Source: Adhaeribacter radiodurans
GTDB taxonomy: Bacteria > Bacteroidota > Bacteroidia > Cytophagales > Hymenobacteraceae
DNA: 64,000 nt
NCBI RefSeq assembly: GCF_014075995.1
Contig: NZ_CP055153.1
Coordinates: 3,038,001 to 3,102,000, forward strand
Reading direction: 5' to 3'
This document shows, piece by piece, positions 1-64,000 of the stretch. Under the pieces are notes generated by a model. That model ran no database searches and had not been told where the DNA came from. It saw only the letters and a program-made list of their open reading frames with translations. Position numbers and translations under genes: made by a program. Each line of letters starts with the position of its first letter. Position 1 is the first letter of the stretch.

Positions 1-2983
1 CCCCATCCAAAGTTTTAACAACGGTAGTCAGATAATCGGAATTGCTGCCGCCGTAGCGGAGATTCCAGGCTTCCAGAGTAGAGGGAGGGAAAATACTAAT
101 TTCGGTTTCTACCAGCCAAAAGTCATAATTGCCTTTACTGTTTTCACTCTTTTCGTAACTGGAGGTGGAGTTAGAATAGCCGCCGAGCAAATAGCGTCCG
201 TTAGGAGCAGCTATAATGGCCGTTAACTTGTCGGAATTACGTGCACCGAAACTTTTATCAACAATCTTTTGACCATTTCCATCTATCTCTACGAGCCAGT
301 AATCTTCCCGTCCTCTGTTTTCCTCGCTTCGATCGCCACCTTGATCGGAATAAGTATAACCAGCCAGTAAATAATGACCCAATGGAGTAAGTAAGATTTC
401 TACCGGAGTGGAGCTGTTTATTTCGCAAGCCGCACAAGGAAGAATTGAACCTCCTCCATAGGTTCTATCCCATATTTTATTACCCTTACCATCTGTTTTT
501 ACTATCCAGTATACAGAAGGTTCAAAACTAGAAACACCCGCCAACAAGTAACCACCATCGGGTGTTGAAACTAAGTCTGATAGCTTAGAGTAGTAGTCAC
601 GGGCGTACGTTTTATCCCAGAGTTGCTGGCCATGAGCGTCTATTTTTATTATCCAGTAAACACCCTGCGCGCCTACGTCTCCCGTCTCAAAACCACTTGT
701 TCCACCCAACAAATATCCCCCATCAGGGGTGGTTATAATAGATGTTAACCTATCTTCTTGCATACTATCTGCTTCCGTAATACCAAAGGTTTTGTCCCAT
801 ATTTTTTTACCCTTGCTATCTATCTTCACTACCCAATAATCCGGTGAATAACTTCCTTGTGCATCTGGTCTGCCTTTATTACTTTCACTTTTGTCGGCAC
901 TCTTACCCGATCGGGAATATCCCCCTAGTAAATACCCGCCATCAGGTGTGGTTATAATTGTAGTGAGGTTATCCTCCTGATTTCCACCAATGGTTTTATC
1001 CCATAGCTTTTTGCCCGTAGCATCTACTTTTACTAACCAGTAATCACTCGCACCTTTACTGACTTCACTTTTATCACCTTCTTTACCTGAGGAAGAGGAG
1101 CCTCCTAACAGATAACCACCATCTGTAGCAGCTATAATAATAGAAATTGTCTCGGCACCTTTGCCTCCAAAGGATTTGTCCCAAACCTTATTCTTATTTT
1201 TATCTACTTTCACGAGCCAATAATCCGAAGAGCCTTTACTAGCCATACTCTTGTCTCCAGATATACCCGAAGCAGAAGTACCTGCTAGCAAATAACCACC
1301 TTCGGGAGTAGCTACCATATCCGCCAGAATATCAGCACCATCACTTCCGATGGTTTTATCCTGTTTTTTAGGGAGCCTTTGTACCTGGAAGCTCGTGGTG
1401 TATTCCACAGGACTATAGCTATCGTTGCCAGCCTGAAATGCTTTCACTACTACCGTGCCGTACCCGGTAAATCGCAACTGCTGGCCTTTTTGAGTAGCCG
1501 GTCCGGAAATAAGCTTAAAAGTAACGGGCAAACCTGAGTTAGTCTTAGCCAAAAGGGTATACGGCGAATTGGTAAGGGCTTGGTCGGGAGGGTAAAAAGT
1601 AATAGTTTGTACTTTCTTGTTTGGGATCTGGAGCTTTACTAACCAATAATCATCGTTATTAGCTAAGCGATATTCGTTATTAGTATTGGCCAATAGAATA
1701 TTACTATCACTAGTAAGCGCTAATTGAGGCCCACTTTCTACATTGGTATCCCAGAGTTTATTTCCTTTAATATCAATTTTTAAGACCCAAATGCTGCCAA
1801 TACTTCTGCGGATACCCATGTCCCCGCCCCCGGCTGAACGAGAATAGCCGCTCAAAAGGTAACCACCGTCCGGAGTTTTCAGCAAAGAGGCAAGTTCATC
1901 TGATCTATTACCGCCATAAGCTTTATCCCATACTTTAGTGCCATCAGCTTTAATCTTAATAATCCAAAAATCCCCTTTTTTATCATAGTTTTCTGTTTCA
2001 TCCCGGGTAGGTTCACTTCTATCTAAGCTTTTATCTGACTCGGAGATGCCACCCACCAAGTATCCTCCATCAGGTGAAATAGACATTGTAGTGAGTCTAT
2101 CCTCCGCATACCCTCCGTACGTTTTATCCCATTGCTTTTTTCCCGCGGCGTTAATCTTTATTACCCAATAATCATTACAGGGCTCACTAAATTTATAACA
2201 ATTACTTTTTCTTGGTTCACTTTTATCGCCGCTTTTATTTGAGTAAGAAGAGCCTCCCAGTAGATAGCCACCATCGGGAGTAGTAATCAAAGAGCTTAGT
2301 AAATCTTGGCTATCCCCTCCAAAAGTCTTTTCCCAAACTTTGCTTCCATCTGCATTCAGCTTTGATACCCAATAATCATAAGAACTGGATTCGGAATAAG
2401 TAATGCCACCTAAAATAAGACCACCATCGTTGGTTGGCTGTAGAAATGAAAATTCATCTTCACTAAAAGTTTTATCCCAGACTTTGGTACCATCGGGTTT
2501 TAACTTCACCATCCAAATACCCGTATGGGAATCCGCTTTATCACCCGATTTGTCGGAATTAGAAAAACCTGTAAGGATATAACCGCCATCATCTGTTTGT
2601 TGAATTCTTCTCAATTCATCTTTTTTATTTCCTCCGATAGTTTTATCCCAGGTTTTACTACCATTGACGTTTAGCTTAATTACCCAGTAATCAGTGCTAC
2701 AGTTCTCGTCAGTACATACTCCCCGGTTGGCTTCGGATTTGTCCCCACTGATATCCGAGTTGGAGGAACCGCCTAAAATATAACCACCATCACTGGTTTG
2801 TTGTACGGAAGCTATTTTATCACTTCGGTTCCCTCCATAGGTTTTATCCCACAACTTAATTTGGGCAGTAGAAGAAGTAGTAAATTGAGACCATAACAAG
2901 AGCATAAAAACAAATCGAGAGTAGAAAGACAGGAAAGTAAAAAGATACCTACCTCTTAATAGAAGAGATACAGGTGTTTTCAT
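1..2983 (-). CDS. Giant triple-propeller T9SS-type repeat protein, paralog A (N-terminal part, runs off the window)
   Basis: The frame is open from an ATG at 2983-2981 to the window edge, about 994 residues. The start MKTPVSLLLRG matches the MKTxLS starts of the paralogs and is followed by a hydrophobic signal sequence ending near STAQ. Seven WDK-type repeats come first (KLWDKTYGG, KTWDKTIGG and so on), then an Ig-like module with the AFQAGN signature (about residues 461-538), then seven more repeats, and the first repeat of a third set (AWNLRYGG) at about residue 973. By analogy with the complete paralogs the missing part holds six repeats and a C-terminal sorting domain. Two loops carry paired cysteines just before the DYW strand (GVCTDENC and NCYKFSEPC). 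Probably exported and surface-attached; ligand unknown. Confidence 0.85.
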   Translation of the reverse strand, partial: MKTPVSLLLRGRYLFTFLSFYSRFVFMLLLWSQFTTSSTAQIKLWDKTYGGNRSDKIASVQQTSDGGYILGGSSNSDISGDKSEANRGVCTDENCSTDYWVIKLNVNGSKTWDKTIGGNKKDELRRIQQTDDGGYILTGFSNSDKSGDKADSHTGIWMVKLKPDGTKVWDKTFSEDEFSFLQPTNDGGLILGGITYSESSSYDYWVSKLNADGSKVWEKTFGGDSQDLLSSLITTPDGGYLLGGSSYSNKSGDKSEPRKSNCYKFSEPCNDYWVIKINAAGKKQWDKTYGGYAEDRLTTMSISPDGGYLVGGISESDKSLDRSEPTRDETENYDKKGDFWIIKIKADGTKVWDKAYGGNRSDELASLLKTPDGGYLLSGYSRSAGGGDMGIRRSIGSIWVLKIDIKGNKLWDTNVESGPQLALTSDSNILLANTNNEYRLANNDDYWLVKLQIPNKKVQTITFYPPDQALTNSPYTLLAKTNSGLPVTFKLISGPATQKGQQLRFTGYGTVVVKAFQAGNDSYSPVEYTTSFQVQRLPKKQDKTIGSDGADILADMVATPEGGYLLAGTSASGISGDKSMASKGSSDYWLVKVDKNKNKVWDKSFGGKGAETISIIIAATDGGYLLGGSSSSGKEGDKSEVSKGASDYWLVKVDATGKKLWDKTIGGNQEDNLTTIITTPDGGYLLGGYSRSGKSADKSESNKGRPDAQGSYSPDYWVVKIDSKGKKIWDKTFGITEADSMQEDRLTSIITTPDGGYLLGGTSGFETGDVGAQGVYWIIKIDAHGQQLWDKTYARDYYSKLSDLVSTPDGGYLLAGVSSFEPSVYWIVKTDGKGNKIWDRTYGGGSILPCAACEINSSTPVEILLTPLGHYLLAGYTYSDQGGDRSEENRGREDYWLVEIDGNGQKIVDKSFGARNSDKLTAIIAAPNGRYLLGGYSNSTSSYEKSENSKGNYDFWLVETEISIFPPSTLEAWNLRYGGSNSDYLTTVVKTLDG

Positions 2984-3282
2984 TTTGGTAGGTGTTTAAA
3001 AAAGTTCGGCTAATTGAAGAACATCAAAATGAGAACTTGGCGCTTGAGGAAACAGTAAACTAGCCAGGCCACCGGGAAGGGTAAAAGGCGATTAAATAAT
3101 ATTTTTACAGGATTTAATCTACAAAAAATTAAACTGTAAACTAGAAAAAGCAGATCATTTTTTAAATAATGATATTTCTTAAGTTTTAATGCTGAATACA
3201 ATGCTTTTTATTTCTGTAGTAAGTTCATCCAATATTCCTTAAAAAGCAGATGAATACCCAGCAGTAACAAGTGAGTAGAAAC
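2984..3282. other. Intergenic spacer between paralogs A and B
   Basis: About 300 bp holding the presumed leader of paralog A and the 3' flank of paralog B. A 63-codon open frame here has no homology I recognise and low-complexity hydrophobic composition, so I do not call it. A weak copy of the leader block seen in other spacers (agccaggccaccgggaagg) lies around 3062. Confidence 0.4.
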
Positions 3283-6200
3283 TTAATGAGCTATCAAGAG
3301 TTTAGCTGTATGGCTCTTATTTACAGAATTTAAGCGCAGTAAATACATTCCTGCAGGTTGACGACTAGTCTGCCAGTGGATTTTATTATTTTGATTGGCT
3401 ATTGCTTCTCCTTGGAACAAAGTAGCCCTTTCTTTGCCCTGACTGTCGTATACCTTTACCGTAGCTACTTGCGTTTGCGGCAAAGTAAAACGGATGCTTA
3501 CCTGGTCTTTAGCTGGATTAGGATAAACTCTAAGTGGACTTAGCTCTGGTTCTATTACCGGCTCTGTCCTAACGATAGCCTCTCTTTCGGCTACAATGGA
3601 GGTAGCTTCGGGCGCTACTTTCACCAGCCAATAATCTGTGCCTCCCTGACTTGGTTGGGTTCTATCTCCACTCACTCCCGAATCGGACTTTCCTCCTAAC
3701 AAATAACCTCCTTCACTGGTCTGAATGACCGCTCTTAGTTCTTCTGCTCCGCTACCTCCTAAGGTTTTACTCCACTCATACTGCCCGTCTTTGTCCGCCT
3801 TTACGATCCAGTAATCACTCGAGCCTTGGCTGTCCTGTCGTTTGTTGCCGCTCCGGTTAGAAAACGACTTTCCGGCTAGCAAATACCCGCCATCTTGGGT
3901 GGGAATACTGGCTCGTAGTTCATCATCTTTCTCTCCTCCGTAGCGTTTGTCCCACACTTTCTCGCCTGTACTACTTACTTTCAAAAGCCAGTAATCTAAG
4001 CCTCCCTGACTATCTCTGGTCTTATCAAATCCGGCCGGAGAATCACTTTGCCCAGCCAGAAAGTAGGTACTTCCGGCTTTTCCTACTGAATAAGCTTCAT
4101 CCTGCCCTGTACCGCCGTAGGTCTTATCCCAGAGCTGCTTGCCCTCTTTATCTACTTGTACTAACCAGAAATCACTCTTGCCGAGACTGGCTTCCGTCTT
4201 ATTGCCGTTTTTACCCGACCAAGAACTACCGCCTAGTAAGAATTCACCATCCGCTGTTTGAACAATTCCGCCTAAAACTTCGTCTAAACTGCCGCCATAC
4301 CGCTGATCCCAGAGTTTCTTTCCGCTGCTGCTGGTCTTGACTAACCAATAATCATTACCTCCCTGACTGTCCTGCGTTTTATCTCCACTTACGGGTGAGT
4401 TGCTGTATCCAGCTAAAATGTATTCGCCCGTAGAGAGTTGTAATACTTTCTTTAGCTCATCATAGCCACTACCCCCATAGCTCTTGTCCCACTGCTTCGT
4501 ACCAGCCTTATCTACTTTTATGATCCAGTAATCCCTATCTCCTCGACTGACTTCGCTCTTATCGCCGCTCTTACCCGACAAAGAACTACCCGCCAGTAAA
4601 TAACCCCCATCTTTCGTCGGAATAATCCGGTTAAGGTAATCATCACCACTTCCACCATAGCGTTTGTCCCACAGCTTTTTCCCATTCTGATCACTTTTCA
4701 CCAGCCAGTAATCGTTCTTGCCCTGGCTAGACTGTGTTTTATCGCCACTTACTCTTGAAGCTGAGTAACCTCCGCTGAGATAACCACCATCACTGGTCTT
4801 GATAATCGTAGTAAAGCCTTCGTTCCCCGAACCACCATACCGTAGGTTCCATTGTGCGGTAAGGGGCAGGTCTTCTTTTACCTTGACTACCCAGTAGTCG
4901 CGTTTTCTAGAATCATACAGGAAAGTAGTATCTAGGGAAGTCTCGGTTTTATCACCTCCAATACTACCCATCGAAGAACCCGCTAGCACATAACCTCCAT
5001 CCTGAGTAGGTACTGCCCCAACCAGAAAATCTGATTCCCGGCTACCAATGGTTCTATCCCAAAGCTTCGTGCCTTCTCCGTCTATCTTCACCAGCCAGTA
5101 ATCTTCTGGTAAGAAAATTTCCTGATACCCTCCCCCTTCTGCTGGATACAGGATATCTTGTCCCCTAGTATTTTCGCTCTTTTCGCCCCCTTTATAAGAA
5201 TCAGAAGTACCCGCTAAGAGATAATTTCCCTCCGGAGTAGAGATAATGGATTTCAGCTTGGAATTACCCGTAAACCCAGAAAAAAAGCCTCCTGCTAAAA
5301 TACCGCCGTAAATTTTATCCCATACTTTCGTGCCTTTACCGTCTATCTTTATTACCCAATAGTCGTTTAATCCAGAATTAAGTCCGTAATTCAGATTACT
5401 ATCGGTCTTTTCGGCTCCTTTCTCGGCACTCGAATAGCCCCCAAGTAGGTAGCCGCCATCTGGGGTGACCAGCAGAGAGGTAAGCACGGAACTACCCGCC
5501 TGGAAATGGCAATCATCCGGATCTTCAAAAGCACCACAATCTTCGTGTTCGTACGTTTCTTTTATCCCGCCATAGGTTTTATCCCAAAGCTTTGTGCCAT
5601 CTTCTTTTAGGCTTATGATCCAATAATCTTCAATGCCCCGGCTCGACTGACTTTTATCCCCGCTCTTACCCGAAGCTGATGCACCGCCGACCAAATACCC
5701 GCCTTCGGGAGCGACCACCAGGCTAGCGAGTTTATCGGCTTCGCTGCCGCCGTAGCTTCTATCCCACAGCTTCTTACCCGCACCATCTACCTTAATCAGC
5801 CAATAATCACTTTTTCCCTGACTGGCCTGACTTTTATCCCCGCTTTTACCGGACCGAGAATTGCCCCCTAGTAAATAACCTCCATCTGGGGTACTTAGTA
5901 CAGTAGTCAAGTTATCAGCAGCACTCCCGCCGTAAGTCTGATCCCAAAGTTTCTGACCATTCTCGTCTATTTTTACCAGCCAATAATCCGTACTCCCTTG
6001 ACTCGCCTGGCTCTTGTCACAGGACTTACCCGAAGCCGAGAAACCTCCCAGCAAATACCCGCCATCAGTAGTAGCTAATATGGCAGTAAGACTATCCGCA
6101 TTATTACCTCCATAAGTCTTATCCCACACTTTCGCTCCCTGGGAATCTATCTTTACCAGCCAAAAATCTCTGGAACCCTGGCCGGAACTACTTTTATCGG

Positions 6201-7956
6201 CGGTTTTCCCCGAACCCGAATATCCTCCTACTAAATAGCCGCCATCCGCAGTATTTACTATAGCCGTTGCAACATCCGGATTATAGCCACCCCAGGTTTT
6301 GTCCCACTGTACTTTCACTAGCTTCTTTTCTTCTACCTCAAAACTTTGCGTAGCTTCGCTTGGATTATAGGTTTCATTGCCCGCCTGAAAAGCCCGGATG
6401 GTGACGGTACCCACTCCGGCAACCGTAACAATATTGCCCTTGATTTTGGCCGGACCCGAGATTATTTTAAACGTAACCGGCAGCCCGGAACTAGCCGTAG
6501 CCGACAGTTCAAAAGGAGCATCACCGACGGCTCGGTTCAGGAAAATAGTGGGGGCAAAGGTGATATCTTGACCTTGGCGACCCTTATTATTCAGCTTTAC
6601 TACCCAGTAATCGTCATATCCTTTACTGGCTTGAGTTTTATCACCACTAACGCTGGAAGAAGAAGTGCCCCCCAAAATATAGCCACCATCGCTCGTCTGC
6701 TCTAGCGAGGTAAGTTCATCGTCACTATTGCCGCCAATGGTTCTATCCCATTCTTTATTGCCATCGGGGCTTAGTTTTATTATCCAGTAATCACCCCTAT
6801 AGTATCCACCTTTATTATCCTCCGTTTTATCTCCACTCCGGTTTGACATAGACGAACCACCTAGGATATATCCCCCATCTCGCGTCTGCTAGAGAGAAGT
6901 TAATACTTCTTCACCTGATCCGCCGAAGGATTTATTCCAAACCTGGGTGCCATCGGCTTTAATTTTTATAATACCAAAATTAGTAGGATCAGGTTCGTAA
7001 AGAGAAAAGACGCCATAACCCACTACGTAGTCCCCATCAGCGGTAATTTGTGGAACAAGTTGCTGACTGGAGAATTGTTCATCTATACTTTTTTCCCAAA
7101 CTTTAGTACCATCGGCCTTTAATTTAATGAGGGTTAAAATACTTTGAGAATTAACATCACTGAAAGCACTGCCAATTAGGTAGCCGCCATCCGGCGTAAT
7201 GATTACAGAGGCAAGATAATCGTAATACATCCCTCCATAGGTCTTATCCCATATCTTTTGGCCTTTTCCATCTATTTTTACTAACCATAAATCGCTATAA
7301 CCTTTGCTAATTTCGGTTTTATCTCCGCTTTTGCCCGAGGAAGAAGTGCCTCCTAGAATATAATCGCCATCTCTGGTTTGCTGTAAGGAAGTTAACTCAT
7401 CTCCACTATCTCCTCCAATGGTTTTATCCCACTCTTTCGTGCCATCTGCTTTTAATTTTACTATCCAATAATCGGTAGGGTAACCGTATTCACTTTCCTT
7501 TCCTTTATTCTCTTCGGATTTATCGCCGGATTTTCCGGAATTAGAAGAACCACCCAACATATAACCACCATCACTGGTAAGTTGAAGAGAAGTTAAATAA
7601 TCGTCCCTATCTCCTCCAATGGTTTTATCCCACTCTTTGCTGCCATCTGCTTTTAGCTTCACTATCCAATAATCAGAGGTGCAATATTCACCACAGGGTC
7701 CTTTATTCGCTTGTGATTTATCATCGCTGATACCAGACCCAGAAGTACCACCTAAAATATAACCGCCATCGCTGGTCTGGTGTACTACTTTAAAATAGTC
7801 ATTCCTACTACCACCAATAGTTTTGTCCCATACTTTGGTTTGGGCCTGGGAGAAGAAAGTAACTAGCAGCCCTAATAGCAGCAGAAAAGTTGCCTGGCTC
7901 CAGGAAGGAAGTAAACCCAGAATAAGTTTACTTTTAAGCAGGATAGGTGTTCTCAT
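3283..7956 (-). pseudogene. Giant triple-propeller T9SS repeat protein, paralog B, interrupted by an in-frame TAG
   Basis: Two open stretches (355 codons from ATG 7956; 1,188 codons ending at 3283) are in the same frame and separated by a single TAG at 6889-6891. The paralogs have Gln (SLQQT) there, so CAG to TAG is the simplest explanation. Read through, the product has about 1,557 residues: signal peptide (hydrophobic core, ending FSQAQ), seven repeats, an Ig-like module (about 464-548), seven repeats, linker DLPLTAQW, seven repeats from about 1034, and a type A sorting domain from about 1475 (VYPNPAKDQVSIRF, AGMYLLRL). The stop falls in repeat 6. The 3' half alone has no signal peptide, so it could not be exported. 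Either a pseudogene or a readthrough gene; a sequencing error cannot be excluded. Confidence 0.8.
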
Positions 7957-8222
7957 TATGATAGGGGTTAGAAAGAAGAAATACTAGTCGCGCATCAGAA
8001 TAAAACCCTGCTGGAGGAATAGGAGGAAAATAGCTGGGTTGCCGAGAAAGTAAAATGTTACCGGCTCTATATTATAAAAATAGCTGGTAGCTAACCAACC
8101 AATAAGCTACTGAAAACCAACGGTAATAACTAACAGACCTAGTAATTAATCCTGCACCGAGGAAGGCATAAAATTAAGCTTGTTGGTCGGATTCGTTTGA
8201 AACCCAACTAACCCAAGGTAAT
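7957..8222. other. Intergenic spacer between paralogs B and C
   Basis: No gene. Contains a block (tagctgggttgccgagaaag, 8031-8050) also found with small changes before paralogs C and F, and the sequence gcatcagaa shared with the spacer before C. It was probably duplicated together with the genes. Confidence 0.5.
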
Positions 8223-11200
8223 TTAACGAGTAAGCAGGAGCTTAGAAATTTGACTTTTACCCAAGGTATGCAGGCGCAGTAAATACATTCCGGCAGCTTG
8301 ATTCCTCGCATGCCAGTGAAGTTGGTAGAGCTGATTTGCTTGCGCCTGGCCTTGGAACAAAGTAGCTACTTCTCTGCCTTGGCTGTCGTACACCTGTACC
8401 GTGGCTGTTTGAGTTTGAGGAATGATAAAGCGAATATTTACTTGGTCTTGGGCCGGATTCGGATAAATCGTTAATGAATGTAGTTCTGCTTCTACTACCG
8501 GTTCTGTTAATGGCATGGCTTCCCTTTCCGCTACTATGGAGGTAGCTTCAGGAGTTACTTTCACCAGCCAGTAATCTGTGCCACCCTGGCTAGGCTGGGT
8601 TCTATCCCCACTCACCCCAGAATCCGACCGACCTCCCAGTAAGTACCCGCCATCGGAAGTATGCAGAGCCATCCGGTTTTCTTCGTATCCACTTCCTCCA
8701 AAACGCTTGTCCCATTGTTTAACCCCCGTACTGCTTGTCTTTACGATCCAGTAGTCACTCGAACCCCAATTCGGTTGGGTTTTATCCCCGCTTATGCCCG
8801 ATTCGGAACGGCCTGCCAGCAAGTAGCCCCCGTCGGTGGTTAACAGAATGGTACGTAGGCCTTCGTGACCGCTACCGCCAAAGCGCTTATCCCAGATTTT
8901 AGTTCCCTCACCATTTATCTTCAGCATCCAGAAGTCTTTACCGCCTTGACTGCTCTGACTAAAGTCTCCCTGGGCACCTGAGGTACTGTGACCGGCCAGA
9001 AAGAAGTTACCCGTAGCAGTGCGGGTGCTGCCTAAATCCATCAGGTTATCTTCGCCCGCGCCCCCAAAACGTTTATCCCATAACTTCGTCCCTTTGTCAT
9101 TCACCCGGACTATCCAGTAATCACTGCCGCCCCAACTCGCCTGGGTCTTATCACCGCTAATGCCCGAAAGAGAACTGCCCCCTAGCAGAAAGCCTCCGTC
9201 TAAAGTAAGTGCCAAGGCTTCCAAATTTTCGTTTAAAGAGCCGCCATAAGTCTTATCCCAGAGCTTTTTGCCATTTTTATCAATTTTCATTAACCAGTAA
9301 TCCTGCTCACCGCGGCTAGCTTGGCTTTTGTCTCCGCTCACGGGTGAGTTGCTCATACCAGCTAAGATATACTCTCCAGTAGCGAGTTGCAGTACTTTTT
9401 GGAGTTCTTCTACTCCACTGCCTCCAAAACGCTTGTCCCACTGCTTTACGCCCGTACTGCTTATTTTCACTATCCAGTAATCGCGACTGCCCCGGCTAGC
9501 TTCTGTCTTATCTCCTCCATTTCCCGAAAGAGAGGAACCACCCAGCAAGTAACCGCCATCAGAAGTCTGAATGAGTGTATTCAAGTAATCCTCATCTGTT
9601 CCCCCGTAGCGTTTGTTCCAGAGTTTTTTCCCATCCTTATCACTCTTCACTATCCAGTAGTCGTTCTTGCCTTGACTCGCTTGACTTTTATCCCCGCTCA
9701 TCTCCGAAGTGGAATAACCTCCTGAGAGATATCCGCCATCCGAAGTCTTGATGATGGCTGTTAAGTTATCTTTACCCGAACCGCCATACCGCTTCTCCCA
9801 TTGAACCATACTAGGCAACTCTTCTTTTAGCTTTATTACCCAGTAATCGCGTTTGCCGCTGGCATACTGAAATGTTGTATCTCGGGAAGCCTCTGATTTA
9901 TCCCCGCCGATGCCGTAAGCCGCCGAAGAACCCGCCAGCACGTAGCCCTCCGGAGTAGCTATTATGGTAGCTAGCTCATCATAATCTTCGCTGCCATAAG
10001 TTTTATCCCATTTCTTCGTGCCATTGCCATCAATCTTCACTAACCAATAATCTTCGGCACTTGGGAAAAAGGTGTAATATCCCCCATCCTCAGCCGGATA
10101 TTCGATAATTTCTCCACATTTACTACCTTCACTTTTATCCCTTCCTTTATCTGAATCGGAGGTACCTGCTAGTAAGTAATTACCGTCTGGCGCTGCTACC
10201 ATACTGCGAAGAACAGAGTTGCCCGTAATAAAATAACCGGTACTATTATCACTTTTTTCTACGGCAATACCACCGTAAGTTTTATCCCATAATTTTGTCC
10301 CTTTACTATCAATCTTTACCTCCCAATAATCTCGTAAATCAGCATTATCTATTGAATAACCTAAGTTGCTATCCGTTTTATCGGCACCTTTATCCGCATT
10401 GGAGTAGCCGCCCAGCAGGTATCCTCCATCGGGGGTAAGAAGTAGAGTAGTAAGAACCGAATGACCTATTTCCCTAAGACAACTCCCTTCACAATTGTCT
10501 AATTGGTAAGTTTCTGTTATCCCTCCAAAGGTTTTATCCCAGAGTTTGGTACCGTTTTCACTCACACGTACTACCCAGTAATCTTCTACACCGCGACGGT
10601 CTTGACTTTTATCGCCGTTCTCATCCGAAGCAGAAGAACCACCTAGCAAAAAGCCACCATCCGGAGTAGCTATTATGGCGGTCAGTCCATCGCTGCTGCT
10701 GCCCCCGAAGGTCTTATCCCATAATTTTGCTCCCTGGGCATCTATCTTTACCAGCCAAAAATCCGTAGCAGGGTAACCATTTTGATTAGGGGTTCCCCGG
10801 TTCGGTTCACTCTTATCTCCGTTTTTCCCCGAAGAGGAAGAACCGCCGAGTAAAAAGGAATTATCCGGCAAAGCAACCAACGTGGAAAGGTAATCATATT
10901 CATTACCTCCTAATGTTTTATCCCAGATCTTTTGCCCGTTGCCATCTATTTTAATGATCCAATAATCGTTTTGCCCGCGGCTTTCTTCACTTTTCTCCCC
11001 ACTTTTACCTGAACGGGAACGCCCCCCCAACAAATAACCGCCATCAGCAGTAGGTATTAGGGCGGTAAGTTCATCACGGTCATTTCCGCCAAAAGTTTTA
11101 TCCCAAAGCTTATTGCCCTGCTGATCCACCTTTACCACCCAATAATCAGATCCGCCCCGACTAGCTTCGGACTTGTCACCACTCTTGCCTGACTCCGAGC

Positions 11201-12956
11201 TACCGCCCAGTAAGTAACCTCCACCCGGTGTAGTCACCATAGCAGTTAGAACATCCGGGTTATAGCCACCCAAGGTTTTATCCCATAAATTAATAGGATT
11301 TGTTAGCTCCACAAAAAAAGTTTGGATAGCGGAGGCAGGATTATAGATAGCATTTCCCGCTTGTAAGGCTTCAATCGTTATTATACCCGGCCCGGTAAGG
11401 GTTAAAATATTCCCATTCAAAGTAGCTGCTCCGGTTACCACCCGAAAGGTAATAGGCAGATCGGAACTAGCCTTAGCATAAAGAGCAAAAGGTGCATCGC
11501 CATAAGTTTTATCCAAAATAGGATTAAAAGTAATATTTTGATTTAACCGGTTGCTACTGTCGAGTTTCACTATCCAGTAATCCGTAGAATTAACAGAACC
11601 TTTGTTAGCTTCTGATTTATCTCCCCCTACACCAGAAGAAGAGTAGCCACCTAGAATATAGCCGCCATCAACTGTCTGTTCCAATGACGTTAGTACATCG
11701 ATTTGATTACTACCAATCGTTTTATCCCAAACTTTCGTACCGGTGGCATTAAGTTTTACTACCCAGTAATCGGCACCTTTTCCTTTAGGAGCTTCGGTTT
11801 TATCGCCCCCCATACCAGATAAAGTCCACACTCCCAGAATATACCCACCATCCTTGGTCTGCTGAAGCGAGTATAACTCATCCCAACTATCTCAGCCAAT
11901 GGTCTTATCCCATTCTTTAGTACCATTGGCACCTATCTTTACTACCCAATAATCCGCATTTCCTCCTTTAGATGCTTCTGTTTTATCGCCGCTGATGCCG
12001 GAAAAAGAATAACCACCCACAATATACCCACCATCCTTGGTCAGTTGCAGCGCATGTAAGTCATCCCTACTATTTCCGCCCAAGGTTTTGTCCCAGGTTT
12101 TGGTCCCATTAGGTGTTAGCTTTACTATCCAGTAATCATCATCACTGCTACTATCTTTACTAGCTTCCGATTTATCCCCGCTGATGCCGGAGCGAGAATG
12201 GCCGCCCAGAATATAGCCCCCATTGCCAGTTTGCTGGACCGAGGATAAATAGTCGGAATCATTTCCGCCCAAAATTTTATCCCAGACTTTGGTGCCATCG
12301 GCTTGTAGCTTTATTATCCAGTAGTCGTAGCTGCCTTTACTTGCCTGAGTTTTATCACTATTCTTATTGGAAGAAGAAGAACCGCCCAGGATATAACCGC
12401 CATCAATCGTTTCCTGAACCGAAGTTAACTCATCCGAATCGGTGCCGCCAAAGGTTTTATCCCAGGCTTTGCTACCGTTGGCATCCAGTTTTACAACCCA
12501 ATAATCAGAGTAACCTTTGGCATCTTGCGATTTATCGCCCCCTTTTCCGGATTCAGAATTACCTCCCAGAATATACCCACCATCCTTAGTCTGCTGCAGA
12601 GAAAATAAATAATCACTTTTACTTCCCCCAAATGTTTTGTCCCAAGCTTTAGAACCATCCGCATTCAACTTTAACACCCAGTAATCAAAGTTTCCTTTGT
12701 TTGCTTGCGATTTATCGATCCCAGGCTGGGAATTAGAAGAGCCACCCAGGATATAGCCCCCATCACTGGTTTGTTGTACGATTTTTAATTCATCTGTGCC
12801 ATTTCCTCCTAAGGTCTTATCCCAAACTTTAGTTTGGGCGAGAGAGGCGAAAGAAATAAACAACTCTATTAACAGCAACAAGGCTACCCGATACTTGTCA
12901 GGTTTTAAGCTGAAAAGAAGCCTGATTTGAAGAAAAAAGAATAAAGTTGTTTTCAT
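8223..12956 (-). pseudogene. Giant triple-propeller T9SS repeat protein, paralog C, interrupted by an in-frame TGA
   Basis: Two stretches in one frame (354 codons from ATG 12956, MKTTLFFF; then to 8223) are split by TGA at 11892-11894, where paralogs read Gly (KTIGGD). GGA to TGA is a single change. Read through: signal peptide ending FASLAQ, seven repeats, Ig-like module (about 472-554), seven repeats, linker, seven repeats from about 1052, sorting domain from about 1495 (IYPNPAQDQVNIRF, AAGMYLLRLHTLGKS). Just after the stop, the usual LGGSSSSG has become LGVWTLSG and a Trp replaces a small residue (DSWDEL), which fits relaxed selection. The 3' open frame has only a GTG-type start and no signal peptide. 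Most likely a pseudogene. Confidence 0.8.
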
Positions 12957-13256
12957 TGGGAGATGGTTTTACGGGGTAGAAACACTAACCGGGCATCAGA
13001 AGGAAGAACTGGCTGGAAGAAAGAAATGAATCTAACCAGATTGCCGAGAAGGAGAAGACAGAAAGCACCAAAGCAACAAGCTTCTTTTTAAAGAAAAGAT
13101 GCAGTGAGGCAACTTGGGAATATACCAAAAAATAAATAATAAACCTAATTAGCTACAAAGGTAACCCCATACCTAGCAAGCCATACATTTAGGTTAGCTG
13201 ACCTAGGTTCTATTACGGAACCGAGACTAGCTAACCATACAAATTAGCATGATCTA
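12957..13256. other. Intergenic spacer between paralogs C and D
   Basis: No gene. From the C start upward it holds the block ctaaccagattgccgagaa (13032-13050), the A/T-rich block ggaatataccaaaaaataaa (13118-13137, about 160 bp from the start codon) and, next to the end of paralog D, a nested hairpin (separate entry). Confidence 0.55.
13192..13236 (-). terminator. Nested hairpin downstream of paralog D
   Basis: Outer arms GGTTAGCT (13192-13199) and AGCTAACC (13229-13236) enclose inner arms GGTTC (13206-13210) and GAACC (13218-13222). It lies 20 bp beyond the stop of the gene ending at 13257. There is no clear U-run, so termination is inferred from position and structure. Confidence 0.45.
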
Positions 13257-16200
13257 TTAGCGGGTGAGCAGGAGTTTGGTAGTGTGGCTTGTCCCGGGAG
13301 TATGTAGTTGTAGCAGGTATATACCCGCAGCTTTAATACCAACATGCCATTCTACTTGATAAGTTTGATTCGCTTGCGCTTTCCCTTGGAATAAAGTACT
13401 AATTTCTCTGCCCTGACTGTCGTATACCTTTACGGTTGCGACTTGTTTTTGGGGTAATGTAAAGCTTACAGTTACTTGCTCCTGGGCTGGATTCGGGTAA
13501 ACGGTTAAGGAGCGTATCCCCGCTTCAATAATTGGTTCTGCCACCAGTGTTGCTTCTCTCTCGGCCACTATCGCAGAAGCTTCCGGAACTACTTTCACCA
13601 GCCAGTAATCACTACCACCTTGGCTTGGCTGGGTTCTGTCGCCACTTACCCCCGAATCGGATTTTCCACCCAACAAGAAACCCCCTTCTTGGGTCTGAAT
13701 CACGGCTCTTAATTCTTCGGCTTCACTACCGCCAAAAGTTTTGCTCCACTGATACTGTCCCTCTTTATCTGTTTTCACAATCCAGTAATCACTTGAGCCT
13801 TGACTATCTTGCCGTTTGTTGCCGCTCTTGTTGGAAAACGACTTTCCGGCCAGCAAGTACCCGTCACCTTGAGTGGGAATACTGGCTCTTAGCTCATCAT
13901 CTTTATCGCCACCATAACGCTTGTCCCACACCTTTTCTCCCGTGCTGGTTACTTTCAAGAGCCAGTAATCCAAGCCTCCCTGACTATCTCTGGTTTTATC
14001 AGCTCCTGCCGGAGAGTCACTCTGCCCGGAGATAAAGTAGTAACTGGTCTCGCCCTGCCCTAAGGAATAGGCTTCATCTTCTCCACTCCCGCCGTAAGCT
14101 TTATCCCAAAGTTTATTGCCATTCTTATCTAAGTTAATTAGCCAGAAGTCACTACCGCCCCGACTTATCTCACTCTTGTCGCCACTTTTACCCGATAAGG
14201 AGCTGCCTCCTAAAAGAAATCCACCATTTGCAGTTTGGACAATACCGGTCAAAGTTTCATTTAAGCTACCACCATAGCGTTTGTCCCAGAGTTTCTCTCC
14301 CTTACTGCTAATCTTAACTAACCAGTAATCATTACCTCCCCAACTCGCTTGACTCTTATCTCCACTCACGGGGGAATTACTGTACCCAGCTAATATGTAC
14401 TCTCCCGTACTCAGTTGAAATACTTTCTTTAATTCATCCGAGCCACTTCCCCCAAAGCTCTTGTCCCACTCTTCAGTGCCTTCTTTATCAATCTTGACAA
14501 TCCAGTAATCTCGACCTCCTCGATTGGCTTCTGTTTTAACTCCTCCTTTTCCGGACAAGGAACTACCTACCAGTAAATAACCGCCATCATTGGTGAGAAT
14601 TATTTGGTTCAGGTAATCATCTTCAGAGCCACCATACCTCTTATCCCAGAGCTTTTTCCCATCTGAATTACTTTTTACAATCCAGTAGTCATTTTTACCC
14701 TGGCTTGCTTGGCTTTTATCGCCACTTACTCCCGAAGCCGAATAACCACCCGATAAGTAACCACCATCCACTGTCCTGATAATTGTAGTTAAGCCTTCGT
14801 TGCCTGCCCCTCCATAACGCAGGTCCCATTGTGCCGCTAAAGGCAGTTCCTCTTTTATCTTTACTACCCAGTAGTCACCTCTTCCACTTTGACGAGGACT
14901 CCAATTTGGCTCACTCCTATCGCCATTGGCATCTGAATCAGAAGTGCCCCCTAGTAAATAATTACCATCCTGAGAAGCCAGTATAGTAGTAAAACTTTCT
15001 TGTTCGTTTCCACCTAAGGTCTTATCCCATATCTTTTCTCCTTTATTATCTATCTTTACCACCCAATAATCGCCAAATAATGTACCTCCCCGGTTATGCC
15101 CACTTTTATCTTCCCCAACACCCGAAACCGAAGAACCACCCAGAAGATAGCCATTATCCGGAGTAGTTACTAAAGCGGTAAGATTATCAAAATCCTTTCC
15201 TCCAATGGATTTATCCCAAATCTTTTTACCAGCAGCATCTATTTTAATTACCCAGTAATCATATCCACCTCTGCTGCCTTCGCTTTTATCTCCGGATTTA
15301 CCAGAAGCAGAAACACCACCTAGCAAATACCCGCCATCCGAGGTAGTTACCATGGCCCTAAGGTAATCTACACTATGCCCACCTAAGGTTTTATCCCATA
15401 TCTTATTACCACTCTTATCTATCTTTATTACCCAATAATCTTCCGGATAAGTATCGTTTCCAGTTGGTGTCCCCCAGTTATTTTCACTTTTATCCCCACT
15501 CTTACCGGACAAAGAGGTACCCCCCAAAAGATATCCACCAACTGAAGCTACCTCAATTGAGGAAAGTAAATCACTGCCATTTCCACCGTAAGTTTTATCC
15601 CATACCTTATTTCCCTTGCTATCTATCTTCACTACCCAGTAATCATATCCATCCCCGATACTACCTGAACCAGATGTACCGCCCAGCAAATAACCTCCAT
15701 CTGGTGTAGCTACCATGGCTTCCAGGTAATTATTAGATCCATAATTACCGAAGGTCTTATCCCATTCCTTGGTACCATTGCTACTAATCTTAACTATCCA
15801 GTAAAGATTACTTGAATCAAAATTGGAAGTTCCACCAATTAGATAACCCCCATCAACAGTGATTATGATACTAGAAAGTGTGGCCCCTAAATCTCCCTTT
15901 TCATCTAAGGTTATGTCCCAAATCTTTGTCCCATTCTTATCCATCTTTACGAGCCAATACCCCCTTTTCTCTGCACTTTTATCCCCGCTTTTATGAGAAT
16001 CAGAGTTACCTGCCAATAAATAACCACCATCTGGCGTCGCTATCATTGCGCCAAGTCGATCATATTTCTCTCCTCCGAAGCGTTTATCCCAAACTTTTGT
16101 AACCGGGGCAAGTTTATCCACCAAAATAATTTGGGTAACTTCCGGAGCGGAGTTATATATTCCATTACCAGCCTGAGATGCTTTTACTACAATCTTACCT

Positions 16201-17705
16201 ACACCCGTAAGTTTAAGCGTATTGCCGCTAAGAGCAGCCGGACCAGACACTAGTGAAAAAGTAACGGGCAACCCCGAACTGGCTTTCGCCGAAAGAATAA
16301 AAGGAGCATCGCCCAAGGTTTTGGTAATAAGGGGAGTAGAGTATGAAATAGTTTGAGCTTTTTTTTCCTTTATCTTAATTATCCAATAATCCCGATAACC
16401 TTTACTGGCCTGGCTTTTATCTCCGCTAATACCTGATTCCGAAGCACCTCCTAATAGATACTCATTCTTCCCGGCTGCTATTAAAGCAGAATGGTAATCG
16501 TTGCTATTTCCCCCAAAGGTTTTATCCCACAACTTATTTCCGGTTGCATCAATCTTAACCAGCCAGAAATCATTACCTCCCTGGCCAGCCTCGCTTTTAT
16601 CTCCTCCTACACCTGAAACAGAACTGCCACCCAGCAAATAACCATCTTGTGTTTTTAAAACAGTTGTTAATACATCGTTCTCTTTACCTCCATATGTTAT
16701 ATCCCACTGCTTTAAACCACTCGCATCTACTTTAATTATCCAATAATCGATACCACCTTTACTTGGTTCGCTCTTAACTTTGCCCGCAGCAGAAGGAGAA
16801 TGACCACACAGTAAAAAACCACTATCTGAAGTTGGGGTAATGGCAACAAGATTGTCTTCGGTCGAACTTTCACCAAAGGCCTTATCCCATAGCTGTTTAC
16901 CATCCTTGTCTATCTTCACTATCCAATAATCATTTGGCGTACCGTTACATCGAATCATATTTCCTCCCAGCAAATACCCCCCATCTGCAGTCGGTACAAC
17001 GGTGAACAGCCTTTGGTTACATCCATCTTTTCTTTTATAAGTATAACTCCATATTTCTTTACCAGAAGCATCTAGTTTAAGCACATTAAATTTTTCGGTT
17101 GTATACCCAATAGTTCCGCCTAAAATAAAACCACCATCTGGAGTAGCTAAAACCGATTGAAGCTGGTCATTAATAGACCTCTCAAAACTTTTATCCCATA
17201 CTTTATTTCCGGAGGCATCTATTTTTACAATCCAATAATCATAGGAGCATTCATAATCATCGCAAAAGTTTTCATTAGGTTCCGTCTTATCACCACTTAT
17301 TCCAGATTCCGAAAAACCTCCCAGTAAATAACCACCTCCTGGTAAATTTATTAAAGTTGTAAGACGATCGTATCTGTCTCCCCCAAAGGTTTTATCCCAT
17401 TGTTTTATACCTTGGGCTGATAATTTTACGACCCAATAATCAGCAATTCCTCTGCTGGTTTGGCTTTTATCCTTATCCTTGTCCGATTCGGAAGTTCCGC
17501 CTAACAGATAGCCTCCGTCCGGGGTAGCTATCATCACCGATAGTTCATCCGAAAGACTTCCGCCGAAAGTTCTGTCCCAGACTTTAGTTTGGGCTTGCGA
17601 ATGAAATGCCGATTGTAAAAAAAACAGGAAAATGAATGATAATCGGTTATAACTGATTGGTAATACCAAGATTTGCTGGGGTTGCCGGAGAATAGAAGTA
17701 CTCAT
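13257..17705 (-). CDS. Giant triple-propeller T9SS-type repeat protein, paralog D (intact, 1,482 aa)
   Basis: Begins MSTSILRQ with a hydrophobic signal segment ending FHSQAQ. Seven repeats, Ig-like module at about 452-534 (type ending TQIILVD), seven repeats, linker KEELPLAAQW, seven repeats from about 957, and a sorting domain from about 1398 (VYPNPAQEQVTVSF, AGIYLLQL). A repeat runs: WDKxxGG, DxL, TxDGGYLLGG, SGDKSxxxxG, DYWxVKxDxxG, about 61 residues with four predicted strands. Repeats 2 and 4 have cysteine pairs. The part coding for blades 18-20 is almost identical in DNA to paralog E. Predicted to be secreted by the T9SS and anchored at the cell surface; the ligand is unknown. Confidence 0.88.
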   Translation of the reverse strand: MSTSILRQPQQILVLPISYNRLSFIFLFFLQSAFHSQAQTKVWDRTFGGSLSDELSVMIATPDGGYLLGGTSESDKDKDKSQTSRGIADYWVVKLSAQGIKQWDKTFGGDRYDRLTTLINLPGGGYLLGGFSESGISGDKTEPNENFCDDYECSYDYWIVKIDASGNKVWDKSFERSINDQLQSVLATPDGGFILGGTIGYTTEKFNVLKLDASGKEIWSYTYKRKDGCNQRLFTVVPTADGGYLLGGNMIRCNGTPNDYWIVKIDKDGKQLWDKAFGESSTEDNLVAITPTSDSGFLLCGHSPSAAGKVKSEPSKGGIDYWIIKVDASGLKQWDITYGGKENDVLTTVLKTQDGYLLGGSSVSGVGGDKSEAGQGGNDFWLVKIDATGNKLWDKTFGGNSNDYHSALIAAGKNEYLLGGASESGISGDKSQASKGYRDYWIIKIKEKKAQTISYSTPLITKTLGDAPFILSAKASSGLPVTFSLVSGPAALSGNTLKLTGVGKIVVKASQAGNGIYNSAPEVTQIILVDKLAPVTKVWDKRFGGEKYDRLGAMIATPDGGYLLAGNSDSHKSGDKSAEKRGYWLVKMDKNGTKIWDITLDEKGDLGATLSSIIITVDGGYLIGGTSNFDSSNLYWIVKISSNGTKEWDKTFGNYGSNNYLEAMVATPDGGYLLGGTSGSGSIGDGYDYWVVKIDSKGNKVWDKTYGGNGSDLLSSIEVASVGGYLLGGTSLSGKSGDKSENNWGTPTGNDTYPEDYWVIKIDKSGNKIWDKTLGGHSVDYLRAMVTTSDGGYLLGGVSASGKSGDKSEGSRGGYDYWVIKIDAAGKKIWDKSIGGKDFDNLTALVTTPDNGYLLGGSSVSGVGEDKSGHNRGGTLFGDYWVVKIDNKGEKIWDKTLGGNEQESFTTILASQDGNYLLGGTSDSDANGDRSEPNWSPRQSGRGDYWVVKIKEELPLAAQWDLRYGGAGNEGLTTIIRTVDGGYLSGGYSASGVSGDKSQASQGKNDYWIVKSNSDGKKLWDKRYGGSEDDYLNQIILTNDGGYLLVGSSLSGKGGVKTEANRGGRDYWIVKIDKEGTEEWDKSFGGSGSDELKKVFQLSTGEYILAGYSNSPVSGDKSQASWGGNDYWLVKISSKGEKLWDKRYGGSLNETLTGIVQTANGGFLLGGSSLSGKSGDKSEISRGGSDFWLINLDKNGNKLWDKAYGGSGEDEAYSLGQGETSYYFISGQSDSPAGADKTRDSQGGLDYWLLKVTSTGEKVWDKRYGGDKDDELRASIPTQGDGYLLAGKSFSNKSGNKRQDSQGSSDYWIVKTDKEGQYQWSKTFGGSEAEELRAVIQTQEGGFLLGGKSDSGVSGDRTQPSQGGSDYWLVKVVPEASAIVAEREATLVAEPIIEAGIRSLTVYPNPAQEQVTVSFTLPQKQVATVKVYDSQGREISTLFQGKAQANQTYQVEWHVGIKAAGIYLLQLHTPGTSHTTKLLLTR
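14017..14384. repeat. Near-identical tract shared with 18762-19129
   Basis: By eye, 368 bp with only four mismatches against 18762-19129, inside the third propeller of paralog D. Flanking sequence of the two genes is clearly more divergent, so recent gene conversion is likely. Confidence 0.8.
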
Positions 17706-18007
17706 AATGTAAGAGTATTATTAAATGAGGTAATTAAATAATAACCAATCAGAGAAATATAGCCCAACTAAGAATATAGAAGATAGTCTAGCCAGAAAGT
17801 TGAGCAGCATTAAACGGCTGTTGAATTGATCCATGTTTTTAAGAAACAGAGCCGCTAAACAACCTAAGACTTTATAAGAAAAAAGAGTTAAAAACTATTC
17901 CCCTAAGCAACTAATTACACCTTAAAAATGCACAAGAACTTTAATAATAAGTATCCAATTTTTCATAAAACCCGCACCAAGTAGTCAAATTAAGTAACAG
18001 AAAGTTT
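17706..18007. other. Intergenic spacer between paralogs D and E
   Basis: About 300 bp, AT-rich, no open frame with coding character. It should hold the promoter and leader of paralog D; the block conserved before C, F and G is not clearly recognisable here. Confidence 0.4.
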
Positions 18008-21000
18008 TCAACGAGAAAGCAAGAGTTTAACAATTTGATTTTTATCTAAGGTGTGCAATTGTAACAGATACATACCCGCAGGTTGGTTACGAGCTTGCCA
18101 GTCTATTTTGTAAGTTTGATTTGCTTTTGCCTCCCCTTGGAACAAAGTAGTTACCGTTATACCTTGGCCATCATACACCTTTAAGGTAGCATCTTGGGTT
18201 TGCGGTAAAGTAAAACGAACTGTTATTACCTCTGAAAACGGATTCGGAAAACCTTGGAGTACGTTTAGTTTCTCTTTCGACTCAGCTACAATCATTACCT
18301 CTCTCTCGGCTACAATAGGCTTAGCTTCGGGAGCTACTTTTACTAGCCAGTAATCACTTCCTCCCTGGCTAGGCTGCGTTCTATCGCCACTCACTCCTGA
18401 ATTCGACTTACCTCCCAGCAAGAAACCACCATCGTTGGTTTGCAGCACGGCTCTTAACTCTTCGGCACTACTGCCCCCAAAAGTTTTACTCCATTGGTAC
18501 TGTCCGTCTTTGTCCGTTTTCACGATCCAGTAATCACTGGAGCCTTGGCTGTCTTGCCGTTTGTTGCCACTCATGTTGGAGAAGGACTTGCCGGCTAGTA
18601 AGTACCCGCCATCACTGGTCCGTAGACTGGCTCGTAGTTCTTCATCCAACGTGCCTCCAAAGCGCTTGTCCCAGATTTTAGCGCCGCTACTTGTTACTTT
18701 AATAAACCAGAAATCTTTACCCCCCTGGCTATCACGGGATTTATCTAATCCTGCTGGGGAATCACTCTGCCCGGAGATAAAGTAGTAACTGGTCTCGCCC
18801 TGCCCTAAGGAATAGGCTTCATCTTCTCCACTCCCGCCGTAAGCTTTATCCCAAAGTTTGTTACCATTCTTATCTAAGTTAATTAGCCAGAAGTCACTTC
18901 CGCCCCGACTTATCTCACTCTTGTCGCCACTTTTACCCGATAAGGAGCTGCCTCCTAAAAGAAATCCACCATTTGCAGTTTGGACAATACCGGTCAAAGT
19001 TTCATTTAAGCTACCACCATAGCGTTTGTCCCAGAGTTTCTCTCCCTTACTGCTAATCTTAACTAACCAGTAATCATTACCTCCCCAACTCGCTTGACTC
19101 TTATCTCCACTCACGAGGGAATTACTGTAGCCTGCCAGAATGAACTCGCCTGTACTTAGTTCAAGCACTTTTTTGAGTTCATCCGAGCCACTACCTCCGT
19201 ATTTCTTATCCCACTCTTTCGTACCGGCTTTATCTATTTTTATGATCCAGTAGTCCCGGTCGCCTTGACTTGTTTCTATTTTGTCACCACCTTTCCCAGA
19301 CAAGGAACTACCCGCCAATAAATAACCGCTATCTTTGGTTTGTATGATCCGGTTCAGGTAATCATCTTCAGAGCCACCATAACGCTTATCCCAGAGCTTT
19401 TTACCGTCTTTATCACTCTTCAAAATCCAATAATCGTTTTTACCCTGACTAGCTTGGCTTTTATCGCCACTTACTCCCGAACTAGAATACCCACCCGATA
19501 AGTAACCACCATCCACTGTCCTGATGATTGTAGTAAAGCTTTCGTTTCCGGATCCACCGTAACGCATATCCCACTGTGCCGTTAATGGTAATTCCTCTTT
19601 GATCTTGACCAGCCACCAGTCTCCTCTTTGGCTGCCGTTAAGCTCGCGCCCTGATTCACTTTTGTCGCCATTGGCCCCTGATCTAGAGCTACCGCCCACT
19701 AAATAACTGCCATCCTGGGCGGCAACTAAGCTAACAAGATTCTCACTGTCATCTCCCCCTAAGGTTTTATCCCATAGCTTTTGTCCTTTCGAATCTATTT
19801 TTATCAGCCAATAGTCCCCTGATTGAAAATAAAGGCCACCGCGGTATTCCCCCGTTTTATCTCCTCCAATATTGGAATCGGAATCACCTCCCAGTAAATA
19901 CCCCCCATCTGAAGTAGGAAGCAGAACAGTAAGTGCATCTGTTTGTTTACTACCAAAGGTTTTATCCCATACTTTTTTACCCTTGGAATTTAGCTTCACT
20001 ACCCAATAATCTGGAGTGATATTATCAAATTCATCCAGGTTACCTTTATTTCCTTCCGTCTTATCGCCACCCTTATCTGAATAAGAAGAACCACCCACCA
20101 GGTAACCGCCATCTGCTGTATTCACCATGGCAGTAAGATTATCAAATTTATCTGCCCCGAAGGTTCTATCCCACACCTTTTTGCCGGTAGCATCTAGCTT
20201 CACTACCCAATAATCAGAGAAATAACCATCCTCATTCGGATTATCTTTTTTGTTTTCACTTTTGTCGCCACCTTTATCCGAATTAGAAGAACCACCCACC
20301 AGATAACCACCGTCTGGAGTGGCAACTAATGAGGCTAAATAATCATCTTGCTTACCTCCCAGGGTTTTGTCCCAAAGCTTATTCCCCGCTGCATCCACTT
20401 TTAGTACCCAATAATCTCTTCCTCCACGAGGAGGTTCGGTTTTATCCTTCCCCTTTATTTCATTAGTAGTCCCCCCTAGTAAATAACCGCCATCCGATGT
20501 TGCTATCATTGCTGAAAGAAGAGCCGGCCCCCTAAATTGTCTCTCCCACTCCTTTGTTCCCTCCTTATCCGTTTTAAAAAGATAAAAATCCTGCGATTCA
20601 TCATCCATACTTAGCAAACCCAAAGAACCACCAAACAAGTAACCGCCATCGGAAGCCATTACTCCTAAAGACAGTCTTCTGTCATCGTTACCACCCAAGT
20701 CTTTATCCCATTCTGTCTGACCTTTGCTATCTATTTTTACTATTCTAAATCCGGCTTCCTGGTACATGTATAGTCGGGATATCCCGCCTAGTAAATGCCC
20801 ACCATCCGAGGTAGTTATTACAGTAGTAAGTTCGTCGTTATACCGCCGGCTAAAGGTTTTATCCCATACCTTAGTAACCGGAATAGAGGGATCAACGAGA
20901 ATAATTTGAGTACCGTCAAGAGCTGCGCTATAGGTGTTATTACCGGCTTGAGATGCTTTTATCGTGACTTTACCCACTCCAGTGAGAGAAAGCGTATTAT

Positions 21001-22570
21001 TGGTAAGGGTAGCAGGGCCAGATTCAACGCGAAAAGTAACCGGCAAACCGGAACTAGCTTTAGCCAAGAGAATAAAGGGTACTTCTCCGTAGGTTTTGGT
21101 AAGCAGAGGAGAATTAAAAGTAATGGTTTGACTTTTTTTATTTGTATCCTCCACTTTCAATACCCAGTAATCATTGCTCCCTTTACTTTCCTGCGTTTTG
21201 TCCTCGCTAATACCTTGGCTGGAAGTCGTACCCAATAAATAGTTTTCGTCAGGTGTTACAACCAGAGAAACATGATTGAGGGCATAACCACCGTCACCAA
21301 AAGTTTTATCCCAAACTTTCGTTCCATTCTCTTTTACCTTGACAAGCCAACAGCCAGATTTGTCCTCACTTTTGTCGGCTCCTTTACGCCGACTAGAAAA
21401 GCCTGCCAATACAAATCCGCCACTAGGCAAAGCTATCATAGCTGTAAGGCTACCGGCACTATAGCTTTTATCCCAGACCTTTTTACCGTTACTATCTAAC
21501 TTTACTATCCAATATCCACCCTTGGCTTCACTCTTCTCGCCACTTATGTTTGAATTAGAAGAACCGCCAACTAAGTACCCTCCATCAGCGGTAAACAACA
21601 TAGAATAAAGTTCATCCTTTAATGTTCCTCCTATTGTTTTGTCCCAGAGCTTTTTACCATCAGTATCTATTTTTACTACCCAGTAATCACCCTTATTGTT
21701 GAGAATATCCGCCGCATCCCGGCTAGCTTCACTCTTATCCCCACTTATTTCTGACTCTGAAAAACCGCCGAGTAAGTAACCACTATCCTTAGTTACAATC
21801 AGGGAGGTTAGTTTATCGTTTTTATTGCCTCCAAATGTTTTGTCCCATATCTTAGTACCATTAGCATCTATCTTAACTACCCAATAATCATAACTACAGT
21901 ACTGTTCACATCCAGCTCCATTTACTTCACTTTTATCTTCGCCTTCCCCTGAATTAGAAGAACCTCCCAGTAAAAACCCACCATCGGAGGTAGATACCGA
22001 AGCAGTAAGGTCATCATAACCTTTTCCCCCAAAGGTTCTATCCCATACTTTATTTCCGTTCGCATCTATTTTCACGACCCAATAGTCTGGAGTATCGTAA
22101 AAACTGCCTTGCAAGGTGCCTCTGTTGTTTTCACTCTTATCGCCACTCTTGCCCGAATAGGAAGAGCCCCCCAGCAAATAGCCGCCATCCGGTGTAGCCA
22201 CTAAAGCATGAAGCTCATCACTACTATTACCGCCGAAAGTTTTATCCCACAATTTATTTCCGTTCACATCTATTTTTACTACCCAGTAATCATAACTCAA
22301 CGGGTCATTTGATCCTCGCTCAGGTTCACTCTTATCGCCACTTTTACCCGAGTAGGAACTACCCCCCAGCAAATAGCCGCCATCAGATGTAGCCACCATT
22401 GCCGTGAAGTTATCCTCTTTATCGCCGCCAATAGTTTTGTCCCACACTTTTGTTTGAGCTCGAGCAAAGAAGCTTATCAGTAGCCATAAAAACAACAAAA
22501 GAGTTAACTGAACCCAAAAATGAGGTTTAGCAGCAAGCCCTTCTTTCCTAATTGATAAAGATGTTTTCAT
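18008..22570 (-). CDS. Giant triple-propeller T9SS-type repeat protein, paralog E (intact, 1,520 aa)
   Basis: Start MKTSLSIRKEG, signal peptide core LLLFLWLLISFFARAQ (cleavage near residue 38-39). First set of seven repeats at about 41-470, Ig-like module at about 480-562 (QTITF ... TQIILVD), second seven at about 563-990, linker KEELPLTAQW, third seven at about 998-1415, sorting domain from about 1437. The sorting domain is slightly unusual: FPNPFSEVITVRF instead of YPNPAxxQV in the others. Repeat 3 has a cysteine-pair loop (GCEQYCSYDYW). Blades 8-10 are atypical (KVWDKTFSRR, TEWDKDLGG, KEWERQFRG) with lost GDK loops. Predicted surface protein of unknown ligand. Confidence 0.88.
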   Translation of the reverse strand: MKTSLSIRKEGLAAKPHFWVQLTLLLFLWLLISFFARAQTKVWDKTIGGDKEDNFTAMVATSDGGYLLGGSSYSGKSGDKSEPERGSNDPLSYDYWVVKIDVNGNKLWDKTFGGNSSDELHALVATPDGGYLLGGSSYSGKSGDKSENNRGTLQGSFYDTPDYWVVKIDANGNKVWDRTFGGKGYDDLTASVSTSDGGFLLGGSSNSGEGEDKSEVNGAGCEQYCSYDYWVVKIDANGTKIWDKTFGGNKNDKLTSLIVTKDSGYLLGGFSESEISGDKSEASRDAADILNNKGDYWVVKIDTDGKKLWDKTIGGTLKDELYSMLFTADGGYLVGGSSNSNISGEKSEAKGGYWIVKLDSNGKKVWDKSYSAGSLTAMIALPSGGFVLAGFSSRRKGADKSEDKSGCWLVKVKENGTKVWDKTFGDGGYALNHVSLVVTPDENYLLGTTSSQGISEDKTQESKGSNDYWVLKVEDTNKKSQTITFNSPLLTKTYGEVPFILLAKASSGLPVTFRVESGPATLTNNTLSLTGVGKVTIKASQAGNNTYSAALDGTQIILVDPSIPVTKVWDKTFSRRYNDELTTVITTSDGGHLLGGISRLYMYQEAGFRIVKIDSKGQTEWDKDLGGNDDRRLSLGVMASDGGYLFGGSLGLLSMDDESQDFYLFKTDKEGTKEWERQFRGPALLSAMIATSDGGYLLGGTTNEIKGKDKTEPPRGGRDYWVLKVDAAGNKLWDKTLGGKQDDYLASLVATPDGGYLVGGSSNSDKGGDKSENKKDNPNEDGYFSDYWVVKLDATGKKVWDRTFGADKFDNLTAMVNTADGGYLVGGSSYSDKGGDKTEGNKGNLDEFDNITPDYWVVKLNSKGKKVWDKTFGSKQTDALTVLLPTSDGGYLLGGDSDSNIGGDKTGEYRGGLYFQSGDYWLIKIDSKGQKLWDKTLGGDDSENLVSLVAAQDGSYLVGGSSRSGANGDKSESGRELNGSQRGDWWLVKIKEELPLTAQWDMRYGGSGNESFTTIIRTVDGGYLSGGYSSSGVSGDKSQASQGKNDYWILKSDKDGKKLWDKRYGGSEDDYLNRIIQTKDSGYLLAGSSLSGKGGDKIETSQGDRDYWIIKIDKAGTKEWDKKYGGSGSDELKKVLELSTGEFILAGYSNSLVSGDKSQASWGGNDYWLVKISSKGEKLWDKRYGGSLNETLTGIVQTANGGFLLGGSSLSGKSGDKSEISRGGSDFWLINLDKNGNKLWDKAYGGSGEDEAYSLGQGETSYYFISGQSDSPAGLDKSRDSQGGKDFWFIKVTSSGAKIWDKRFGGTLDEELRASLRTSDGGYLLAGKSFSNMSGNKRQDSQGSSDYWIVKTDKDGQYQWSKTFGGSSAEELRAVLQTNDGGFLLGGKSNSGVSGDRTQPSQGGSDYWLVKVAPEAKPIVAEREVMIVAESKEKLNVLQGFPNPFSEVITVRFTLPQTQDATLKVYDGQGITVTTLFQGEAKANQTYKIDWQARNQPAGMYLLQLHTLDKNQIVKLLLSR
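18762..19129. repeat. Near-identical tract shared with 14017-14384
   Basis: Partner of the tract in paralog D; four mismatches in 368 bp by eye. It codes for parts of blades 18-20 of the third propeller, including the peptide KLWDKAYGGSGEDEAYSLGQ. Confidence 0.8.
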
Positions 22571-22878
22571 TACTGTAAGGGTTTTGAAGAGAAGATAAAT
22601 ACTAATTCAAAATAGGTTTAAAATGCCGTCGGAAAGAAGTAAGAGGAAAATAAGAGGTCTGCTAGACGATTTAACTACTACCACTTCAACCTGTTTTATA
22701 GAAATATCTGGTTACTAAAACAACAAAGTAATAAACTGATAAACAGAGATAAAAGCTAAACACATTCTCTTGTCTGGTTCTATTAAACCACCGAGAAACA
22801 AAATATAGAAAAGATTGGTAGCCCCGATTCCAATACTCATACCTGTACCAGTTAACTTATTAAATAGCACCTAAATAC
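22571..22878. other. Intergenic spacer between paralogs E and F
   Basis: About 308 bp without a gene. A short dyad GGTT-ctatta-AACC near 22775 resembles the inner hairpin after paralog D and may end transcription of paralog F. Nothing else stands out. Confidence 0.4.
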
Positions 22879-25800
22879 TTAGCGATGAAGCAAAAGTTTA
22901 ACAGTATGGTTCTTATATGAAGAATGCAATTGTAGTAGATACATCCCAGCAAGTAGGTTATTAGCTTGCCATTGAAGTTGATAAGTTTGGTTAGCTTGGG
23001 CTTGGCCTTGGAACAAAATAGCTGTTTCTCTTCCTTGGCTGTCGTACACCTTTACTGTAGCAGCTTGCGTTTCGGGCAAAGTAAATCTTACCGTTACTTG
23101 CTCTTGGGCTGGATTGGGATAAACCGTTAATGAACTTAGTTCGGTTTCTACTACTGGCTCTGTTACAAGCATTGTTTCTCTTTCGGCTACAATAGGATTG
23201 GCTTCAGGAATTACTTTCACCAACCAGTAATCACTACCTCCTTGGCTGGGTTGGGTTCGGTCGCCACTTACCCCCGAATCAGACTTACCTGCTAACAAGA
23301 AACCACCGTCCTGGGTTTGAATGACGGCTCTTAGCTCTTCTGCACCACTGCCGCCGAAAGTTTTGCTCCATTCATATTGACCTTCCTTGTCGGCTTTCAC
23401 GATCCAGTAGTCACTCGATCCTTGGCTATCTTGCCTCTTATTACCACTCTTGTTGGAGAAGGACTTTCCAGCTAGTAAGTAGCCACCATCCTGGGTTGGA
23501 ATACTAGCCCTAAGCTCGTCGTCTTTTTCTCCTCCATAACGTTTATCCCACACCTTCTCACCCGTACTCGTTACTTTTAAGAGCCAGTAATCCAAGCCTC
23601 CCTGACTATCCCTGGTCTTGTCCAATCCGGCCGGAGAATTACTTTGCCCGGCCAGGAAGTAGGTAGTGCCCGCTTTTCCCACTGAGTAGGCTTCATCTTC
23701 ACCGGTTCCTCCGTAAGTTTTATCCCAAAGTTGCTTTCCTTCTTTATCTACAGCAACTAGCCAGAAATCACTCTTACCTCTACTTCCTTCCGTCTTGTTG
23801 CCGCTTTTACCCGACCAGGAACTGCCGCCGAGTAAATATCCACCATCCGACGTTTGCACGATCCCTCCTAACATTTCCTCTAAGTTGCCACCGTACCGCT
23901 GGTTCCATAACTTCTCTCCCTTACTGCTAATCTTGACTAACCAATAATCATCCCCTCCCTGACTCGCCTGCGTTTTATCTCCACTTACAGGTGAGTTACT
24001 GTAACCTGCTAGAATGTATTCTCCCGTAGAGAGTTGTAGCACTTTCTTGAGTTCATCCGAGCCACTTCCCCCATAACTCTTATCCCACTCCTTATTTCCT
24101 TGCTTGTCTATCTTGACAAGCCAGTAATCCCGATCTCCTTTATTAACTTCCGTTTTGTCGCCACCTTTCCCGGACAATGAACTACCCGCCAGTAAATACC
24201 CTCCATCTTTCGTCGGGATAATCCGGTTGAGGTAATCATCTGATGTGCCTCCATAGCGTTTGTCCCACAACTTCTTACCGTTCTGATCAGATTTCACTAT
24301 CCAGTAGTCGTTCTTGCCCTGACTAACTTGACTTTTATCCCCACTTACCCTAGAAGCCGAATAGCCTCCCGACAAGTAACCTCCATCCGTAGTTTTAATT
24401 ATCGACGTAAAACCTTCATTACTTGAACCACCATATCGAAAGTCCCATTCGGCTGCTAATGGAAGTTCTTCTTTTAGCTGTACTACCCAAAAATCTCCCT
24501 TTAGAGTAGGACCAGTATCTCGGGTAGGTTCACTCTTATCACCGGTTGCGCCTGAATAAGAAATGCCTCCTAATAAATAATAGCCTTCCCGGGAAACAAT
24601 TAGTGCTGAAAGCTTATCAATGTTATCTCCTCCTAAGGTTTTATCCCATAGCTTTTTACCACTATTATCTATTTTTACAACCCAATAATCACCGGAATTT
24701 TGGCCTCCACGGTACTCCCCAGTTTTATCTTCACCGATACCCGAAGAAGAAGAACCACCTAACAGAAAGCCCCCATCTACAGTGGCTACTACTGTTGCTA
24801 ACCCGTCGCTAGCATTACCACCAATAGTTTTATCCCACACCTTTTTACCCTGACTATCAATTTTCACTAGCCAAAAGTCTGATGTTGAGTAACCATTTAC
24901 ATCTGGCACACCTTTATTAACTTGGCTCTTGTCGCCACTTTTACCTGAGTTTGAGGAACCTGCTACTAAATACCCCCCGTCCGGAAAAGCTTTAATCTCT
25001 GAAATGCCATCACTCTTATCACCACCTAAGGTTTTGTCCCATATCTTTTTACCCTGGGCATCGATCTTGACTAACCAATAGTCGGTAGAAGGTGAACCAT
25101 ACTCATCCAACCCACCCTTATTAGGCTCACTCTTATCCTTGCCCTTACCCGAACTAGAAGAACCACCCAGTAAATAGCCTCCATCTGAAGTTACCAGCAG
25201 AGTGGACAGGAAATCATAATCATTCCCCCCGTAGTGCTTATCCCAAACCTGATTGCCCTTAGCATCAATTTTTACTACCCAATAATCATATCCATCACCC
25301 GCCACAGCCGTACCAGACTCCCCACCCAACAGGTAACCTCCATCTGGCGTAGTTACTAGAGCACCCAGGTAGTTGTTATCAGAGCTAGCAAAACTCTTCT
25401 CCCATTGCTTAGTACCATTACTACTAATTTTTACTACCCAATAAACATTACTAAAATCGAAATAGGCAGAACCTCCCAGTAGATAGCCTCCATCTGGGGT
25501 GACTATCATACTTGATAGACTATTTCCCAGATCCCCCAAAACGCTTAAGGTTACATCCCATATCTTCTTCCCATTTTTATCTATCTTCACTAGCCAGTAA
25601 CCACTTGTAGCATCACTTTTATCATCTTCTTTACCAGAATTAGAATCTCCCGCTAACAAATACCCACCGTCCGGGGTGGCTACCATACTTACAAGTTTGT
25701 CATACGTTTTTCCTCCATACCGTTTATCCCAGAGTTTAGTAACAGGAGAAGAAGGATCCACTAAAATAGTTTGAGTAACTTCGGGAGCCGCAGCGTAAGT

Positions 25801-27423
25801 AGCATTACCTGATTGAGTAGCTTTTACTATAACTTTCCCTACGCCGGTAACTGTGAGATTATTATTTTTAAGAATGGCTGGACCTGAAACTAACTTAAAA
25901 GTTACGGGCAGACCCGAACTGGCCTGAGCAGAAAGGATAAATGGAGAATCGCCCAAGGATTTTGTAATAAGAGGAGTTGGTATGGTAATGGTTTGTCTTT
26001 TTTTATTGATATCGGTAACATCCTCTATTTTTAAGGCCCAAAAGTCATAGGAACCCCGACTGGCTTCACTTTTGTCCCCACTAATACCTAAAAAAGAAGT
26101 CCCCCCTAATAAGTACCCCTTATCCTTATTGGTTACTAAAGATCCTAATTGAAATGAATTCCAAATACCTTCTACACTTCCGAAAGTTTTTTCCCATACT
26201 TTGGCTCCATTCTCTTTTATCTTAATTAACCAATATCCATTTTTATCCTCACTCTTATCGCCCCCTTTTTTCCTGTTAGAAGTTCCCGCCAGTAGGTAAC
26301 CTCCATCCGGCGTGGATACTATATCGGCAAACATATCGTAGGTACTGCCACCGTAGCTCTTATCCCACACCTTTTCACCATTGGCTTTTAATTTCACTAT
26401 CCAATACCCGGCATACGAGGTACTCTTGTCTTCATTCTTCCCCGAACCGGCAGAACTGCCAAGCAAATATCCCCCATCCGCTGTTGCCAACAACCTAGTA
26501 AGGTTATACCCTCCACTTAAAGTTTTATCCCAAAGCTTTTTACCTGTAGCATCTATCTTTATAACCCAATACCCCGACTTTTCTTCACTCTTATCGCCGC
26601 TCTTATGCGAATCGCACCTTCCACCGAGCAGATATCCCCCATCCGGGGTAGCTAACAAGGCAGATAACCAGTCGATATTACTTCCCCCAAACCGTTTGTC
26701 CCAAACTTTGGAACCATCTGCTTTTATTTTTACCAACCAAAAATCACTAATACCTCTAGATGGCTCCGATTTATCCCCGTTCTTACCTGTTTCGGAAAGA
26801 CCGCCCATTAAATAGCCGCCATCCAAAGTAGCCACAATGGAGGAGAGTTCATCATCGTCATCGCCACCAATGGTTTTATCCCATATTTTTTTGCCGTTAG
26901 CATCTATTTTCACTATCCAAAAGTCGGCAGGAATATATCCATATTCATCTAGTGTTCCCTTATTACTTTCACTTTTATCTCCACTCTTCCCTGAATGGGA
27001 GGAACCGCCTAGTAAATACCCGCCATCCGGAGAAGCCACTATGGTCGCAAGTTCTTCCGAATTATCTCCGCCGTATGTTTTATCCCAAATTTTCTGGCCT
27101 TTACTATCTATTTTTACCACCCAATAATCGCCTTTATTATTAGGAATGTAGTTCTTCTTATCTCGGCTATCTTCACTCTTATCTTCTCCTTTATTCGACA
27201 GAGACGAACCACCCAGTAAGTAGCCTCCATCGGCCGTAGCTACTACAATGGAAAGTTTATCTTCATTTTTTCCACCTATTGTTTTATCCCAGACTTTGTT
27301 TTGGGCTTGAGAGGAGAGAATACTCAACAAGAAGAATAATAGTATAAAAACCACCGGGAACCAGGCAGGTTTTAAATTAGAAAAGCCTTCATGGATAGTT
27401 AGAAAAGATAGAGGTGTTTTCAT
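22879..27423 (-). CDS. Giant triple-propeller T9SS-type repeat protein, paralog F (intact, about 1,514 aa)
   Basis: An ATG six codons further up (27441) is possible, but the ATG at 27423 gives MKTPLSF, matching the MKTxLS starts of A, C and E and the conserved ggtgttttcat around it, so I choose it. Signal peptide ends LSSQAQ. Seven repeats, Ig-like module at about 474-560 (TQTILVD end), seven repeats, linker KEELPLAAEW, seven repeats from about 991, sorting domain from about 1433 (VYPNPAQEQVTVRF, AGMYLLQLH). Blade 9 has the degenerate KIWDVTLSV with a shortened loop, matching KIWDITLDE in paralog D, which links D and F as close relatives. Predicted surface protein. Confidence 0.87.
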   Translation of the reverse strand: MKTPLSFLTIHEGFSNLKPAWFPVVFILLFFLLSILSSQAQNKVWDKTIGGKNEDKLSIVVATADGGYLLGGSSLSNKGEDKSEDSRDKKNYIPNNKGDYWVVKIDSKGQKIWDKTYGGDNSEELATIVASPDGGYLLGGSSHSGKSGDKSESNKGTLDEYGYIPADFWIVKIDANGKKIWDKTIGGDDDDELSSIVATLDGGYLMGGLSETGKNGDKSEPSRGISDFWLVKIKADGSKVWDKRFGGSNIDWLSALLATPDGGYLLGGRCDSHKSGDKSEEKSGYWVIKIDATGKKLWDKTLSGGYNLTRLLATADGGYLLGSSAGSGKNEDKSTSYAGYWIVKLKANGEKVWDKSYGGSTYDMFADIVSTPDGGYLLAGTSNRKKGGDKSEDKNGYWLIKIKENGAKVWEKTFGSVEGIWNSFQLGSLVTNKDKGYLLGGTSFLGISGDKSEASRGSYDFWALKIEDVTDINKKRQTITIPTPLITKSLGDSPFILSAQASSGLPVTFKLVSGPAILKNNNLTVTGVGKVIVKATQSGNATYAAAPEVTQTILVDPSSPVTKLWDKRYGGKTYDKLVSMVATPDGGYLLAGDSNSGKEDDKSDATSGYWLVKIDKNGKKIWDVTLSVLGDLGNSLSSMIVTPDGGYLLGGSAYFDFSNVYWVVKISSNGTKQWEKSFASSDNNYLGALVTTPDGGYLLGGESGTAVAGDGYDYWVVKIDAKGNQVWDKHYGGNDYDFLSTLLVTSDGGYLLGGSSSSGKGKDKSEPNKGGLDEYGSPSTDYWLVKIDAQGKKIWDKTLGGDKSDGISEIKAFPDGGYLVAGSSNSGKSGDKSQVNKGVPDVNGYSTSDFWLVKIDSQGKKVWDKTIGGNASDGLATVVATVDGGFLLGGSSSSGIGEDKTGEYRGGQNSGDYWVVKIDNSGKKLWDKTLGGDNIDKLSALIVSREGYYLLGGISYSGATGDKSEPTRDTGPTLKGDFWVVQLKEELPLAAEWDFRYGGSSNEGFTSIIKTTDGGYLSGGYSASRVSGDKSQVSQGKNDYWIVKSDQNGKKLWDKRYGGTSDDYLNRIIPTKDGGYLLAGSSLSGKGGDKTEVNKGDRDYWLVKIDKQGNKEWDKSYGGSGSDELKKVLQLSTGEYILAGYSNSPVSGDKTQASQGGDDYWLVKISSKGEKLWNQRYGGNLEEMLGGIVQTSDGGYLLGGSSWSGKSGNKTEGSRGKSDFWLVAVDKEGKQLWDKTYGGTGEDEAYSVGKAGTTYFLAGQSNSPAGLDKTRDSQGGLDYWLLKVTSTGEKVWDKRYGGEKDDELRASIPTQDGGYLLAGKSFSNKSGNKRQDSQGSSDYWIVKADKEGQYEWSKTFGGSGAEELRAVIQTQDGGFLLAGKSDSGVSGDRTQPSQGGSDYWLVKVIPEANPIVAERETMLVTEPVVETELSSLTVYPNPAQEQVTVRFTLPETQAATVKVYDSQGRETAILFQGQAQANQTYQLQWQANNLLAGMYLLQLHSSYKNHTVKLLLHR

Positions 27424-27441
27424 AATTGAGGATAATTGCAA

Positions 27442-27717
27442 GCAAATAGAAAATACTTATTCAACAAAAGAACACAAACCCAATTTGAGGAAAGAAGGAG
27501 ACCTAACCAGATTGCCGAAAAGATGGAAATATTTATAAAACTACTGCCCATTCAAAGAACACTCAGCAGTAAAACAACTTTGTAATATACTAAAAATTAA
27601 TAATATAGCACAATTATATACTAACTCATAATTATCAGAATGCTTCTTAAAAATAAGCTAGCTAACCTGGATTCTTTACCTATATCCAGATTAGCTAACC
27701 ATAGAAAATAACGGGTA
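27442..27717. other. Intergenic spacer between paralogs F and G
   Basis: No gene. Contains ctaaccagattgccga (27503-27518) and tgtaatatactaaaaattaa (27581-27600), the same two blocks as before paralog C at nearly the same distances from the start codon. Near 27660-27705 short inverted and direct copies of agctaacc sit just beyond the end of paralog G. Confidence 0.5.
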
Positions 27718-30700
27718 TTAACGAACAAGCAAGAGTTTAGTAAAGCGGGTCCTCTCCGAAGTATGCAGTTGCAGTAAATACATTCCTGCGGGTTGATGAT
27801 CTGCTTGCCATTGCAGTTTATAAGTTTGTTTCGCTTTTGCTACTCCTTGAAACAAAGTGGTTATACTCCTACCATGACTATCGTAAATCTTCACCGTAGT
27901 TGTTTGTGATTTCGGCAAAGTAAAGCTTATAATTACCTGGTCTTTGCCTGGGTTAGGATAAGCTGTAATTGGACTTAGCTCCGTCTCTTTTACCGGCTCT
28001 GCCATAACAATGGCTTCTTTCTCGGTAATAATAGATATTTTCTCAGTCGCTACTTTCACCAGCCAATAATCCGTTCCTCCTTCGCTGGGCTGGGTTCTAT
28101 CGCCACTCACTCCGGACTCGGACTTTCCTCCTAACAGAAAACCACCTTCCTGAGTCTGAATAACGGCTCGTAGTTCTTCTGCCCTGCTACCACCAAAAGT
28201 TTTGCTCCACTCGTACTGTCCTTCTTTATTGGCTTTCACGATCCAGTAATCACTCGACCCTTGACTATCTTGCCGCTTATTACCACTCTTGTTGGAGAAG
28301 GACTTTCCGGCTAATAAGTACCCGCCATCTTGGGTCGGAATACTGGCTCTTAACTCATCATCTTTACTTCCCCCATACCGTTTGTCCCACACCTTCTCTC
28401 CGTTACTACTTACTTTCAACAGCCAGTAATCTAATCCTCCTTGACTATCTCGCGTCTTATCTAATCCAGCGGGGGAATCACTCTGCCCGGCTAAGAAGTA
28501 AGTACCCCCAGATTTTCCTACTGAGTAGGCTTCATCTTGCCCTGTACCGCCATACGTTTTGTCCCAGAGTTGATTGCCATTCTTATCTACTTGAACCAAC
28601 CAGAAGTCACTCTTGCCGCGACTTAATTCGGTCTTATTCCCGCTCTTGCTCGACCAGGAACTACCTCCTAGTAAAAAGCCATCATTCGCCGTCTGAACAA
28701 TACTAGCCAAAACTTCGTCTAAGCTGCCGCCATACCGTTGATCCCACAGCTTCTTGCCCGTGCTACTGATCTTGACTAACCAGAAGTCGTGCTTACCTTG
28801 GCTAGCCTTCGTTTTATCTCCACTCACCGGAGAGTTGCTGTTCCCGGCTAATATGTATTCTCCCGTGGAGAGTTGTAAGACTTTCTTGAGTTCATCTATG
28901 CCACTGCCACCATAGCTCTTGTCCCATTCTTTAGTACCTTGCTTGTCTATCTTTACTAGCCAGTAATCCCGGTCTCCATGACTAGCTTCTGTCTTATCAC
29001 CTCCTTTTCCCGACAAAGAACTACCCGCCAGTAAATACCCCCCATCTTTCGTCGGAATAATGTGGTTGAGGTAATCATCACCACTTCCACCGTAGCGTTT
29101 GTCCCATTCCTTTTTCCCGTTCTTATCAGATTTGACAATCCAATAATCATTCTTGCCCCGGCTACTCTGACTTTTATCCCCGCTTACTCCGGAAGTTGAA
29201 TAACCACCCGATAAATAACTACCATCAGAGGTCTTGATTATGGTAGAAAAGCCATCATTGCTGGAACCACCGTAACGCATGTCCCATTGTGCCGTTAATG
29301 GCAGTTCCTCTTTTACTTTTACCAGCCAAAAATCTCGTTTATCCAATGCGTATTGGCTATTGAAATCACGGGAAGCTTCTGTTTTATTTCCCCCAATACC
29401 ACCCGCCGAAGAACCGGCTAATAGATAACTACCATCTGGAGTAGGTACAATTGCTGTCAGCTCGTCGGTATCTAAACTTCCGTGGGTTCTATCCCATTTC
29501 TTCGTGCCTTCACCGTCAATCTTAACCAACCAATAATCTTCTGCTCCCGGTTCAAAGTACCCTGCACCGGAAGTACCCGCCAACAAGTAATCGCCATCCG
29601 GCGTAGGGATAATGGAGGCAAGCGTGCAATCAACCGGGCCATTATAGATCTTATCCCACACTTTCGTACCCGTACTGTTTATTTTAACTACCCAATAATC
29701 TTCGCTATCGAAATAATAATTATCATCATGTACATCCTGATTATCTTCGGTCTTTTCTGCCCCGTACTCGGCACTGGAATATCCCCCTAGCAGGTAGCCG
29801 CCATCCGGGGTAGCGAGCAAGGCCGTCAGAATAGATTTACCTAATTCGGTAACACACTGTGTCGGGTCTTCATAAGGGCAATCTCCCCATTTATACCTTT
29901 CTTTTACGCCACCTAAAGTTTTATCCCACAGCTTAGTACCATCTTCTTTTAAGCGCACTATCCAATAATCTTCCAAGCCTCGGCTCACCTCGCTTTTATC
30001 CCCGCTCTTCTCCGAAGCCGAAGAACCACCGATAAGGTACCCGCCCCCTTTCGGAGCACCTACTATTGCTGTCAAATTATCCGTTTCGCTCCCGCCAAAG
30101 CTCTTATCCCAAACCTTCCGGCCTTCAGCATCTACCTTTATCAGCCAGTAATCACCACTTCCCTGGCTTGCCTGGCTTTTGTCGCCACTTTTACCGGAGT
30201 AAGAACTGCCGCCTAATAAATACCCGCCATCTGGAGTAACCAGTAAACTAGTCAGGTTATCCGCCGCACTGCCACCATACGTCTTATCCCACAGCTTCTG
30301 ACCAGTCGCATTTATTTTTACCAGCCAAAAGTCCGTATTTCCCATGCCCGGTTGGCTTTTATCCCCACTCTTACCCGAAACCGAGGAGCCACCCAGCAAA
30401 TAACCGCCATTTGGCGTAGGAAGAATGACAGCAAGATGATCTGCCTCATCTCCACCGTAAGCTTTATCCCACATTTTTTTACCCTGACTATCGAGTTTTA
30501 CAAGCCAAAAATCTGACGGGTAGTAACCTTGTTCATTGGGAGTTCCCTTGGCATCTTCACTCTTTTCGCCGGTTTTGCCCGAAAGGGAAGATCCGCCCAC
30601 TAAATAACCTCCATCCGGGGTAGGAACCATGGCGGTAAGCTTATCGGGTTTATTCCCACCCATGGTTATATCCCACAGTTTCTTGGTTGGAGGCACGAAG

Positions 30701-32262
30701 AAAGTTTGCTTGGCGGTAGCTGGAATATAAGTAGCATTACCGGCTTGTAAAGCTTCTATAATTACTTCCCCTACTCCCGTAATGGTGACGATATTTCCCT
30801 TGACCGCAGCGTTCCCGGATATTACGCGAAAGGTAATCGGCAACCCAGAGCTGGCTTGAGCGGTAATGGCAAAAGGCTCACTGCCAAAAGTTTTATCCGG
30901 AATAGGAGAAAAGGTGATACTTTGATTTAATCGGCTACTATTATCCAGTTTTGCTAGCCAATATTCCGACATATTTGTATTAGACCAGGAACGTCCTCCC
31001 AGAAGATACTCCCCATCACTGGTAAGTTGCAAACTAGTTAACGAATATTGCCCATTATCACTAATGTTGGTATCCCATACTTTATTCCGGTTAGCATCTA
31101 GTTTCACCATCCAGCTTCCCGCCAGGATATACCCTCCATCGCTCGTTTGCTGCGCCGAGAATAAGCCTTGATCACTTGCTTCCCCTATAGTTTTATCCCA
31201 AATTTTGTGACCATCAGCCTGCAGCTTTACAATCCAGTAATCATCATTTTTAGATGGTTCGGATTTATCTCCCCCTATTCCGGACCAGGAAGTACCTCCC
31301 AAAAGATAACCACCATCCTGAGTTTGCTGCAGCGAATTCAGCCGGTCAGCACCGTAACCACCAATTGTTTTATCCCAAACTTTACGGCCATCTGCCTGTA
31401 GCTTTACGATCCAATAATCATCAAGACAGTAACCTTGGTTGCATTTACCCCGGGGATTTTCCGATTTATCACCGCTAGTACCGGATCCAGACTTACCACC
31501 CAGAATATAGCCACCATCACTGGTCTGCTGCATCGAAGTTAAGACATCAGAACTAACTCCGCCAATTGTTTTATCCCAAGCTTTCGTACCATTGGCATTC
31601 AGCTTCACAATCCAGTAATCATACATTCCTCTAGAAGCTTCTGTTTTATCACCGCTCTTACCCGAGTAAGAATAACCTCCCAGAATATAGCCTCCATCAC
31701 TCGTTTGCTGCAATGAAACTAATCGGTCATCATTGTCGCCACCAAATGATCTATCCCAGGCTTTGGTGCCATTGGCCTTTAGCTTTACTACCCAGTAATC
31801 ACTGGTAGGATTACCATTTTCATCTAACTCCCCTTTTTTAGCTTCTGATTTATCCCCACCTTTTCCAGACCAGGAATAACCGCCCAATATATACCCGCCA
31901 TCACTCGTTTGGTGTACCGAGGTTAACCAGTCTGCCTTTTCCCCGCCCAAGGTTTTATCCCATACTTTGTTTCGGTTGGCATCTAGCTTTACTACCCAAT
32001 AATCATAATCACCTCGGCGGGCTTCTGTTTTGTCACCACTAAGGAGGGAGTTAGAACTACCTGCCAGAATATAACCCCCGTCACTGGTTCGTTGCATGGA
32101 ATTTAAGTTATCCTCCTTACTACCACCAAAATTATTTTGCCAGAGTTTGCCTTGACCTTGGGTGGAGAAAGTAACCAATAGCCAGAAAAGTAGCATAATA
32201 GCTGTCCAACCTGCGGATAGAGGTAAACTAGAAATACTCTTACTTCTATAAGGCATGATCAT
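27718..32262 (-). CDS. Giant triple-propeller T9SS-type repeat protein, paralog G (intact, 1,514 aa)
   Basis: Start MIMPYRSKS (the second Met two codons on is also possible); hydrophobic signal ending TQGQ. Seven repeats, the first degenerate (KLWQNNFGG) and the seventh short (KVWDTNISD); Ig-like module at about 446-523 (QSITF ... KQTFFV); seven repeats; linker KEELPLTAQW; seven repeats from about 990; sorting domain from about 1429 (AYPNPGKDQVIISF, AGMYLLQLHTSE). Its Ig module and middle propeller (GGVKERYKWGDC insert, SSAEYGAEKTE) group with paralogs B and C although those lie more than 14 kb away. Repeat 4 has a cysteine-pair loop (GKCNQGYCLDDYW). It is the right-hand end of the array. Confidence 0.88.
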   Translation of the reverse strand: MIMPYRSKSISSLPLSAGWTAIMLLFWLLVTFSTQGQGKLWQNNFGGSKEDNLNSMQRTSDGGYILAGSSNSLLSGDKTEARRGDYDYWVVKLDANRNKVWDKTLGGEKADWLTSVHQTSDGGYILGGYSWSGKGGDKSEAKKGELDENGNPTSDYWVVKLKANGTKAWDRSFGGDNDDRLVSLQQTSDGGYILGGYSYSGKSGDKTEASRGMYDYWIVKLNANGTKAWDKTIGGVSSDVLTSMQQTSDGGYILGGKSGSGTSGDKSENPRGKCNQGYCLDDYWIVKLQADGRKVWDKTIGGYGADRLNSLQQTQDGGYLLGGTSWSGIGGDKSEPSKNDDYWIVKLQADGHKIWDKTIGEASDQGLFSAQQTSDGGYILAGSWMVKLDANRNKVWDTNISDNGQYSLTSLQLTSDGEYLLGGRSWSNTNMSEYWLAKLDNSSRLNQSITFSPIPDKTFGSEPFAITAQASSGLPITFRVISGNAAVKGNIVTITGVGEVIIEALQAGNATYIPATAKQTFFVPPTKKLWDITMGGNKPDKLTAMVPTPDGGYLVGGSSLSGKTGEKSEDAKGTPNEQGYYPSDFWLVKLDSQGKKMWDKAYGGDEADHLAVILPTPNGGYLLGGSSVSGKSGDKSQPGMGNTDFWLVKINATGQKLWDKTYGGSAADNLTSLLVTPDGGYLLGGSSYSGKSGDKSQASQGSGDYWLIKVDAEGRKVWDKSFGGSETDNLTAIVGAPKGGGYLIGGSSASEKSGDKSEVSRGLEDYWIVRLKEDGTKLWDKTLGGVKERYKWGDCPYEDPTQCVTELGKSILTALLATPDGGYLLGGYSSAEYGAEKTEDNQDVHDDNYYFDSEDYWVVKINSTGTKVWDKIYNGPVDCTLASIIPTPDGDYLLAGTSGAGYFEPGAEDYWLVKIDGEGTKKWDRTHGSLDTDELTAIVPTPDGSYLLAGSSAGGIGGNKTEASRDFNSQYALDKRDFWLVKVKEELPLTAQWDMRYGGSSNDGFSTIIKTSDGSYLSGGYSTSGVSGDKSQSSRGKNDYWIVKSDKNGKKEWDKRYGGSGDDYLNHIIPTKDGGYLLAGSSLSGKGGDKTEASHGDRDYWLVKIDKQGTKEWDKSYGGSGIDELKKVLQLSTGEYILAGNSNSPVSGDKTKASQGKHDFWLVKISSTGKKLWDQRYGGSLDEVLASIVQTANDGFLLGGSSWSSKSGNKTELSRGKSDFWLVQVDKNGNQLWDKTYGGTGQDEAYSVGKSGGTYFLAGQSDSPAGLDKTRDSQGGLDYWLLKVSSNGEKVWDKRYGGSKDDELRASIPTQDGGYLLAGKSFSNKSGNKRQDSQGSSDYWIVKANKEGQYEWSKTFGGSRAEELRAVIQTQEGGFLLGGKSESGVSGDRTQPSEGGTDYWLVKVATEKISIITEKEAIVMAEPVKETELSPITAYPNPGKDQVIISFTLPKSQTTTVKIYDSHGRSITTLFQGVAKAKQTYKLQWQADHQPAGMYLLQLHTSERTRFTKLLLVR

Positions 32263-32492
32263 ACTAATGTTAGATTAAATTAAAAAAAGGCTAAAGGAAA
32301 TAGCAAAATCAGAATCCAGTTGGAGTTAATGGTATAACCTCAGTAGATATTCGGGAGAGCGAATGAAAGTACCAATAAGGTAGATTTGTTTAAAGAGAAG
32401 CGGTCAGCTAAATACCTAGGGAATATACAAAAAAATAAAAGATATAACTTAATCAGTAGGTAGTTATTTTTGCGTTAAGAAAATTCTGATAT

Positions 32493-32633
32493 TTAGAAAT
32501 CCATTGAACCTGCCACAACCTTGTCCAAGGCCTTAGTCATATACCCAGTGATGGGATTGATAGAAAATTGGTTCATGCCAATTAATGGAAAATACCCTAG
32601 AGTTTCTCCTTCCCCTAACTCCCTTAAGGTAGC
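32493..32633 (-). pseudogene. Orphan 46-codon coding remnant
   Basis: Open frame reading ATLRELGEGETLGYFPLIGM and ending ITGYMTKALDKVVAGSMDF then TAA. An in-frame stop lies directly upstream, and the only ATG (32576-32574) would leave 27 codons. The composition looks like the C-terminus of a real protein, but I do not recognise the family. Probably what is left of a gene displaced when the neighbouring element arrived. Confidence 0.3.
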
Positions 32634-32667
32634 TTAACCATTGTAAAAACTGGTGCTTAAATTCCCG

Positions 32668-32731
32668 ATTAAAAAGTGGTATAAGTATAAACCTACATAT
32701 ATGTAGGTTTATACTTATACCACTTTTTAAT
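32668..32731. repeat. Perfect 64-bp palindrome
   Basis: Two uninterrupted 32-nt arms with no spacer, centred at 32699/32700 (core acctacatatatgtaggt). AT-rich, in the region between the minus-strand array and the plus-strand accessory block. It could fold into a long hairpin or cruciform. It might be a terminator, a recombination or replication site, or the footprint of a mobile palindromic element. Confidence 0.85.
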
Positions 32732-33199
32732 TTCCATCCAGTACCGATATTTTATGCGTCTGATTCCGAGTCAGACCAGTTGTTTGTCTACCATGCTGAC
32801 CAATCCTCATCCCAGACTTAAGGGTAATTTCCCAGACGGGAATTAAGCGTTTTCTTACCTGCATGATAGCACGCACAATTCAAGCCAGCATTTCCCTCTG
32901 GTAGTACATCTTAGAAGTAGCTTTCTATAATTCTGTACACGCGCGTGAAAGTAGTATCCCCTCTCCCCAGATTTCTTTTAACTGTTCTCTATTATCATAA
33001 TCCTCTCCACCGTAATATATATATTAGATAGCTATCGCCGAGAGGTACCCTCTGGTAAAGTGCCAAAAAATTTTGTAAAAAAATTTTTACCCAGAGTGTA
33101 TTCACGCGTATTAGGTACCCCTTACCCCTCCCCCGGGTACCTTTGGAAAACCGACCTCCCCCCCTCCTGAACCAGTGTTCACTTATAAATCATTCAGCT

Positions 33200-33541
33200 A
33201 TGGTTCAAGTTTTAAAAGTTCAAAATGTTACTCCTCTCGAAGGAGAAGCCTCCTACCTCGTGGATGTCCGGCAAGGAGCCGAGATGGTGTCATGCCTAAG
33301 TACCGGTGACCGGGTAGCGGTCCAGAAAAGATGTCAGGCTCAGGTTACCCGGCAAGTTATGGATACCATGACTCTGGGGCAGAGATTACCCGGCCATGTA
33401 GTAAAAGTTAAAACGGCTCCCTACTACTTTCGGAAACCTGCCTTGGGCAAGCGCCTGCTCGTTGATGTGGCCTATGCCTACCAACCGGAACGTCACGGTC
33501 CTGTATTAGGTCTGACCCGCTTAGGAGAACTACCCGGCTAA
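33200..33541 (+). CDS. Small hypothetical protein (113 aa)
   Basis: The longest frame begins at a TTG at 33143, but the ATG at 33200 (MVQVLKVQNVTPLEGEASYL) begins the well-composed part and I prefer it. No signal peptide or membrane segment; many beta-type stretches and basic residues. Family not recognised. It lies 96 bp before the AAA ATPase gene, in the same orientation, so it may be the first gene of that accessory block. Confidence 0.55.
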   Translation: MVQVLKVQNVTPLEGEASYLVDVRQGAEMVSCLSTGDRVAVQKRCQAQVTRQVMDTMTLGQRLPGHVVKVKTAPYYFRKPALGKRLLVDVAYAYQPERHGPVLGLTRLGELPG

Positions 33542-33637
33542 TTTCTCCTGCTCTCCTTACTCTTACTTTCCGGATAGTAGCCCCAAGCTGCTATCCTTTT
33601 TCCTTTTCTACACGCGCACTATATCGCTATCATTCTT

Positions 33638-34522
33638 ATGGAACTACAAATTGCTCAACGCAGCCAGGCAAAGATTCGCCTGTGCCTGCAAGGACCGGCG
33701 GGTGCCGGTAAAACTTACAGTGCCTTACTTGTGGCCTATGGCCTCTGTGGCGACTGGTCCAAGGTTGCCGTTATAGACACGGAACATTACTCGGCCTCCC
33801 TTTACAGCCACTTAGGCGAATATAAGGTACTCCCTTTAGCGGAACCTTACTCTCCGGAACATTACCAGGAAGCTGTACAAGTTTGTGAAAGCGCCGGCAT
33901 GGAGGTCATTATTTTGGATACCATCTCCCTGGAATGGCAATTCCTCTTGGATTACCACGCCTCTTTGAGCGGCAATAGCTTTACCAATTGGAGCAAGGTT
34001 ACGCCCCGGCACAATCACTTTGTCAAAGCCTTGCTGCATTCTCCCGCTCACATTATTGCCACGGCTCGCACCAAGCAGGACTATGTGCTCAGCGAGAAGA
34101 ACGGCAAGCTGGTGCCGGAGAAAGTAGGCCTGAAAGCCATTCAACGCGATGATCTGGATTACGAGTTTACTTTGGTCTTTGACCTGGATACCAAAAACCA
34201 GGCAAGTGCTTCCAAAGACCGGACGAGCTTATTCCAGGGCAAACCACCTCACCTATTAACAGCAGATACCGGTCAACAAATTCGGAACTGGTGTGAGCTG
34301 GGTAGCCCGAGTGAAACCGAACCCACGATTCGGGAGCAAATTGCCCTATGTACCTCCTTAAAAGAACTCTCGGCACTGTATCACCGCTACCCCGAGCAGC
34401 AGGTGTACCTGAAAGCCGAATACCAACAGCAAAAATTATCTATTCTCAAAAGTACCCTAACGCAAAATCATTTAACCACATCTAATTTAAACCGAAATGG
34501 AAAACAGCATCATTCCCATTAA
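33638..34522 (+). CDS. AAA_24-type ATP-binding protein
   Basis: RecA-like P-loop protein of 294 residues. Walker A is GPAGAGKT at residues 19-26; a Walker B-like strand VIILDT is near residue 93; the conserved ATARTKQDYVL and DDLDYEFTLVFDL follow. Such nucleotide-binding proteins are common on Bacteroidota phages, plasmids and integrative elements, where they are thought to act in DNA recombination or replication. The C-terminal 80 residues are helical and Gln-rich. The next gene overlaps its end by 26 bp, suggesting co-translation. A CACGCG motif lies 20 bp upstream of the ATG. Confidence 0.75.
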   Translation: MELQIAQRSQAKIRLCLQGPAGAGKTYSALLVAYGLCGDWSKVAVIDTEHYSASLYSHLGEYKVLPLAEPYSPEHYQEAVQVCESAGMEVIILDTISLEWQFLLDYHASLSGNSFTNWSKVTPRHNHFVKALLHSPAHIIATARTKQDYVLSEKNGKLVPEKVGLKAIQRDDLDYEFTLVFDLDTKNQASASKDRTSLFQGKPPHLLTADTGQQIRNWCELGSPSETEPTIREQIALCTSLKELSALYHRYPEQQVYLKAEYQQQKLSILKSTLTQNHLTTSNLNRNGKQHHSH

Positions 34523-35495
34523 CTCCTATCCCAGTAGACGTATGAACCCCACCGTAGTATTGGAACAATCTTCCAGTTCCCGGGCGTTTATCGAAGCCAA
34601 CACCCTGGCGGTAAGCTTAGCCGAAATCCAGCACAATCATCTGATACCCGTCTTTGTCAAAGACAATGAACCGCTCATTAGCCAATCTGATTTCATTCAA
34701 ACCATCGTAGAAGCCGTCTCTGATACATTCCAGGGCGAGCCGATTCTCGAGCCCCAAATTAGAGTGTCGCACCCGATTAAAGGCCGTATTCCGGAAGCCA
34801 AAGATAAACCAGCCAGCCAGTTGCAGGATTGGGAACGCACTCTCTACTACGAACGCATGATGTTCTGTGTGGAAATACCCACCATCCTGGATGTCATTGA
34901 CGGGAATACCTTAACCTTGCTAGTGGGAGGAGTAAAAGCCTATAACCTGGATAACCTTTACAACAAGAAAGGAGCCATGGAGCACTTCAAAATCTTCATA
35001 GGTTTTCAGAATACGGTTTGCACCAATCTTTGTGTTAGAACCGATGGATACTTCAGTAATTTAAAGGTGACGAGCCTGGAACAGTTGCGAACTGGTATTT
35101 ACCGGGTACTAGATAGCTATGACCAACACCAGCACTTAAAACAGCTGCAAACTCTAACCGATTACTCCTTGACGGAACAGCAGTTTGCCCAACTACTAGG
35201 CCGGTGCCGCATGTATCCGTATTTACCCGCCGAAGAAAAGAAACAGATACCCGCTTTGTCGTACGGCGATACCCAACTCGGAGCCGTGTGTAAGGACTAC
35301 TATAAGGATGCGAGCTTCTGCCGCCAGGAAGATGGCAACATCAACTTGTGGCGGTTTTATAACTTGTTCACAGGGGTAAATAAGTCTACCTACATTGACC
35401 AATTTCTGGATCGGTCCGTGAACGCCTTCGATTTTACCAACAAGGTGCAACAAGCCTTAAGTGGCGGGAGCACCAGCTGGTTTTTAAACGGATAA
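34497..35495 (+). CDS. DUF3871-like protein
   Basis: 332 residues. The segments HNHLIPVFVKDNEPLISQSD, EAVSDTFQGEP, SHPIKGRIPEAKDKPASQL and CTNLCVRTDGY resemble the Bacteroidota-restricted DUF3871 family, whose function is unknown. The ATG at 34497 lies inside the end of the ATPase gene; an ATG at 34541 (MNPTVVLEQSS) is an alternative start. The tail ends FLNG without a sorting domain, so it is cytoplasmic. Together with the ATPase and RadC-like genes it forms a set often seen in mobile or genomic-island DNA of this phylum. Confidence 0.65.
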   Translation: MENSIIPINSYPSRRMNPTVVLEQSSSSRAFIEANTLAVSLAEIQHNHLIPVFVKDNEPLISQSDFIQTIVEAVSDTFQGEPILEPQIRVSHPIKGRIPEAKDKPASQLQDWERTLYYERMMFCVEIPTILDVIDGNTLTLLVGGVKAYNLDNLYNKKGAMEHFKIFIGFQNTVCTNLCVRTDGYFSNLKVTSLEQLRTGIYRVLDSYDQHQHLKQLQTLTDYSLTEQQFAQLLGRCRMYPYLPAEEKKQIPALSYGDTQLGAVCKDYYKDASFCRQEDGNINLWRFYNLFTGVNKSTYIDQFLDRSVNAFDFTNKVQQALSGGSTSWFLNG

Positions 35496-35583
35496 AAGTT
35501 AAACCTTTCTGATTTACATTTTAAAGATTTATTCACCGCCCATCCTTGTCCCATAGGATGGGCTTTTTCATTAGTAGGAAAGC

Positions 35584-36039
35584 ATGAACAAAAAAATAAA
35601 TACCGTGCGGGAAATCCGCCTGCAATACCGTTCTAGGATAACAAGAGAAGCGCCAGTGATTACAACTTCGGAAGAAGCTTACCAGGTACTAAAAAATTAC
35701 TACGATCCGGATTATCTAGGCATCCGGGAGGAGATTATTATCCTCTATCTGAACAATGCCAACAAAGTACTGGGCGTATACAGAGGATTTAGCGGCGGAA
35801 TGACCGCAACCGTGGTGGACATCCGGTTGATTCTAGCGGTGGCCCTCAAAGGCCTGAGTACCGGCATTATTATTTCGCATAATCACCCTTCGGGTTCGCT
35901 CACTGCTTCGGAGGCGGACAAAAAGCTGACCCACCAACTAAAGAAAGCGGGGGAATTATTCGGGATAAAAGTGCTGGACCATGTTATTGTATCGCCGCAA
36001 GGTACCTTCCTGAGCTTTGCCGATGAGGGTTTGCTATAA
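35584..36039 (+). CDS. Short RadC-family JAB-domain protein
   Basis: 151 residues with the JAB/MPN metal-binding signature HNHPSGSLTASEAD and an upstream Glu (REEIIILYLN). The N-terminal helix-hairpin-helix part of full-length RadC (about 220 residues) is absent, as in the many short RadC-like proteins carried by Bacteroidota mobile elements. The family is named for DNA repair, but that role has not held up for RadC itself; a peptidase or deubiquitinase-like fold is established for the JAB domain. Separated by 88 bp from the DUF3871 gene. Family call is sure, function is not. Confidence 0.85.
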   Translation: MNKKINTVREIRLQYRSRITREAPVITTSEEAYQVLKNYYDPDYLGIREEIIILYLNNANKVLGVYRGFSGGMTATVVDIRLILAVALKGLSTGIIISHNHPSGSLTASEADKKLTHQLKKAGELFGIKVLDHVIVSPQGTFLSFADEGLL

Positions 36040-36133
36040 GGTAAAATCCATCCGTTTCTTATCCCGGTTTTCTGTACGTGAACAGCAAAACTGATCATCT
36101 CGTCATGAATTTATCTTGCCATTACATACATTT

Positions 36134-36190
36134 AGTAAAAGGAGTAGGTTTAAATCAATATCTTATTTATTTAAACCTACTCCTTTTACT
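36134..36190. terminator. Long hairpin between convergent genes
   Basis: Perfect 22-nt arms (36134-36155 and 36169-36190; arm core aaaggagtaggttt) with a 13-nt loop, between the ends of the RadC-like gene (+) and the CPBP gene (-). Position suggests a bidirectional terminator. There is no long U-run. Confidence 0.65.
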
Positions 36191-36286
36191 CTATTTTACA
36201 TAATGCTGGTTATAAGAAAACATAAATAGACAGCAGTAAAGGTTTTATTTCCCATATAAGTTGGCTGAATTCGCCCTAAAATAAAC

Positions 36287-36820
36287 TTACCAAACCGCGT
36301 ACCCGTTCCAGATCATGTGCAGGATCATCGGAACTAGTAAAGAACGGGAAGAGTAAAGGGATAGACCTAGTAGCAAACCATTGCCAAAAATTAATATGAT
36401 TATCTCCCAAGAATATTCCATGTGAATCCCGGCCCAAACACTGGTAATTAGTACTAAGCTTATCCCACGATTAAGGCCCGTGCGGTTAAGCCGGATCAAT
36501 AACAACCCCCTAAATAGCATTTCCTCGGCCAGCGGGCCCGCTATAACTACGGCGAAGACCCGGGTGATAGAAGTAAATAAGGATTGCTGTTGCCAGGTTT
36601 GAAAATTCCAGTCTCCCCGCCAGTGCCAGAAGTAGTCTGTGCTGAGCATATAAGTCCCAAAAACCAAAATCCAGAACAGGAGAATCTTAGGAGGGGGAAG
36701 CACTAATAAAAGGTCCTTTTGCCAGGAATAATGTAGCTTTCTCCGGGCAATAAAGGAAACCAGCACGATGGTTACCAGCGGTAACAATACCTTCCACAAC
36801 GGATGAGAAAAGTTCAGCAT
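36287..36820 (-). CDS. CPBP family intramembrane metalloprotease
   Basis: 177 residues with several hydrophobic segments and the family motifs EEMLFRG (EExxxR), WAGIHMEY (xxxH) and HMIWN (HxxxN). These are the Glu and His residues expected to bind metal in the Abi/CAAX-processing and bacteriocin-processing (CPBP) group. Membrane protein; substrate unknown. Stands alone between the hairpin and the AraC gene, 139 bp from the latter. Confidence 0.85.
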   Translation of the reverse strand: MLNFSHPLWKVLLPLVTIVLVSFIARRKLHYSWQKDLLLVLPPPKILLFWILVFGTYMLSTDYFWHWRGDWNFQTWQQQSLFTSITRVFAVVIAGPLAEEMLFRGLLLIRLNRTGLNRGISLVLITSVWAGIHMEYSWEIIILIFGNGLLLGLSLYSSRSLLVPMILHMIWNGYAVW

Positions 36821-36959
36821 AACCTCTTTAGATTAGCTGTTTTAAGTTTGGGTTCATCCGGGAAAAGGAATAAAGCAATGGGACGAGTAAGGGCTTTATA
36901 AGGGGGCATCTTTCTGATGGTTGAGTTTCCAAAAGTGCCTCTTCGCTACTGGAAAGTAT

Positions 36960-37850
36960 TTATCCAATCCTGCTAAATTGCTGCCGGTACTGCAAGGGGG
37001 ATAGATGATAGTATTTCTTAAAGGCCTTACTAAAGCTATAGATATCCTCAAATCCCACGGCCAATGCAATCTCGCTCACTGACCAGGCTTCCTGTTGCAA
37101 GAACCCAGCGGCTTTCTCTAACCTTTTTTGGGTTTGGTACAAATGGGGACTCTGTCCAAATGCTTGTTTGAAGGTCCGGAAGAAGTGAAACTCGGATAAA
37201 GCTACAATGGCTGCTAGCTGCGAGATCTTCAAGTTTTCGGGCGTCTCATCTAACAAAAGCTTAGCGGCTTGTACCCGCTTAAAGAGTTCTCTTTTAACGG
37301 CGGGCCTTTTGGCCGGCAGGTTAAAAGCCTTTTGGGTCAGGTAGCGATGAGCCAGTAAAAGTTCTTGGGCGAGTTGGAGGTAAAGTTCCTGCCGGGGAAG
37401 TTGCAACTCGCTTTTAGCGAGATTTAAGTATTTCTCCAATTTTTGCAGAATTGACTGTAAAGAGTCCTGAGTATAAACACCTTCAAAAAACTCCCATTTA
37501 CTTGTCGCTGATGCAAAAGGATTGTCCAGAAGATCTATTTCCGGGAGTTGGTAATTGCGGGCCACATCGGCCAGGAAAGCTTCCGTTAAATAGACGCCAA
37601 AAGCCGTTACCGGAACCTGGCTGTATGGAATGGAGACGTGAAAAGATTGGGCCTGATTAATGATCAAATACTGCTTAGCCCGCACGGGAAGGGTCTTGTT
37701 CTCGAGCGAATAATGTTCCGTTCCGGTAAGCACATAATTGAGGATGACGGCCGTGGCACAGCCGGTATGTTCGAATTGCTGAACGGAGGAGTACAAGACT
37801 TTACTGCCTTCCCCGTTGGTACTGACTTCCGAAATGATGTTGCTCGTCAT
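36960..37850 (-). CDS. AraC family transcriptional regulator
   Basis: 296 residues. The C-terminal 100 residues hold two helix-turn-helix motifs typical of AraC proteins (LKISQLAAIVALSEFHFFRT and SVSEIALAVGFEDIYSFSKA, then KKYYHLSPLQYRQQF). The N-terminal part is beta-rich (VLNYVLTGTEHYSLE, LPVRAKQYLIIN), fitting a cupin-like sensor domain. The effector and targets are not evident; the nearest candidate target is the CPBP protease gene just downstream. Confidence 0.88.
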   Translation of the reverse strand: MTSNIISEVSTNGEGSKVLYSSVQQFEHTGCATAVILNYVLTGTEHYSLENKTLPVRAKQYLIINQAQSFHVSIPYSQVPVTAFGVYLTEAFLADVARNYQLPEIDLLDNPFASATSKWEFFEGVYTQDSLQSILQKLEKYLNLAKSELQLPRQELYLQLAQELLLAHRYLTQKAFNLPAKRPAVKRELFKRVQAAKLLLDETPENLKISQLAAIVALSEFHFFRTFKQAFGQSPHLYQTQKRLEKAAGFLQQEAWSVSEIALAVGFEDIYSFSKAFKKYYHLSPLQYRQQFSRIG

Positions 37851-38115
37851 AAAAGGTTCCCTACTATCCGCTGCTGGAAGGTACTTTAAAAATAGTTACT
37901 TTCTCGCAGGAATACCTGCTTTCTAATTGCTAATTTAAGGAGGAGCAGAACTATGTTTAAAGCAACCTTTTTTTCCCGGAGAGAGGGATGAGCTTAGAAT
38001 TACTTTATATAACTGTACTTATATGACCAAGGCAGTCGAGCAGGAGGGAAGCGTTAATGGGCCGAAGCTATGTTGTGGTAAAGCTGCCATATAGGTAGTA
38101 TTAGGAAACGTTTCT

Positions 38116-38694
38116 TCACATCTTCTTTCTATCAATTCTTAAGCAGAACTCGCCTTGTTTGATTTCCATTATTAATCCCGTGGGGGTGCGGATCTGCCCT
38201 TCAAAGGTTCCTTTCAGTACGTCATTGGTCCGATTGGTAACTATGACTTGGAGAGGATCCGCACAGGTTACACCCAAATAGTTGTAACGATCCGTGGCAC
38301 TAAACAAAGTATCCAGCTGGTGGGTACGATCCAGAAGCACTAAACTACTTTGTTGGGGATAGGCTTTCTTGTCATACCTCATCGGAGTAACCATTTGATC
38401 TAATGGGGTGCCATTGATGTAAATGTGGCATTCCCGTGAGCCCAGGGAAGGAATGATTCCTCGTCGAATGAGGTTAACCTGATTTAATCCTTGCGCATCC
38501 ATTGATCCCAACTCATCGAAGAAATACGTATTACCCGTCTCTTTGCCGGCATAACCTAGGTGATCAAATACCACAAATTCGGAATTGAAGTAGCCTTGAA
38601 TATAACCCTGAGGCTCCACTATTTCGTCAGCCGGTTTAGAACAAGAAGAAAAAAACGTGAAGAAAATTAAGCAGAATAAGTAGAGGCGTTGCAT
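38116..38694 (-). CDS. Hypothetical lipoprotein
   Basis: 192 residues. A short hydrophobic leader ends in FFSSC with Cys18 as the lipidation site, followed by Ser-Lys, so export to the periplasm or outer membrane as a lipoprotein is expected. The mature part is soluble and beta-rich with two further cysteines. I recognise no family. Single gene with its own spacer on both sides. Confidence 0.65.
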   Translation of the reverse strand: MQRLYLFCLIFFTFFSSCSKPADEIVEPQGYIQGYFNSEFVVFDHLGYAGKETGNTYFFDELGSMDAQGLNQVNLIRRGIIPSLGSRECHIYINGTPLDQMVTPMRYDKKAYPQQSSLVLLDRTHQLDTLFSATDRYNYLGVTCADPLQVIVTNRTNDVLKGTFEGQIRTPTGLIMEIKQGEFCLRIDRKKM

Positions 38695-38999
38695 ATAGGA
38701 TGGTAAAAGGCAATAGTTTTTGGTGGCTAGCTAGTAGGTGTCCGTTAATATAACGCCTATCCAACTAAGGGAAGCTGGATAGGCGTTATAATGTAATAAA
38801 TATACTATATATATATTAATTAATATGCAACAAACAAAAATGATAAAGGGTGATTTTTAAATATCTTATTAAAGTACCAGAAAAGGAATCTGAAAAAATC
38901 ATGCTTAGAACGCAGGAAAAAGTATTTCTCTGATAACGACTTATATGTTAAATAGAAGTGTTTTCTGAGTTAAATACAATTCATAGTTTGTAACGTCAA
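38695..38999. other. Spacer between S41 protease and lipoprotein genes
   Basis: 305 bp without a gene. Apart from the hairpin at 38749-38790 it is AT-rich (run atatactatatatatattaatt near 38800) and should contain the promoter of the lipoprotein gene. Confidence 0.4.
38749..38790 (-). terminator. Hairpin downstream of the S41 protease operon
   Basis: 18-nt arms with one mismatch (tataacgcctatccaact / agctggataggcgttata) and a 6-nt loop. It lies 210 bp past the S41 stop and 55 bp before the start of the lipoprotein gene. Confidence 0.5.
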
Positions 39000-40025
39000 C
39001 TAGCGGTCTTTTATTCCAGCAAGTGCTTTGGTGTGCGCCGTGTGCAATGCTTCCTCAGCACTCACTTCTATATCAGGTGTCACCCCAATTCCCTCCCAAT
39101 TCGCGTTGGTGACGGGACTGGTTGTTCGGCCTTGTGGTATCCTGACGTAAAACTTGTCGGTGGCAATTACGGATCCGGTAAGATGTGCCCCACCAGCGGT
39201 TCTTTCCCCCACGATGGTGGCCCGGTTCAAATGCTTTAGTTGGTAGCTGAATGCCTCCGCCGCGGAGAATGTTTTACTACTTGTCAGGATGTATAAATCC
39301 GTCAGAGGTCTTCGCGTACCCGTCACGTTGGGCAGAGTCCATGATTTTGTTAGTTCATTTTTGGGACGATTGTAGTTATTAGCTAAATGGACCACAGGTT
39401 CCGAGGAGAAGAAGTAACTTGCCAGCAGCTGAACCATTTCTGGGGAACCACCATCGTTTTGACGCAAATCAATGATGAAGGCATTCGTGTTTTCCAGAAA
39501 ATGCATGGCGTTCGCTAACGTTTCACTACTATATTTTGGATCGGTAAACTCCCTTAAATCCAAATAGCCAATATTTCCGTCCAGAATTTTTACTTCTCTA
39601 AAGCCATAATTGTCCCGTTTTAAATGATTCACTAACTCTTTGGCCCATTCCGCTTCTTCATTTGCTCTGTCCTTATCGATTAAAGCCTTTTCCCGAGCTA
39701 TAACCGCCGGATTATAGACCACCATTAGGTGCTTATCTTTGCTTGTTTCCCGGAGATCATTTGTAAGTTGCCGGGCAAATTCGGGTGGATTGACCAAGGA
39801 GTTGTATTTACCTTTCTTTAGATTTGTTTTAAGGCTTTGAACCATCTTATCCGCCACCTTCGGAAAAATATAGTTCTCTTGCAGTTTACCACTAATGGAA
39901 TGAATGGTAAAGGATCTTTCCTTTCGGCTCAATGGGGGGGCCACCTCCTGGGCTTGTAATTCCGCGTAAGAAGGTAGGAGAATATAGAAGAAAAAGAAGA
40001 AATAAATGGAATTAAGATTTGCCAT
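39000..40025 (-). CDS. S41 family (C-terminal-processing type) peptidase
   Basis: The frame allows a start at 40055, but the ATG at 40025 (MANLNSIYFFFFFYILL) puts a signal peptide at the N-terminus and is preferred: 341 residues. Tail-specific protease features are GNIGYLDLREF, FIIDLRQNDGGSPE, the nucleophile region TSSKTFSAAEAF and VGERTAGGAH. There is no obvious PDZ domain, as in the IRBP/Tsp-like short S41 subgroup. Secreted or periplasmic. It follows the M56 gene by 58 bp on the same strand and is probably the third gene of the BlaI/M56 operon. Confidence 0.85.
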   Translation of the reverse strand: MANLNSIYFFFFFYILLPSYAELQAQEVAPPLSRKERSFTIHSISGKLQENYIFPKVADKMVQSLKTNLKKGKYNSLVNPPEFARQLTNDLRETSKDKHLMVVYNPAVIAREKALIDKDRANEEAEWAKELVNHLKRDNYGFREVKILDGNIGYLDLREFTDPKYSSETLANAMHFLENTNAFIIDLRQNDGGSPEMVQLLASYFFSSEPVVHLANNYNRPKNELTKSWTLPNVTGTRRPLTDLYILTSSKTFSAAEAFSYQLKHLNRATIVGERTAGGAHLTGSVIATDKFYVRIPQGRTTSPVTNANWEGIGVTPDIEVSAEEALHTAHTKALAGIKDR

Positions 40026-40113
40026 GTTCTTAAAACTTTTTACGCCTACCACCATGGAAATGGCGGATGTCCACCACTCCCTAGAGGGTTAAGCTGGTTT
40101 ATGTAGTTGCTGA

Positions 40114-41622
40114 TTATTTTCCTTCTAATCGGAGGCTTTCATACCCGATGAAACTTAAAGAGAGATCATTGGCTTCATGGGCTTTTACTTTGAAATGGCC
40201 ATTTATATCGGATACGGTTCCGGTTGTGGTTCCAACTACCACGATGTTAACCCCGGGCAGTTTCTCGCCCTCCGGATCGTAAACAGTACCGGACCAGGCA
40301 TCCTGGGCATAGTTGGCGTCTACCCTTAGCCTTCCTTGGCTTGATTCGACTTCCTCCACCATGATTTTTCCTGGGGTGCTGTTGTCCTCATTCCTCTTAC
40401 CTTCGTTTAGCTGGAAGATGATAGGCAGGACCAGGCGTACTCTTACCGGTTTACCGCCTTGCGTACCCGGCTGGAACGAAGGAGCATTTTGCACCACTCT
40501 TACCGCTTCATCGTCACAGCCGGCACCAATCCCTTTGATGACCTTTATGTCTGACAAGGAACCATCTTTTTCAATAACAAACTGGACATCTACACGCCCC
40601 TCTACACCCATTTGGCGGGCTGATAAGGGATACTTTATTTCCTTTGCTACATACCCATAGTAAGCGTTCATTCCTCCTGCAAATTCAGGTTGTTCTTCTA
40701 CGACGGTAAGAACAGCTCTTTCGCTTTGGTTACTTTGGCTCCCCAACTCTTTTGATTTTGGCTCTTGTTCTTCGCTACACGCGAATACTACGAAGAGTAA
40801 AGAACACAGGGCTGATAATAACCCCAGTTTCCAGGGACTTACCTTTTTAGTTTGTTGTTTCATGGCTAAGAGTCGTTTTAGAATTAAACCATCGTGAAAG
40901 GAGCTAACCAGGTTCAGTCCATGGGACTTCAAAGTAGAACTGATCAGGATAGAGGAATATTGGTCCATGGTATAGGACCGGAGGGCGTAAGCATCCGCTT
41001 GAAATTCGTGTATTTTTTTTATTTCTTGGATAATAAACCAGGTAGTGGGGAGCCACCAAAAACACACTTTAAACAACTCGAAGAATAGTATATCGTAGGT
41101 GTGTCCCAGGGAAGCATGCCCTTTTTCATGCTTTAAAATTATTGCATAATCCGGCCCTTTATTATCTATTTCATCACTCAGGAAAATCCAATGGAAAAAG
41201 GTGAAACTTCCTTTCATATTGGCGACTTTGCGGATGGACATGTCATTAAATTTCTCCCGGCTACTCTTGCGCCCTAGATAGACGAGATAGAGCATATTGT
41301 TGAAGAATTTCAGCAGAAAGAGGGCACTAATGGCTCCATAGGTCCAGATGAGTAGATCATAGTCCCAGACGGACCTATCAGCTATAGGAGTAATGGTCGT
41401 CGCATTTAGGGAAATGGCTTCCATAGGTAGGGCCGCTATTGGTTCCTGGTTGACATAAAATAGATTGGGTAATTTGAGCAACGGAATGGTAAGAGCCAGA
41501 AGAGTAGCGCCTATTAGGTAGAATCTCATTTTTGCATACTGCCGCTCCTTTCTCAAAAAGAATCCATATCCTAATAGCAAGGCAATATGGATCACCGAAA
41601 GTTCTACTAGATAATTGCTCAT
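40114..41622 (-). CDS. M56 (BlaR1-like) sensor metallopeptidase fused to TonB-C and carboxypeptidase-regulatory-like domains
   Basis: 502 residues. The N-terminus has membrane segments (VIHIALLLGYGFFL, FYLIGATLLALTIPLL, LLIWTYGAISALFLLKF) and a zinc-protease motif HEKGH followed by HEFQADAYA; a further segment ends near VVFACSEEQ. Then comes a TonB C-terminal-like domain (YPLSARQMGVEGRVDVQFVI ... RLVLPIIFQL) and a carboxypeptidase D regulatory-like beta-sandwich (GTVYDPEGEKLPGVNIVVVG ... DLSLSFIGYESL). In BlaR1-type systems the protease, once the sensor part is triggered, leads to cleavage of the BlaI repressor. The start ATG overlaps the blaI-like stop by 4 bp, so the pair is translationally coupled. 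Confidence 0.88.
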   Translation of the reverse strand: MSNYLVELSVIHIALLLGYGFFLRKERQYAKMRFYLIGATLLALTIPLLKLPNLFYVNQEPIAALPMEAISLNATTITPIADRSVWDYDLLIWTYGAISALFLLKFFNNMLYLVYLGRKSSREKFNDMSIRKVANMKGSFTFFHWIFLSDEIDNKGPDYAIILKHEKGHASLGHTYDILFFELFKVCFWWLPTTWFIIQEIKKIHEFQADAYALRSYTMDQYSSILISSTLKSHGLNLVSSFHDGLILKRLLAMKQQTKKVSPWKLGLLSALCSLLFVVFACSEEQEPKSKELGSQSNQSERAVLTVVEEQPEFAGGMNAYYGYVAKEIKYPLSARQMGVEGRVDVQFVIEKDGSLSDIKVIKGIGAGCDDEAVRVVQNAPSFQPGTQGGKPVRVRLVLPIIFQLNEGKRNEDNSTPGKIMVEEVESSQGRLRVDANYAQDAWSGTVYDPEGEKLPGVNIVVVGTTTGTVSDINGHFKVKAHEANDLSLSFIGYESLRLEGK

Positions 41623-41981
41623 GGTTTCTTGGCCTTCAGTTCGTTCAGGAGTTGCTCCAGTTCGTTCAGGCTGAGCTTATCCTCTTTGGTAAAAAAGGAA
41701 ACCATCTGCTGATAGGATCCGCTAAAGTACCTTTTTACAAATCCTTTCATAAATGATTTGGTATAGGCTTCTTTAGAAATCAAAGGATAATATTTATGCG
41801 ACTTACCGTGTATTTCGTGTCCGACAAATCCTTTTTGTTGCAAGATTCGCACGATAGTAGAAACGGTATTGTAGGCAGGTTTAGGTTCAGGTAATTGGGT
41901 GATGATGTCCTTGACGAATACGGAGTCCAATTCCCATAAGACCTGCATGATTTCTTCTTCGGCTTTGGTTAGTTCTTTCAT
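41619..41981 (-). CDS. BlaI/MecI/CopY family repressor
   Basis: 120 residues from the ATG at 41981 (MKELTKAEEEIMQVLWEL); a TTG two codons earlier is less likely. Winged-helix signatures are AEEEIMQVLWELDSVFVKDI, AYNTVSTIVRILQQKGFV and the wing HEIHGKSHKYYPLI; the C-terminal helices (LNELEQLLNEL) would dimerise. Three AACTAA-N4-TTAGTT dyads directly upstream are the probable operators, so the operon should repress itself until the M56 partner is activated. Confidence 0.92.
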   Translation of the reverse strand: MKELTKAEEEIMQVLWELDSVFVKDIITQLPEPKPAYNTVSTIVRILQQKGFVGHEIHGKSHKYYPLISKEAYTKSFMKGFVKRYFSGSYQQMVSFFTKEDKLSLNELEQLLNELKAKKP

Positions 41982-42009
41982 GGCCAAATGTATTTAACTA
42001 AATGTTTCA

Positions 42010-42079
42010 AACTAATTATTTAGTTAAAACTAAAACATTAGTTTAAAATATCCAAATAATTTGAACTAAAAAATTAGTT
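42010..42079. promoter_or_regulatory. Three BlaI-type operator dyads
   Basis: Three perfect 16-bp inverted repeats AACTAA-N4-TTAGTT at 42010-42025, 42028-42043 and 42064-42079. Their spacings are 18 and 36 bp, multiples of 18. They lie 29-98 bp upstream of the repressor start codon, where the promoter must be. Confidence 0.8.
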
Positions 42080-42127
42080 GATGGAGAATAAATAGGTGCC
42101 TTCCCGTAATACGTTGACCAAAATCAT

Positions 42128-42154
42128 CTCAGGAAACGACCGTTTTCCTGAGAC
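42128..42154 (-). terminator. Hairpin between the GH gene and the BlaI operon
   Basis: Arms tctcaggaaa and tttcctgaga around a 7-nt loop. It lies downstream of the glycoside hydrolase gene ending at 42238. The sequence around it recurs near 44110 in degenerate form. Confidence 0.5.
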
Positions 42155-42237
42155 ATTTCTTGCCTTGTTTTACATTATTCGACTTATCAGATCTGGCTGG
42201 CCAATTATGAGGTAAGAGTTAACGAATATACTTCCAT

Positions 42238-43956
42238 TTAGTACCGGTAAAACTTTACCCGGACGATACTATAATCATCGGTAGCATTTTTCTGGAAACG
42301 CACCATCCCGACCCGGGTGTTTTTAATGGCTAAGCTACCAATACTTCCACCCCCGGTACCTTCATCCCCGTTCAGGCGCCGAATGGTTCTCCACTTGCCT
42401 GCCACAAACGTACCCTCCTCCAGGTAATCTACATCCACTTGGGTTTTCTGAGAATCGGCCTTCAAGGGCGTAAACGTTAGTTCATAATCTTTCCCTACAG
42501 CAATAAATTCATCCGGACCAATAGCGAAAATCATTCCGCCGGCCAGAGAAGCGCCTTTGGGCGTGGGAGCAGCGCCCGGAAAGCTTCGGGGGACCACTAA
42601 ATCTGCTTTGACGGAATAATCCTTTAAAGTAAACGTTTGCGACTTAGCAGCTGTGTCAACAAAAATGCCAGCCATCGTTCCTTTACCCTGATGATGTAAA
42701 ATCAACTCCTGAACCTGCTCTAAAACGGCAAAGCTTTTAGTAAAAGGGTCCGCTTCCGCTGAGCTGTCGTCGATGCCGAAGGGAGCCACCCCCATCGCAT
42801 CGTGCCCGCCATAGATCCACAAAGCCAGATTAGCTGGTTCGAGTCCTTGCCGGATTTCGGGAATAAATACCGGGTTTCCCGGGCGGTGGTATTGCTCCAC
42901 TAAATTATAAATACCTTGTTTAGAAGCGTACACATTTGGAGTAATGAAATCAATGGCCGGCGCATTCGCCCGCCAGATATCCAGCGTGTGCGGCACCGGC
43001 CCCCCGCTGGGGTACTTGCCCGGTATTCCCGTAAATCCTACGGCTTTGGGCCAGGCATTGACAAACAGGGGAATCGGATAAGCTTCTTTACCGGCCGCGG
43101 CCAGTTGCCCCACAAACTTGGTATACTGGTAGACGGAGAACAATTCTTCGGGTAAATAAGAAAAGACTTGGGGGTTTTTCTCCTCCACCACACTTTTCCC
43201 AAATACTTTCTCCCAACTGCCCGAAGCTTGGTAACCGTTCGCCTTCCAGGCAGTCTCCATCTCCGGCTGCAGTTTACCTTTATTGGCCGCCAAATAGCGC
43301 ATTAAATCAGCCGGAACACCTTGTTGGTAAGCTTTAGTTGCCACTTCACTATAATCCCGCGGGTTATTAAAGATGCCTACTTCATTTTCCACTTGGGCCA
43401 TAATCACGGTCTGGTGTTGCTCATCCACTTGCCGGATATGCTGCAGGAGAGTTTTGAAAGCCTTGGCATCGGCTTTTAAATTAGCTTCAGAGAAAACGGA
43501 CAACAGGGGTAAGCGTTCGCCCTTGCTATTCTGGGCCCTGGGGTATTTAGCTGAATTGGTCTTTATCCAGGAAGGAACGTAAGTGGAATAGGTAGTCTTA
43601 AAAGCCCCAAACCAAAGAATACCCAAATGCAGGTTCTGTTTCCGGGCCCCGTAGATCAAGCTGTCCACTAAGGCAAAATCAAACTTGCCTTCCTCCGGCT
43701 CGATGAGTTCCCAATATACCGGGACCAATACTGTATTGAGGTATTTCTGCTTCATTTGGGCCCATACGGGTCGCATGTAAGCGGCTCCGGATACCGTGGA
43801 GTTATGCAGCTCTCCTCCCAAAACTAAAAAGGGCTTGTCCTTTACTACCAGTTGCATGGTTTTTCCTTTTTTCTCCAAGTGAGGAGGTTTATAGGCTTGC
43901 GCAAAGACCAAAAAACGGGTCAGGAGCAATAGGAGAAAAAGAGAAGAAAACCGCAT
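42238..43956 (-). CDS. GH35-like beta-galactosidase family protein with DUF5597-type C-terminus
   Basis: 572 residues; signal peptide FLLLLLTRFLVFAQA. A TIM-barrel glycosidase pattern follows: FLVLGGELHNSTVSG, NTVLVPVYWELIEPEEGKFD, the acid/base region QVENEVG (Glu near 190) and a candidate nucleophile in FIPEIRQG (Glu near 345). The C-terminal 150 residues (GGMIFAIGPDEFIAVGKDYE, then VDYLEEGTFVAGKWR) resemble the DUF5597 extension of this family. Secreted; probably cleaves terminal beta-galactosides or related sugars. Single gene flanked by two copies of a short dispersed repeat. Confidence 0.82.
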   Translation of the reverse strand: MRFSSLFLLLLLTRFLVFAQAYKPPHLEKKGKTMQLVVKDKPFLVLGGELHNSTVSGAAYMRPVWAQMKQKYLNTVLVPVYWELIEPEEGKFDFALVDSLIYGARKQNLHLGILWFGAFKTTYSTYVPSWIKTNSAKYPRAQNSKGERLPLLSVFSEANLKADAKAFKTLLQHIRQVDEQHQTVIMAQVENEVGIFNNPRDYSEVATKAYQQGVPADLMRYLAANKGKLQPEMETAWKANGYQASGSWEKVFGKSVVEEKNPQVFSYLPEELFSVYQYTKFVGQLAAAGKEAYPIPLFVNAWPKAVGFTGIPGKYPSGGPVPHTLDIWRANAPAIDFITPNVYASKQGIYNLVEQYHRPGNPVFIPEIRQGLEPANLALWIYGGHDAMGVAPFGIDDSSAEADPFTKSFAVLEQVQELILHHQGKGTMAGIFVDTAAKSQTFTLKDYSVKADLVVPRSFPGAAPTPKGASLAGGMIFAIGPDEFIAVGKDYELTFTPLKADSQKTQVDVDYLEEGTFVAGKWRTIRRLNGDEGTGGGSIGSLAIKNTRVGMVRFQKNATDDYSIVRVKFYRY

Positions 43957-44268
43957 GGTATGGATGATTAAGGCTTGTGGGAAATAAGAAGGCCGCCGCC
44001 TTTTTAACTGCTGAGAAAAAAATTATTTTTGTTTCGTCCAATTTATCCAAAGTACCAATAAATTTTAACTTGTTAAAACTATCTGGTCGGCAACTCAGGT
44101 TGAGAAATTTCATCTCGTAAAAGGACCGTTTTCCTGAGATTACAGCAAGTGGTTTTACATAACCTTACTTATCAGGTTATTATCTGAGTTTCTAGTTATC
44201 AGTTAACTAATGTTAAAAAATGGTTTACTACAGAAACTCTCTTTTTCTATTTAGTTGTTGTTTTCTTT
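43957..44268. other. Spacer with a degenerate repeat copy
   Basis: About 310 bp. Positions 44112-44195 resemble 42127-42200 (shared: gaccgttttcctgaga, gttttacat, cttatcag). The rest should hold the promoter of the GH gene and the 3' end of the chloride channel gene. An open frame at 43889-44113 is a chance frame across the GH start. Confidence 0.45.
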
Positions 44269-46080
44269 TTATGAAAGCATCAACAGGAAACTGCGGTAGG
44301 CCGTAAAAATATTTGATTTTGAAATAAAACCCAGATAAATCCCTTTCTCCACCACCGGCAGATTCCAGGCCTTTGTCTGATCAAATTTGCGCATGATAGC
44401 CGGCATCTCTTCGTTGCTTTCTACCAAGGCTGGTGGGGCCTTTAGTAAGTTACGAGCGATGAGTTTGTCGTACAGTTCCGGTTGAAACATCACCTCTTTC
44501 AAGTCGTCAGTTACCAGAATTCCGGCCAATGTTCCATTTTCGGGCTGCACTACCGGAAACAAATTGCGCTTAGACGTGGCAATAACGGTTACTATTTCCC
44601 GTAAAGTAGCTTCAGGAGAAATAGTCTGGAAATCCGTTTCGAGCAGCTGATCCAGCTTTAAGGATTGCAGGATATTTTGGTCACGGTTATGCGTATGAAT
44701 TTGTCCTTTTCGTACCAGTTCCCGCGTATCCATTGGAAATAATTCAAAGCGACGTACTAAAGCATAACTGGTAGCTGAAACTACCATTAAAGGGATGATC
44801 AAATCATAGCCTTGGGTTATTTCCGCAATGAGAAAAACAGCCGTTAAAGGAGCATACATGACACCTGCTAGAATGCCGGCCATTCCCACCACGGTAAAAT
44901 TATCTTCGGGTAACCGAAACGGAGAAATCAGGTTTACTAACCGCGATAAGAAGAAACCGATATAAGCCCCTACAAACAAAGCAGGAGCAAAATTTCCGCC
45001 GTTCCCCCCGCTGGCCAGGGTAACTGATGTTGCTATAACTTTTACTAAGGCAATAGCTCCAATAAATATCAGGATGAACAACTCCTGGTCGTGCATTTGC
45101 TCGTACAAGGTATGCTGAAACAAAGCCTGCATATTACCCTGTGACAAATCCTTAATACTTTCGTAACCTTCGCCAAAAAGGGGCGGGAATAAAAAAATGA
45201 GGGCTCCCAGCAGCAGGCCGCCGGTTAAAACTTTTACCAGTTGTCGTTGCGGACCAAACCGGTGAAAAAGGCTTTCCACCTTTAAAGTAACAAAAGCATA
45301 ATACAAGGAAATTACTCCAGATAATAAACCCAGAAGCAGGTAAAAAATTAAATTATGATAATCAAAAGGTTGTAAGAAGCGAAACCGAAATAATATTTCT
45401 TCCTGCAAAATAATTTTAGAACATAGGACCCCCGTTACAGAAGCCAGGATTAGCGGAATAAAAGCAGAGATGGTCACATCGGTAAGCAGCACTTCCAGGG
45501 CGAACAGTAAACCGGCAATAGGAGCATTAAAAGCCGCCGCAATGCCTGCTGCCGCCCCGCATGCCAACAGAACCAAACGATCTTTGTAAGGAAAGAAAGG
45601 CAATTGCCCGTAATTGGAACCAATAGCCGACCCAGTTACAACAATGGGTGATTCCAATCCCGCCGAACCGCCAAAACCCACGGTAATCGCACTGGTAATA
45701 ATGTGAGTAAATGTTTTATGTTTTTCTAACCGGCCCGACTGCTGGGAAATAGCTTTTAACACGCTGGCAACCCCCCGATCAAATTTTCCTTTCAGAAATA
45801 TCCGGATAAATAATACTGTCAACAAAATGCCAATAAGGGGAAAGTTGAGGTAAATCTGGTATTGCGAGGCAATGGAATAATTGTTGGCTACCAGAATACC
45901 CCGAATGGAATGCACCAGCGTTTTCAGAATAACGGCTGCTATGCCCGCGGTTAAGCCAACTATAATGCTGAAGACATATAATAATTGAGGACGGGTAAAT
46001 CGTCGTTGAAACCTGATCAGGTTATAACGCCAAAAGTTTTGCCCAAGAGAATAAGCCGGCCTTCTTGCCATAATTTTCAC
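44269..46080 (-). CDS. ClC-family chloride channel/antiporter with C-terminal CBS pair
   Basis: 603 residues with about ten or more hydrophobic helices. ClC selectivity motifs are visible: GFGGSAGLESPIVVTGSAIG (GSxGP-like plus the second motif, with Leu in place of the usual Arg of GREGP), and GGNGGNFAPALFVGAYIG (the GGxGGxFxP motif). Two CBS domains fill the last 130 residues (LLETDFQTISPEATLREIV ... FPVVQPENGTLAGILVTDDL; then WNLPVVEKGIYLGFISKSNI). Inner-membrane transport of chloride, as channel or proton antiporter; CBS domains usually sense nucleotides. ATG at 46071 is an alternative start. Confidence 0.92.
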   Translation of the reverse strand: MKIMARRPAYSLGQNFWRYNLIRFQRRFTRPQLLYVFSIIVGLTAGIAAVILKTLVHSIRGILVANNYSIASQYQIYLNFPLIGILLTVLFIRIFLKGKFDRGVASVLKAISQQSGRLEKHKTFTHIITSAITVGFGGSAGLESPIVVTGSAIGSNYGQLPFFPYKDRLVLLACGAAAGIAAAFNAPIAGLLFALEVLLTDVTISAFIPLILASVTGVLCSKIILQEEILFRFRFLQPFDYHNLIFYLLLGLLSGVISLYYAFVTLKVESLFHRFGPQRQLVKVLTGGLLLGALIFLFPPLFGEGYESIKDLSQGNMQALFQHTLYEQMHDQELFILIFIGAIALVKVIATSVTLASGGNGGNFAPALFVGAYIGFFLSRLVNLISPFRLPEDNFTVVGMAGILAGVMYAPLTAVFLIAEITQGYDLIIPLMVVSATSYALVRRFELFPMDTRELVRKGQIHTHNRDQNILQSLKLDQLLETDFQTISPEATLREIVTVIATSKRNLFPVVQPENGTLAGILVTDDLKEVMFQPELYDKLIARNLLKAPPALVESNEEMPAIMRKFDQTKAWNLPVVEKGIYLGFISKSNIFTAYRSFLLMLS

Positions 46081-46375
46081 CGGATGAATGTAATGCCTTT
46101 GCTCCTGTACGTAAAGTGATCTTTTTCCTTTGGATTTGACAGAAATAAGTTTTTAATTCTCTACCAGCCAAGCATAATAAAACTTAAGGAAGAGGTCTGG
46201 TCCGTATTAGCTTGAGAACTTATGATTTCAGAAAACGACCGAATAAAGAGCAAGGAAAAGGTCTACTCACAGCAGGCCTTTTCTGGCTTTAAATTTATCT
46301 TATTTATCTATCTCAAAAATCAAGGGACAAATTTGATTTCTAAGATCAAAAGATGAGACCCATTTTTCTGCTTCT
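46081..46375. other. Spacer between channel and permease genes
   Basis: 295 bp without a gene. The stretch ttcagaaaacgaccg near 46227 recalls the repeat at 42128 and 44110, but weakly. Otherwise nothing recognisable. Confidence 0.35.
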
Positions 46376-49051
46376 TCATTCGGAACGGAGCGATTGCACG
46401 GGGTTCGTTAAAGCGGCTTTTAGCGATTGGTAACCCACCGTTATTAGGGCTATTCCACCGGTTATGAGAATAGCTAAAACAAAAATTCTGCTGCCGAGCT
46501 CTACCCGGTAGACGAAGTTACTTAACCACTCATGCATGAGCCACCAGGCCAGGGGAGCCGCTACGACAAAAGCCAACAAGAGCAAGCGTAAAAATTCCCG
46601 GTAGAACAACCACAGGATGCTTCCCAAACTAGCTCCCAATACTTTCCGAACGCCAATTTCTTTGGTTTTCTGGGTAGCCATAAAGGCCACCAAGCCATAC
46701 AAACCCAGACAACCAATAAAAATAGCAATACCCGCAAAAGCCTGAATGAGCCACTGGATCATGGTGTCCAGCTGGTAAGCGCGGGCAATGTCTTCGTCTA
46801 AGAAACGATAGGTAAAGATGGCCGTGGGATAAGTCGCATCCCACGCTTTTTGTAATTGCGGCAAGCTCGTGGCCAGACTCTTTAAGTTTACTTTTATCCC
46901 GTACGTGGCATAGTTTTCCGATAGGGTTGTAATACAAAGGGGGTCAATAGCGGCGTGAAAAGATTTATTATGAAAGTCTTTCACTACTCCCACCACGGTG
47001 CCCCGGTGACCATTGATAACGGCTTTCTTGCCCAATACTGATTGATTGACTGTAAATCCCAGGGCTCTAACGGCGGATTCGTTCAGCAGATACTCCCGGA
47101 TGGTATCGGCTGGCAACAGATTACGACCCGCCACGATTTTCAGCCCGAAAGTCGGCACATACTCCTGATCGCCAAATTTTTGGACAATGGAAAATTTTTC
47201 GGCTTCGGGCCTAGAGTCGAAGAGAATGCCCGTCGTGGGAGAGTATTCGGAGGTGGGAGCCTCGTAACAAAAGGTTACTTTTTCCACGCCGGTAACCCGC
47301 GAGAACTGCGCGCCTAAAGCATGGCTTTTCGCTTTATGTACATCCGGTACCGGTAATAACACAATCGCTTCCTTATCAAACCCTAGATCTGCCTGGCGGG
47401 CATACCGCATCTGATGGGCAATGACCAAGGTGCCCATGATCAGCAGTTGGGAAATGGCGAATTGGGTAATTACCAAACCTTTTCTCAAGGAGAAACCGCC
47501 GATTTGCTTTTGGGAAAGTTTTCCTTTTAGCGCCACAATGGGCTGAAAGCGGGCCAGAATCAAACCCGGATAAGAACCCGCTAAAAAGATAACTACGAGC
47601 ATTAATACCGCTAGAAAGAGGAGCAAGGAAATATCCTGCCCGGGGTTTAATTCTAGTTGCAGCTCAAAAAGCTGATTCACGAAGGGCAATATCAAGTAGG
47701 CCAACGTACTTGCCAAGAGCAAGGCAAACCCCGTCAGCAGCGTCGTTTCGGCAATAAACTGCCAGAATAAAGTGCGGGGTTGACTGCCCAGGATTTTGCG
47801 GATGCCAATCTCTTTGGCCCGGCCCAGCGCCTGCGCCGTCGCCAGATTAACGAAGTTGACGCAAGTAGTGATAATCAGAATAAAACCAATAAAAGCAAAG
47901 GCCCACAAATTCTTCTTTTCAGTATAACCCCCTAAGTCCGGGTTGAAGTGCAAATCGGCTAGGGGTTGCAGTTTAAACCGGAATAACTGGGCCATCTTTT
48001 CGTCATAATACGTCCGGGAAATGGCCGATAGCACCAGATCATTCACGGCAGCGGCCGATACGCCCGGTTTTAACCGGATAAAGCATTGCATTTGTTTATT
48101 GACGCTATACCACCAGTCTTTTTCTACTAACCCAGGGCTGTGTTCGTTTAAGTGCGAAAAAGGCACGTAGATTTCGCTGCGAAAATCGGTGTTGCGGGGT
48201 AGATCCTGCAGAACGCCCGCCACCGAAACCACCAGCGAATCATCGATCCGGATCGTTTGTCCCACGGCGGTCTGCTCGCCAAAATATTTTTTAGCCAGAC
48301 GCTCGGTGATCAGGGCGGTCTGCCGTCCTTGGAACACGTTCGGCGCCGTTCCCGGCACCAGCGGCAAATGGATGATATCAAAAAAAGCTGGTTCCGCAAA
48401 AGCCACATCCTCTTCAAATTTCTTTTGCGGTGATACAGCCACAACCCGCTTGGTTAAAAAAGCCACCCGGGCTACTTTTTCAGCTACCGGATAATCCTGG
48501 CGAAAAGCTTCTCCCAAGGGGGAAGGTACGCCGGTATTAAAGCGAATTTTATCTTCGTGAAACTCGGTCGTAATCCGATAGATCCGGTCTTTGTGAACGT
48601 GGAAGGTATCAAAACTCAGGTGGTATTTAACGAGCGTGAAGATGAGGATCACACTGGCCATACCCAGACTCAGGCTTAAAACATTAATCAGGGTATAGGA
48701 TTTATGCCGGCGGAGCTTTCGCCAGGCAACTAGAAAAGTGTTTTGGAACATGGTGGTAAAAGCAGGTTTAGGATAGTGGTTTAATTGAGAGAGATAAGAA
48801 GGAGAAGTCGTTGTAGCTTCCCGGCGCCAGAGTCGGGGATGCAACAGGAGCAGCATTTGCCACAGATAAAACAGGCGGGCTTTAAAAGAGCCGTGCTGTT
48901 GCCTTCGTTGAAGGAACATCTCCTGGAGATCACCGAGTAGCTCTTCTCGTAAATGCGGCGCCATGAGTAATTTTAACCAACGTTCGGCCCAGGAAGGGAA
49001 ACCTCCCGGTTCGTCCTTAGGATCGGGAGGAGAAGGGTATTCCCGTTTCAT
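46376..49051 (-). CDS. MacB/FtsX-like ABC transporter permease with permease-prefix domain
   Basis: The ATG at 49051 (MKREYPSPPDPKDEPGGF) overlaps the PadR stop in ATGA, so I prefer it over 49090; 891 residues. A prefix domain of about 100 residues (WLKLLMAPHLREELLGDLQE ... LFYLWQMLLLLHPR) is followed by two FtsX/MacB units, each with a periplasmic MacB-PCD domain between helix 1 and three more helices (VLSLSLGMASVILIFTLVKY; AKEIGIRKILGSQPRTLFWQ; KEIGVRKVLGASLGSILWLF). No ATPase gene is next to it. Such PadR-linked permeases are frequent in Bacteroidota; the substrate is unknown. Confidence 0.9.
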   Translation of the reverse strand: MKREYPSPPDPKDEPGGFPSWAERWLKLLMAPHLREELLGDLQEMFLQRRQQHGSFKARLFYLWQMLLLLHPRLWRREATTTSPSYLSQLNHYPKPAFTTMFQNTFLVAWRKLRRHKSYTLINVLSLSLGMASVILIFTLVKYHLSFDTFHVHKDRIYRITTEFHEDKIRFNTGVPSPLGEAFRQDYPVAEKVARVAFLTKRVVAVSPQKKFEEDVAFAEPAFFDIIHLPLVPGTAPNVFQGRQTALITERLAKKYFGEQTAVGQTIRIDDSLVVSVAGVLQDLPRNTDFRSEIYVPFSHLNEHSPGLVEKDWWYSVNKQMQCFIRLKPGVSAAAVNDLVLSAISRTYYDEKMAQLFRFKLQPLADLHFNPDLGGYTEKKNLWAFAFIGFILIITTCVNFVNLATAQALGRAKEIGIRKILGSQPRTLFWQFIAETTLLTGFALLLASTLAYLILPFVNQLFELQLELNPGQDISLLLFLAVLMLVVIFLAGSYPGLILARFQPIVALKGKLSQKQIGGFSLRKGLVITQFAISQLLIMGTLVIAHQMRYARQADLGFDKEAIVLLPVPDVHKAKSHALGAQFSRVTGVEKVTFCYEAPTSEYSPTTGILFDSRPEAEKFSIVQKFGDQEYVPTFGLKIVAGRNLLPADTIREYLLNESAVRALGFTVNQSVLGKKAVINGHRGTVVGVVKDFHNKSFHAAIDPLCITTLSENYATYGIKVNLKSLATSLPQLQKAWDATYPTAIFTYRFLDEDIARAYQLDTMIQWLIQAFAGIAIFIGCLGLYGLVAFMATQKTKEIGVRKVLGASLGSILWLFYREFLRLLLLAFVVAAPLAWWLMHEWLSNFVYRVELGSRIFVLAILITGGIALITVGYQSLKAALTNPVQSLRSE

Positions 49052-49383
49052 AAACTTCCTCCCCAGGCGGCTTGTGGGATGCCGGTCCATAGCTCGTGGC
49101 GGATCCGCCGCAGGTCGTGCAAGGCTTGCTCGCCGGCGGCGGTGACGGTAAACAACCGTTTCCGCCGCCCGCCCCGTTCGGCGGTGGCTTCTCCTAAGTG
49201 CGATAAAACCATTCCTTTTTCTTCGAGCCGTTGCATGGTCCGATGTACGGCTCCTAAGCTGAGGGGCCGCTCCAAGCGTTGACTGAGTTCTTCCATCACA
49301 GCCACACTGTAAGCCCGCTCATAGAGGTAGGCAATGGTAAGCAGAACCAACTCTTCAAACTCACCTAATTGTTCTCCTTTCAT
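49048..49383 (-). CDS. PadR family transcriptional regulator
   Basis: 111 residues: MKGEQLGEFEELVLLTIAYL, then RLERPLSLGAVHRTMQRLEE, KGMVLSHLGEATAERGGRRK and RLFTVTAAGEQAL give the winged helix and wing of PadR proteins. The C-terminus is short. Its stop overlaps the permease start by 4 bp, so it most likely controls that transporter. Confidence 0.92.
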   Translation of the reverse strand: MKGEQLGEFEELVLLTIAYLYERAYSVAVMEELSQRLERPLSLGAVHRTMQRLEEKGMVLSHLGEATAERGGRRKRLFTVTAAGEQALHDLRRIRHELWTGIPQAAWGGSL

Positions 49384-49716
49384 GTTACTAGTGATGCGTT
49401 TTAGGGTAAAATATTTTATATCCTACTCATTTGCATACCAAATACTGAACCAAGAAGATAAAACAGCCATTGGGCGCTCGTAAGGCCAATTTAAATGGGT
49501 GAAGTACCAACCAGGTTGTTCCAAAAACGAACACTTAGTTGTTCGATACTGAGGCAACCAAAGTGGAAAAGAGGAAAGTTGAAAGGTTAAGTTGAAGGAA
49601 GGTAATAAATGTCCTAATAACTACTATTATGATAAATAGAAACTGGTTTCTAGATTTTATACACTAAACGGCAGCTTGGTACATCCCAGCTGCCGTTTAG
49701 AAGTTTTTACCTATTG
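49384..49716. other. Spacer with terminator hairpin
   Basis: 333 bp. Contains the upstream region of the PadR gene and, at 49664-49700, the hairpin described separately. No coding character seen. Confidence 0.4.
49664..49700 (-). terminator. Hairpin after the 113-aa gene
   Basis: Perfect 13-nt arms ctaaacggcagct / agctgccgtttag with an 11-nt loop, 17 bp beyond the stop at 49717. Confidence 0.65.
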
Positions 49717-50058
49717 TTACTCTACTTCTAATTTTCTATTTCCTAATCTTATAACTCCAATCTTACTGAACTCCATGATTTTACTAAAGTCCATATTGAC
49801 AAGAGTAGGATTATGTTCTTTAATAAATTCTAGAACCTTTGTAATCGCCTCTTCTTTCTGGATTAGGAATGAGTTATGTCTATCTATAATAAGATATAAT
49901 TCACTTTCTTCAAAGAAGGCATTTAAAATCTTAGTAGTTTCTGTCTTATTAAATTCTTCTTTTACCCCGACAAAAATCCATTCGCTTTCCTCGTGCATCT
50001 CCCAATTGATGTAATTTAAATAGCGACGAAAAGAAATATGAATGTTCTTAGAATCCAT
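49717..50058 (-). CDS. Small hypothetical protein (113 aa)
   Basis: MDSKNIHISFRRYLNYINWE; no signal or membrane segment. Alternating beta and helix pattern (WIFVGVKEEF, LYLIIDRHNSFLIQKEEAIT, VNMDFSKIMEFSKIGVIRLG) could fit an alpha/beta fold such as STAS, but I cannot assign it. Starts about 100 bp after the end of the giant 1,263-aa gene on the same strand, so it might be read together with it. Confidence 0.55.
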   Translation of the reverse strand: MDSKNIHISFRRYLNYINWEMHEESEWIFVGVKEEFNKTETTKILNAFFEESELYLIIDRHNSFLIQKEEAITKVLEFIKEHNPTLVNMDFSKIMEFSKIGVIRLGNRKLEVE

Positions 50059-50158
50059 TTCCTAATTTAAATTGCTGTTTAAGTACTTGGCTAAATGGCA
50101 AGCGATGTTATCAGCCCCAGGATGACGTTTATGCCTTTGTAGTAAGCCATTTTATTTT

Positions 50159-53100
50159 TTAATAATCCAACTTACTCCTCTCTGCTTCTTCGTCCATTCT
50201 TTTGGCTTCACGTAAATATCCATCAACTAATCCATCAAAGATTCGGGCAATAATTGGGTGTTTTCTACGGTGTCCCTTAGCAAGCTTACTAAAATATTCT
50301 GCATGACCTCTTTCTATATTACCTCCATCAAACGGCCCTCTTGATGAGAAGCTCCTTTTATTATGTGTAGCTGACGAAAAATTTCTTTTAATACTATCTG
50401 TATTAACCATTTCAATCATTTGACATATTTCATCAGGCGGCCAATCTGATCCCTTTTCAGGGTATTGTGCCAGTAATTGACCAATCTGAGCATCAGCTAC
50501 CTCAATACGATCAGCTTCTTGGGCTAATTTTCTAGCCTCTTTGACCCAATTTTCTAGATTATCTTTGTCAATTTCACCTAGTTCGTTTACTCCAGGAATT
50601 CTCTTCCAAGAGTCAAGCAGCTTATAGGCTTGCATAGCTCTATTCCCAATAATTTCTTCAGACAAGCCTTGGCGTTCTTCTTCTACTAATTCCTTGTCTT
50701 TGGGCATGTAAACCCATTTTAGTACTTCTAAGAAAAATTTTGGGTTATTTGCTAGCTCATCATGTAAGACCCGTGGATTCCTTCTATTACCATAGGACGC
50801 CAATATTGATAGATATAACCATTCGAGGTGAATCATTTTTCCTCGTTCCACATCTGAACGTTTATCAATCTCTTCAAAAAGTTGATCAACTTCATAACCA
50901 TGAAGACGAGCTGTCTCTTTAGATTCAATTGTAGCTGCCTTTTCCAATATTTCCACAATTAAATCTGATGGAATTTCTTCCTTTGAATGGCTAGCAACAT
51001 CAATTGCACTAATAAATCTAGAATGATTTAAAAGCTCTTTGAGTCCGTATATTATCTCATCCTGGTTTAAACGATAAAAGCGAGGGTTCATATGAAGCCA
51101 ATATTCATTTTTGATTCCTTCAGAGAGTCCGTTGATAAAATCCCATAGTTTTTTTGATTGATTCAGAGGTATGAAAAACTTAGCAAGTGCTTTGTTCTTT
51201 ATCTGCTTTTTATCAAACTGTTCGAAATAATGAATTATCCATTCTTCTCCGTTTAGAATTGACTTTCGGTAAATAAATGATTGAGCGAATCTCAGAACAT
51301 TATCATCCGATGTACCTAACAGTTCAACAACTTCTGTTAATACCTCATCATTATTTGACACCTTGGCTAAGGTATCTCCTAAGAACCAAGGCTCCTTAAT
51401 AGACTGACTCAAGGAAATAACTTTACTTAATCCATATTCCTCAAGTATTATTTTAAGTGCTTCGACTCTTCGATCATCTATCTTCTTTTGCATTTGATCG
51501 TGTCGGCTTTCACTTTGTCCTTCATCAAGTTCATTTCCTTCTGGAAATCTTGGCCACTGATCGTCAAAGAGCCATTTATATTTTAATATAGAATCTTTAG
51601 GTGTTAAACGTTCATAAACGACTTCCAATTTTTTTAATTCTTCTTCACTTAAAGCCCAATCAGTATCAGGGTATGATCTATGATGAGAAAGATTATTTCT
51701 CAAGGTGTGCCAAGCATTATATTCAACTTGCTGAATTTTATCTAACTCGGAATCCAAGAAGGACAGTAAAATTTCACGGTCTTGAATAGATAAATTAATA
51801 ATACTCTCCAGAAGGTCAGATAATTGACCTTCTGAATAGTCAAAAACAGAAATTATTATGTCAACAACTTCGGAATGGGTATCCCAAATCTCTTTGTAGG
51901 TATAGCTTTTATCAAAACTATGATCAAGCATTCTCCAACGCATTTTTTGAGTCGGATGACCAACTCCGTGATTTTGAGGCAGCATTTGTAAAAGCAAAGT
52001 CCAGCCTATCTCTTTGGTGATAGTAGCAATTTGACGAACGGTTTTCATGCGTTCATCAAAACTCGCCAAAGTTTGATAATGCCAAGGTTTGAATATTTCA
52101 ACGAGGCTGTTAATTGGCCTATTAGAAATAGTTCCACCTGGATCAATTTGAGCTAATTTACTTAGAGCTATAGCTGAATCATTCAAATACTCAGGATCCC
52201 AAGCCAACCCCTCTAAAGCCCAAAGCAAACCAGTATGATGACTAGTTGGAGTTATAAAGCCTTCAACCTCTCGAAAAACTTCCAACAATGGAGAAGGGGA
52301 TTTTTCAAGCGAGTCAAAAATGGCGTTAAAGAAACTATTGGGAGAAGCTTCGGAGATAAGAGGCATTTCATGATTTAATGAAACCCACAATTGACCATCT
52401 GCATCATTCAGTAACTCATTTATAATGTCATCAACCCATAGTTGAGGTGATTCCAAATCTAGAATTTTTAACCCCTTGCCATATAACCCAATAAGAATTA
52501 AGGATTGAGCTAACCCTTCACGAGCCCATGATGAGAATTTTTTTTCTTTAGATAAGAATTGAGTAAAAGTGGCTTTATCTGAATCTGGTTCTAGTGTAGG
52601 GTTACCATATTTAAACCCCTCGAAAAAACATTCTTTAAGACTATTTAAGTTCTCTAACGAAAGATGTTCAGCCAAATGAGCCCAAGCATCAAGAGGTGAA
52701 GTCAATCGCCAAGTTTCACCTATTTTTATAAATGGTGGAGTTTCATGTTCATTCCATCTTGAGATCTTCTTGATAAAGTTCTTGTAGTCTTCTTGAGCCA
52801 GTTTTTCAATAAGCTCAATATCCCCTTTGTTTTTTTCATTCCATCTGCCAATCAACATTCCGGGAATAATCTCTTTGGCATTCTCAGGTTCAGCCCATTC
52901 TAGCCAATTCTGAGGAAATTTTAAAAGCCTTTTGAGAACGGTTATATTTCGAGCGCTCTCCTTTGAATAACTGGAAGCTATCGTTTCGGATATCCCCATC
53001 GATTTTAACGCTTCAACCAATCCATCTCTATCAATTAGTGGCAAAACCAACTTATCTTGATTAAAGGTGTCATCTGCTCCCAACGGGACTAAGACATGAT

Positions 53101-53950
53101 GACCATCTGCAACACCTGCATACAAAATTTGTGGATGATCAAACTTTGCAATAAGATTGAGTCCAAACTGATTTATTCGAATACTTCTGAAGTTAGCAGA
53201 CGTATCTACCACAAGTGCCTTTGCGGCAAATGCTTCTTGATGGGCTTTTTCGAACTGCATGGCTGTTGCGATAATAAAAGCAACAGCCTCATCCTTTGAT
53301 GAAGCTTGTACGGGTAAAATTGCTGGAGCTCCTTGTAGAAATTTTAGGAGTTGATCAGATTCATATTCTCTTCCTGCTGTTACCGCTTTTGGTGGAAGTA
53401 TGCCAATCGGTCCTGTAGACCACTCCTTCCAATACTCTTCAATAGTTATGATCCCGTCTGGGGGATATTTTTTGACATAACTTGAGAACCATCGTGAAGG
53501 CACGGGGGCTATTTCAAACCATTCTTCCAAATTCCGCGAATCATAAATAAGCACATCTTTCCAAATACCTAGTGCTATTTTCTCTTGTCTAAATTCATCT
53601 TTCTTTTTGAAAAATCTGGGAGTAACTACAACCAAGGTACAATCTGATGGCTCATATCCAAGCGTATCTGCTGTCCGTTTTGCCATGTCTCTGTTCGCTT
53701 TTCCTGCAGAACTTACTTCTGTACCGAACTCCCACAGTGACGTACCTGCAGGAACGTATGGGGTTGACTCATTACAAATCACCTTACCATCCCAACCCCC
53801 AATAAATGTACTGCTACCGTCAGGAAACTCTACGAATGTACCTAAAGGAGTAGTAGATCGCACAAGTCTTGAAATTAAGTTTGGCAAGTAACCCTTTGAG
53901 TCATATCGCTCTGCCCATCTTTCAATATCATGTCGATCTATAAATTTCAT
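50159..53950 (-). CDS. Giant protein (1,263 aa) with restriction-endonuclease-like N-terminus; candidate defence effector
   Basis: MKFIDRHDIERWAERYDSKG begins a domain of about 165 residues with FIGGWDGKV, TSLWEFGTE, GKANRDMAKRT and VVVTPRFFKKK. This order (Asp, then Glu in WEFG, then conserved basic residues) resembles PD-(D/E)XK/Mrr-type domains at the head of STAND-like immune proteins. At 190-350 a Rossmann-like part (AILPVQASSKDEAVAFI, AKALVVDTSA, QILYAGVADGHHVLVPL) ends in a helical stretch SYSKESARNITVLKRLLK. I see no intact Walker A. The remaining 900 residues are helical repeats (LLWALEGLAWDPEYLNDSAI; FKPWHYQTLASFDERMKTVR). It follows a DUF1016 nuclease by 11 bp. No signal peptide; cytoplasmic. 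Function inferred, not shown. Confidence 0.6.
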   Translation of the reverse strand: MKFIDRHDIERWAERYDSKGYLPNLISRLVRSTTPLGTFVEFPDGSSTFIGGWDGKVICNESTPYVPAGTSLWEFGTEVSSAGKANRDMAKRTADTLGYEPSDCTLVVVTPRFFKKKDEFRQEKIALGIWKDVLIYDSRNLEEWFEIAPVPSRWFSSYVKKYPPDGIITIEEYWKEWSTGPIGILPPKAVTAGREYESDQLLKFLQGAPAILPVQASSKDEAVAFIIATAMQFEKAHQEAFAAKALVVDTSANFRSIRINQFGLNLIAKFDHPQILYAGVADGHHVLVPLGADDTFNQDKLVLPLIDRDGLVEALKSMGISETIASSYSKESARNITVLKRLLKFPQNWLEWAEPENAKEIIPGMLIGRWNEKNKGDIELIEKLAQEDYKNFIKKISRWNEHETPPFIKIGETWRLTSPLDAWAHLAEHLSLENLNSLKECFFEGFKYGNPTLEPDSDKATFTQFLSKEKKFSSWAREGLAQSLILIGLYGKGLKILDLESPQLWVDDIINELLNDADGQLWVSLNHEMPLISEASPNSFFNAIFDSLEKSPSPLLEVFREVEGFITPTSHHTGLLWALEGLAWDPEYLNDSAIALSKLAQIDPGGTISNRPINSLVEIFKPWHYQTLASFDERMKTVRQIATITKEIGWTLLLQMLPQNHGVGHPTQKMRWRMLDHSFDKSYTYKEIWDTHSEVVDIIISVFDYSEGQLSDLLESIINLSIQDREILLSFLDSELDKIQQVEYNAWHTLRNNLSHHRSYPDTDWALSEEELKKLEVVYERLTPKDSILKYKWLFDDQWPRFPEGNELDEGQSESRHDQMQKKIDDRRVEALKIILEEYGLSKVISLSQSIKEPWFLGDTLAKVSNNDEVLTEVVELLGTSDDNVLRFAQSFIYRKSILNGEEWIIHYFEQFDKKQIKNKALAKFFIPLNQSKKLWDFINGLSEGIKNEYWLHMNPRFYRLNQDEIIYGLKELLNHSRFISAIDVASHSKEEIPSDLIVEILEKAATIESKETARLHGYEVDQLFEEIDKRSDVERGKMIHLEWLYLSILASYGNRRNPRVLHDELANNPKFFLEVLKWVYMPKDKELVEEERQGLSEEIIGNRAMQAYKLLDSWKRIPGVNELGEIDKDNLENWVKEARKLAQEADRIEVADAQIGQLLAQYPEKGSDWPPDEICQMIEMVNTDSIKRNFSSATHNKRSFSSRGPFDGGNIERGHAEYFSKLAKGHRRKHPIIARIFDGLVDGYLREAKRMDEEAERSKLDY

Positions 53951-53961
53951 AAAGCTTAATT

Positions 53962-55023
53962 TTATTTATTGTGAGTTAATTCATTTTCAATATCCTCAAT
54001 CGTAGGCAGACTTGACTTGAGGTTTTCAGGAAGAGCACGAGTTAATTCAAATTCAGAAATTCCAATTGGCTTTTTTACATCCCGGAGGGCATACTCAGCC
54101 ATTACTTTATCCTTGGTCTGGCAAAGAATTAATCCGATGGTGGGACCATCAGTTGCATGTCTTAACAAGTCATCCACTGCTGAACAGTAAAAATTCATTT
54201 TCCCAGCATATTCAGGTTTGAACTCTCCTTTTTTTAAATCAATTACTACAAAGCATCGCATATGTAGATGATAAAACAATAAGTCCAAGTAATAATCGTG
54301 ATTGCTTACTGTTAGATGGTACTGTCTGCCTACAAAAGCGAAACCAGTACCTAACTCCAATAAGAATTTTTCGATATGCCGAGTAAGTTCTACCTCTAGT
54401 TCTCTTTCTGTAAAAGGTTGAGTTAGAGTCAAGAAATCAAAAATATACGGATCTTTAAGGCTTTGTCTAGCTAGGTCTGATTGCGGATTAGGTAGTTGTT
54501 CAGCAAAGTTATTAGTTGTGTCGCCTTGTCTTAAGTGCAGATTACTTTTAATCATTAGGCTTAATACATCCCGGCTCCAACCATTTTGGATAGTTTGTTG
54601 GGCATACCACATCCGGGAAGGCATATCTTTGATTTTTTCAATTAACAATAAATTATGCCCCCATGGAAGCTGAGCAACAACTTTCAGTTGCATCTTATCA
54701 GTCTGTAAATTTGCCACGGACTGTGGCAAATTTACAGACTGATCTTTTTCAGGTGGATATTCCCGATAAAAAGCCAGCATTCTCCCTAAATTGCGTTCGG
54801 AGAACCCTTTGAGTTCTGGTAATTCATTTTTCAAGTCTTTACTCAGTCTAGGAATTACTGCAGCTGACCAGCCTTGTTCTTGTTGGCGCTGAAAAATCAA
54901 TTGGCCAATATCCCAGTACAAGAAAATCATTTCTGCATTAGCAGCCAAAGTTGCTTTCGTCTGGGCTATTCGGATACGAGATTTAACATCCTCTAGTAAA
55001 GATGTATAAAAAGTTAGGTCCAT
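53962..55023 (-). CDS. DUF1016 (YhcG-type) PD-(D/E)XK nuclease
   Basis: 353 residues. The N-terminal DUF1016 helical part has AEMIFLYWDIGQLIFQRQQE, GWSAAVIPRLSKDL, GFSERNLGRMLAFY and LPWGHNLLLIEKI. The C-terminal nuclease part has GTGFAFVGRQYHLTV, DYYLDLLFYH and CFVVIDLKKG, giving Asp followed by an Asp-x-Lys core. The family occurs in defence islands and restriction-modification loci. Length is normal for the family. It is the first gene of a two-gene transcript with the 1,263-aa protein, 11 bp apart. Confidence 0.9.
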   Translation of the reverse strand: MDLTFYTSLLEDVKSRIRIAQTKATLAANAEMIFLYWDIGQLIFQRQQEQGWSAAVIPRLSKDLKNELPELKGFSERNLGRMLAFYREYPPEKDQSVNLPQSVANLQTDKMQLKVVAQLPWGHNLLLIEKIKDMPSRMWYAQQTIQNGWSRDVLSLMIKSNLHLRQGDTTNNFAEQLPNPQSDLARQSLKDPYIFDFLTLTQPFTERELEVELTRHIEKFLLELGTGFAFVGRQYHLTVSNHDYYLDLLFYHLHMRCFVVIDLKKGEFKPEYAGKMNFYCSAVDDLLRHATDGPTIGLILCQTKDKVMAEYALRDVKKPIGISEFELTRALPENLKSSLPTIEDIENELTHNK

Positions 55024-55028
55024 CTTGT

Positions 55029-55133
55029 TTAAATTCTATCAGATAGTTTAATAGGTATTTTGAAACTTGCTGCTTTCAATTCCCGAATTAATTTTACTTT
55101 CCATTTGCCAGCCTTATCATATGATTGAAAAAG
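55029..55133 (-). pseudogene. Orphan C-terminal coding remnant before the DUF1016 gene
   Basis: In a frame different from the TIR remnant, 34 codons read SYDKAGKWKVKLIRELKAAS then FKIPIKLSDRI and a TAA five bases before the DUF1016 ATG. Tight spacing and composition suggest the tail of a former gene. It overlaps the end of the TIR remnant, so the junction is probably a deletion or frameshift. Confidence 0.35.
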
Positions 55134-55265
55134 CTAGTGCCGGCAGGAATAGTCTGTCCATTTGAAGAAACAAAAAATCTAACAAAACCACCAAATTCAG
55201 TTTTAACGGCTTGCTGTATTGATTGAGCTAGATTAGTTTCTTCGTGTATATAGGAATTTAGTCAT
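55094..55265 (-). pseudogene. TIR-domain gene remnant
   Basis: From an ATG at 55265-55263 (MTKFL), then after a frame jump of one or two bases the frame YIHEETNLAQSIQQAV, FGGFVRFFVSSNGQTIPAGT continues to a TAA at 55094. This matches the start of TIR_2-type domains (SYxHED-like, then VFVSS, then IPAG), but covers only about 55 of 130 residues. Probably a decayed immune effector gene upstream of the DUF1016/giant-protein pair. Confidence 0.55.
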
Positions 55266-55434
55266 AAAGAAATAGAATAAAGAAGGGCTTAACTCAATAA
55301 CAAAGTTATAAATATATACTTAAAACATAGCCTTTACATTCTCAGGAATCAGGAAGGGACGTACCTTATGTTTTAATGCCTTAGCGTTTTACATTAGTTA
55401 AAGGGACATTTAATTATAGTAAATGTACTTACAC
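55266..55434. other. Spacer upstream of the TIR remnant
   Basis: AT-rich, no coding character. Presumably carries the promoter of the remnant/DUF1016 locus and the 3' flank of the membrane-protein gene. Confidence 0.35.
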
Positions 55435-56103
55435 TTACTGATCGGCAGTAATGGGAAGGCGAATAGACCGATTCACAGGTTTTTTAAAGAAATAAACTGC
55501 TGCTACTACGATATAAGTAAGGCCAAAAACCGTGGGTAAGATCTGGCTGTACGGTTGATATTGGGGTAAAACTGTTCCCGTAAAAGCGGAAGTAATGGCA
55601 ATCAAGGAGCTCACTAGCTTATAGATATGCTCCGTTATATAAAGCCTTTGTCGCCTTGTTTGGGAAAGGAAAAATCGGCTTAAGTCATAGAGGGTTACCC
55701 AAAAAAGCGCTCCTAAAGTCGAATAAATAACAACCGGTGCCCAAAACATGCCAATGGATTGTATGTAATACAGGTAATACCCGGCCGCACTCATCACTCC
55801 TACCGGCACTAATGCATCTAATAGTTGAGGTCTCTGGCCTTTTAGCCGCAGCGTTCTAATGCCACTAAAAGCGGTATAGCCACTCAAGAGCGTAATTACC
55901 AGCAGAAAAGTATTCCTTTTAAATACAATAACACCTAGCAGTCCCGTCAGGATAACCACACTTAAAGCCCAAAGAAAATAACGCCCAAAGCGAACGTGCT
56001 TTTGGTTTCCCTTAGCCAAGAAGAGAACCACAAATCCGGCGATTAAGGCCAAGGTTCCCGCTAGCACGTGCAAGCTAATGTTGAGGCGGTGCAAAGTTTC
56101 CAT
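55435..56103 (-). CDS. Hypothetical seven-helix membrane protein (DUF2306-like)
   Basis: 222 residues with about seven hydrophobic helices, starting METLHRLNISLHVLAGTLAL with a His in helix 1 (SLHVLAG), a basic pair after helix 1 (HVRFGRYF) and ITEHIYKLVSSLIAITSAFT near the C-terminus. The layout resembles DUF2306-type membrane proteins, function unknown. It lies about 120 bp downstream of the LytTR regulator stop on the same strand and could be under its control. Confidence 0.6.
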   Translation of the reverse strand: METLHRLNISLHVLAGTLALIAGFVVLFLAKGNQKHVRFGRYFLWALSVVILTGLLGVIVFKRNTFLLVITLLSGYTAFSGIRTLRLKGQRPQLLDALVPVGVMSAAGYYLYYIQSIGMFWAPVVIYSTLGALFWVTLYDLSRFFLSQTRRQRLYITEHIYKLVSSLIAITSAFTGTVLPQYQPYSQILPTVFGLTYIVVAAVYFFKKPVNRSIRLPITADQ

Positions 56104-56226
56104 CTTTTACTTTTTCCCCGTAAGAAAAGCGAAAAGAGGCCCCTTCAGCCAGATTAATCTGATGAGCTCCCGATTTAGGAGGATGAACTACTAAGTAATA
56201 GGGACGGACTTAGGGGATCCAACTCC

Positions 56227-57009
56227 TTATATCTCGAACCGGCGCTTCAATTCTTCCTGGTACGTACTACCACTTTTGATGCTAGTGGTTGTCGCAGTAG
56301 CCATAGTAAAAACGAAGCCGCCGTTAAAGTACTTGCGTATCTCTTGAATATGATTTTGATTGATAATGTAAGCTCGTTGTACCCGGATAAAATCTGCGGG
56401 GAGGCGTTCTTCTAAATAAGCAAGCGACTGGTCCAACAGATACTTTTTCTTAACTAAGTGGAGGGTTACGTATTTATCCTTCGCTTCTAAAAACACGATT
56501 TCTTTCACCGGTACTAACACAATTTGATCCCCCGTCTTCACCGGAATCACTTTTAACTCTTTGACCGGTTGTAGTTGCTCCAGGAGCGCTTGTAGCTGAG
56601 CCGGCAAGACAGGACTTGGTTGCTGCCGCTCTAATAACCGTTGAACGGTCCGAGCCAGGCGTATCGGCTCCACGGGTTTGAGCAAGTAGTCCAGCGAATT
56701 TTCTTCGAAAGCTTTAACCGCGTATTGCTCATAGGCCGTTACGAAGACGATCAAAGGTTGGTATTGTAATTCTTTTACTACCTGTAGGCCGTTTTTACCC
56801 GGCATTTCAATATCCAAAAACACGACATCCGGGCGCAACTGTTCTATCTGTTGCTGCGCCTGCTGGCCATCACTGGCTTCGCCAATTACTTCTAATTGGG
56901 TTTGGTACGGTTGGAGAAGTTGTCGTAACCGTTGGCGGGCAATTACCTCATCATCGACCACCAGAACGCTCTTTTTAATTGGCTGGGGAGTAAAGTCGAA
57001 TTTGGACAT
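56227..57009 (-). CDS. LytTR-type response regulator
   Basis: Preferred start is the ATG at 57009 (MSKFDFTPQPIKKSVLVVDD); the frame extends further into the kinase gene. 260 residues. Receiver domain: VLVVDDEVIARQRL, phosphoacceptor Asp in VVFLDIEMPGKNG, VFVTAYEQYAVKAFEENSLD and YLLKPVEP. The C-terminal LytTR DNA-binding domain runs from VKTGDQIVLVPVKEIVFLEA to IRVQRAYIINQNHIQEI. Its start overlaps the kinase end by about 35 bp. Binds DNA as the output of the kinase; targets unknown. Confidence 0.93.
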   Translation of the reverse strand: MSKFDFTPQPIKKSVLVVDDEVIARQRLRQLLQPYQTQLEVIGEASDGQQAQQQIEQLRPDVVFLDIEMPGKNGLQVVKELQYQPLIVFVTAYEQYAVKAFEENSLDYLLKPVEPIRLARTVQRLLERQQPSPVLPAQLQALLEQLQPVKELKVIPVKTGDQIVLVPVKEIVFLEAKDKYVTLHLVKKKYLLDQSLAYLEERLPADFIRVQRAYIINQNHIQEIRKYFNGGFVFTMATATTTSIKSGSTYQEELKRRFEI

Positions 57010-58003
57010 ATTTATGGGGATGATGGTGCAGGGTAAAAGTGTACTGATCCGGGTAAAGCAGGTTAAGCTTATCCAAAATACTTTGTAAACCAAACCCATA
57101 CGGCAGCGGTTCTTTAAAGTCTGGACCCTCATCGGCCACCTGCAGGACTAACCAATCATGATCCTTATAAATGCATACGGCAATCTTACCGGGACCCGGT
57201 ACTTGTTCAACGCTATACTTAACGGCATTCTCTACCAGTGGCTGTAGGATAAAGGAAGGCAGCTGTTCGTTCGGGCAGTCCGGAGCCATGGCCCAATGCG
57301 TTTGCAGCCGTTCCCCAAACCGGATTTGTTGTAGTTGCAAATAGGTTTGACTAATCTCTACTTCTTCCTGCACGGTATGAAAGGTGTTGCTGGTTTTGTT
57401 CAGCGTAAAGCGGAAGAACTTCGATAAAAGCAGCACCATTTGCTCGGCTTGCTCAGGAGCAGCATAGATGAGCCCGGCAATGGCATTGTGAACGTTATAG
57501 AGAAAATGGGGATTGATCTTCGCCCGCAGCATCTCTAGTTCGGTTTGCGTCTGGAGCTGCTTTAACTGCAGCAACTCAAATTGCTGTTTTTGGATTCTAA
57601 CCTGAGTATGTTCTTTCCAAACTTCCTGCTGGTAGATGGGAATGCCGGTGACAAAGACAATAATGATGTTTAGAAAGTAAATATTCTGGTTATTCGTAAA
57701 GTGAAACTCCCGGTGAAATAGCACGACTTCCCGTAACCCGTGCGCTAGCTCCGTACCCAGAATAGCCGCGATTACTAATAACAGCATCATCACCAGGAGC
57801 CGGAGCGATTCTAATCGAATACCCCGCAGAACTACCTGTCTTTGGTAGATAAACAACATCATCAGGGAGCCAATAGAGACACTAGACAAGATGGAATTAT
57901 ATATAAGGATGACGTTCCGGTTGAGATTAGTGAAATAGAAATAGAAGCCGAAAGCGGTTCCGATGATCAAAGAAATGCCTACTACCTGGAGGATACGATT
58001 CAT
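56975..58003 (-). CDS. LytS/YpdA-type sensor histidine kinase
   Basis: 342 residues. Four hydrophobic helices occupy the first 130 residues, then a coiled stretch (QQFELLQLKQLQTQTELEML) leads to the His_kinase box AKINPHFLYNVHNAIAGLIY, with the phospho-His in PHFLYN. The ATP-binding part has LPSFILQPLVENAVKY (N box), VADEGPDF and YGFGLQSILDKL. It pairs with the overlapping LytTR regulator. Only 23 bp separate it from a serine recombinase gene upstream, so no room is left for a normal promoter of its own unless inside that gene. Confidence 0.92.
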   Translation of the reverse strand: MNRILQVVGISLIIGTAFGFYFYFTNLNRNVILIYNSILSSVSIGSLMMLFIYQRQVVLRGIRLESLRLLVMMLLLVIAAILGTELAHGLREVVLFHREFHFTNNQNIYFLNIIIVFVTGIPIYQQEVWKEHTQVRIQKQQFELLQLKQLQTQTELEMLRAKINPHFLYNVHNAIAGLIYAAPEQAEQMVLLLSKFFRFTLNKTSNTFHTVQEEVEISQTYLQLQQIRFGERLQTHWAMAPDCPNEQLPSFILQPLVENAVKYSVEQVPGPGKIAVCIYKDHDWLVLQVADEGPDFKEPLPYGFGLQSILDKLNLLYPDQYTFTLHHHPHKYVQIRLYSPAN

Positions 58004-58026
58004 GTGCTATCGGCTAAATGGCTGAG

Positions 58027-58602
58027 TCAAGACTTTGATTCGGTAGCCGTATAATCCAGGTACCGGTAACAAGTAGCCCGGGAGATCCCCAGAATCTTGG
58101 CGATTTCCTCGGGTTTATTACCTGAGGCCAAAAGTACTTTGGCCGACTTGGCTTTTTCTTGGGCGGCCGGGGATAAACCAGCGGGCCTCCCTCCTGCTCT
58201 ACCCCGAGATTTGGCCGCTACTAAGCCCGCTTTTGTGCGTTCCTTAATAATCTCTCGTTCGAACTCAGCCAGGGAAGCAAAGATGTTAAAGGTAAAGCGA
58301 CCGGTGGAAGTAGCCGTGTTGATCCCATCCTGTAAACTCACAAAGTCTACTCCCCTTTTCTGAAACTCGGCTACCAGGTCAATCAAATCCCGCAAGGATC
58401 TACCCAACCGGTCCAGCTTCCAGACAACCACCGTATCACCAGACCGGAGTTGGCCCAGCAGCTTTGCCAGTTCGGGTCGTTCTTTGTTTTTCCCCGATTT
58501 CTTTTCTTGAAAGATGAGCTCACACCCTTGACCAGTCAAGGCATCTAATTGCAATTCTAATTTTTGATCCTGGGTACTCACCCGAGCGTAACCGATTTTC
58601 AT
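58027..58602 (-). CDS. Serine recombinase (resolvase/invertase family)
   Basis: 191 residues: catalytic Ser9 in GYARVSTQDQ, VVWKLDRLGRSLRDLIDLV, the E-helix (FNIFASLAEFEREIIKERTK) and a C-terminal helix-turn-helix (EEIAKILGISRATCYRYL). This is the full length of small resolvases/invertases such as Tn3 resolvase or Gin-type enzymes. A -7-like TATATTTG (58625-58632 complement) and an 8-bp dyad lie just upstream. Neighbour to an IS1182-type element, so probably part of a transposon remnant, but it now heads the transcript of the kinase/regulator pair. Confidence 0.9.
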   Translation of the reverse strand: MKIGYARVSTQDQKLELQLDALTGQGCELIFQEKKSGKNKERPELAKLLGQLRSGDTVVVWKLDRLGRSLRDLIDLVAEFQKRGVDFVSLQDGINTATSTGRFTFNIFASLAEFEREIIKERTKAGLVAAKSRGRAGGRPAGLSPAAQEKAKSAKVLLASGNKPEEIAKILGISRATCYRYLDYTATESKS

Positions 58603-58618
58603 AATTGTCTCACGAATG

Positions 58619-58659
58619 CCATCTCAAATATACAAAATTGTTTTTGATTGGTGAGATGG
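58619..58659. promoter_or_regulatory. Dyad and -7-like box before the recombinase gene
   Basis: Perfect arms ccatctca (58619-58626) and tgagatgg (58652-58659) with 25 bp between them; the complement of 58625-58632 reads TATATTTG, matching the Bacteroidota TAnnTTTG box. It may be the recombinase's own recombination or operator site. Confidence 0.45.
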
Positions 58660-58729
58660 TCATTTGATACGGTTTTTAGCTGAAAAAAGCCTCTTTAGGG
58701 AGACTCTTATTTTGTCTCAAGAAACGGTC

Positions 58730-60392
58730 GTGGCTGTTGCACAACTACCTTTTCAGCTGTGCCGATTTCCTTGTTCGAACTTATTTTCGCCCTTATAGTG
58801 CTCTCTAAGTTGAAAACTGCTTAGTAAGAGCAAAAGAATAGCGGATAAAAGCAGATTCTTGCTCTTTTTGGAGCGCAATGGCTTGGCTTACCACTTTCAC
58901 CGGCTTAAACTTCAGATATTTTTTTAAGTTAAAAGCACAAGCAGCCAGCAGCATCACTTTGTGAGCCCCAGCTTTCCCGCGCACCCCTATTTTCCGGAGC
59001 CCATAGTGCTGAATCAAACTGCCAAAAACCGGCTCTACCGTGCTGTGTCGGAGCCGCTTCATGCGTTTGCCTTTTCTACTTTGTTGCCTGGCCAGAGCCC
59101 GCCGATACTCCGGATCGTAAGCGGTTCGCGTGATTTGCCGACATTGGCTTTTGGGAACACACGTTGGTTTTAAAGAACACTGTTTACAGTCCTGGTAAGT
59201 AGCCCGGTAGATTTTTAGTAACCCTCCCTCCGCATTGGTGTCATAGGTCTTAAAGGCGAGTACCTTCCCGGCCAGACAGGTGAAATGGTCTGCTTGTTGG
59301 TCGTAGGGAAAACCTGCTATCTCCGGTTTGTACTGACCAAATACAGGTATCCAGCCCGTTATCTTTCTTTGCTCTAAGAAGGCATAGTTACTTCCGTTAG
59401 AATAACCACCATCGGCTAGTAGTTCTGCTAAATGCAGATCATTATCTAATAGCCGTCGTTGCAATCTACAGGTAATAGCGGGCAGATATTGGCTGTCCCG
59501 GCCATCCGCAAAGTCCGCTTGCACGTGACTGATGACGCCTGTGGCCGTATCCACCGCCAGACTACAATGATAATTGAGTTGTCGGGCTTTGCCTGGTTTG
59601 ACCGATATACGGGCATCCGGATCCGCTGGGCTGTAGTGCGTCTTATTACTGACCAGGCGTGCTTTCTCGTGATGGCCCCCTAAGCCTTTAGGAGTTTCTC
59701 TTAGATGATCCTGGTGCTTTTCTAACTTTCTTAACTGATGCTCGGGTGCCGAAACAAATTGCTCGGGCTTCCTGGTGGTATTTTGGCTTGGTCCATTGGT
59801 AGTAGGGGCATTTACTACCAGGTGCATTTCTAACGTTTCAGTGGGTTGTTTTAAAAGCAAGCTGTCCATGGAAGCATTCGCCTTAATAGGTGCGGAATCG
59901 ATAGCATGCTGATGACCAGCAACCATGCCTTTCTCGACACATAAACGGAAAACTTGATCAAACAACGATTCGAACAAGGCCTCGGGGTAAAGCTGGCGGG
60001 TACGACTCACCGTGGAATGCCAGGGTAAGGGCTCATCTAACTGGTAGTCTAAAAAGTAAAGCAGATCTAGTCTAAGGCTACAATGTTCTATAAGTTTCCT
60101 ATCACTAGTGATGTTCTCCAAGTAGCCCACCAAGCAGAGTTTAAGGAAAACAACCGGATCAATTGACTGCTGACCACATCGTCCGTAGTAAGGTTGGGTA
60201 AGCTCGTAGAGAAAATCTAGATTAAGCTGCTGCTTCAACTGGCGATAAAAGTTGTGTTCCGGTACGTGTGCCGAGAGCGAGAAGAGCAGCACCTTCTCAT
60301 CTTCCACGACCTTCTTGCCCTGCATAATTTTAAAAATTAGTCCTAATCTTTTTCAACGATTAAGCTCAAACAGTAGGTTGTGCAACAGCCAC
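58730..60392 (-). mobile_element. IS1182-type insertion sequence
   Basis: A single transposase gene flanked by inverted copies of GTGGCTGTTGCACAAC at 58730-58745 and 60377-60392. Weaker similarity continues outward to tgtctca (58713) and its counterpart tgataca (to 60408), so the true ends may lie there. No target duplication is recognisable. The right end sits inside the helicase remnant. Confidence 0.75.
58805..60325 (-). CDS. IS1182 family transposase
   Basis: 506 residues, intact. The N-terminal DUF772-like region (YYGRCGQQSIDPVVFLKLCL, LPWHSTVSRTRQLYPEALFE) precedes a DDE core: first Asp in HAIDSAPIKANASM, second in the region FADGRDSQYLPAITCRL or LLADGGYSNGSNYAFLE, and Glu in STVEPVFGSLIQHYGLRK. 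A Cys-rich segment (CKQCSLKPTC) is typical of this group. Probably active, judging from the open frame. Confidence 0.92.
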   Translation of the reverse strand: MQGKKVVEDEKVLLFSLSAHVPEHNFYRQLKQQLNLDFLYELTQPYYGRCGQQSIDPVVFLKLCLVGYLENITSDRKLIEHCSLRLDLLYFLDYQLDEPLPWHSTVSRTRQLYPEALFESLFDQVFRLCVEKGMVAGHQHAIDSAPIKANASMDSLLLKQPTETLEMHLVVNAPTTNGPSQNTTRKPEQFVSAPEHQLRKLEKHQDHLRETPKGLGGHHEKARLVSNKTHYSPADPDARISVKPGKARQLNYHCSLAVDTATGVISHVQADFADGRDSQYLPAITCRLQRRLLDNDLHLAELLADGGYSNGSNYAFLEQRKITGWIPVFGQYKPEIAGFPYDQQADHFTCLAGKVLAFKTYDTNAEGGLLKIYRATYQDCKQCSLKPTCVPKSQCRQITRTAYDPEYRRALARQQSRKGKRMKRLRHSTVEPVFGSLIQHYGLRKIGVRGKAGAHKVMLLAACAFNLKKYLKFKPVKVVSQAIALQKEQESAFIRYSFALTKQFST

Positions 60393-60781
60393 CGTCGTGG
60401 CTGATACAACATTGATTTCCGGAGAAGACCAAAATGCTTGACGATTCTTTTGGCGGTTACCGGCCCTACCCCTTTAATCAACCCGGAACCTAAGTATTTT
60501 TCCAGAGCATTAGCCGTTGCTTGTTTCCGCTCAATAATCTTGGTAGCTTTAAATAGCAGTCCATAACTCGGATGCGTGGTCCACTGACCATAAAAGTCCA
60601 GGGTAGCTCCGGCAAATACTTTGGATTGGTGCACCAGTACCGTGATTTCTTCCTGCGGCTTTTGAAAGCTGTTTACCTTTAGCACGGTATAGCCGGTCTC
60701 TACGCTGTGGAAAGTAATGCGTTTGACAATACCGGAGAGTTTTTCTAACTCCGCGGAAGGTTGCAAGTCAAGTGCCGGCAT
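60353..60781 (-). pseudogene. recD2: RecD2-type helicase, N-terminal fragment
   Basis: Only 142 codons. The start MPALDLQPSAELEKLSGIVK and the patterns ETGYTVLKVNS, GQWTTHPSYGLLFKATKI and EKYLGSGLIKGVGPVTAKRI match the OB-like and helix-hairpin-helix N-terminus of RecD2 helicases (about 720 residues). After KHFG the sequence stops matching and runs into the IS1182 end (QPRRWLLHNLL is the inverted repeat translated). No helicase motor remains to the left of the element, so more than 80% of the gene is gone. Confidence 0.8.
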
Positions 60782-61011
60782 ATAGATCGGATAGGTTACA
60801 CTAAAGATAGAGTTCCTGCACCAGGGTGAAAATAAGTAAAGTTTAAAGGTAAGACTTCTTTTCTTACCTATTTTAAAGGAAGAGTATTATAATCCGTCTT
60901 TAAGTGGATAGTCTTTTAGGCAGTCCCGATTATATATTGTCCAAGCCCTAATATAAATTTATAAGAATTTACTTACTTGAAATTAGTGTCCGAAATATTT
61001 CCGAAGCAAAT
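60782..61011. other. Spacer between helicase remnant and tRNA terminator
   Basis: No gene. A small dyad AGGTAAG/CTTACCT at 60847-60869 is flanked by TTTAAA on both sides; its role is unknown. Confidence 0.35.
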
Positions 61012-61049
61012 AAAAAAAGCCCTTAGGACTTAAGCTAAGGGCTTTTTTG
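61012..61049 (-). terminator. Rho-independent terminator after tRNA-Asp
   Basis: Arms agcccttag (61018-61026) and ctaagggct (61035-61043) with A- and T-runs on both sides. Directly after the tRNA 3' end on the minus strand. Confidence 0.85.
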
Positions 61050-61123
61050 CGGTCCGGACGGGACTCGAACCCGCGACCTCCGCCGTGACAGGGCGGCATT
61101 CTAACCAACTGAACTACCGGACC
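61050..61123 (-). tRNA. tRNA-Asp (GTC)
   Basis: The complement gives a 74-nt cloverleaf: acceptor GGTCCGG/CCGGACC with discriminator G, D arm GTTCAGTTGGTTAGAAT, anticodon loop CTGTCAC (anticodon GTC) and T arm GCGGGTTCGAGTCCCG. CCA is not encoded. It borders the accessory region on its right side. Confidence 0.95.
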
Positions 61124-61318
61124 GTTTTCTTTAATCTGAAGGTTTGTTCTTCCGTTAAAGTGATGCAAATGTATAGGGTTAAATTTTATTCTGCAATACC
61201 TTCTCCTAAATATTTTTACTTTATTTTAAAGTTAATAGCTATCTGTTTCAAAGCCAGGGTACTATTTTATGCTTTATTAATTAATTACGGCACTCTTACG
61301 TAAATTCTAAGATTCCCT

Positions 61319-61326
61319 TAACTTTG
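61319..61326 (+). promoter_or_regulatory. -7 promoter box of accA
   Basis: TAACTTTG fits the Bacteroidota TAnnTTTG element, 24 bp before the chosen accA start. A weak -33 element (TTACG) lies about 19 bp further up. Confidence 0.5.
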
Positions 61327-61350
61327 TGTAGTAGAACTAACCCCGGATGT

Positions 61351-62301
61351 ATGCTTCTAGATTTTGAACAACCTATTGTAGCGCTCGAAGGCAAACTGAA
61401 AGAGATGAAAAAACTGGCGGCTGAAAGCCAGGTAGATGTAACCGAAGCTGTAAAAGCGTTAGAAGAAAAAATTAAAACTCTTAAAAAAGAAACTTACGCG
61501 AACTTAACCCGCTGGCAACGAGTACAATTGTCCCGCCACCCAGATCGCCCTTATACTTTAGATTACATTGAAGGCCTAAGCACCCGATTTATTGAATTAC
61601 ACGGCGACCGTAACGTTTCGGACGATAAAGCCATGGTAGGTGGCTTTGGCGAGATAAATGGCCGCACTATTATGTTCATTGGCCAGCAAAAAGGCCGTAA
61701 TACCAAACAACGGCAACTGCGCAATTTCGGAATGGCAAATCCGGAAGGTTACCGCAAAGCCTTACGTTTGATGAAAATGGCCGAAAAATTTAACAAACCT
61801 ATTGTTACGTTTATCGACACGCCAGGAGCATTTCCGGGAATGGAAGCTGAAGAACGTGGCCAGGGCGAGGCCATTGCCCGGAATTTGAAAGAGATGTTTA
61901 TGTTAAAAGTGCCGGTTATCTGTATTATAATCGGCGAAGGTGCTTCGGGTGGGGCTTTAGGAATAGCAATTGGCGATCGGGTGCTCATGCTCGAAAACAC
62001 CTGGTACTCGGTTATTTCACCGGAATCTTGTTCTTCCATTTTATGGCGTAGCTGGAATTACAAAGAACAAGCTGCCGAAGCCTTAAAGTTAACCGCTACC
62101 GATATGTTAAAGAACGGTCTAATTGACGGTATTATTAAAGAGCCATTAGGGGGAGCGCACACCGAACCCGAAAAAATGATTCGTATACTCAAAAAAAATA
62201 TTCTAAAAACCTTAACTGAATTAGAAGCTATACCTGCCGAAGAGCGCACCATTCAAAGAATTGAGAAATTCTCTGCTATGGGTGTGGTGCAGGAGTTGTA
62301 A
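61351..62301 (+). CDS. accA: Acetyl-CoA carboxylase carboxyltransferase subunit alpha
   Basis: 316 residues from the ATG at 61351 ([20 protein letters not shown]), the normal AccA start; the TTG at 61324 overlaps the promoter. Transfers the carboxyl group from biotin to acetyl-CoA to form malonyl-CoA, the first step of fatty acid synthesis, together with AccD. Conserved stretches are [54 protein letters not shown] and [19 protein letters not shown]. Length is normal. Confidence 0.97.
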
Positions 62302-62453
62302 GTTGAAAGTTATGAGTTATAAGTTATAAGTTTATATTACTTTTAAGGTAATCGATAAGATTGTAAGTCAAAAATTGACCTTAGTCGTAAATAAAATAAA
62401 GTAATTACATCTTCATTTATAACTCATAACTCAACTCTTAATTCATAACTAAA
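62302..62453. repeat. Spacer with short inverted repeat
   Basis: gttatgagttataa (62309-62322) and its complement ttataactcataac (62417-62430), with extra direct copies of agttat nearby. Low complexity; perhaps a weak terminator of accA. Confidence 0.5.
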
Positions 62454-63296
62454 TTGCGCCTACATACTATCGAAACCGGTTTTTTTAAATTAGACGGGGG
62501 TGCTATGTTTGGAGTGGTTCCTAAAAGTATCTGGCAACGCACTAATCCCGCCGATGAGAATAATTTGTGTACCTGGGCCATGCGTTGTTTACTGATAGAA
62601 GACGGCAATCAATTGATTTTAATCGATACGGGGATCGGCACCAAACAAGACCCAAAATTCTTTTCGCACTATTACCTCCACGGAGAGCATACTTTAGAAT
62701 CATCCCTGCGAAAGGCGGGGTTTGCTTTTTCGGATATTACCGATGTTTTTTTAACCCATTTGCATTTCGATCATTGTGGGGGTGCCGTACAGTATAATAC
62801 CAATCGAGCATCTTTAGAACTTACTTTTCCAAACGCTACTTACTGGACCAATCCAGACCATTATAAATGGGCCACTGAACCGAACCCCCGCGAAAAAGCT
62901 AGCTTTTTAAAGGAAAATATTTTACCCTTAGCGGAAAGTGGCCATTTAAAATTTGTTCATCCACAGCAACCTTCACCTTTTCATCAGTTCGATATTTTGT
63001 ACGTAGATGGGCATACCGATAAAATGATGTTACCGGTAATTCCCTACAAAGACAAAAAAATAGTTTACGTCGCGGACCTGCTTCCCTCCGTGGGGCATTT
63101 ACCTATACCGTATGTAATGGGTTACGACACCCGGCCTTTGCTAACTTTACAGGAAAAAGAGAGTTTCTTAAATGTTGCCGCTACCGAACAATACATATTA
63201 TATTTTGAACACGATCCTGTTCACGAGTGCTGCACCGTAAAACTTACTGAAAAAGGTGTTCGTATGAACGAAGCCTTTACTTTAGCAGACGTATAA
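62454..63296 (+). CDS. MBL-fold metallo-hydrolase
   Basis: 280 residues starting at TTG (MRLHTIETGFFKLDGGAMFG), which I accept because the GFFKLDGGAMFGVVPK head is typical of this group and no ATG is available before it. The metal site is HLHFDHCGG with LILIDTGIGTK before it and DGHTDKMMLP, YVADLLPS and EHDPVHE after it. Beta-lactamase-fold hydrolase of the lactonase/glyoxalase-like type; substrate unknown. Followed 4 bp later by the phospholipase gene, so they are co-transcribed. Confidence 0.88.
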   Translation: MRLHTIETGFFKLDGGAMFGVVPKSIWQRTNPADENNLCTWAMRCLLIEDGNQLILIDTGIGTKQDPKFFSHYYLHGEHTLESSLRKAGFAFSDITDVFLTHLHFDHCGGAVQYNTNRASLELTFPNATYWTNPDHYKWATEPNPREKASFLKENILPLAESGHLKFVHPQQPSPFHQFDILYVDGHTDKMMLPVIPYKDKKIVYVADLLPSVGHLPIPYVMGYDTRPLLTLQEKESFLNVAATEQYILYFEHDPVHECCTVKLTEKGVRMNEAFTLADV

Positions 63297-63300
63297 AAGA

Positions 63301-64000
63301 TGAAAATTGGGTTAGTGATGTCGGGCGGTGCGGTGCACGGCATGGCGCATTTAGGAACTTTAAAAGCTCTTACTGAACTACAAATACCGATACACGCTCT
63401 GTCGGGGGTAAGCTCCGGCGCTATTGCCGGCGCTTTTTACGCTGCCGGGTTTGCCCCGGAAGAAATCTTTGAAATTGCTACCCGAATATCTTATTGGCAA
63501 CTGGCCCGGCCAGCTTTTAACAAACGCGGCTTAATCCGTTTAGATAATTTGGAGAAAGAATTTGTTAAGTATTTAGGCAACAAAACATTCGAAGATTTAA
63601 GCTTACCATTTTATATCTGTGCCACCGATTTACGCCAGGGTACAACTATATATTTTTCTTCAGGCGAGTTAATCAAACCTTTGTTAGCTTCCAATACAGT
63701 TCCCGTACTTAGTCCGCCGGTAGAGTACCAAAACTATTTGCTGGTAGATGGTGGATTGCTTAATAATTTACCGGTAGAATGTTTAGTAAATATAACCGAT
63801 TTCCGGATTGCCAGCCACGTAAACCCCATGAACTCCGAAGCCGAATTAAAAACATTCCGGAGTATTCTGGAACGTACCTGCCATTTGGCGGTGAACAATA
63901 CAGTCGAACCCCGCCTATCTTTTTGCAATTTAGTAATTGAGCCGCCCTTGTTAAAGTATTTTAGTTTAACGGATCTAAAAAATGCCCGCAAAATGTTTGA
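63301..64000 (+). CDS. Patatin-like phospholipase (partial, runs off the window)
   Basis: ATG at 63301: MKIGLVMSGGAVHGMAHLGT has the oxyanion-hole glycine-rich loop. The nucleophile elbow is GVSSG (GxSxG) and the catalytic Asp lies in LVDGGLLNNLPVE. About 233 residues are visible without a stop. Serine acyl hydrolase of the RssA/patatin group, cleaving phospholipids or related esters. Start lies 4 bp after the MBL gene. Confidence 0.9.

Follow-up and report, generated by a model that had tools for sequence, protein, structure and literature searches.

A tandem array of predicted triple-propeller proteins in Adhaeribacter radiodurans and a third propeller unlike the other two

Seven very large genes stand one behind another at positions 1-32262 of the stretch of DNA analysed here (the window: 64,000 nucleotides of the Adhaeribacter radiodurans contig NZ_CP055153.1, positions 3,038,001 to 3,102,000). 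The question that this locus raises is what kind of protein is built from such long and regular runs of repeats, and what a bacterium may do with so many versions of it.

The seven-gene array and its predicted fold

All seven genes lie on the reverse strand. Gene A (2..2983) is represented by its first 994 codons and runs ~1.5 kb past the window edge; it is followed by gene B (3283..7956), gene C (8223..12956), gene D (13257..17705; 1482 aa), gene E (18008..22570; 1520 aa), gene F (22879..27441; 1520 aa as listed from a TTG start, an ATG six codons inside being the likelier one) and gene G (27718..32262; 1514 aa), the member used for modelling. Their start-to-start spacing, calculated from the coordinates, is 4749-5000 bp, which bears out the pitch of 4.75-5.0 kb that had been predicted.

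A repeat HMM of 60 positions, built from D-G, gives the same layout for A-G: seven blades, an Ig-like insert of ~90 aa, seven blades, a short linker, seven blades and a tail. Exactly 21 matches were obtained in each of D, E and F, while the raw numbers were 22 in G and 23 in both B and C, each of which becomes 21 once the matches split by insertions are joined (by rule in the case of G and by eye in B and C; in the rule-based count, the two stop-separated pieces of B and of C were counted apart). Gene A, completed beyond the window (3036496-3040995 of the contig), also holds 21 repeats. B and C contain an in-frame stop each, a TAG at codon 356 and a TGA at codon 355, respectively, which fall at different points within the same blade, the sixth of the first propeller. 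Thus, the 21 repeats originally predicted for every complete member from B to G stand as a count, after joining in G, B and C, but B and C are not intact members, each being interrupted by its stop.

The anatomy of these proteins can be followed in G, again on the reverse strand. A signal-peptide-like lead, read by eye (aa 1-40; 32143..32262), precedes propeller 1 (P1; aa 41-441; 30940..32142), whose blades 6 and 7 are shortened. Between P1 and propeller 2 (P2; aa 530-985; 29308..30675; with an insertion in blade 5) lies the Ig-like insert (aa 442-529; 30676..30939). This insert has no family match in G, and those of E and F show weak sub-threshold matches to Big_1 (E) and intimin (F; E 0.036). 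The end of a KEELPL-type linker (29287..29307), approximately at the left edge of an identity step between paralogs that is described below, leads to propeller 3 (P3; aa 993-1405; 28048..29286), a position-locked shared module, and the protein finishes in a tail (27721..28047) that carries a type A sorting domain of the type IX secretion system, T9SS (Por_Secre_tail at aa 1435-1510).

The T9SS sorting tail had been predicted from the letters, and Por_Secre_tail / TIGR04183 indeed scores over the curated cut-off in D, F and G, the three members scanned, as in type A T9SS cargo. The T9SS core protein SprA is encoded in the same genome (2408.9 bits). An A-Q junction precedes the first repeat in six of the seven genes, as judged by eye, and G has G-Q; the former agrees with the Q-rule of Bacteroidetes as given in an excerpt of PMC5837995. 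The tail suggests that these proteins may play their role at the cell surface, for which adhesion and glycan or prey binding had been put forward as possible functions; the anchoring of type A cargo is treated in an excerpt of PMC9143113.

AlphaFold models of two overlapping fragments of G (aa 20-992, mean pLDDT 81.9 and pTM 0.52; aa 524-1514, mean pLDDT 81.3 and pTM 0.57) have four strands in most repeats of all three blocks, with neither a solenoid nor a blade number other than seven; with pTM values this low, the modelled arrangement of the wheels is tentative. The best Foldseek match of both models in the PDB is CylK (E 7.5e-20 for aa 20-992 and 1.7e-22 for aa 524-1514), with a target TM of only ~0.55 because CylK has a second domain, and phmmer finds the same protein in the PDB from the sequence (E 3.2e-28). 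According to an excerpt of PMC8916777, the C-terminal domain of CylK is seven-bladed, with calcium sites at the blade junctions and with the inter-blade connections and long internal loops on its top face. Lower Foldseek matches include Photorhabdus lectins (target TM up to 0.72) and, for both models, a plant 40S subunit chain (TM 0.71-0.72), as well as many-propeller eukaryotic chains, CylK being the only match whose blade number was established. Taken together, the blade counts, the models and the match to a seven-bladed protein support the prediction that each protein would fold as three seven-bladed propellers.

For a profile search of the single repeat, families such as SBBP and delta-60 had been named. 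The similarity exists, but the scores remain under the cut-offs. The repeats of D, F and G are clearly similar to those of the LipL53 family NF047494, an SBBP-type propeller lipoprotein (E 2e-32 to 2e-43), but with 112.3, 122 and 148.7 bits against a cut-off of 400 they are not members of it. Nor do they belong to delta-60 (TIGR02608), which among these three is matched by G alone with 24.6 bits against 76.5. Besides the sorting tail, which is found in all three, only a short DUF1410 match in D exceeds its Pfam cut-off. Annotators should therefore be warned that in the three members scanned Pfam shows little besides the tail.

Size and distribution of the family

The array is only one site of a much larger family. 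The genome, which comprises two contigs and 6.94 Mb, holds further members in several arrays and at single sites. Repeat-containing ORFs cover at least 216,216 bases, that is, at least 3.12% of the genome, and at least 53 of its 143 T9SS type A tail matches lie in these ORFs or no more than 400 bases from them, which means that over a third of such tails are placed on one repeat family. The original prediction of a repertoire is supported as far as it could be tested, and the family far exceeds the seven genes of the window.

Blade numbers were examined in 58 ORFs that contain two or more repeats, located in genome regions chosen among the matches listed, of 255. Seven repeats were counted in ten of these ORFs, 14 in 12, 21 in 25 and other numbers in 11; the sorting tail is present in 52. 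Multiples of seven therefore appear in 47 of the 58, which excludes chance (binomial P ~8e-30 versus 1/7). Eight of the 11 remaining ORFs are pieces of four stop-cut genes (B, C and two split genes at 1.75 Mb), and the other three hold 19, 20 and 22 repeats. A further broken member, at 6.26 Mb, has lost its tail to a stop. In named relatives (78 loci; ORFs with at least three repeats, eight further ORFs at locus ends being set aside), multiples of seven were found in 75 of 87 complete ORFs. Seven blades per domain, as in a seven-bladed propeller, is thus a property of the family, both in this genome and in its relatives.

The combination of P3 and tail is distributed unevenly. Matches to it (E up to 1e-100, including a few partial matches to other propellers) number 51, 37, 30 and 25 in four of eight genomes of the genus, one in another and none in the other three, one of which is 78% complete. 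Across the order, it was detected in 7 of 194 sampled genomes, with A. radiodurans itself included and up to seven candidates scored per genome. Proteins of Hymenobacter, Pontibacter, Emticicia and others share the same repeat and the same count, and many have a tail of similar length (a criterion of length only). They differ from the array proteins in having mostly one propeller, which is not of the P3 type; only 2 of 75 last blocks in these relatives are. Pontibacter sp. 172403-2 encodes a 7+7+7 protein with a P3-type last block, but lacks an Ig-sized insert.

A third propeller unlike the other two

When the 25 ORFs with 21 repeats (of the 58) were compared blade by blade, the third propeller was found to behave unlike the other two. 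The best match of a blade in another gene occupies the same position in 172 of 175 cases in P3, compared with 96 of 174 in P2 and 56 of 171 in P1. Mean identity between genes, at the same versus another position, is 62.4 vs 47.8 in P3, 52.1 vs 50.8 in P1 and 49.5 vs 46.7 in P2, a weak memory of position persisting in P1 (z 12.6) and P2 (z 24).

The low positional match of P1 and P2 suggested free shuffling of blades between genes, but as a recent process this is unsupported, given that weak memory and the lack, in P1 and P2 alike, of any exact 33-mer common to two genes; in P3, 16 pairs of blades from different genes have one in common. For the same reason, exchange of heads (P1 and P2) between genes does not appear to be recent. 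Some copying of blades has probably occurred inside genes, as indicated by three exact 33-mer matches within single genes in P1/P2 and by codon sharing above the expected between neighbouring P1 blades of one gene (ratio 1.16, a small effect without resampling by gene).

The contrast between heads and P3 is not spread evenly over the blade. With the top and bottom faces assigned from the modelled strand order, between-gene identity in the top-face D-A and B-C loops is 0.38/0.40 in P1 and 0.36/0.40 in P2, and 0.62/0.62 in P3. Conservation of strands B, C and D, by contrast, is similar from P1 to P3 (0.64-0.73). The bottom C-D loop is variable throughout (0.41, 0.41 and 0.46 in P1, P2 and P3). 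The contrast is not exclusive to the top face, because the heads are also less conserved than P3 in the inner strand A (0.36 in P1 and P2, 0.51 in P3), and in the bottom A-B loop the order is reversed, P1 being more conserved than P3 (0.69, 0.58 and 0.56 in P1, P2 and P3). The extra variation of the heads would sit mainly on the modelled top face.

P3 is also found behind other fronts. In the 12 ORFs with fourteen repeats, 80 of 84 blades of the last block are in P3 register, compared with 3 of 84 in the first. Five of the ten ORFs with seven repeats carry a C-terminal propeller in this register (30 of 35 blades, although one of them reaches only 4 of 7), and the other five show it in none of 35. 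A domain scan of the non-propeller parts, covering eight of these ten ORFs, identified GEVED in the fronts of four of the five P3 carriers. Among these, one also has subtilase and TIG, another a reprolysin-like match just at the cut-off, and another a reprolysin-like match below it; the front of the fifth carrier shows only a sub-threshold match to the disaggregatase repeat. In Adhaeribacter swui, a match lies on plasmid NZ_CP055155 (79637-81241), where the annotated protein is also a GEVED one. It has thus been shown that P3 and the tail terminate both the proteins with 14 repeats and five proteins whose fronts are not propellers.

These two sets of data bear on the possibility that the family forms a structural coat or matrix, its copy number serving dosage and not recognition. 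Large, repetitive, export-tagged proteins present in many copies would suit such a role, and the weaker Foldseek matches include 3dsm, a Bacteroides protein whose title is "surface layer protein". Nevertheless, dosage predicts neither heads that are ~50% identical, with much excess variation in their loops, nor the appearance of P3 behind protease-like fronts, and we regard this explanation as unlikely.

Gene histories and the proposed arrangement

The likeness of P3 between paralogs could simply reflect purifying selection, the heads and P3 having recombined rarely if at all. In favour of this explanation, the loops of P3 are as conserved as its strands. Against it speak the fourfold-degenerate sites. 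In the 28 within-genome pairs with P3 identity of at least 78% (22 genes; 23 pairs from the A. radiodurans genome, and four and one from two others), P3 averages 83.7% at the amino acid level, P1 53.1% and P2 51.9%, the heads being at background. Fourfold-site identity in these pairs is 48.2% in P3, 31.8% in P1 and 35.0% in P2, and P3 exceeds the heads in 28 of 28; the gap stays between 13.6 and 16.8 points when one gene is left out at a time, bearing in mind that these pairs are not independent and that selecting them by high P3 identity favours P3. The tail of the same pairs is 56.4% identical in amino acids and 44.0% at fourfold sites. When all 466 within-genome pairs are taken together, P3 has a fourfold identity of 37.3% and the heads one of 32.8%.

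Comparisons between species also speak against selection as the whole story, since P3 has not evolved more slowly than the heads in the cross-species pairs. Six of these pairs, picked by their heads, have amino acid identities of 76.2, 80.4 and 77.6% in P1, P2 and P3, and seven pairs picked by the Ig-like insert have 73.4, 76.3 and 77.4%, with fourfold identity of 47.0% in P3 and 45.5% in the heads. Single pairs may be uneven in either direction (P1 90 vs P3 71; P1 71 vs P3 86).

Discordance was found in a clade that unites three genes at 6.27-6.29 Mb with D, E, F and G. Identity among these seven genes is 0.23-0.63 before the linker, rises at the linker to 0.67-0.95 in P3, and drops past the last P3 blade to 0.35-0.62. 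The clade receives an SH-aLRT of 99 in the P3 tree (a quick LG+G4 tree with 55 genes, taken from four genomes) and is rejected both in P1 (AU p 0.0026) and in P2 (p 1e-42). In this one clade of paralogs, the history of P3 has therefore been shown to conflict with that of the heads, and recombination between P2 and P3 is the best explanation for it, as both the identity step and the tree conflict indicate.

This mosaic pattern is not universal, and gene A's sub-family is what does fit selection, as there heads and P3 travel together. In 12 within-genome pairs picked by the Ig-like insert, mostly from that sub-family, amino acid identity is 59.8% in P1, 64.2% in P2 and 74.8% in P3, with fourfold identity of 40.8% in P3 and 39.3% in the heads. 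Near-equal fourfold sites with a higher P3 identity in the protein suggest that the whole gene was copied and that P3 was better kept afterwards. For the family as a whole, the fourfold sites, the cross-species pairs picked by the Ig-like insert and the tree conflict make an origin by selection without recombination improbable.

The reading that we favour, with moderate confidence, is that these proteins are T9SS cargo in which two old and diverse heads (P1-Ig-P2) are placed on a shared C-terminal P3 and type A tail, with P2/P3 recombination in at least part of the family and with the variable top facing outward. According to this proposal, the protein would first be exported by Sec and would then transit through the T9SS by means of its tail, after which it would be either anchored as type A cargo or released. 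The P3 side of the protein would lie nearest the membrane, where P3, beside the tail, would act as a fixed mount, P1-Ig-P2 would be the reaching part, and the variable top of P1 and P2 would face outward as binding surfaces. Recombination between P2 and P3, in at least part of the family, would have brought many heads onto a common mount. In this proposal we infer the surface exposure, the mounting role of P3 and the binding by the heads.

A broader version is possible, but we put it forward only tentatively. P3 and the T9SS tail would constitute a portable constant domain recognised by one surface partner, to which recombination would have added several kinds of heads (propeller pairs, single propellers, protease-like and GEVED), resulting in a constant/variable display of some 25-50 members in some Adhaeribacter species. 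In either version, the family would show where the boundary lies between a fixed and a freer part. It would be a case of how many exported recognition proteins can be assembled by a bacterium on a single mount, and P3, as a propeller compatible with unrelated fronts, may represent a natural scaffold for display.

Propellers, T9SS cargo and arrays of paralogs are each already known. The literature searched yielded no description of this family, of three tandem propellers with a shared penultimate propeller in T9SS cargo, or of a propeller-plus-tail mount under many heads. Beta-propellers amplified from single blades, among them WD40-like ones whose blade totals peak at 7 and 14, are described in an excerpt of Pereira and Lupas 2022 (PMC9218822), and the raised codon sharing of neighbouring P1 blades may be compared with them. 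In contrast to the amplification described there, the blades of the present family are ~50% alike, not >60%, and what stands out is that a complete propeller has followed a history of its own.

Since CylK (PDB 7fh6, 7ron) is an alkylating enzyme and represents the closest solved structure and the best match in both sequence and fold, the arrays might by analogy encode enzymes, which we consider very unlikely. CylK, from a cyanobacterium, consists of one propeller and an enzyme domain, and, according to the excerpt of PMC8916777, its essential Arg105 comes from the N-terminal domain. The significant matches span only CylK residues ~248-650 and leave this calcium-binding N-terminal domain unmatched. 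Moreover, in D, F and G no enzyme family scores above its cut-off, the arylsulfotransferase match in F reaching 20 bits against 24.2. Least probable of all is a decaying family, with functionless duplication, drifting blades and breaking genes, for despite the stops in B and C, the split genes at 1.75 Mb and the tail lost at 6.26 Mb, all 21 repeats remain unbroken in 25 of the 58 ORFs and the tail in 52, and propellers compared across species are still 73-78% identical in amino acids with fourfold identity of ~46%.

With regard to the surroundings of the genes, an alignment of seven upstream stretches revealed no strong shared motif, and a Bacteroidetes promoter box was not enriched in the 300 bases before each open frame, which are not mapped starts (8 of 58 ORFs, against 11.0 in shuffled sequences). 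Finally, when the site was compared with two genomes of the same genus over 40 kb around a chloride channel gene, that channel was the only ORF of the window region in common.

Premature stops in two members of the array

Two members of the array, B and C, each carry one in-frame stop in the first of their three predicted seven-bladed propellers. The nonsense codon of gene B is a TAG (window 6889-6891), while that of gene C is a TGA (window 11892-11894); these different codons both fall in blade 6 of this propeller, only one codon apart by gene numbering. The two stops may reflect independent mutations, coincidence or an assembly error.

Surroundings of the array and relatives of the propellers

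The array is flanked on both sides by mobile-element-like genes. Those beyond A (positions 1597-2904 and 4827-5933 of the fetched flank L037) encode a member of the phage-integrase family together with an AAA_25 protein, and those beyond G (window 33638-35495) an AAA_24 protein and a DUF3871 protein.

Elsewhere, the Adhaeribacter swui plasmid NZ_CP055155 encodes a relative of the third propeller plus the T9SS sorting tail (63% identical; positions 4117-7614 of its fetched locus, L163), adjoined by hxsBCD genes. In a Saprospiraceae protein (L085:4657-17214), the reading frame stays open for 4,186 codons and the 28 repeats form four seven-repeat blocks. Distant propeller relatives are also found in MT838419, whose record bears the name Bacteriophage sp., and in the Leptospira phage KF114878, where the annotation is beta-propeller repeat protein.

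Other genes of the window

A DUF1016/YhcG nuclease (window 53962-55023), which matches the PADLOC candidate PDC-S02 (E 1.5e-145), adjoins a 1263-aa ORF (window 50159-53950) that lies in a low-GC stretch (0.35-0.39) and gave no match in Pfam or PADLOC. The two are perhaps a defence candidate. Further along, a tRNA-Asp gene (window 61049-61123) is located close to a DDE transposase gene (window 58805-60325).
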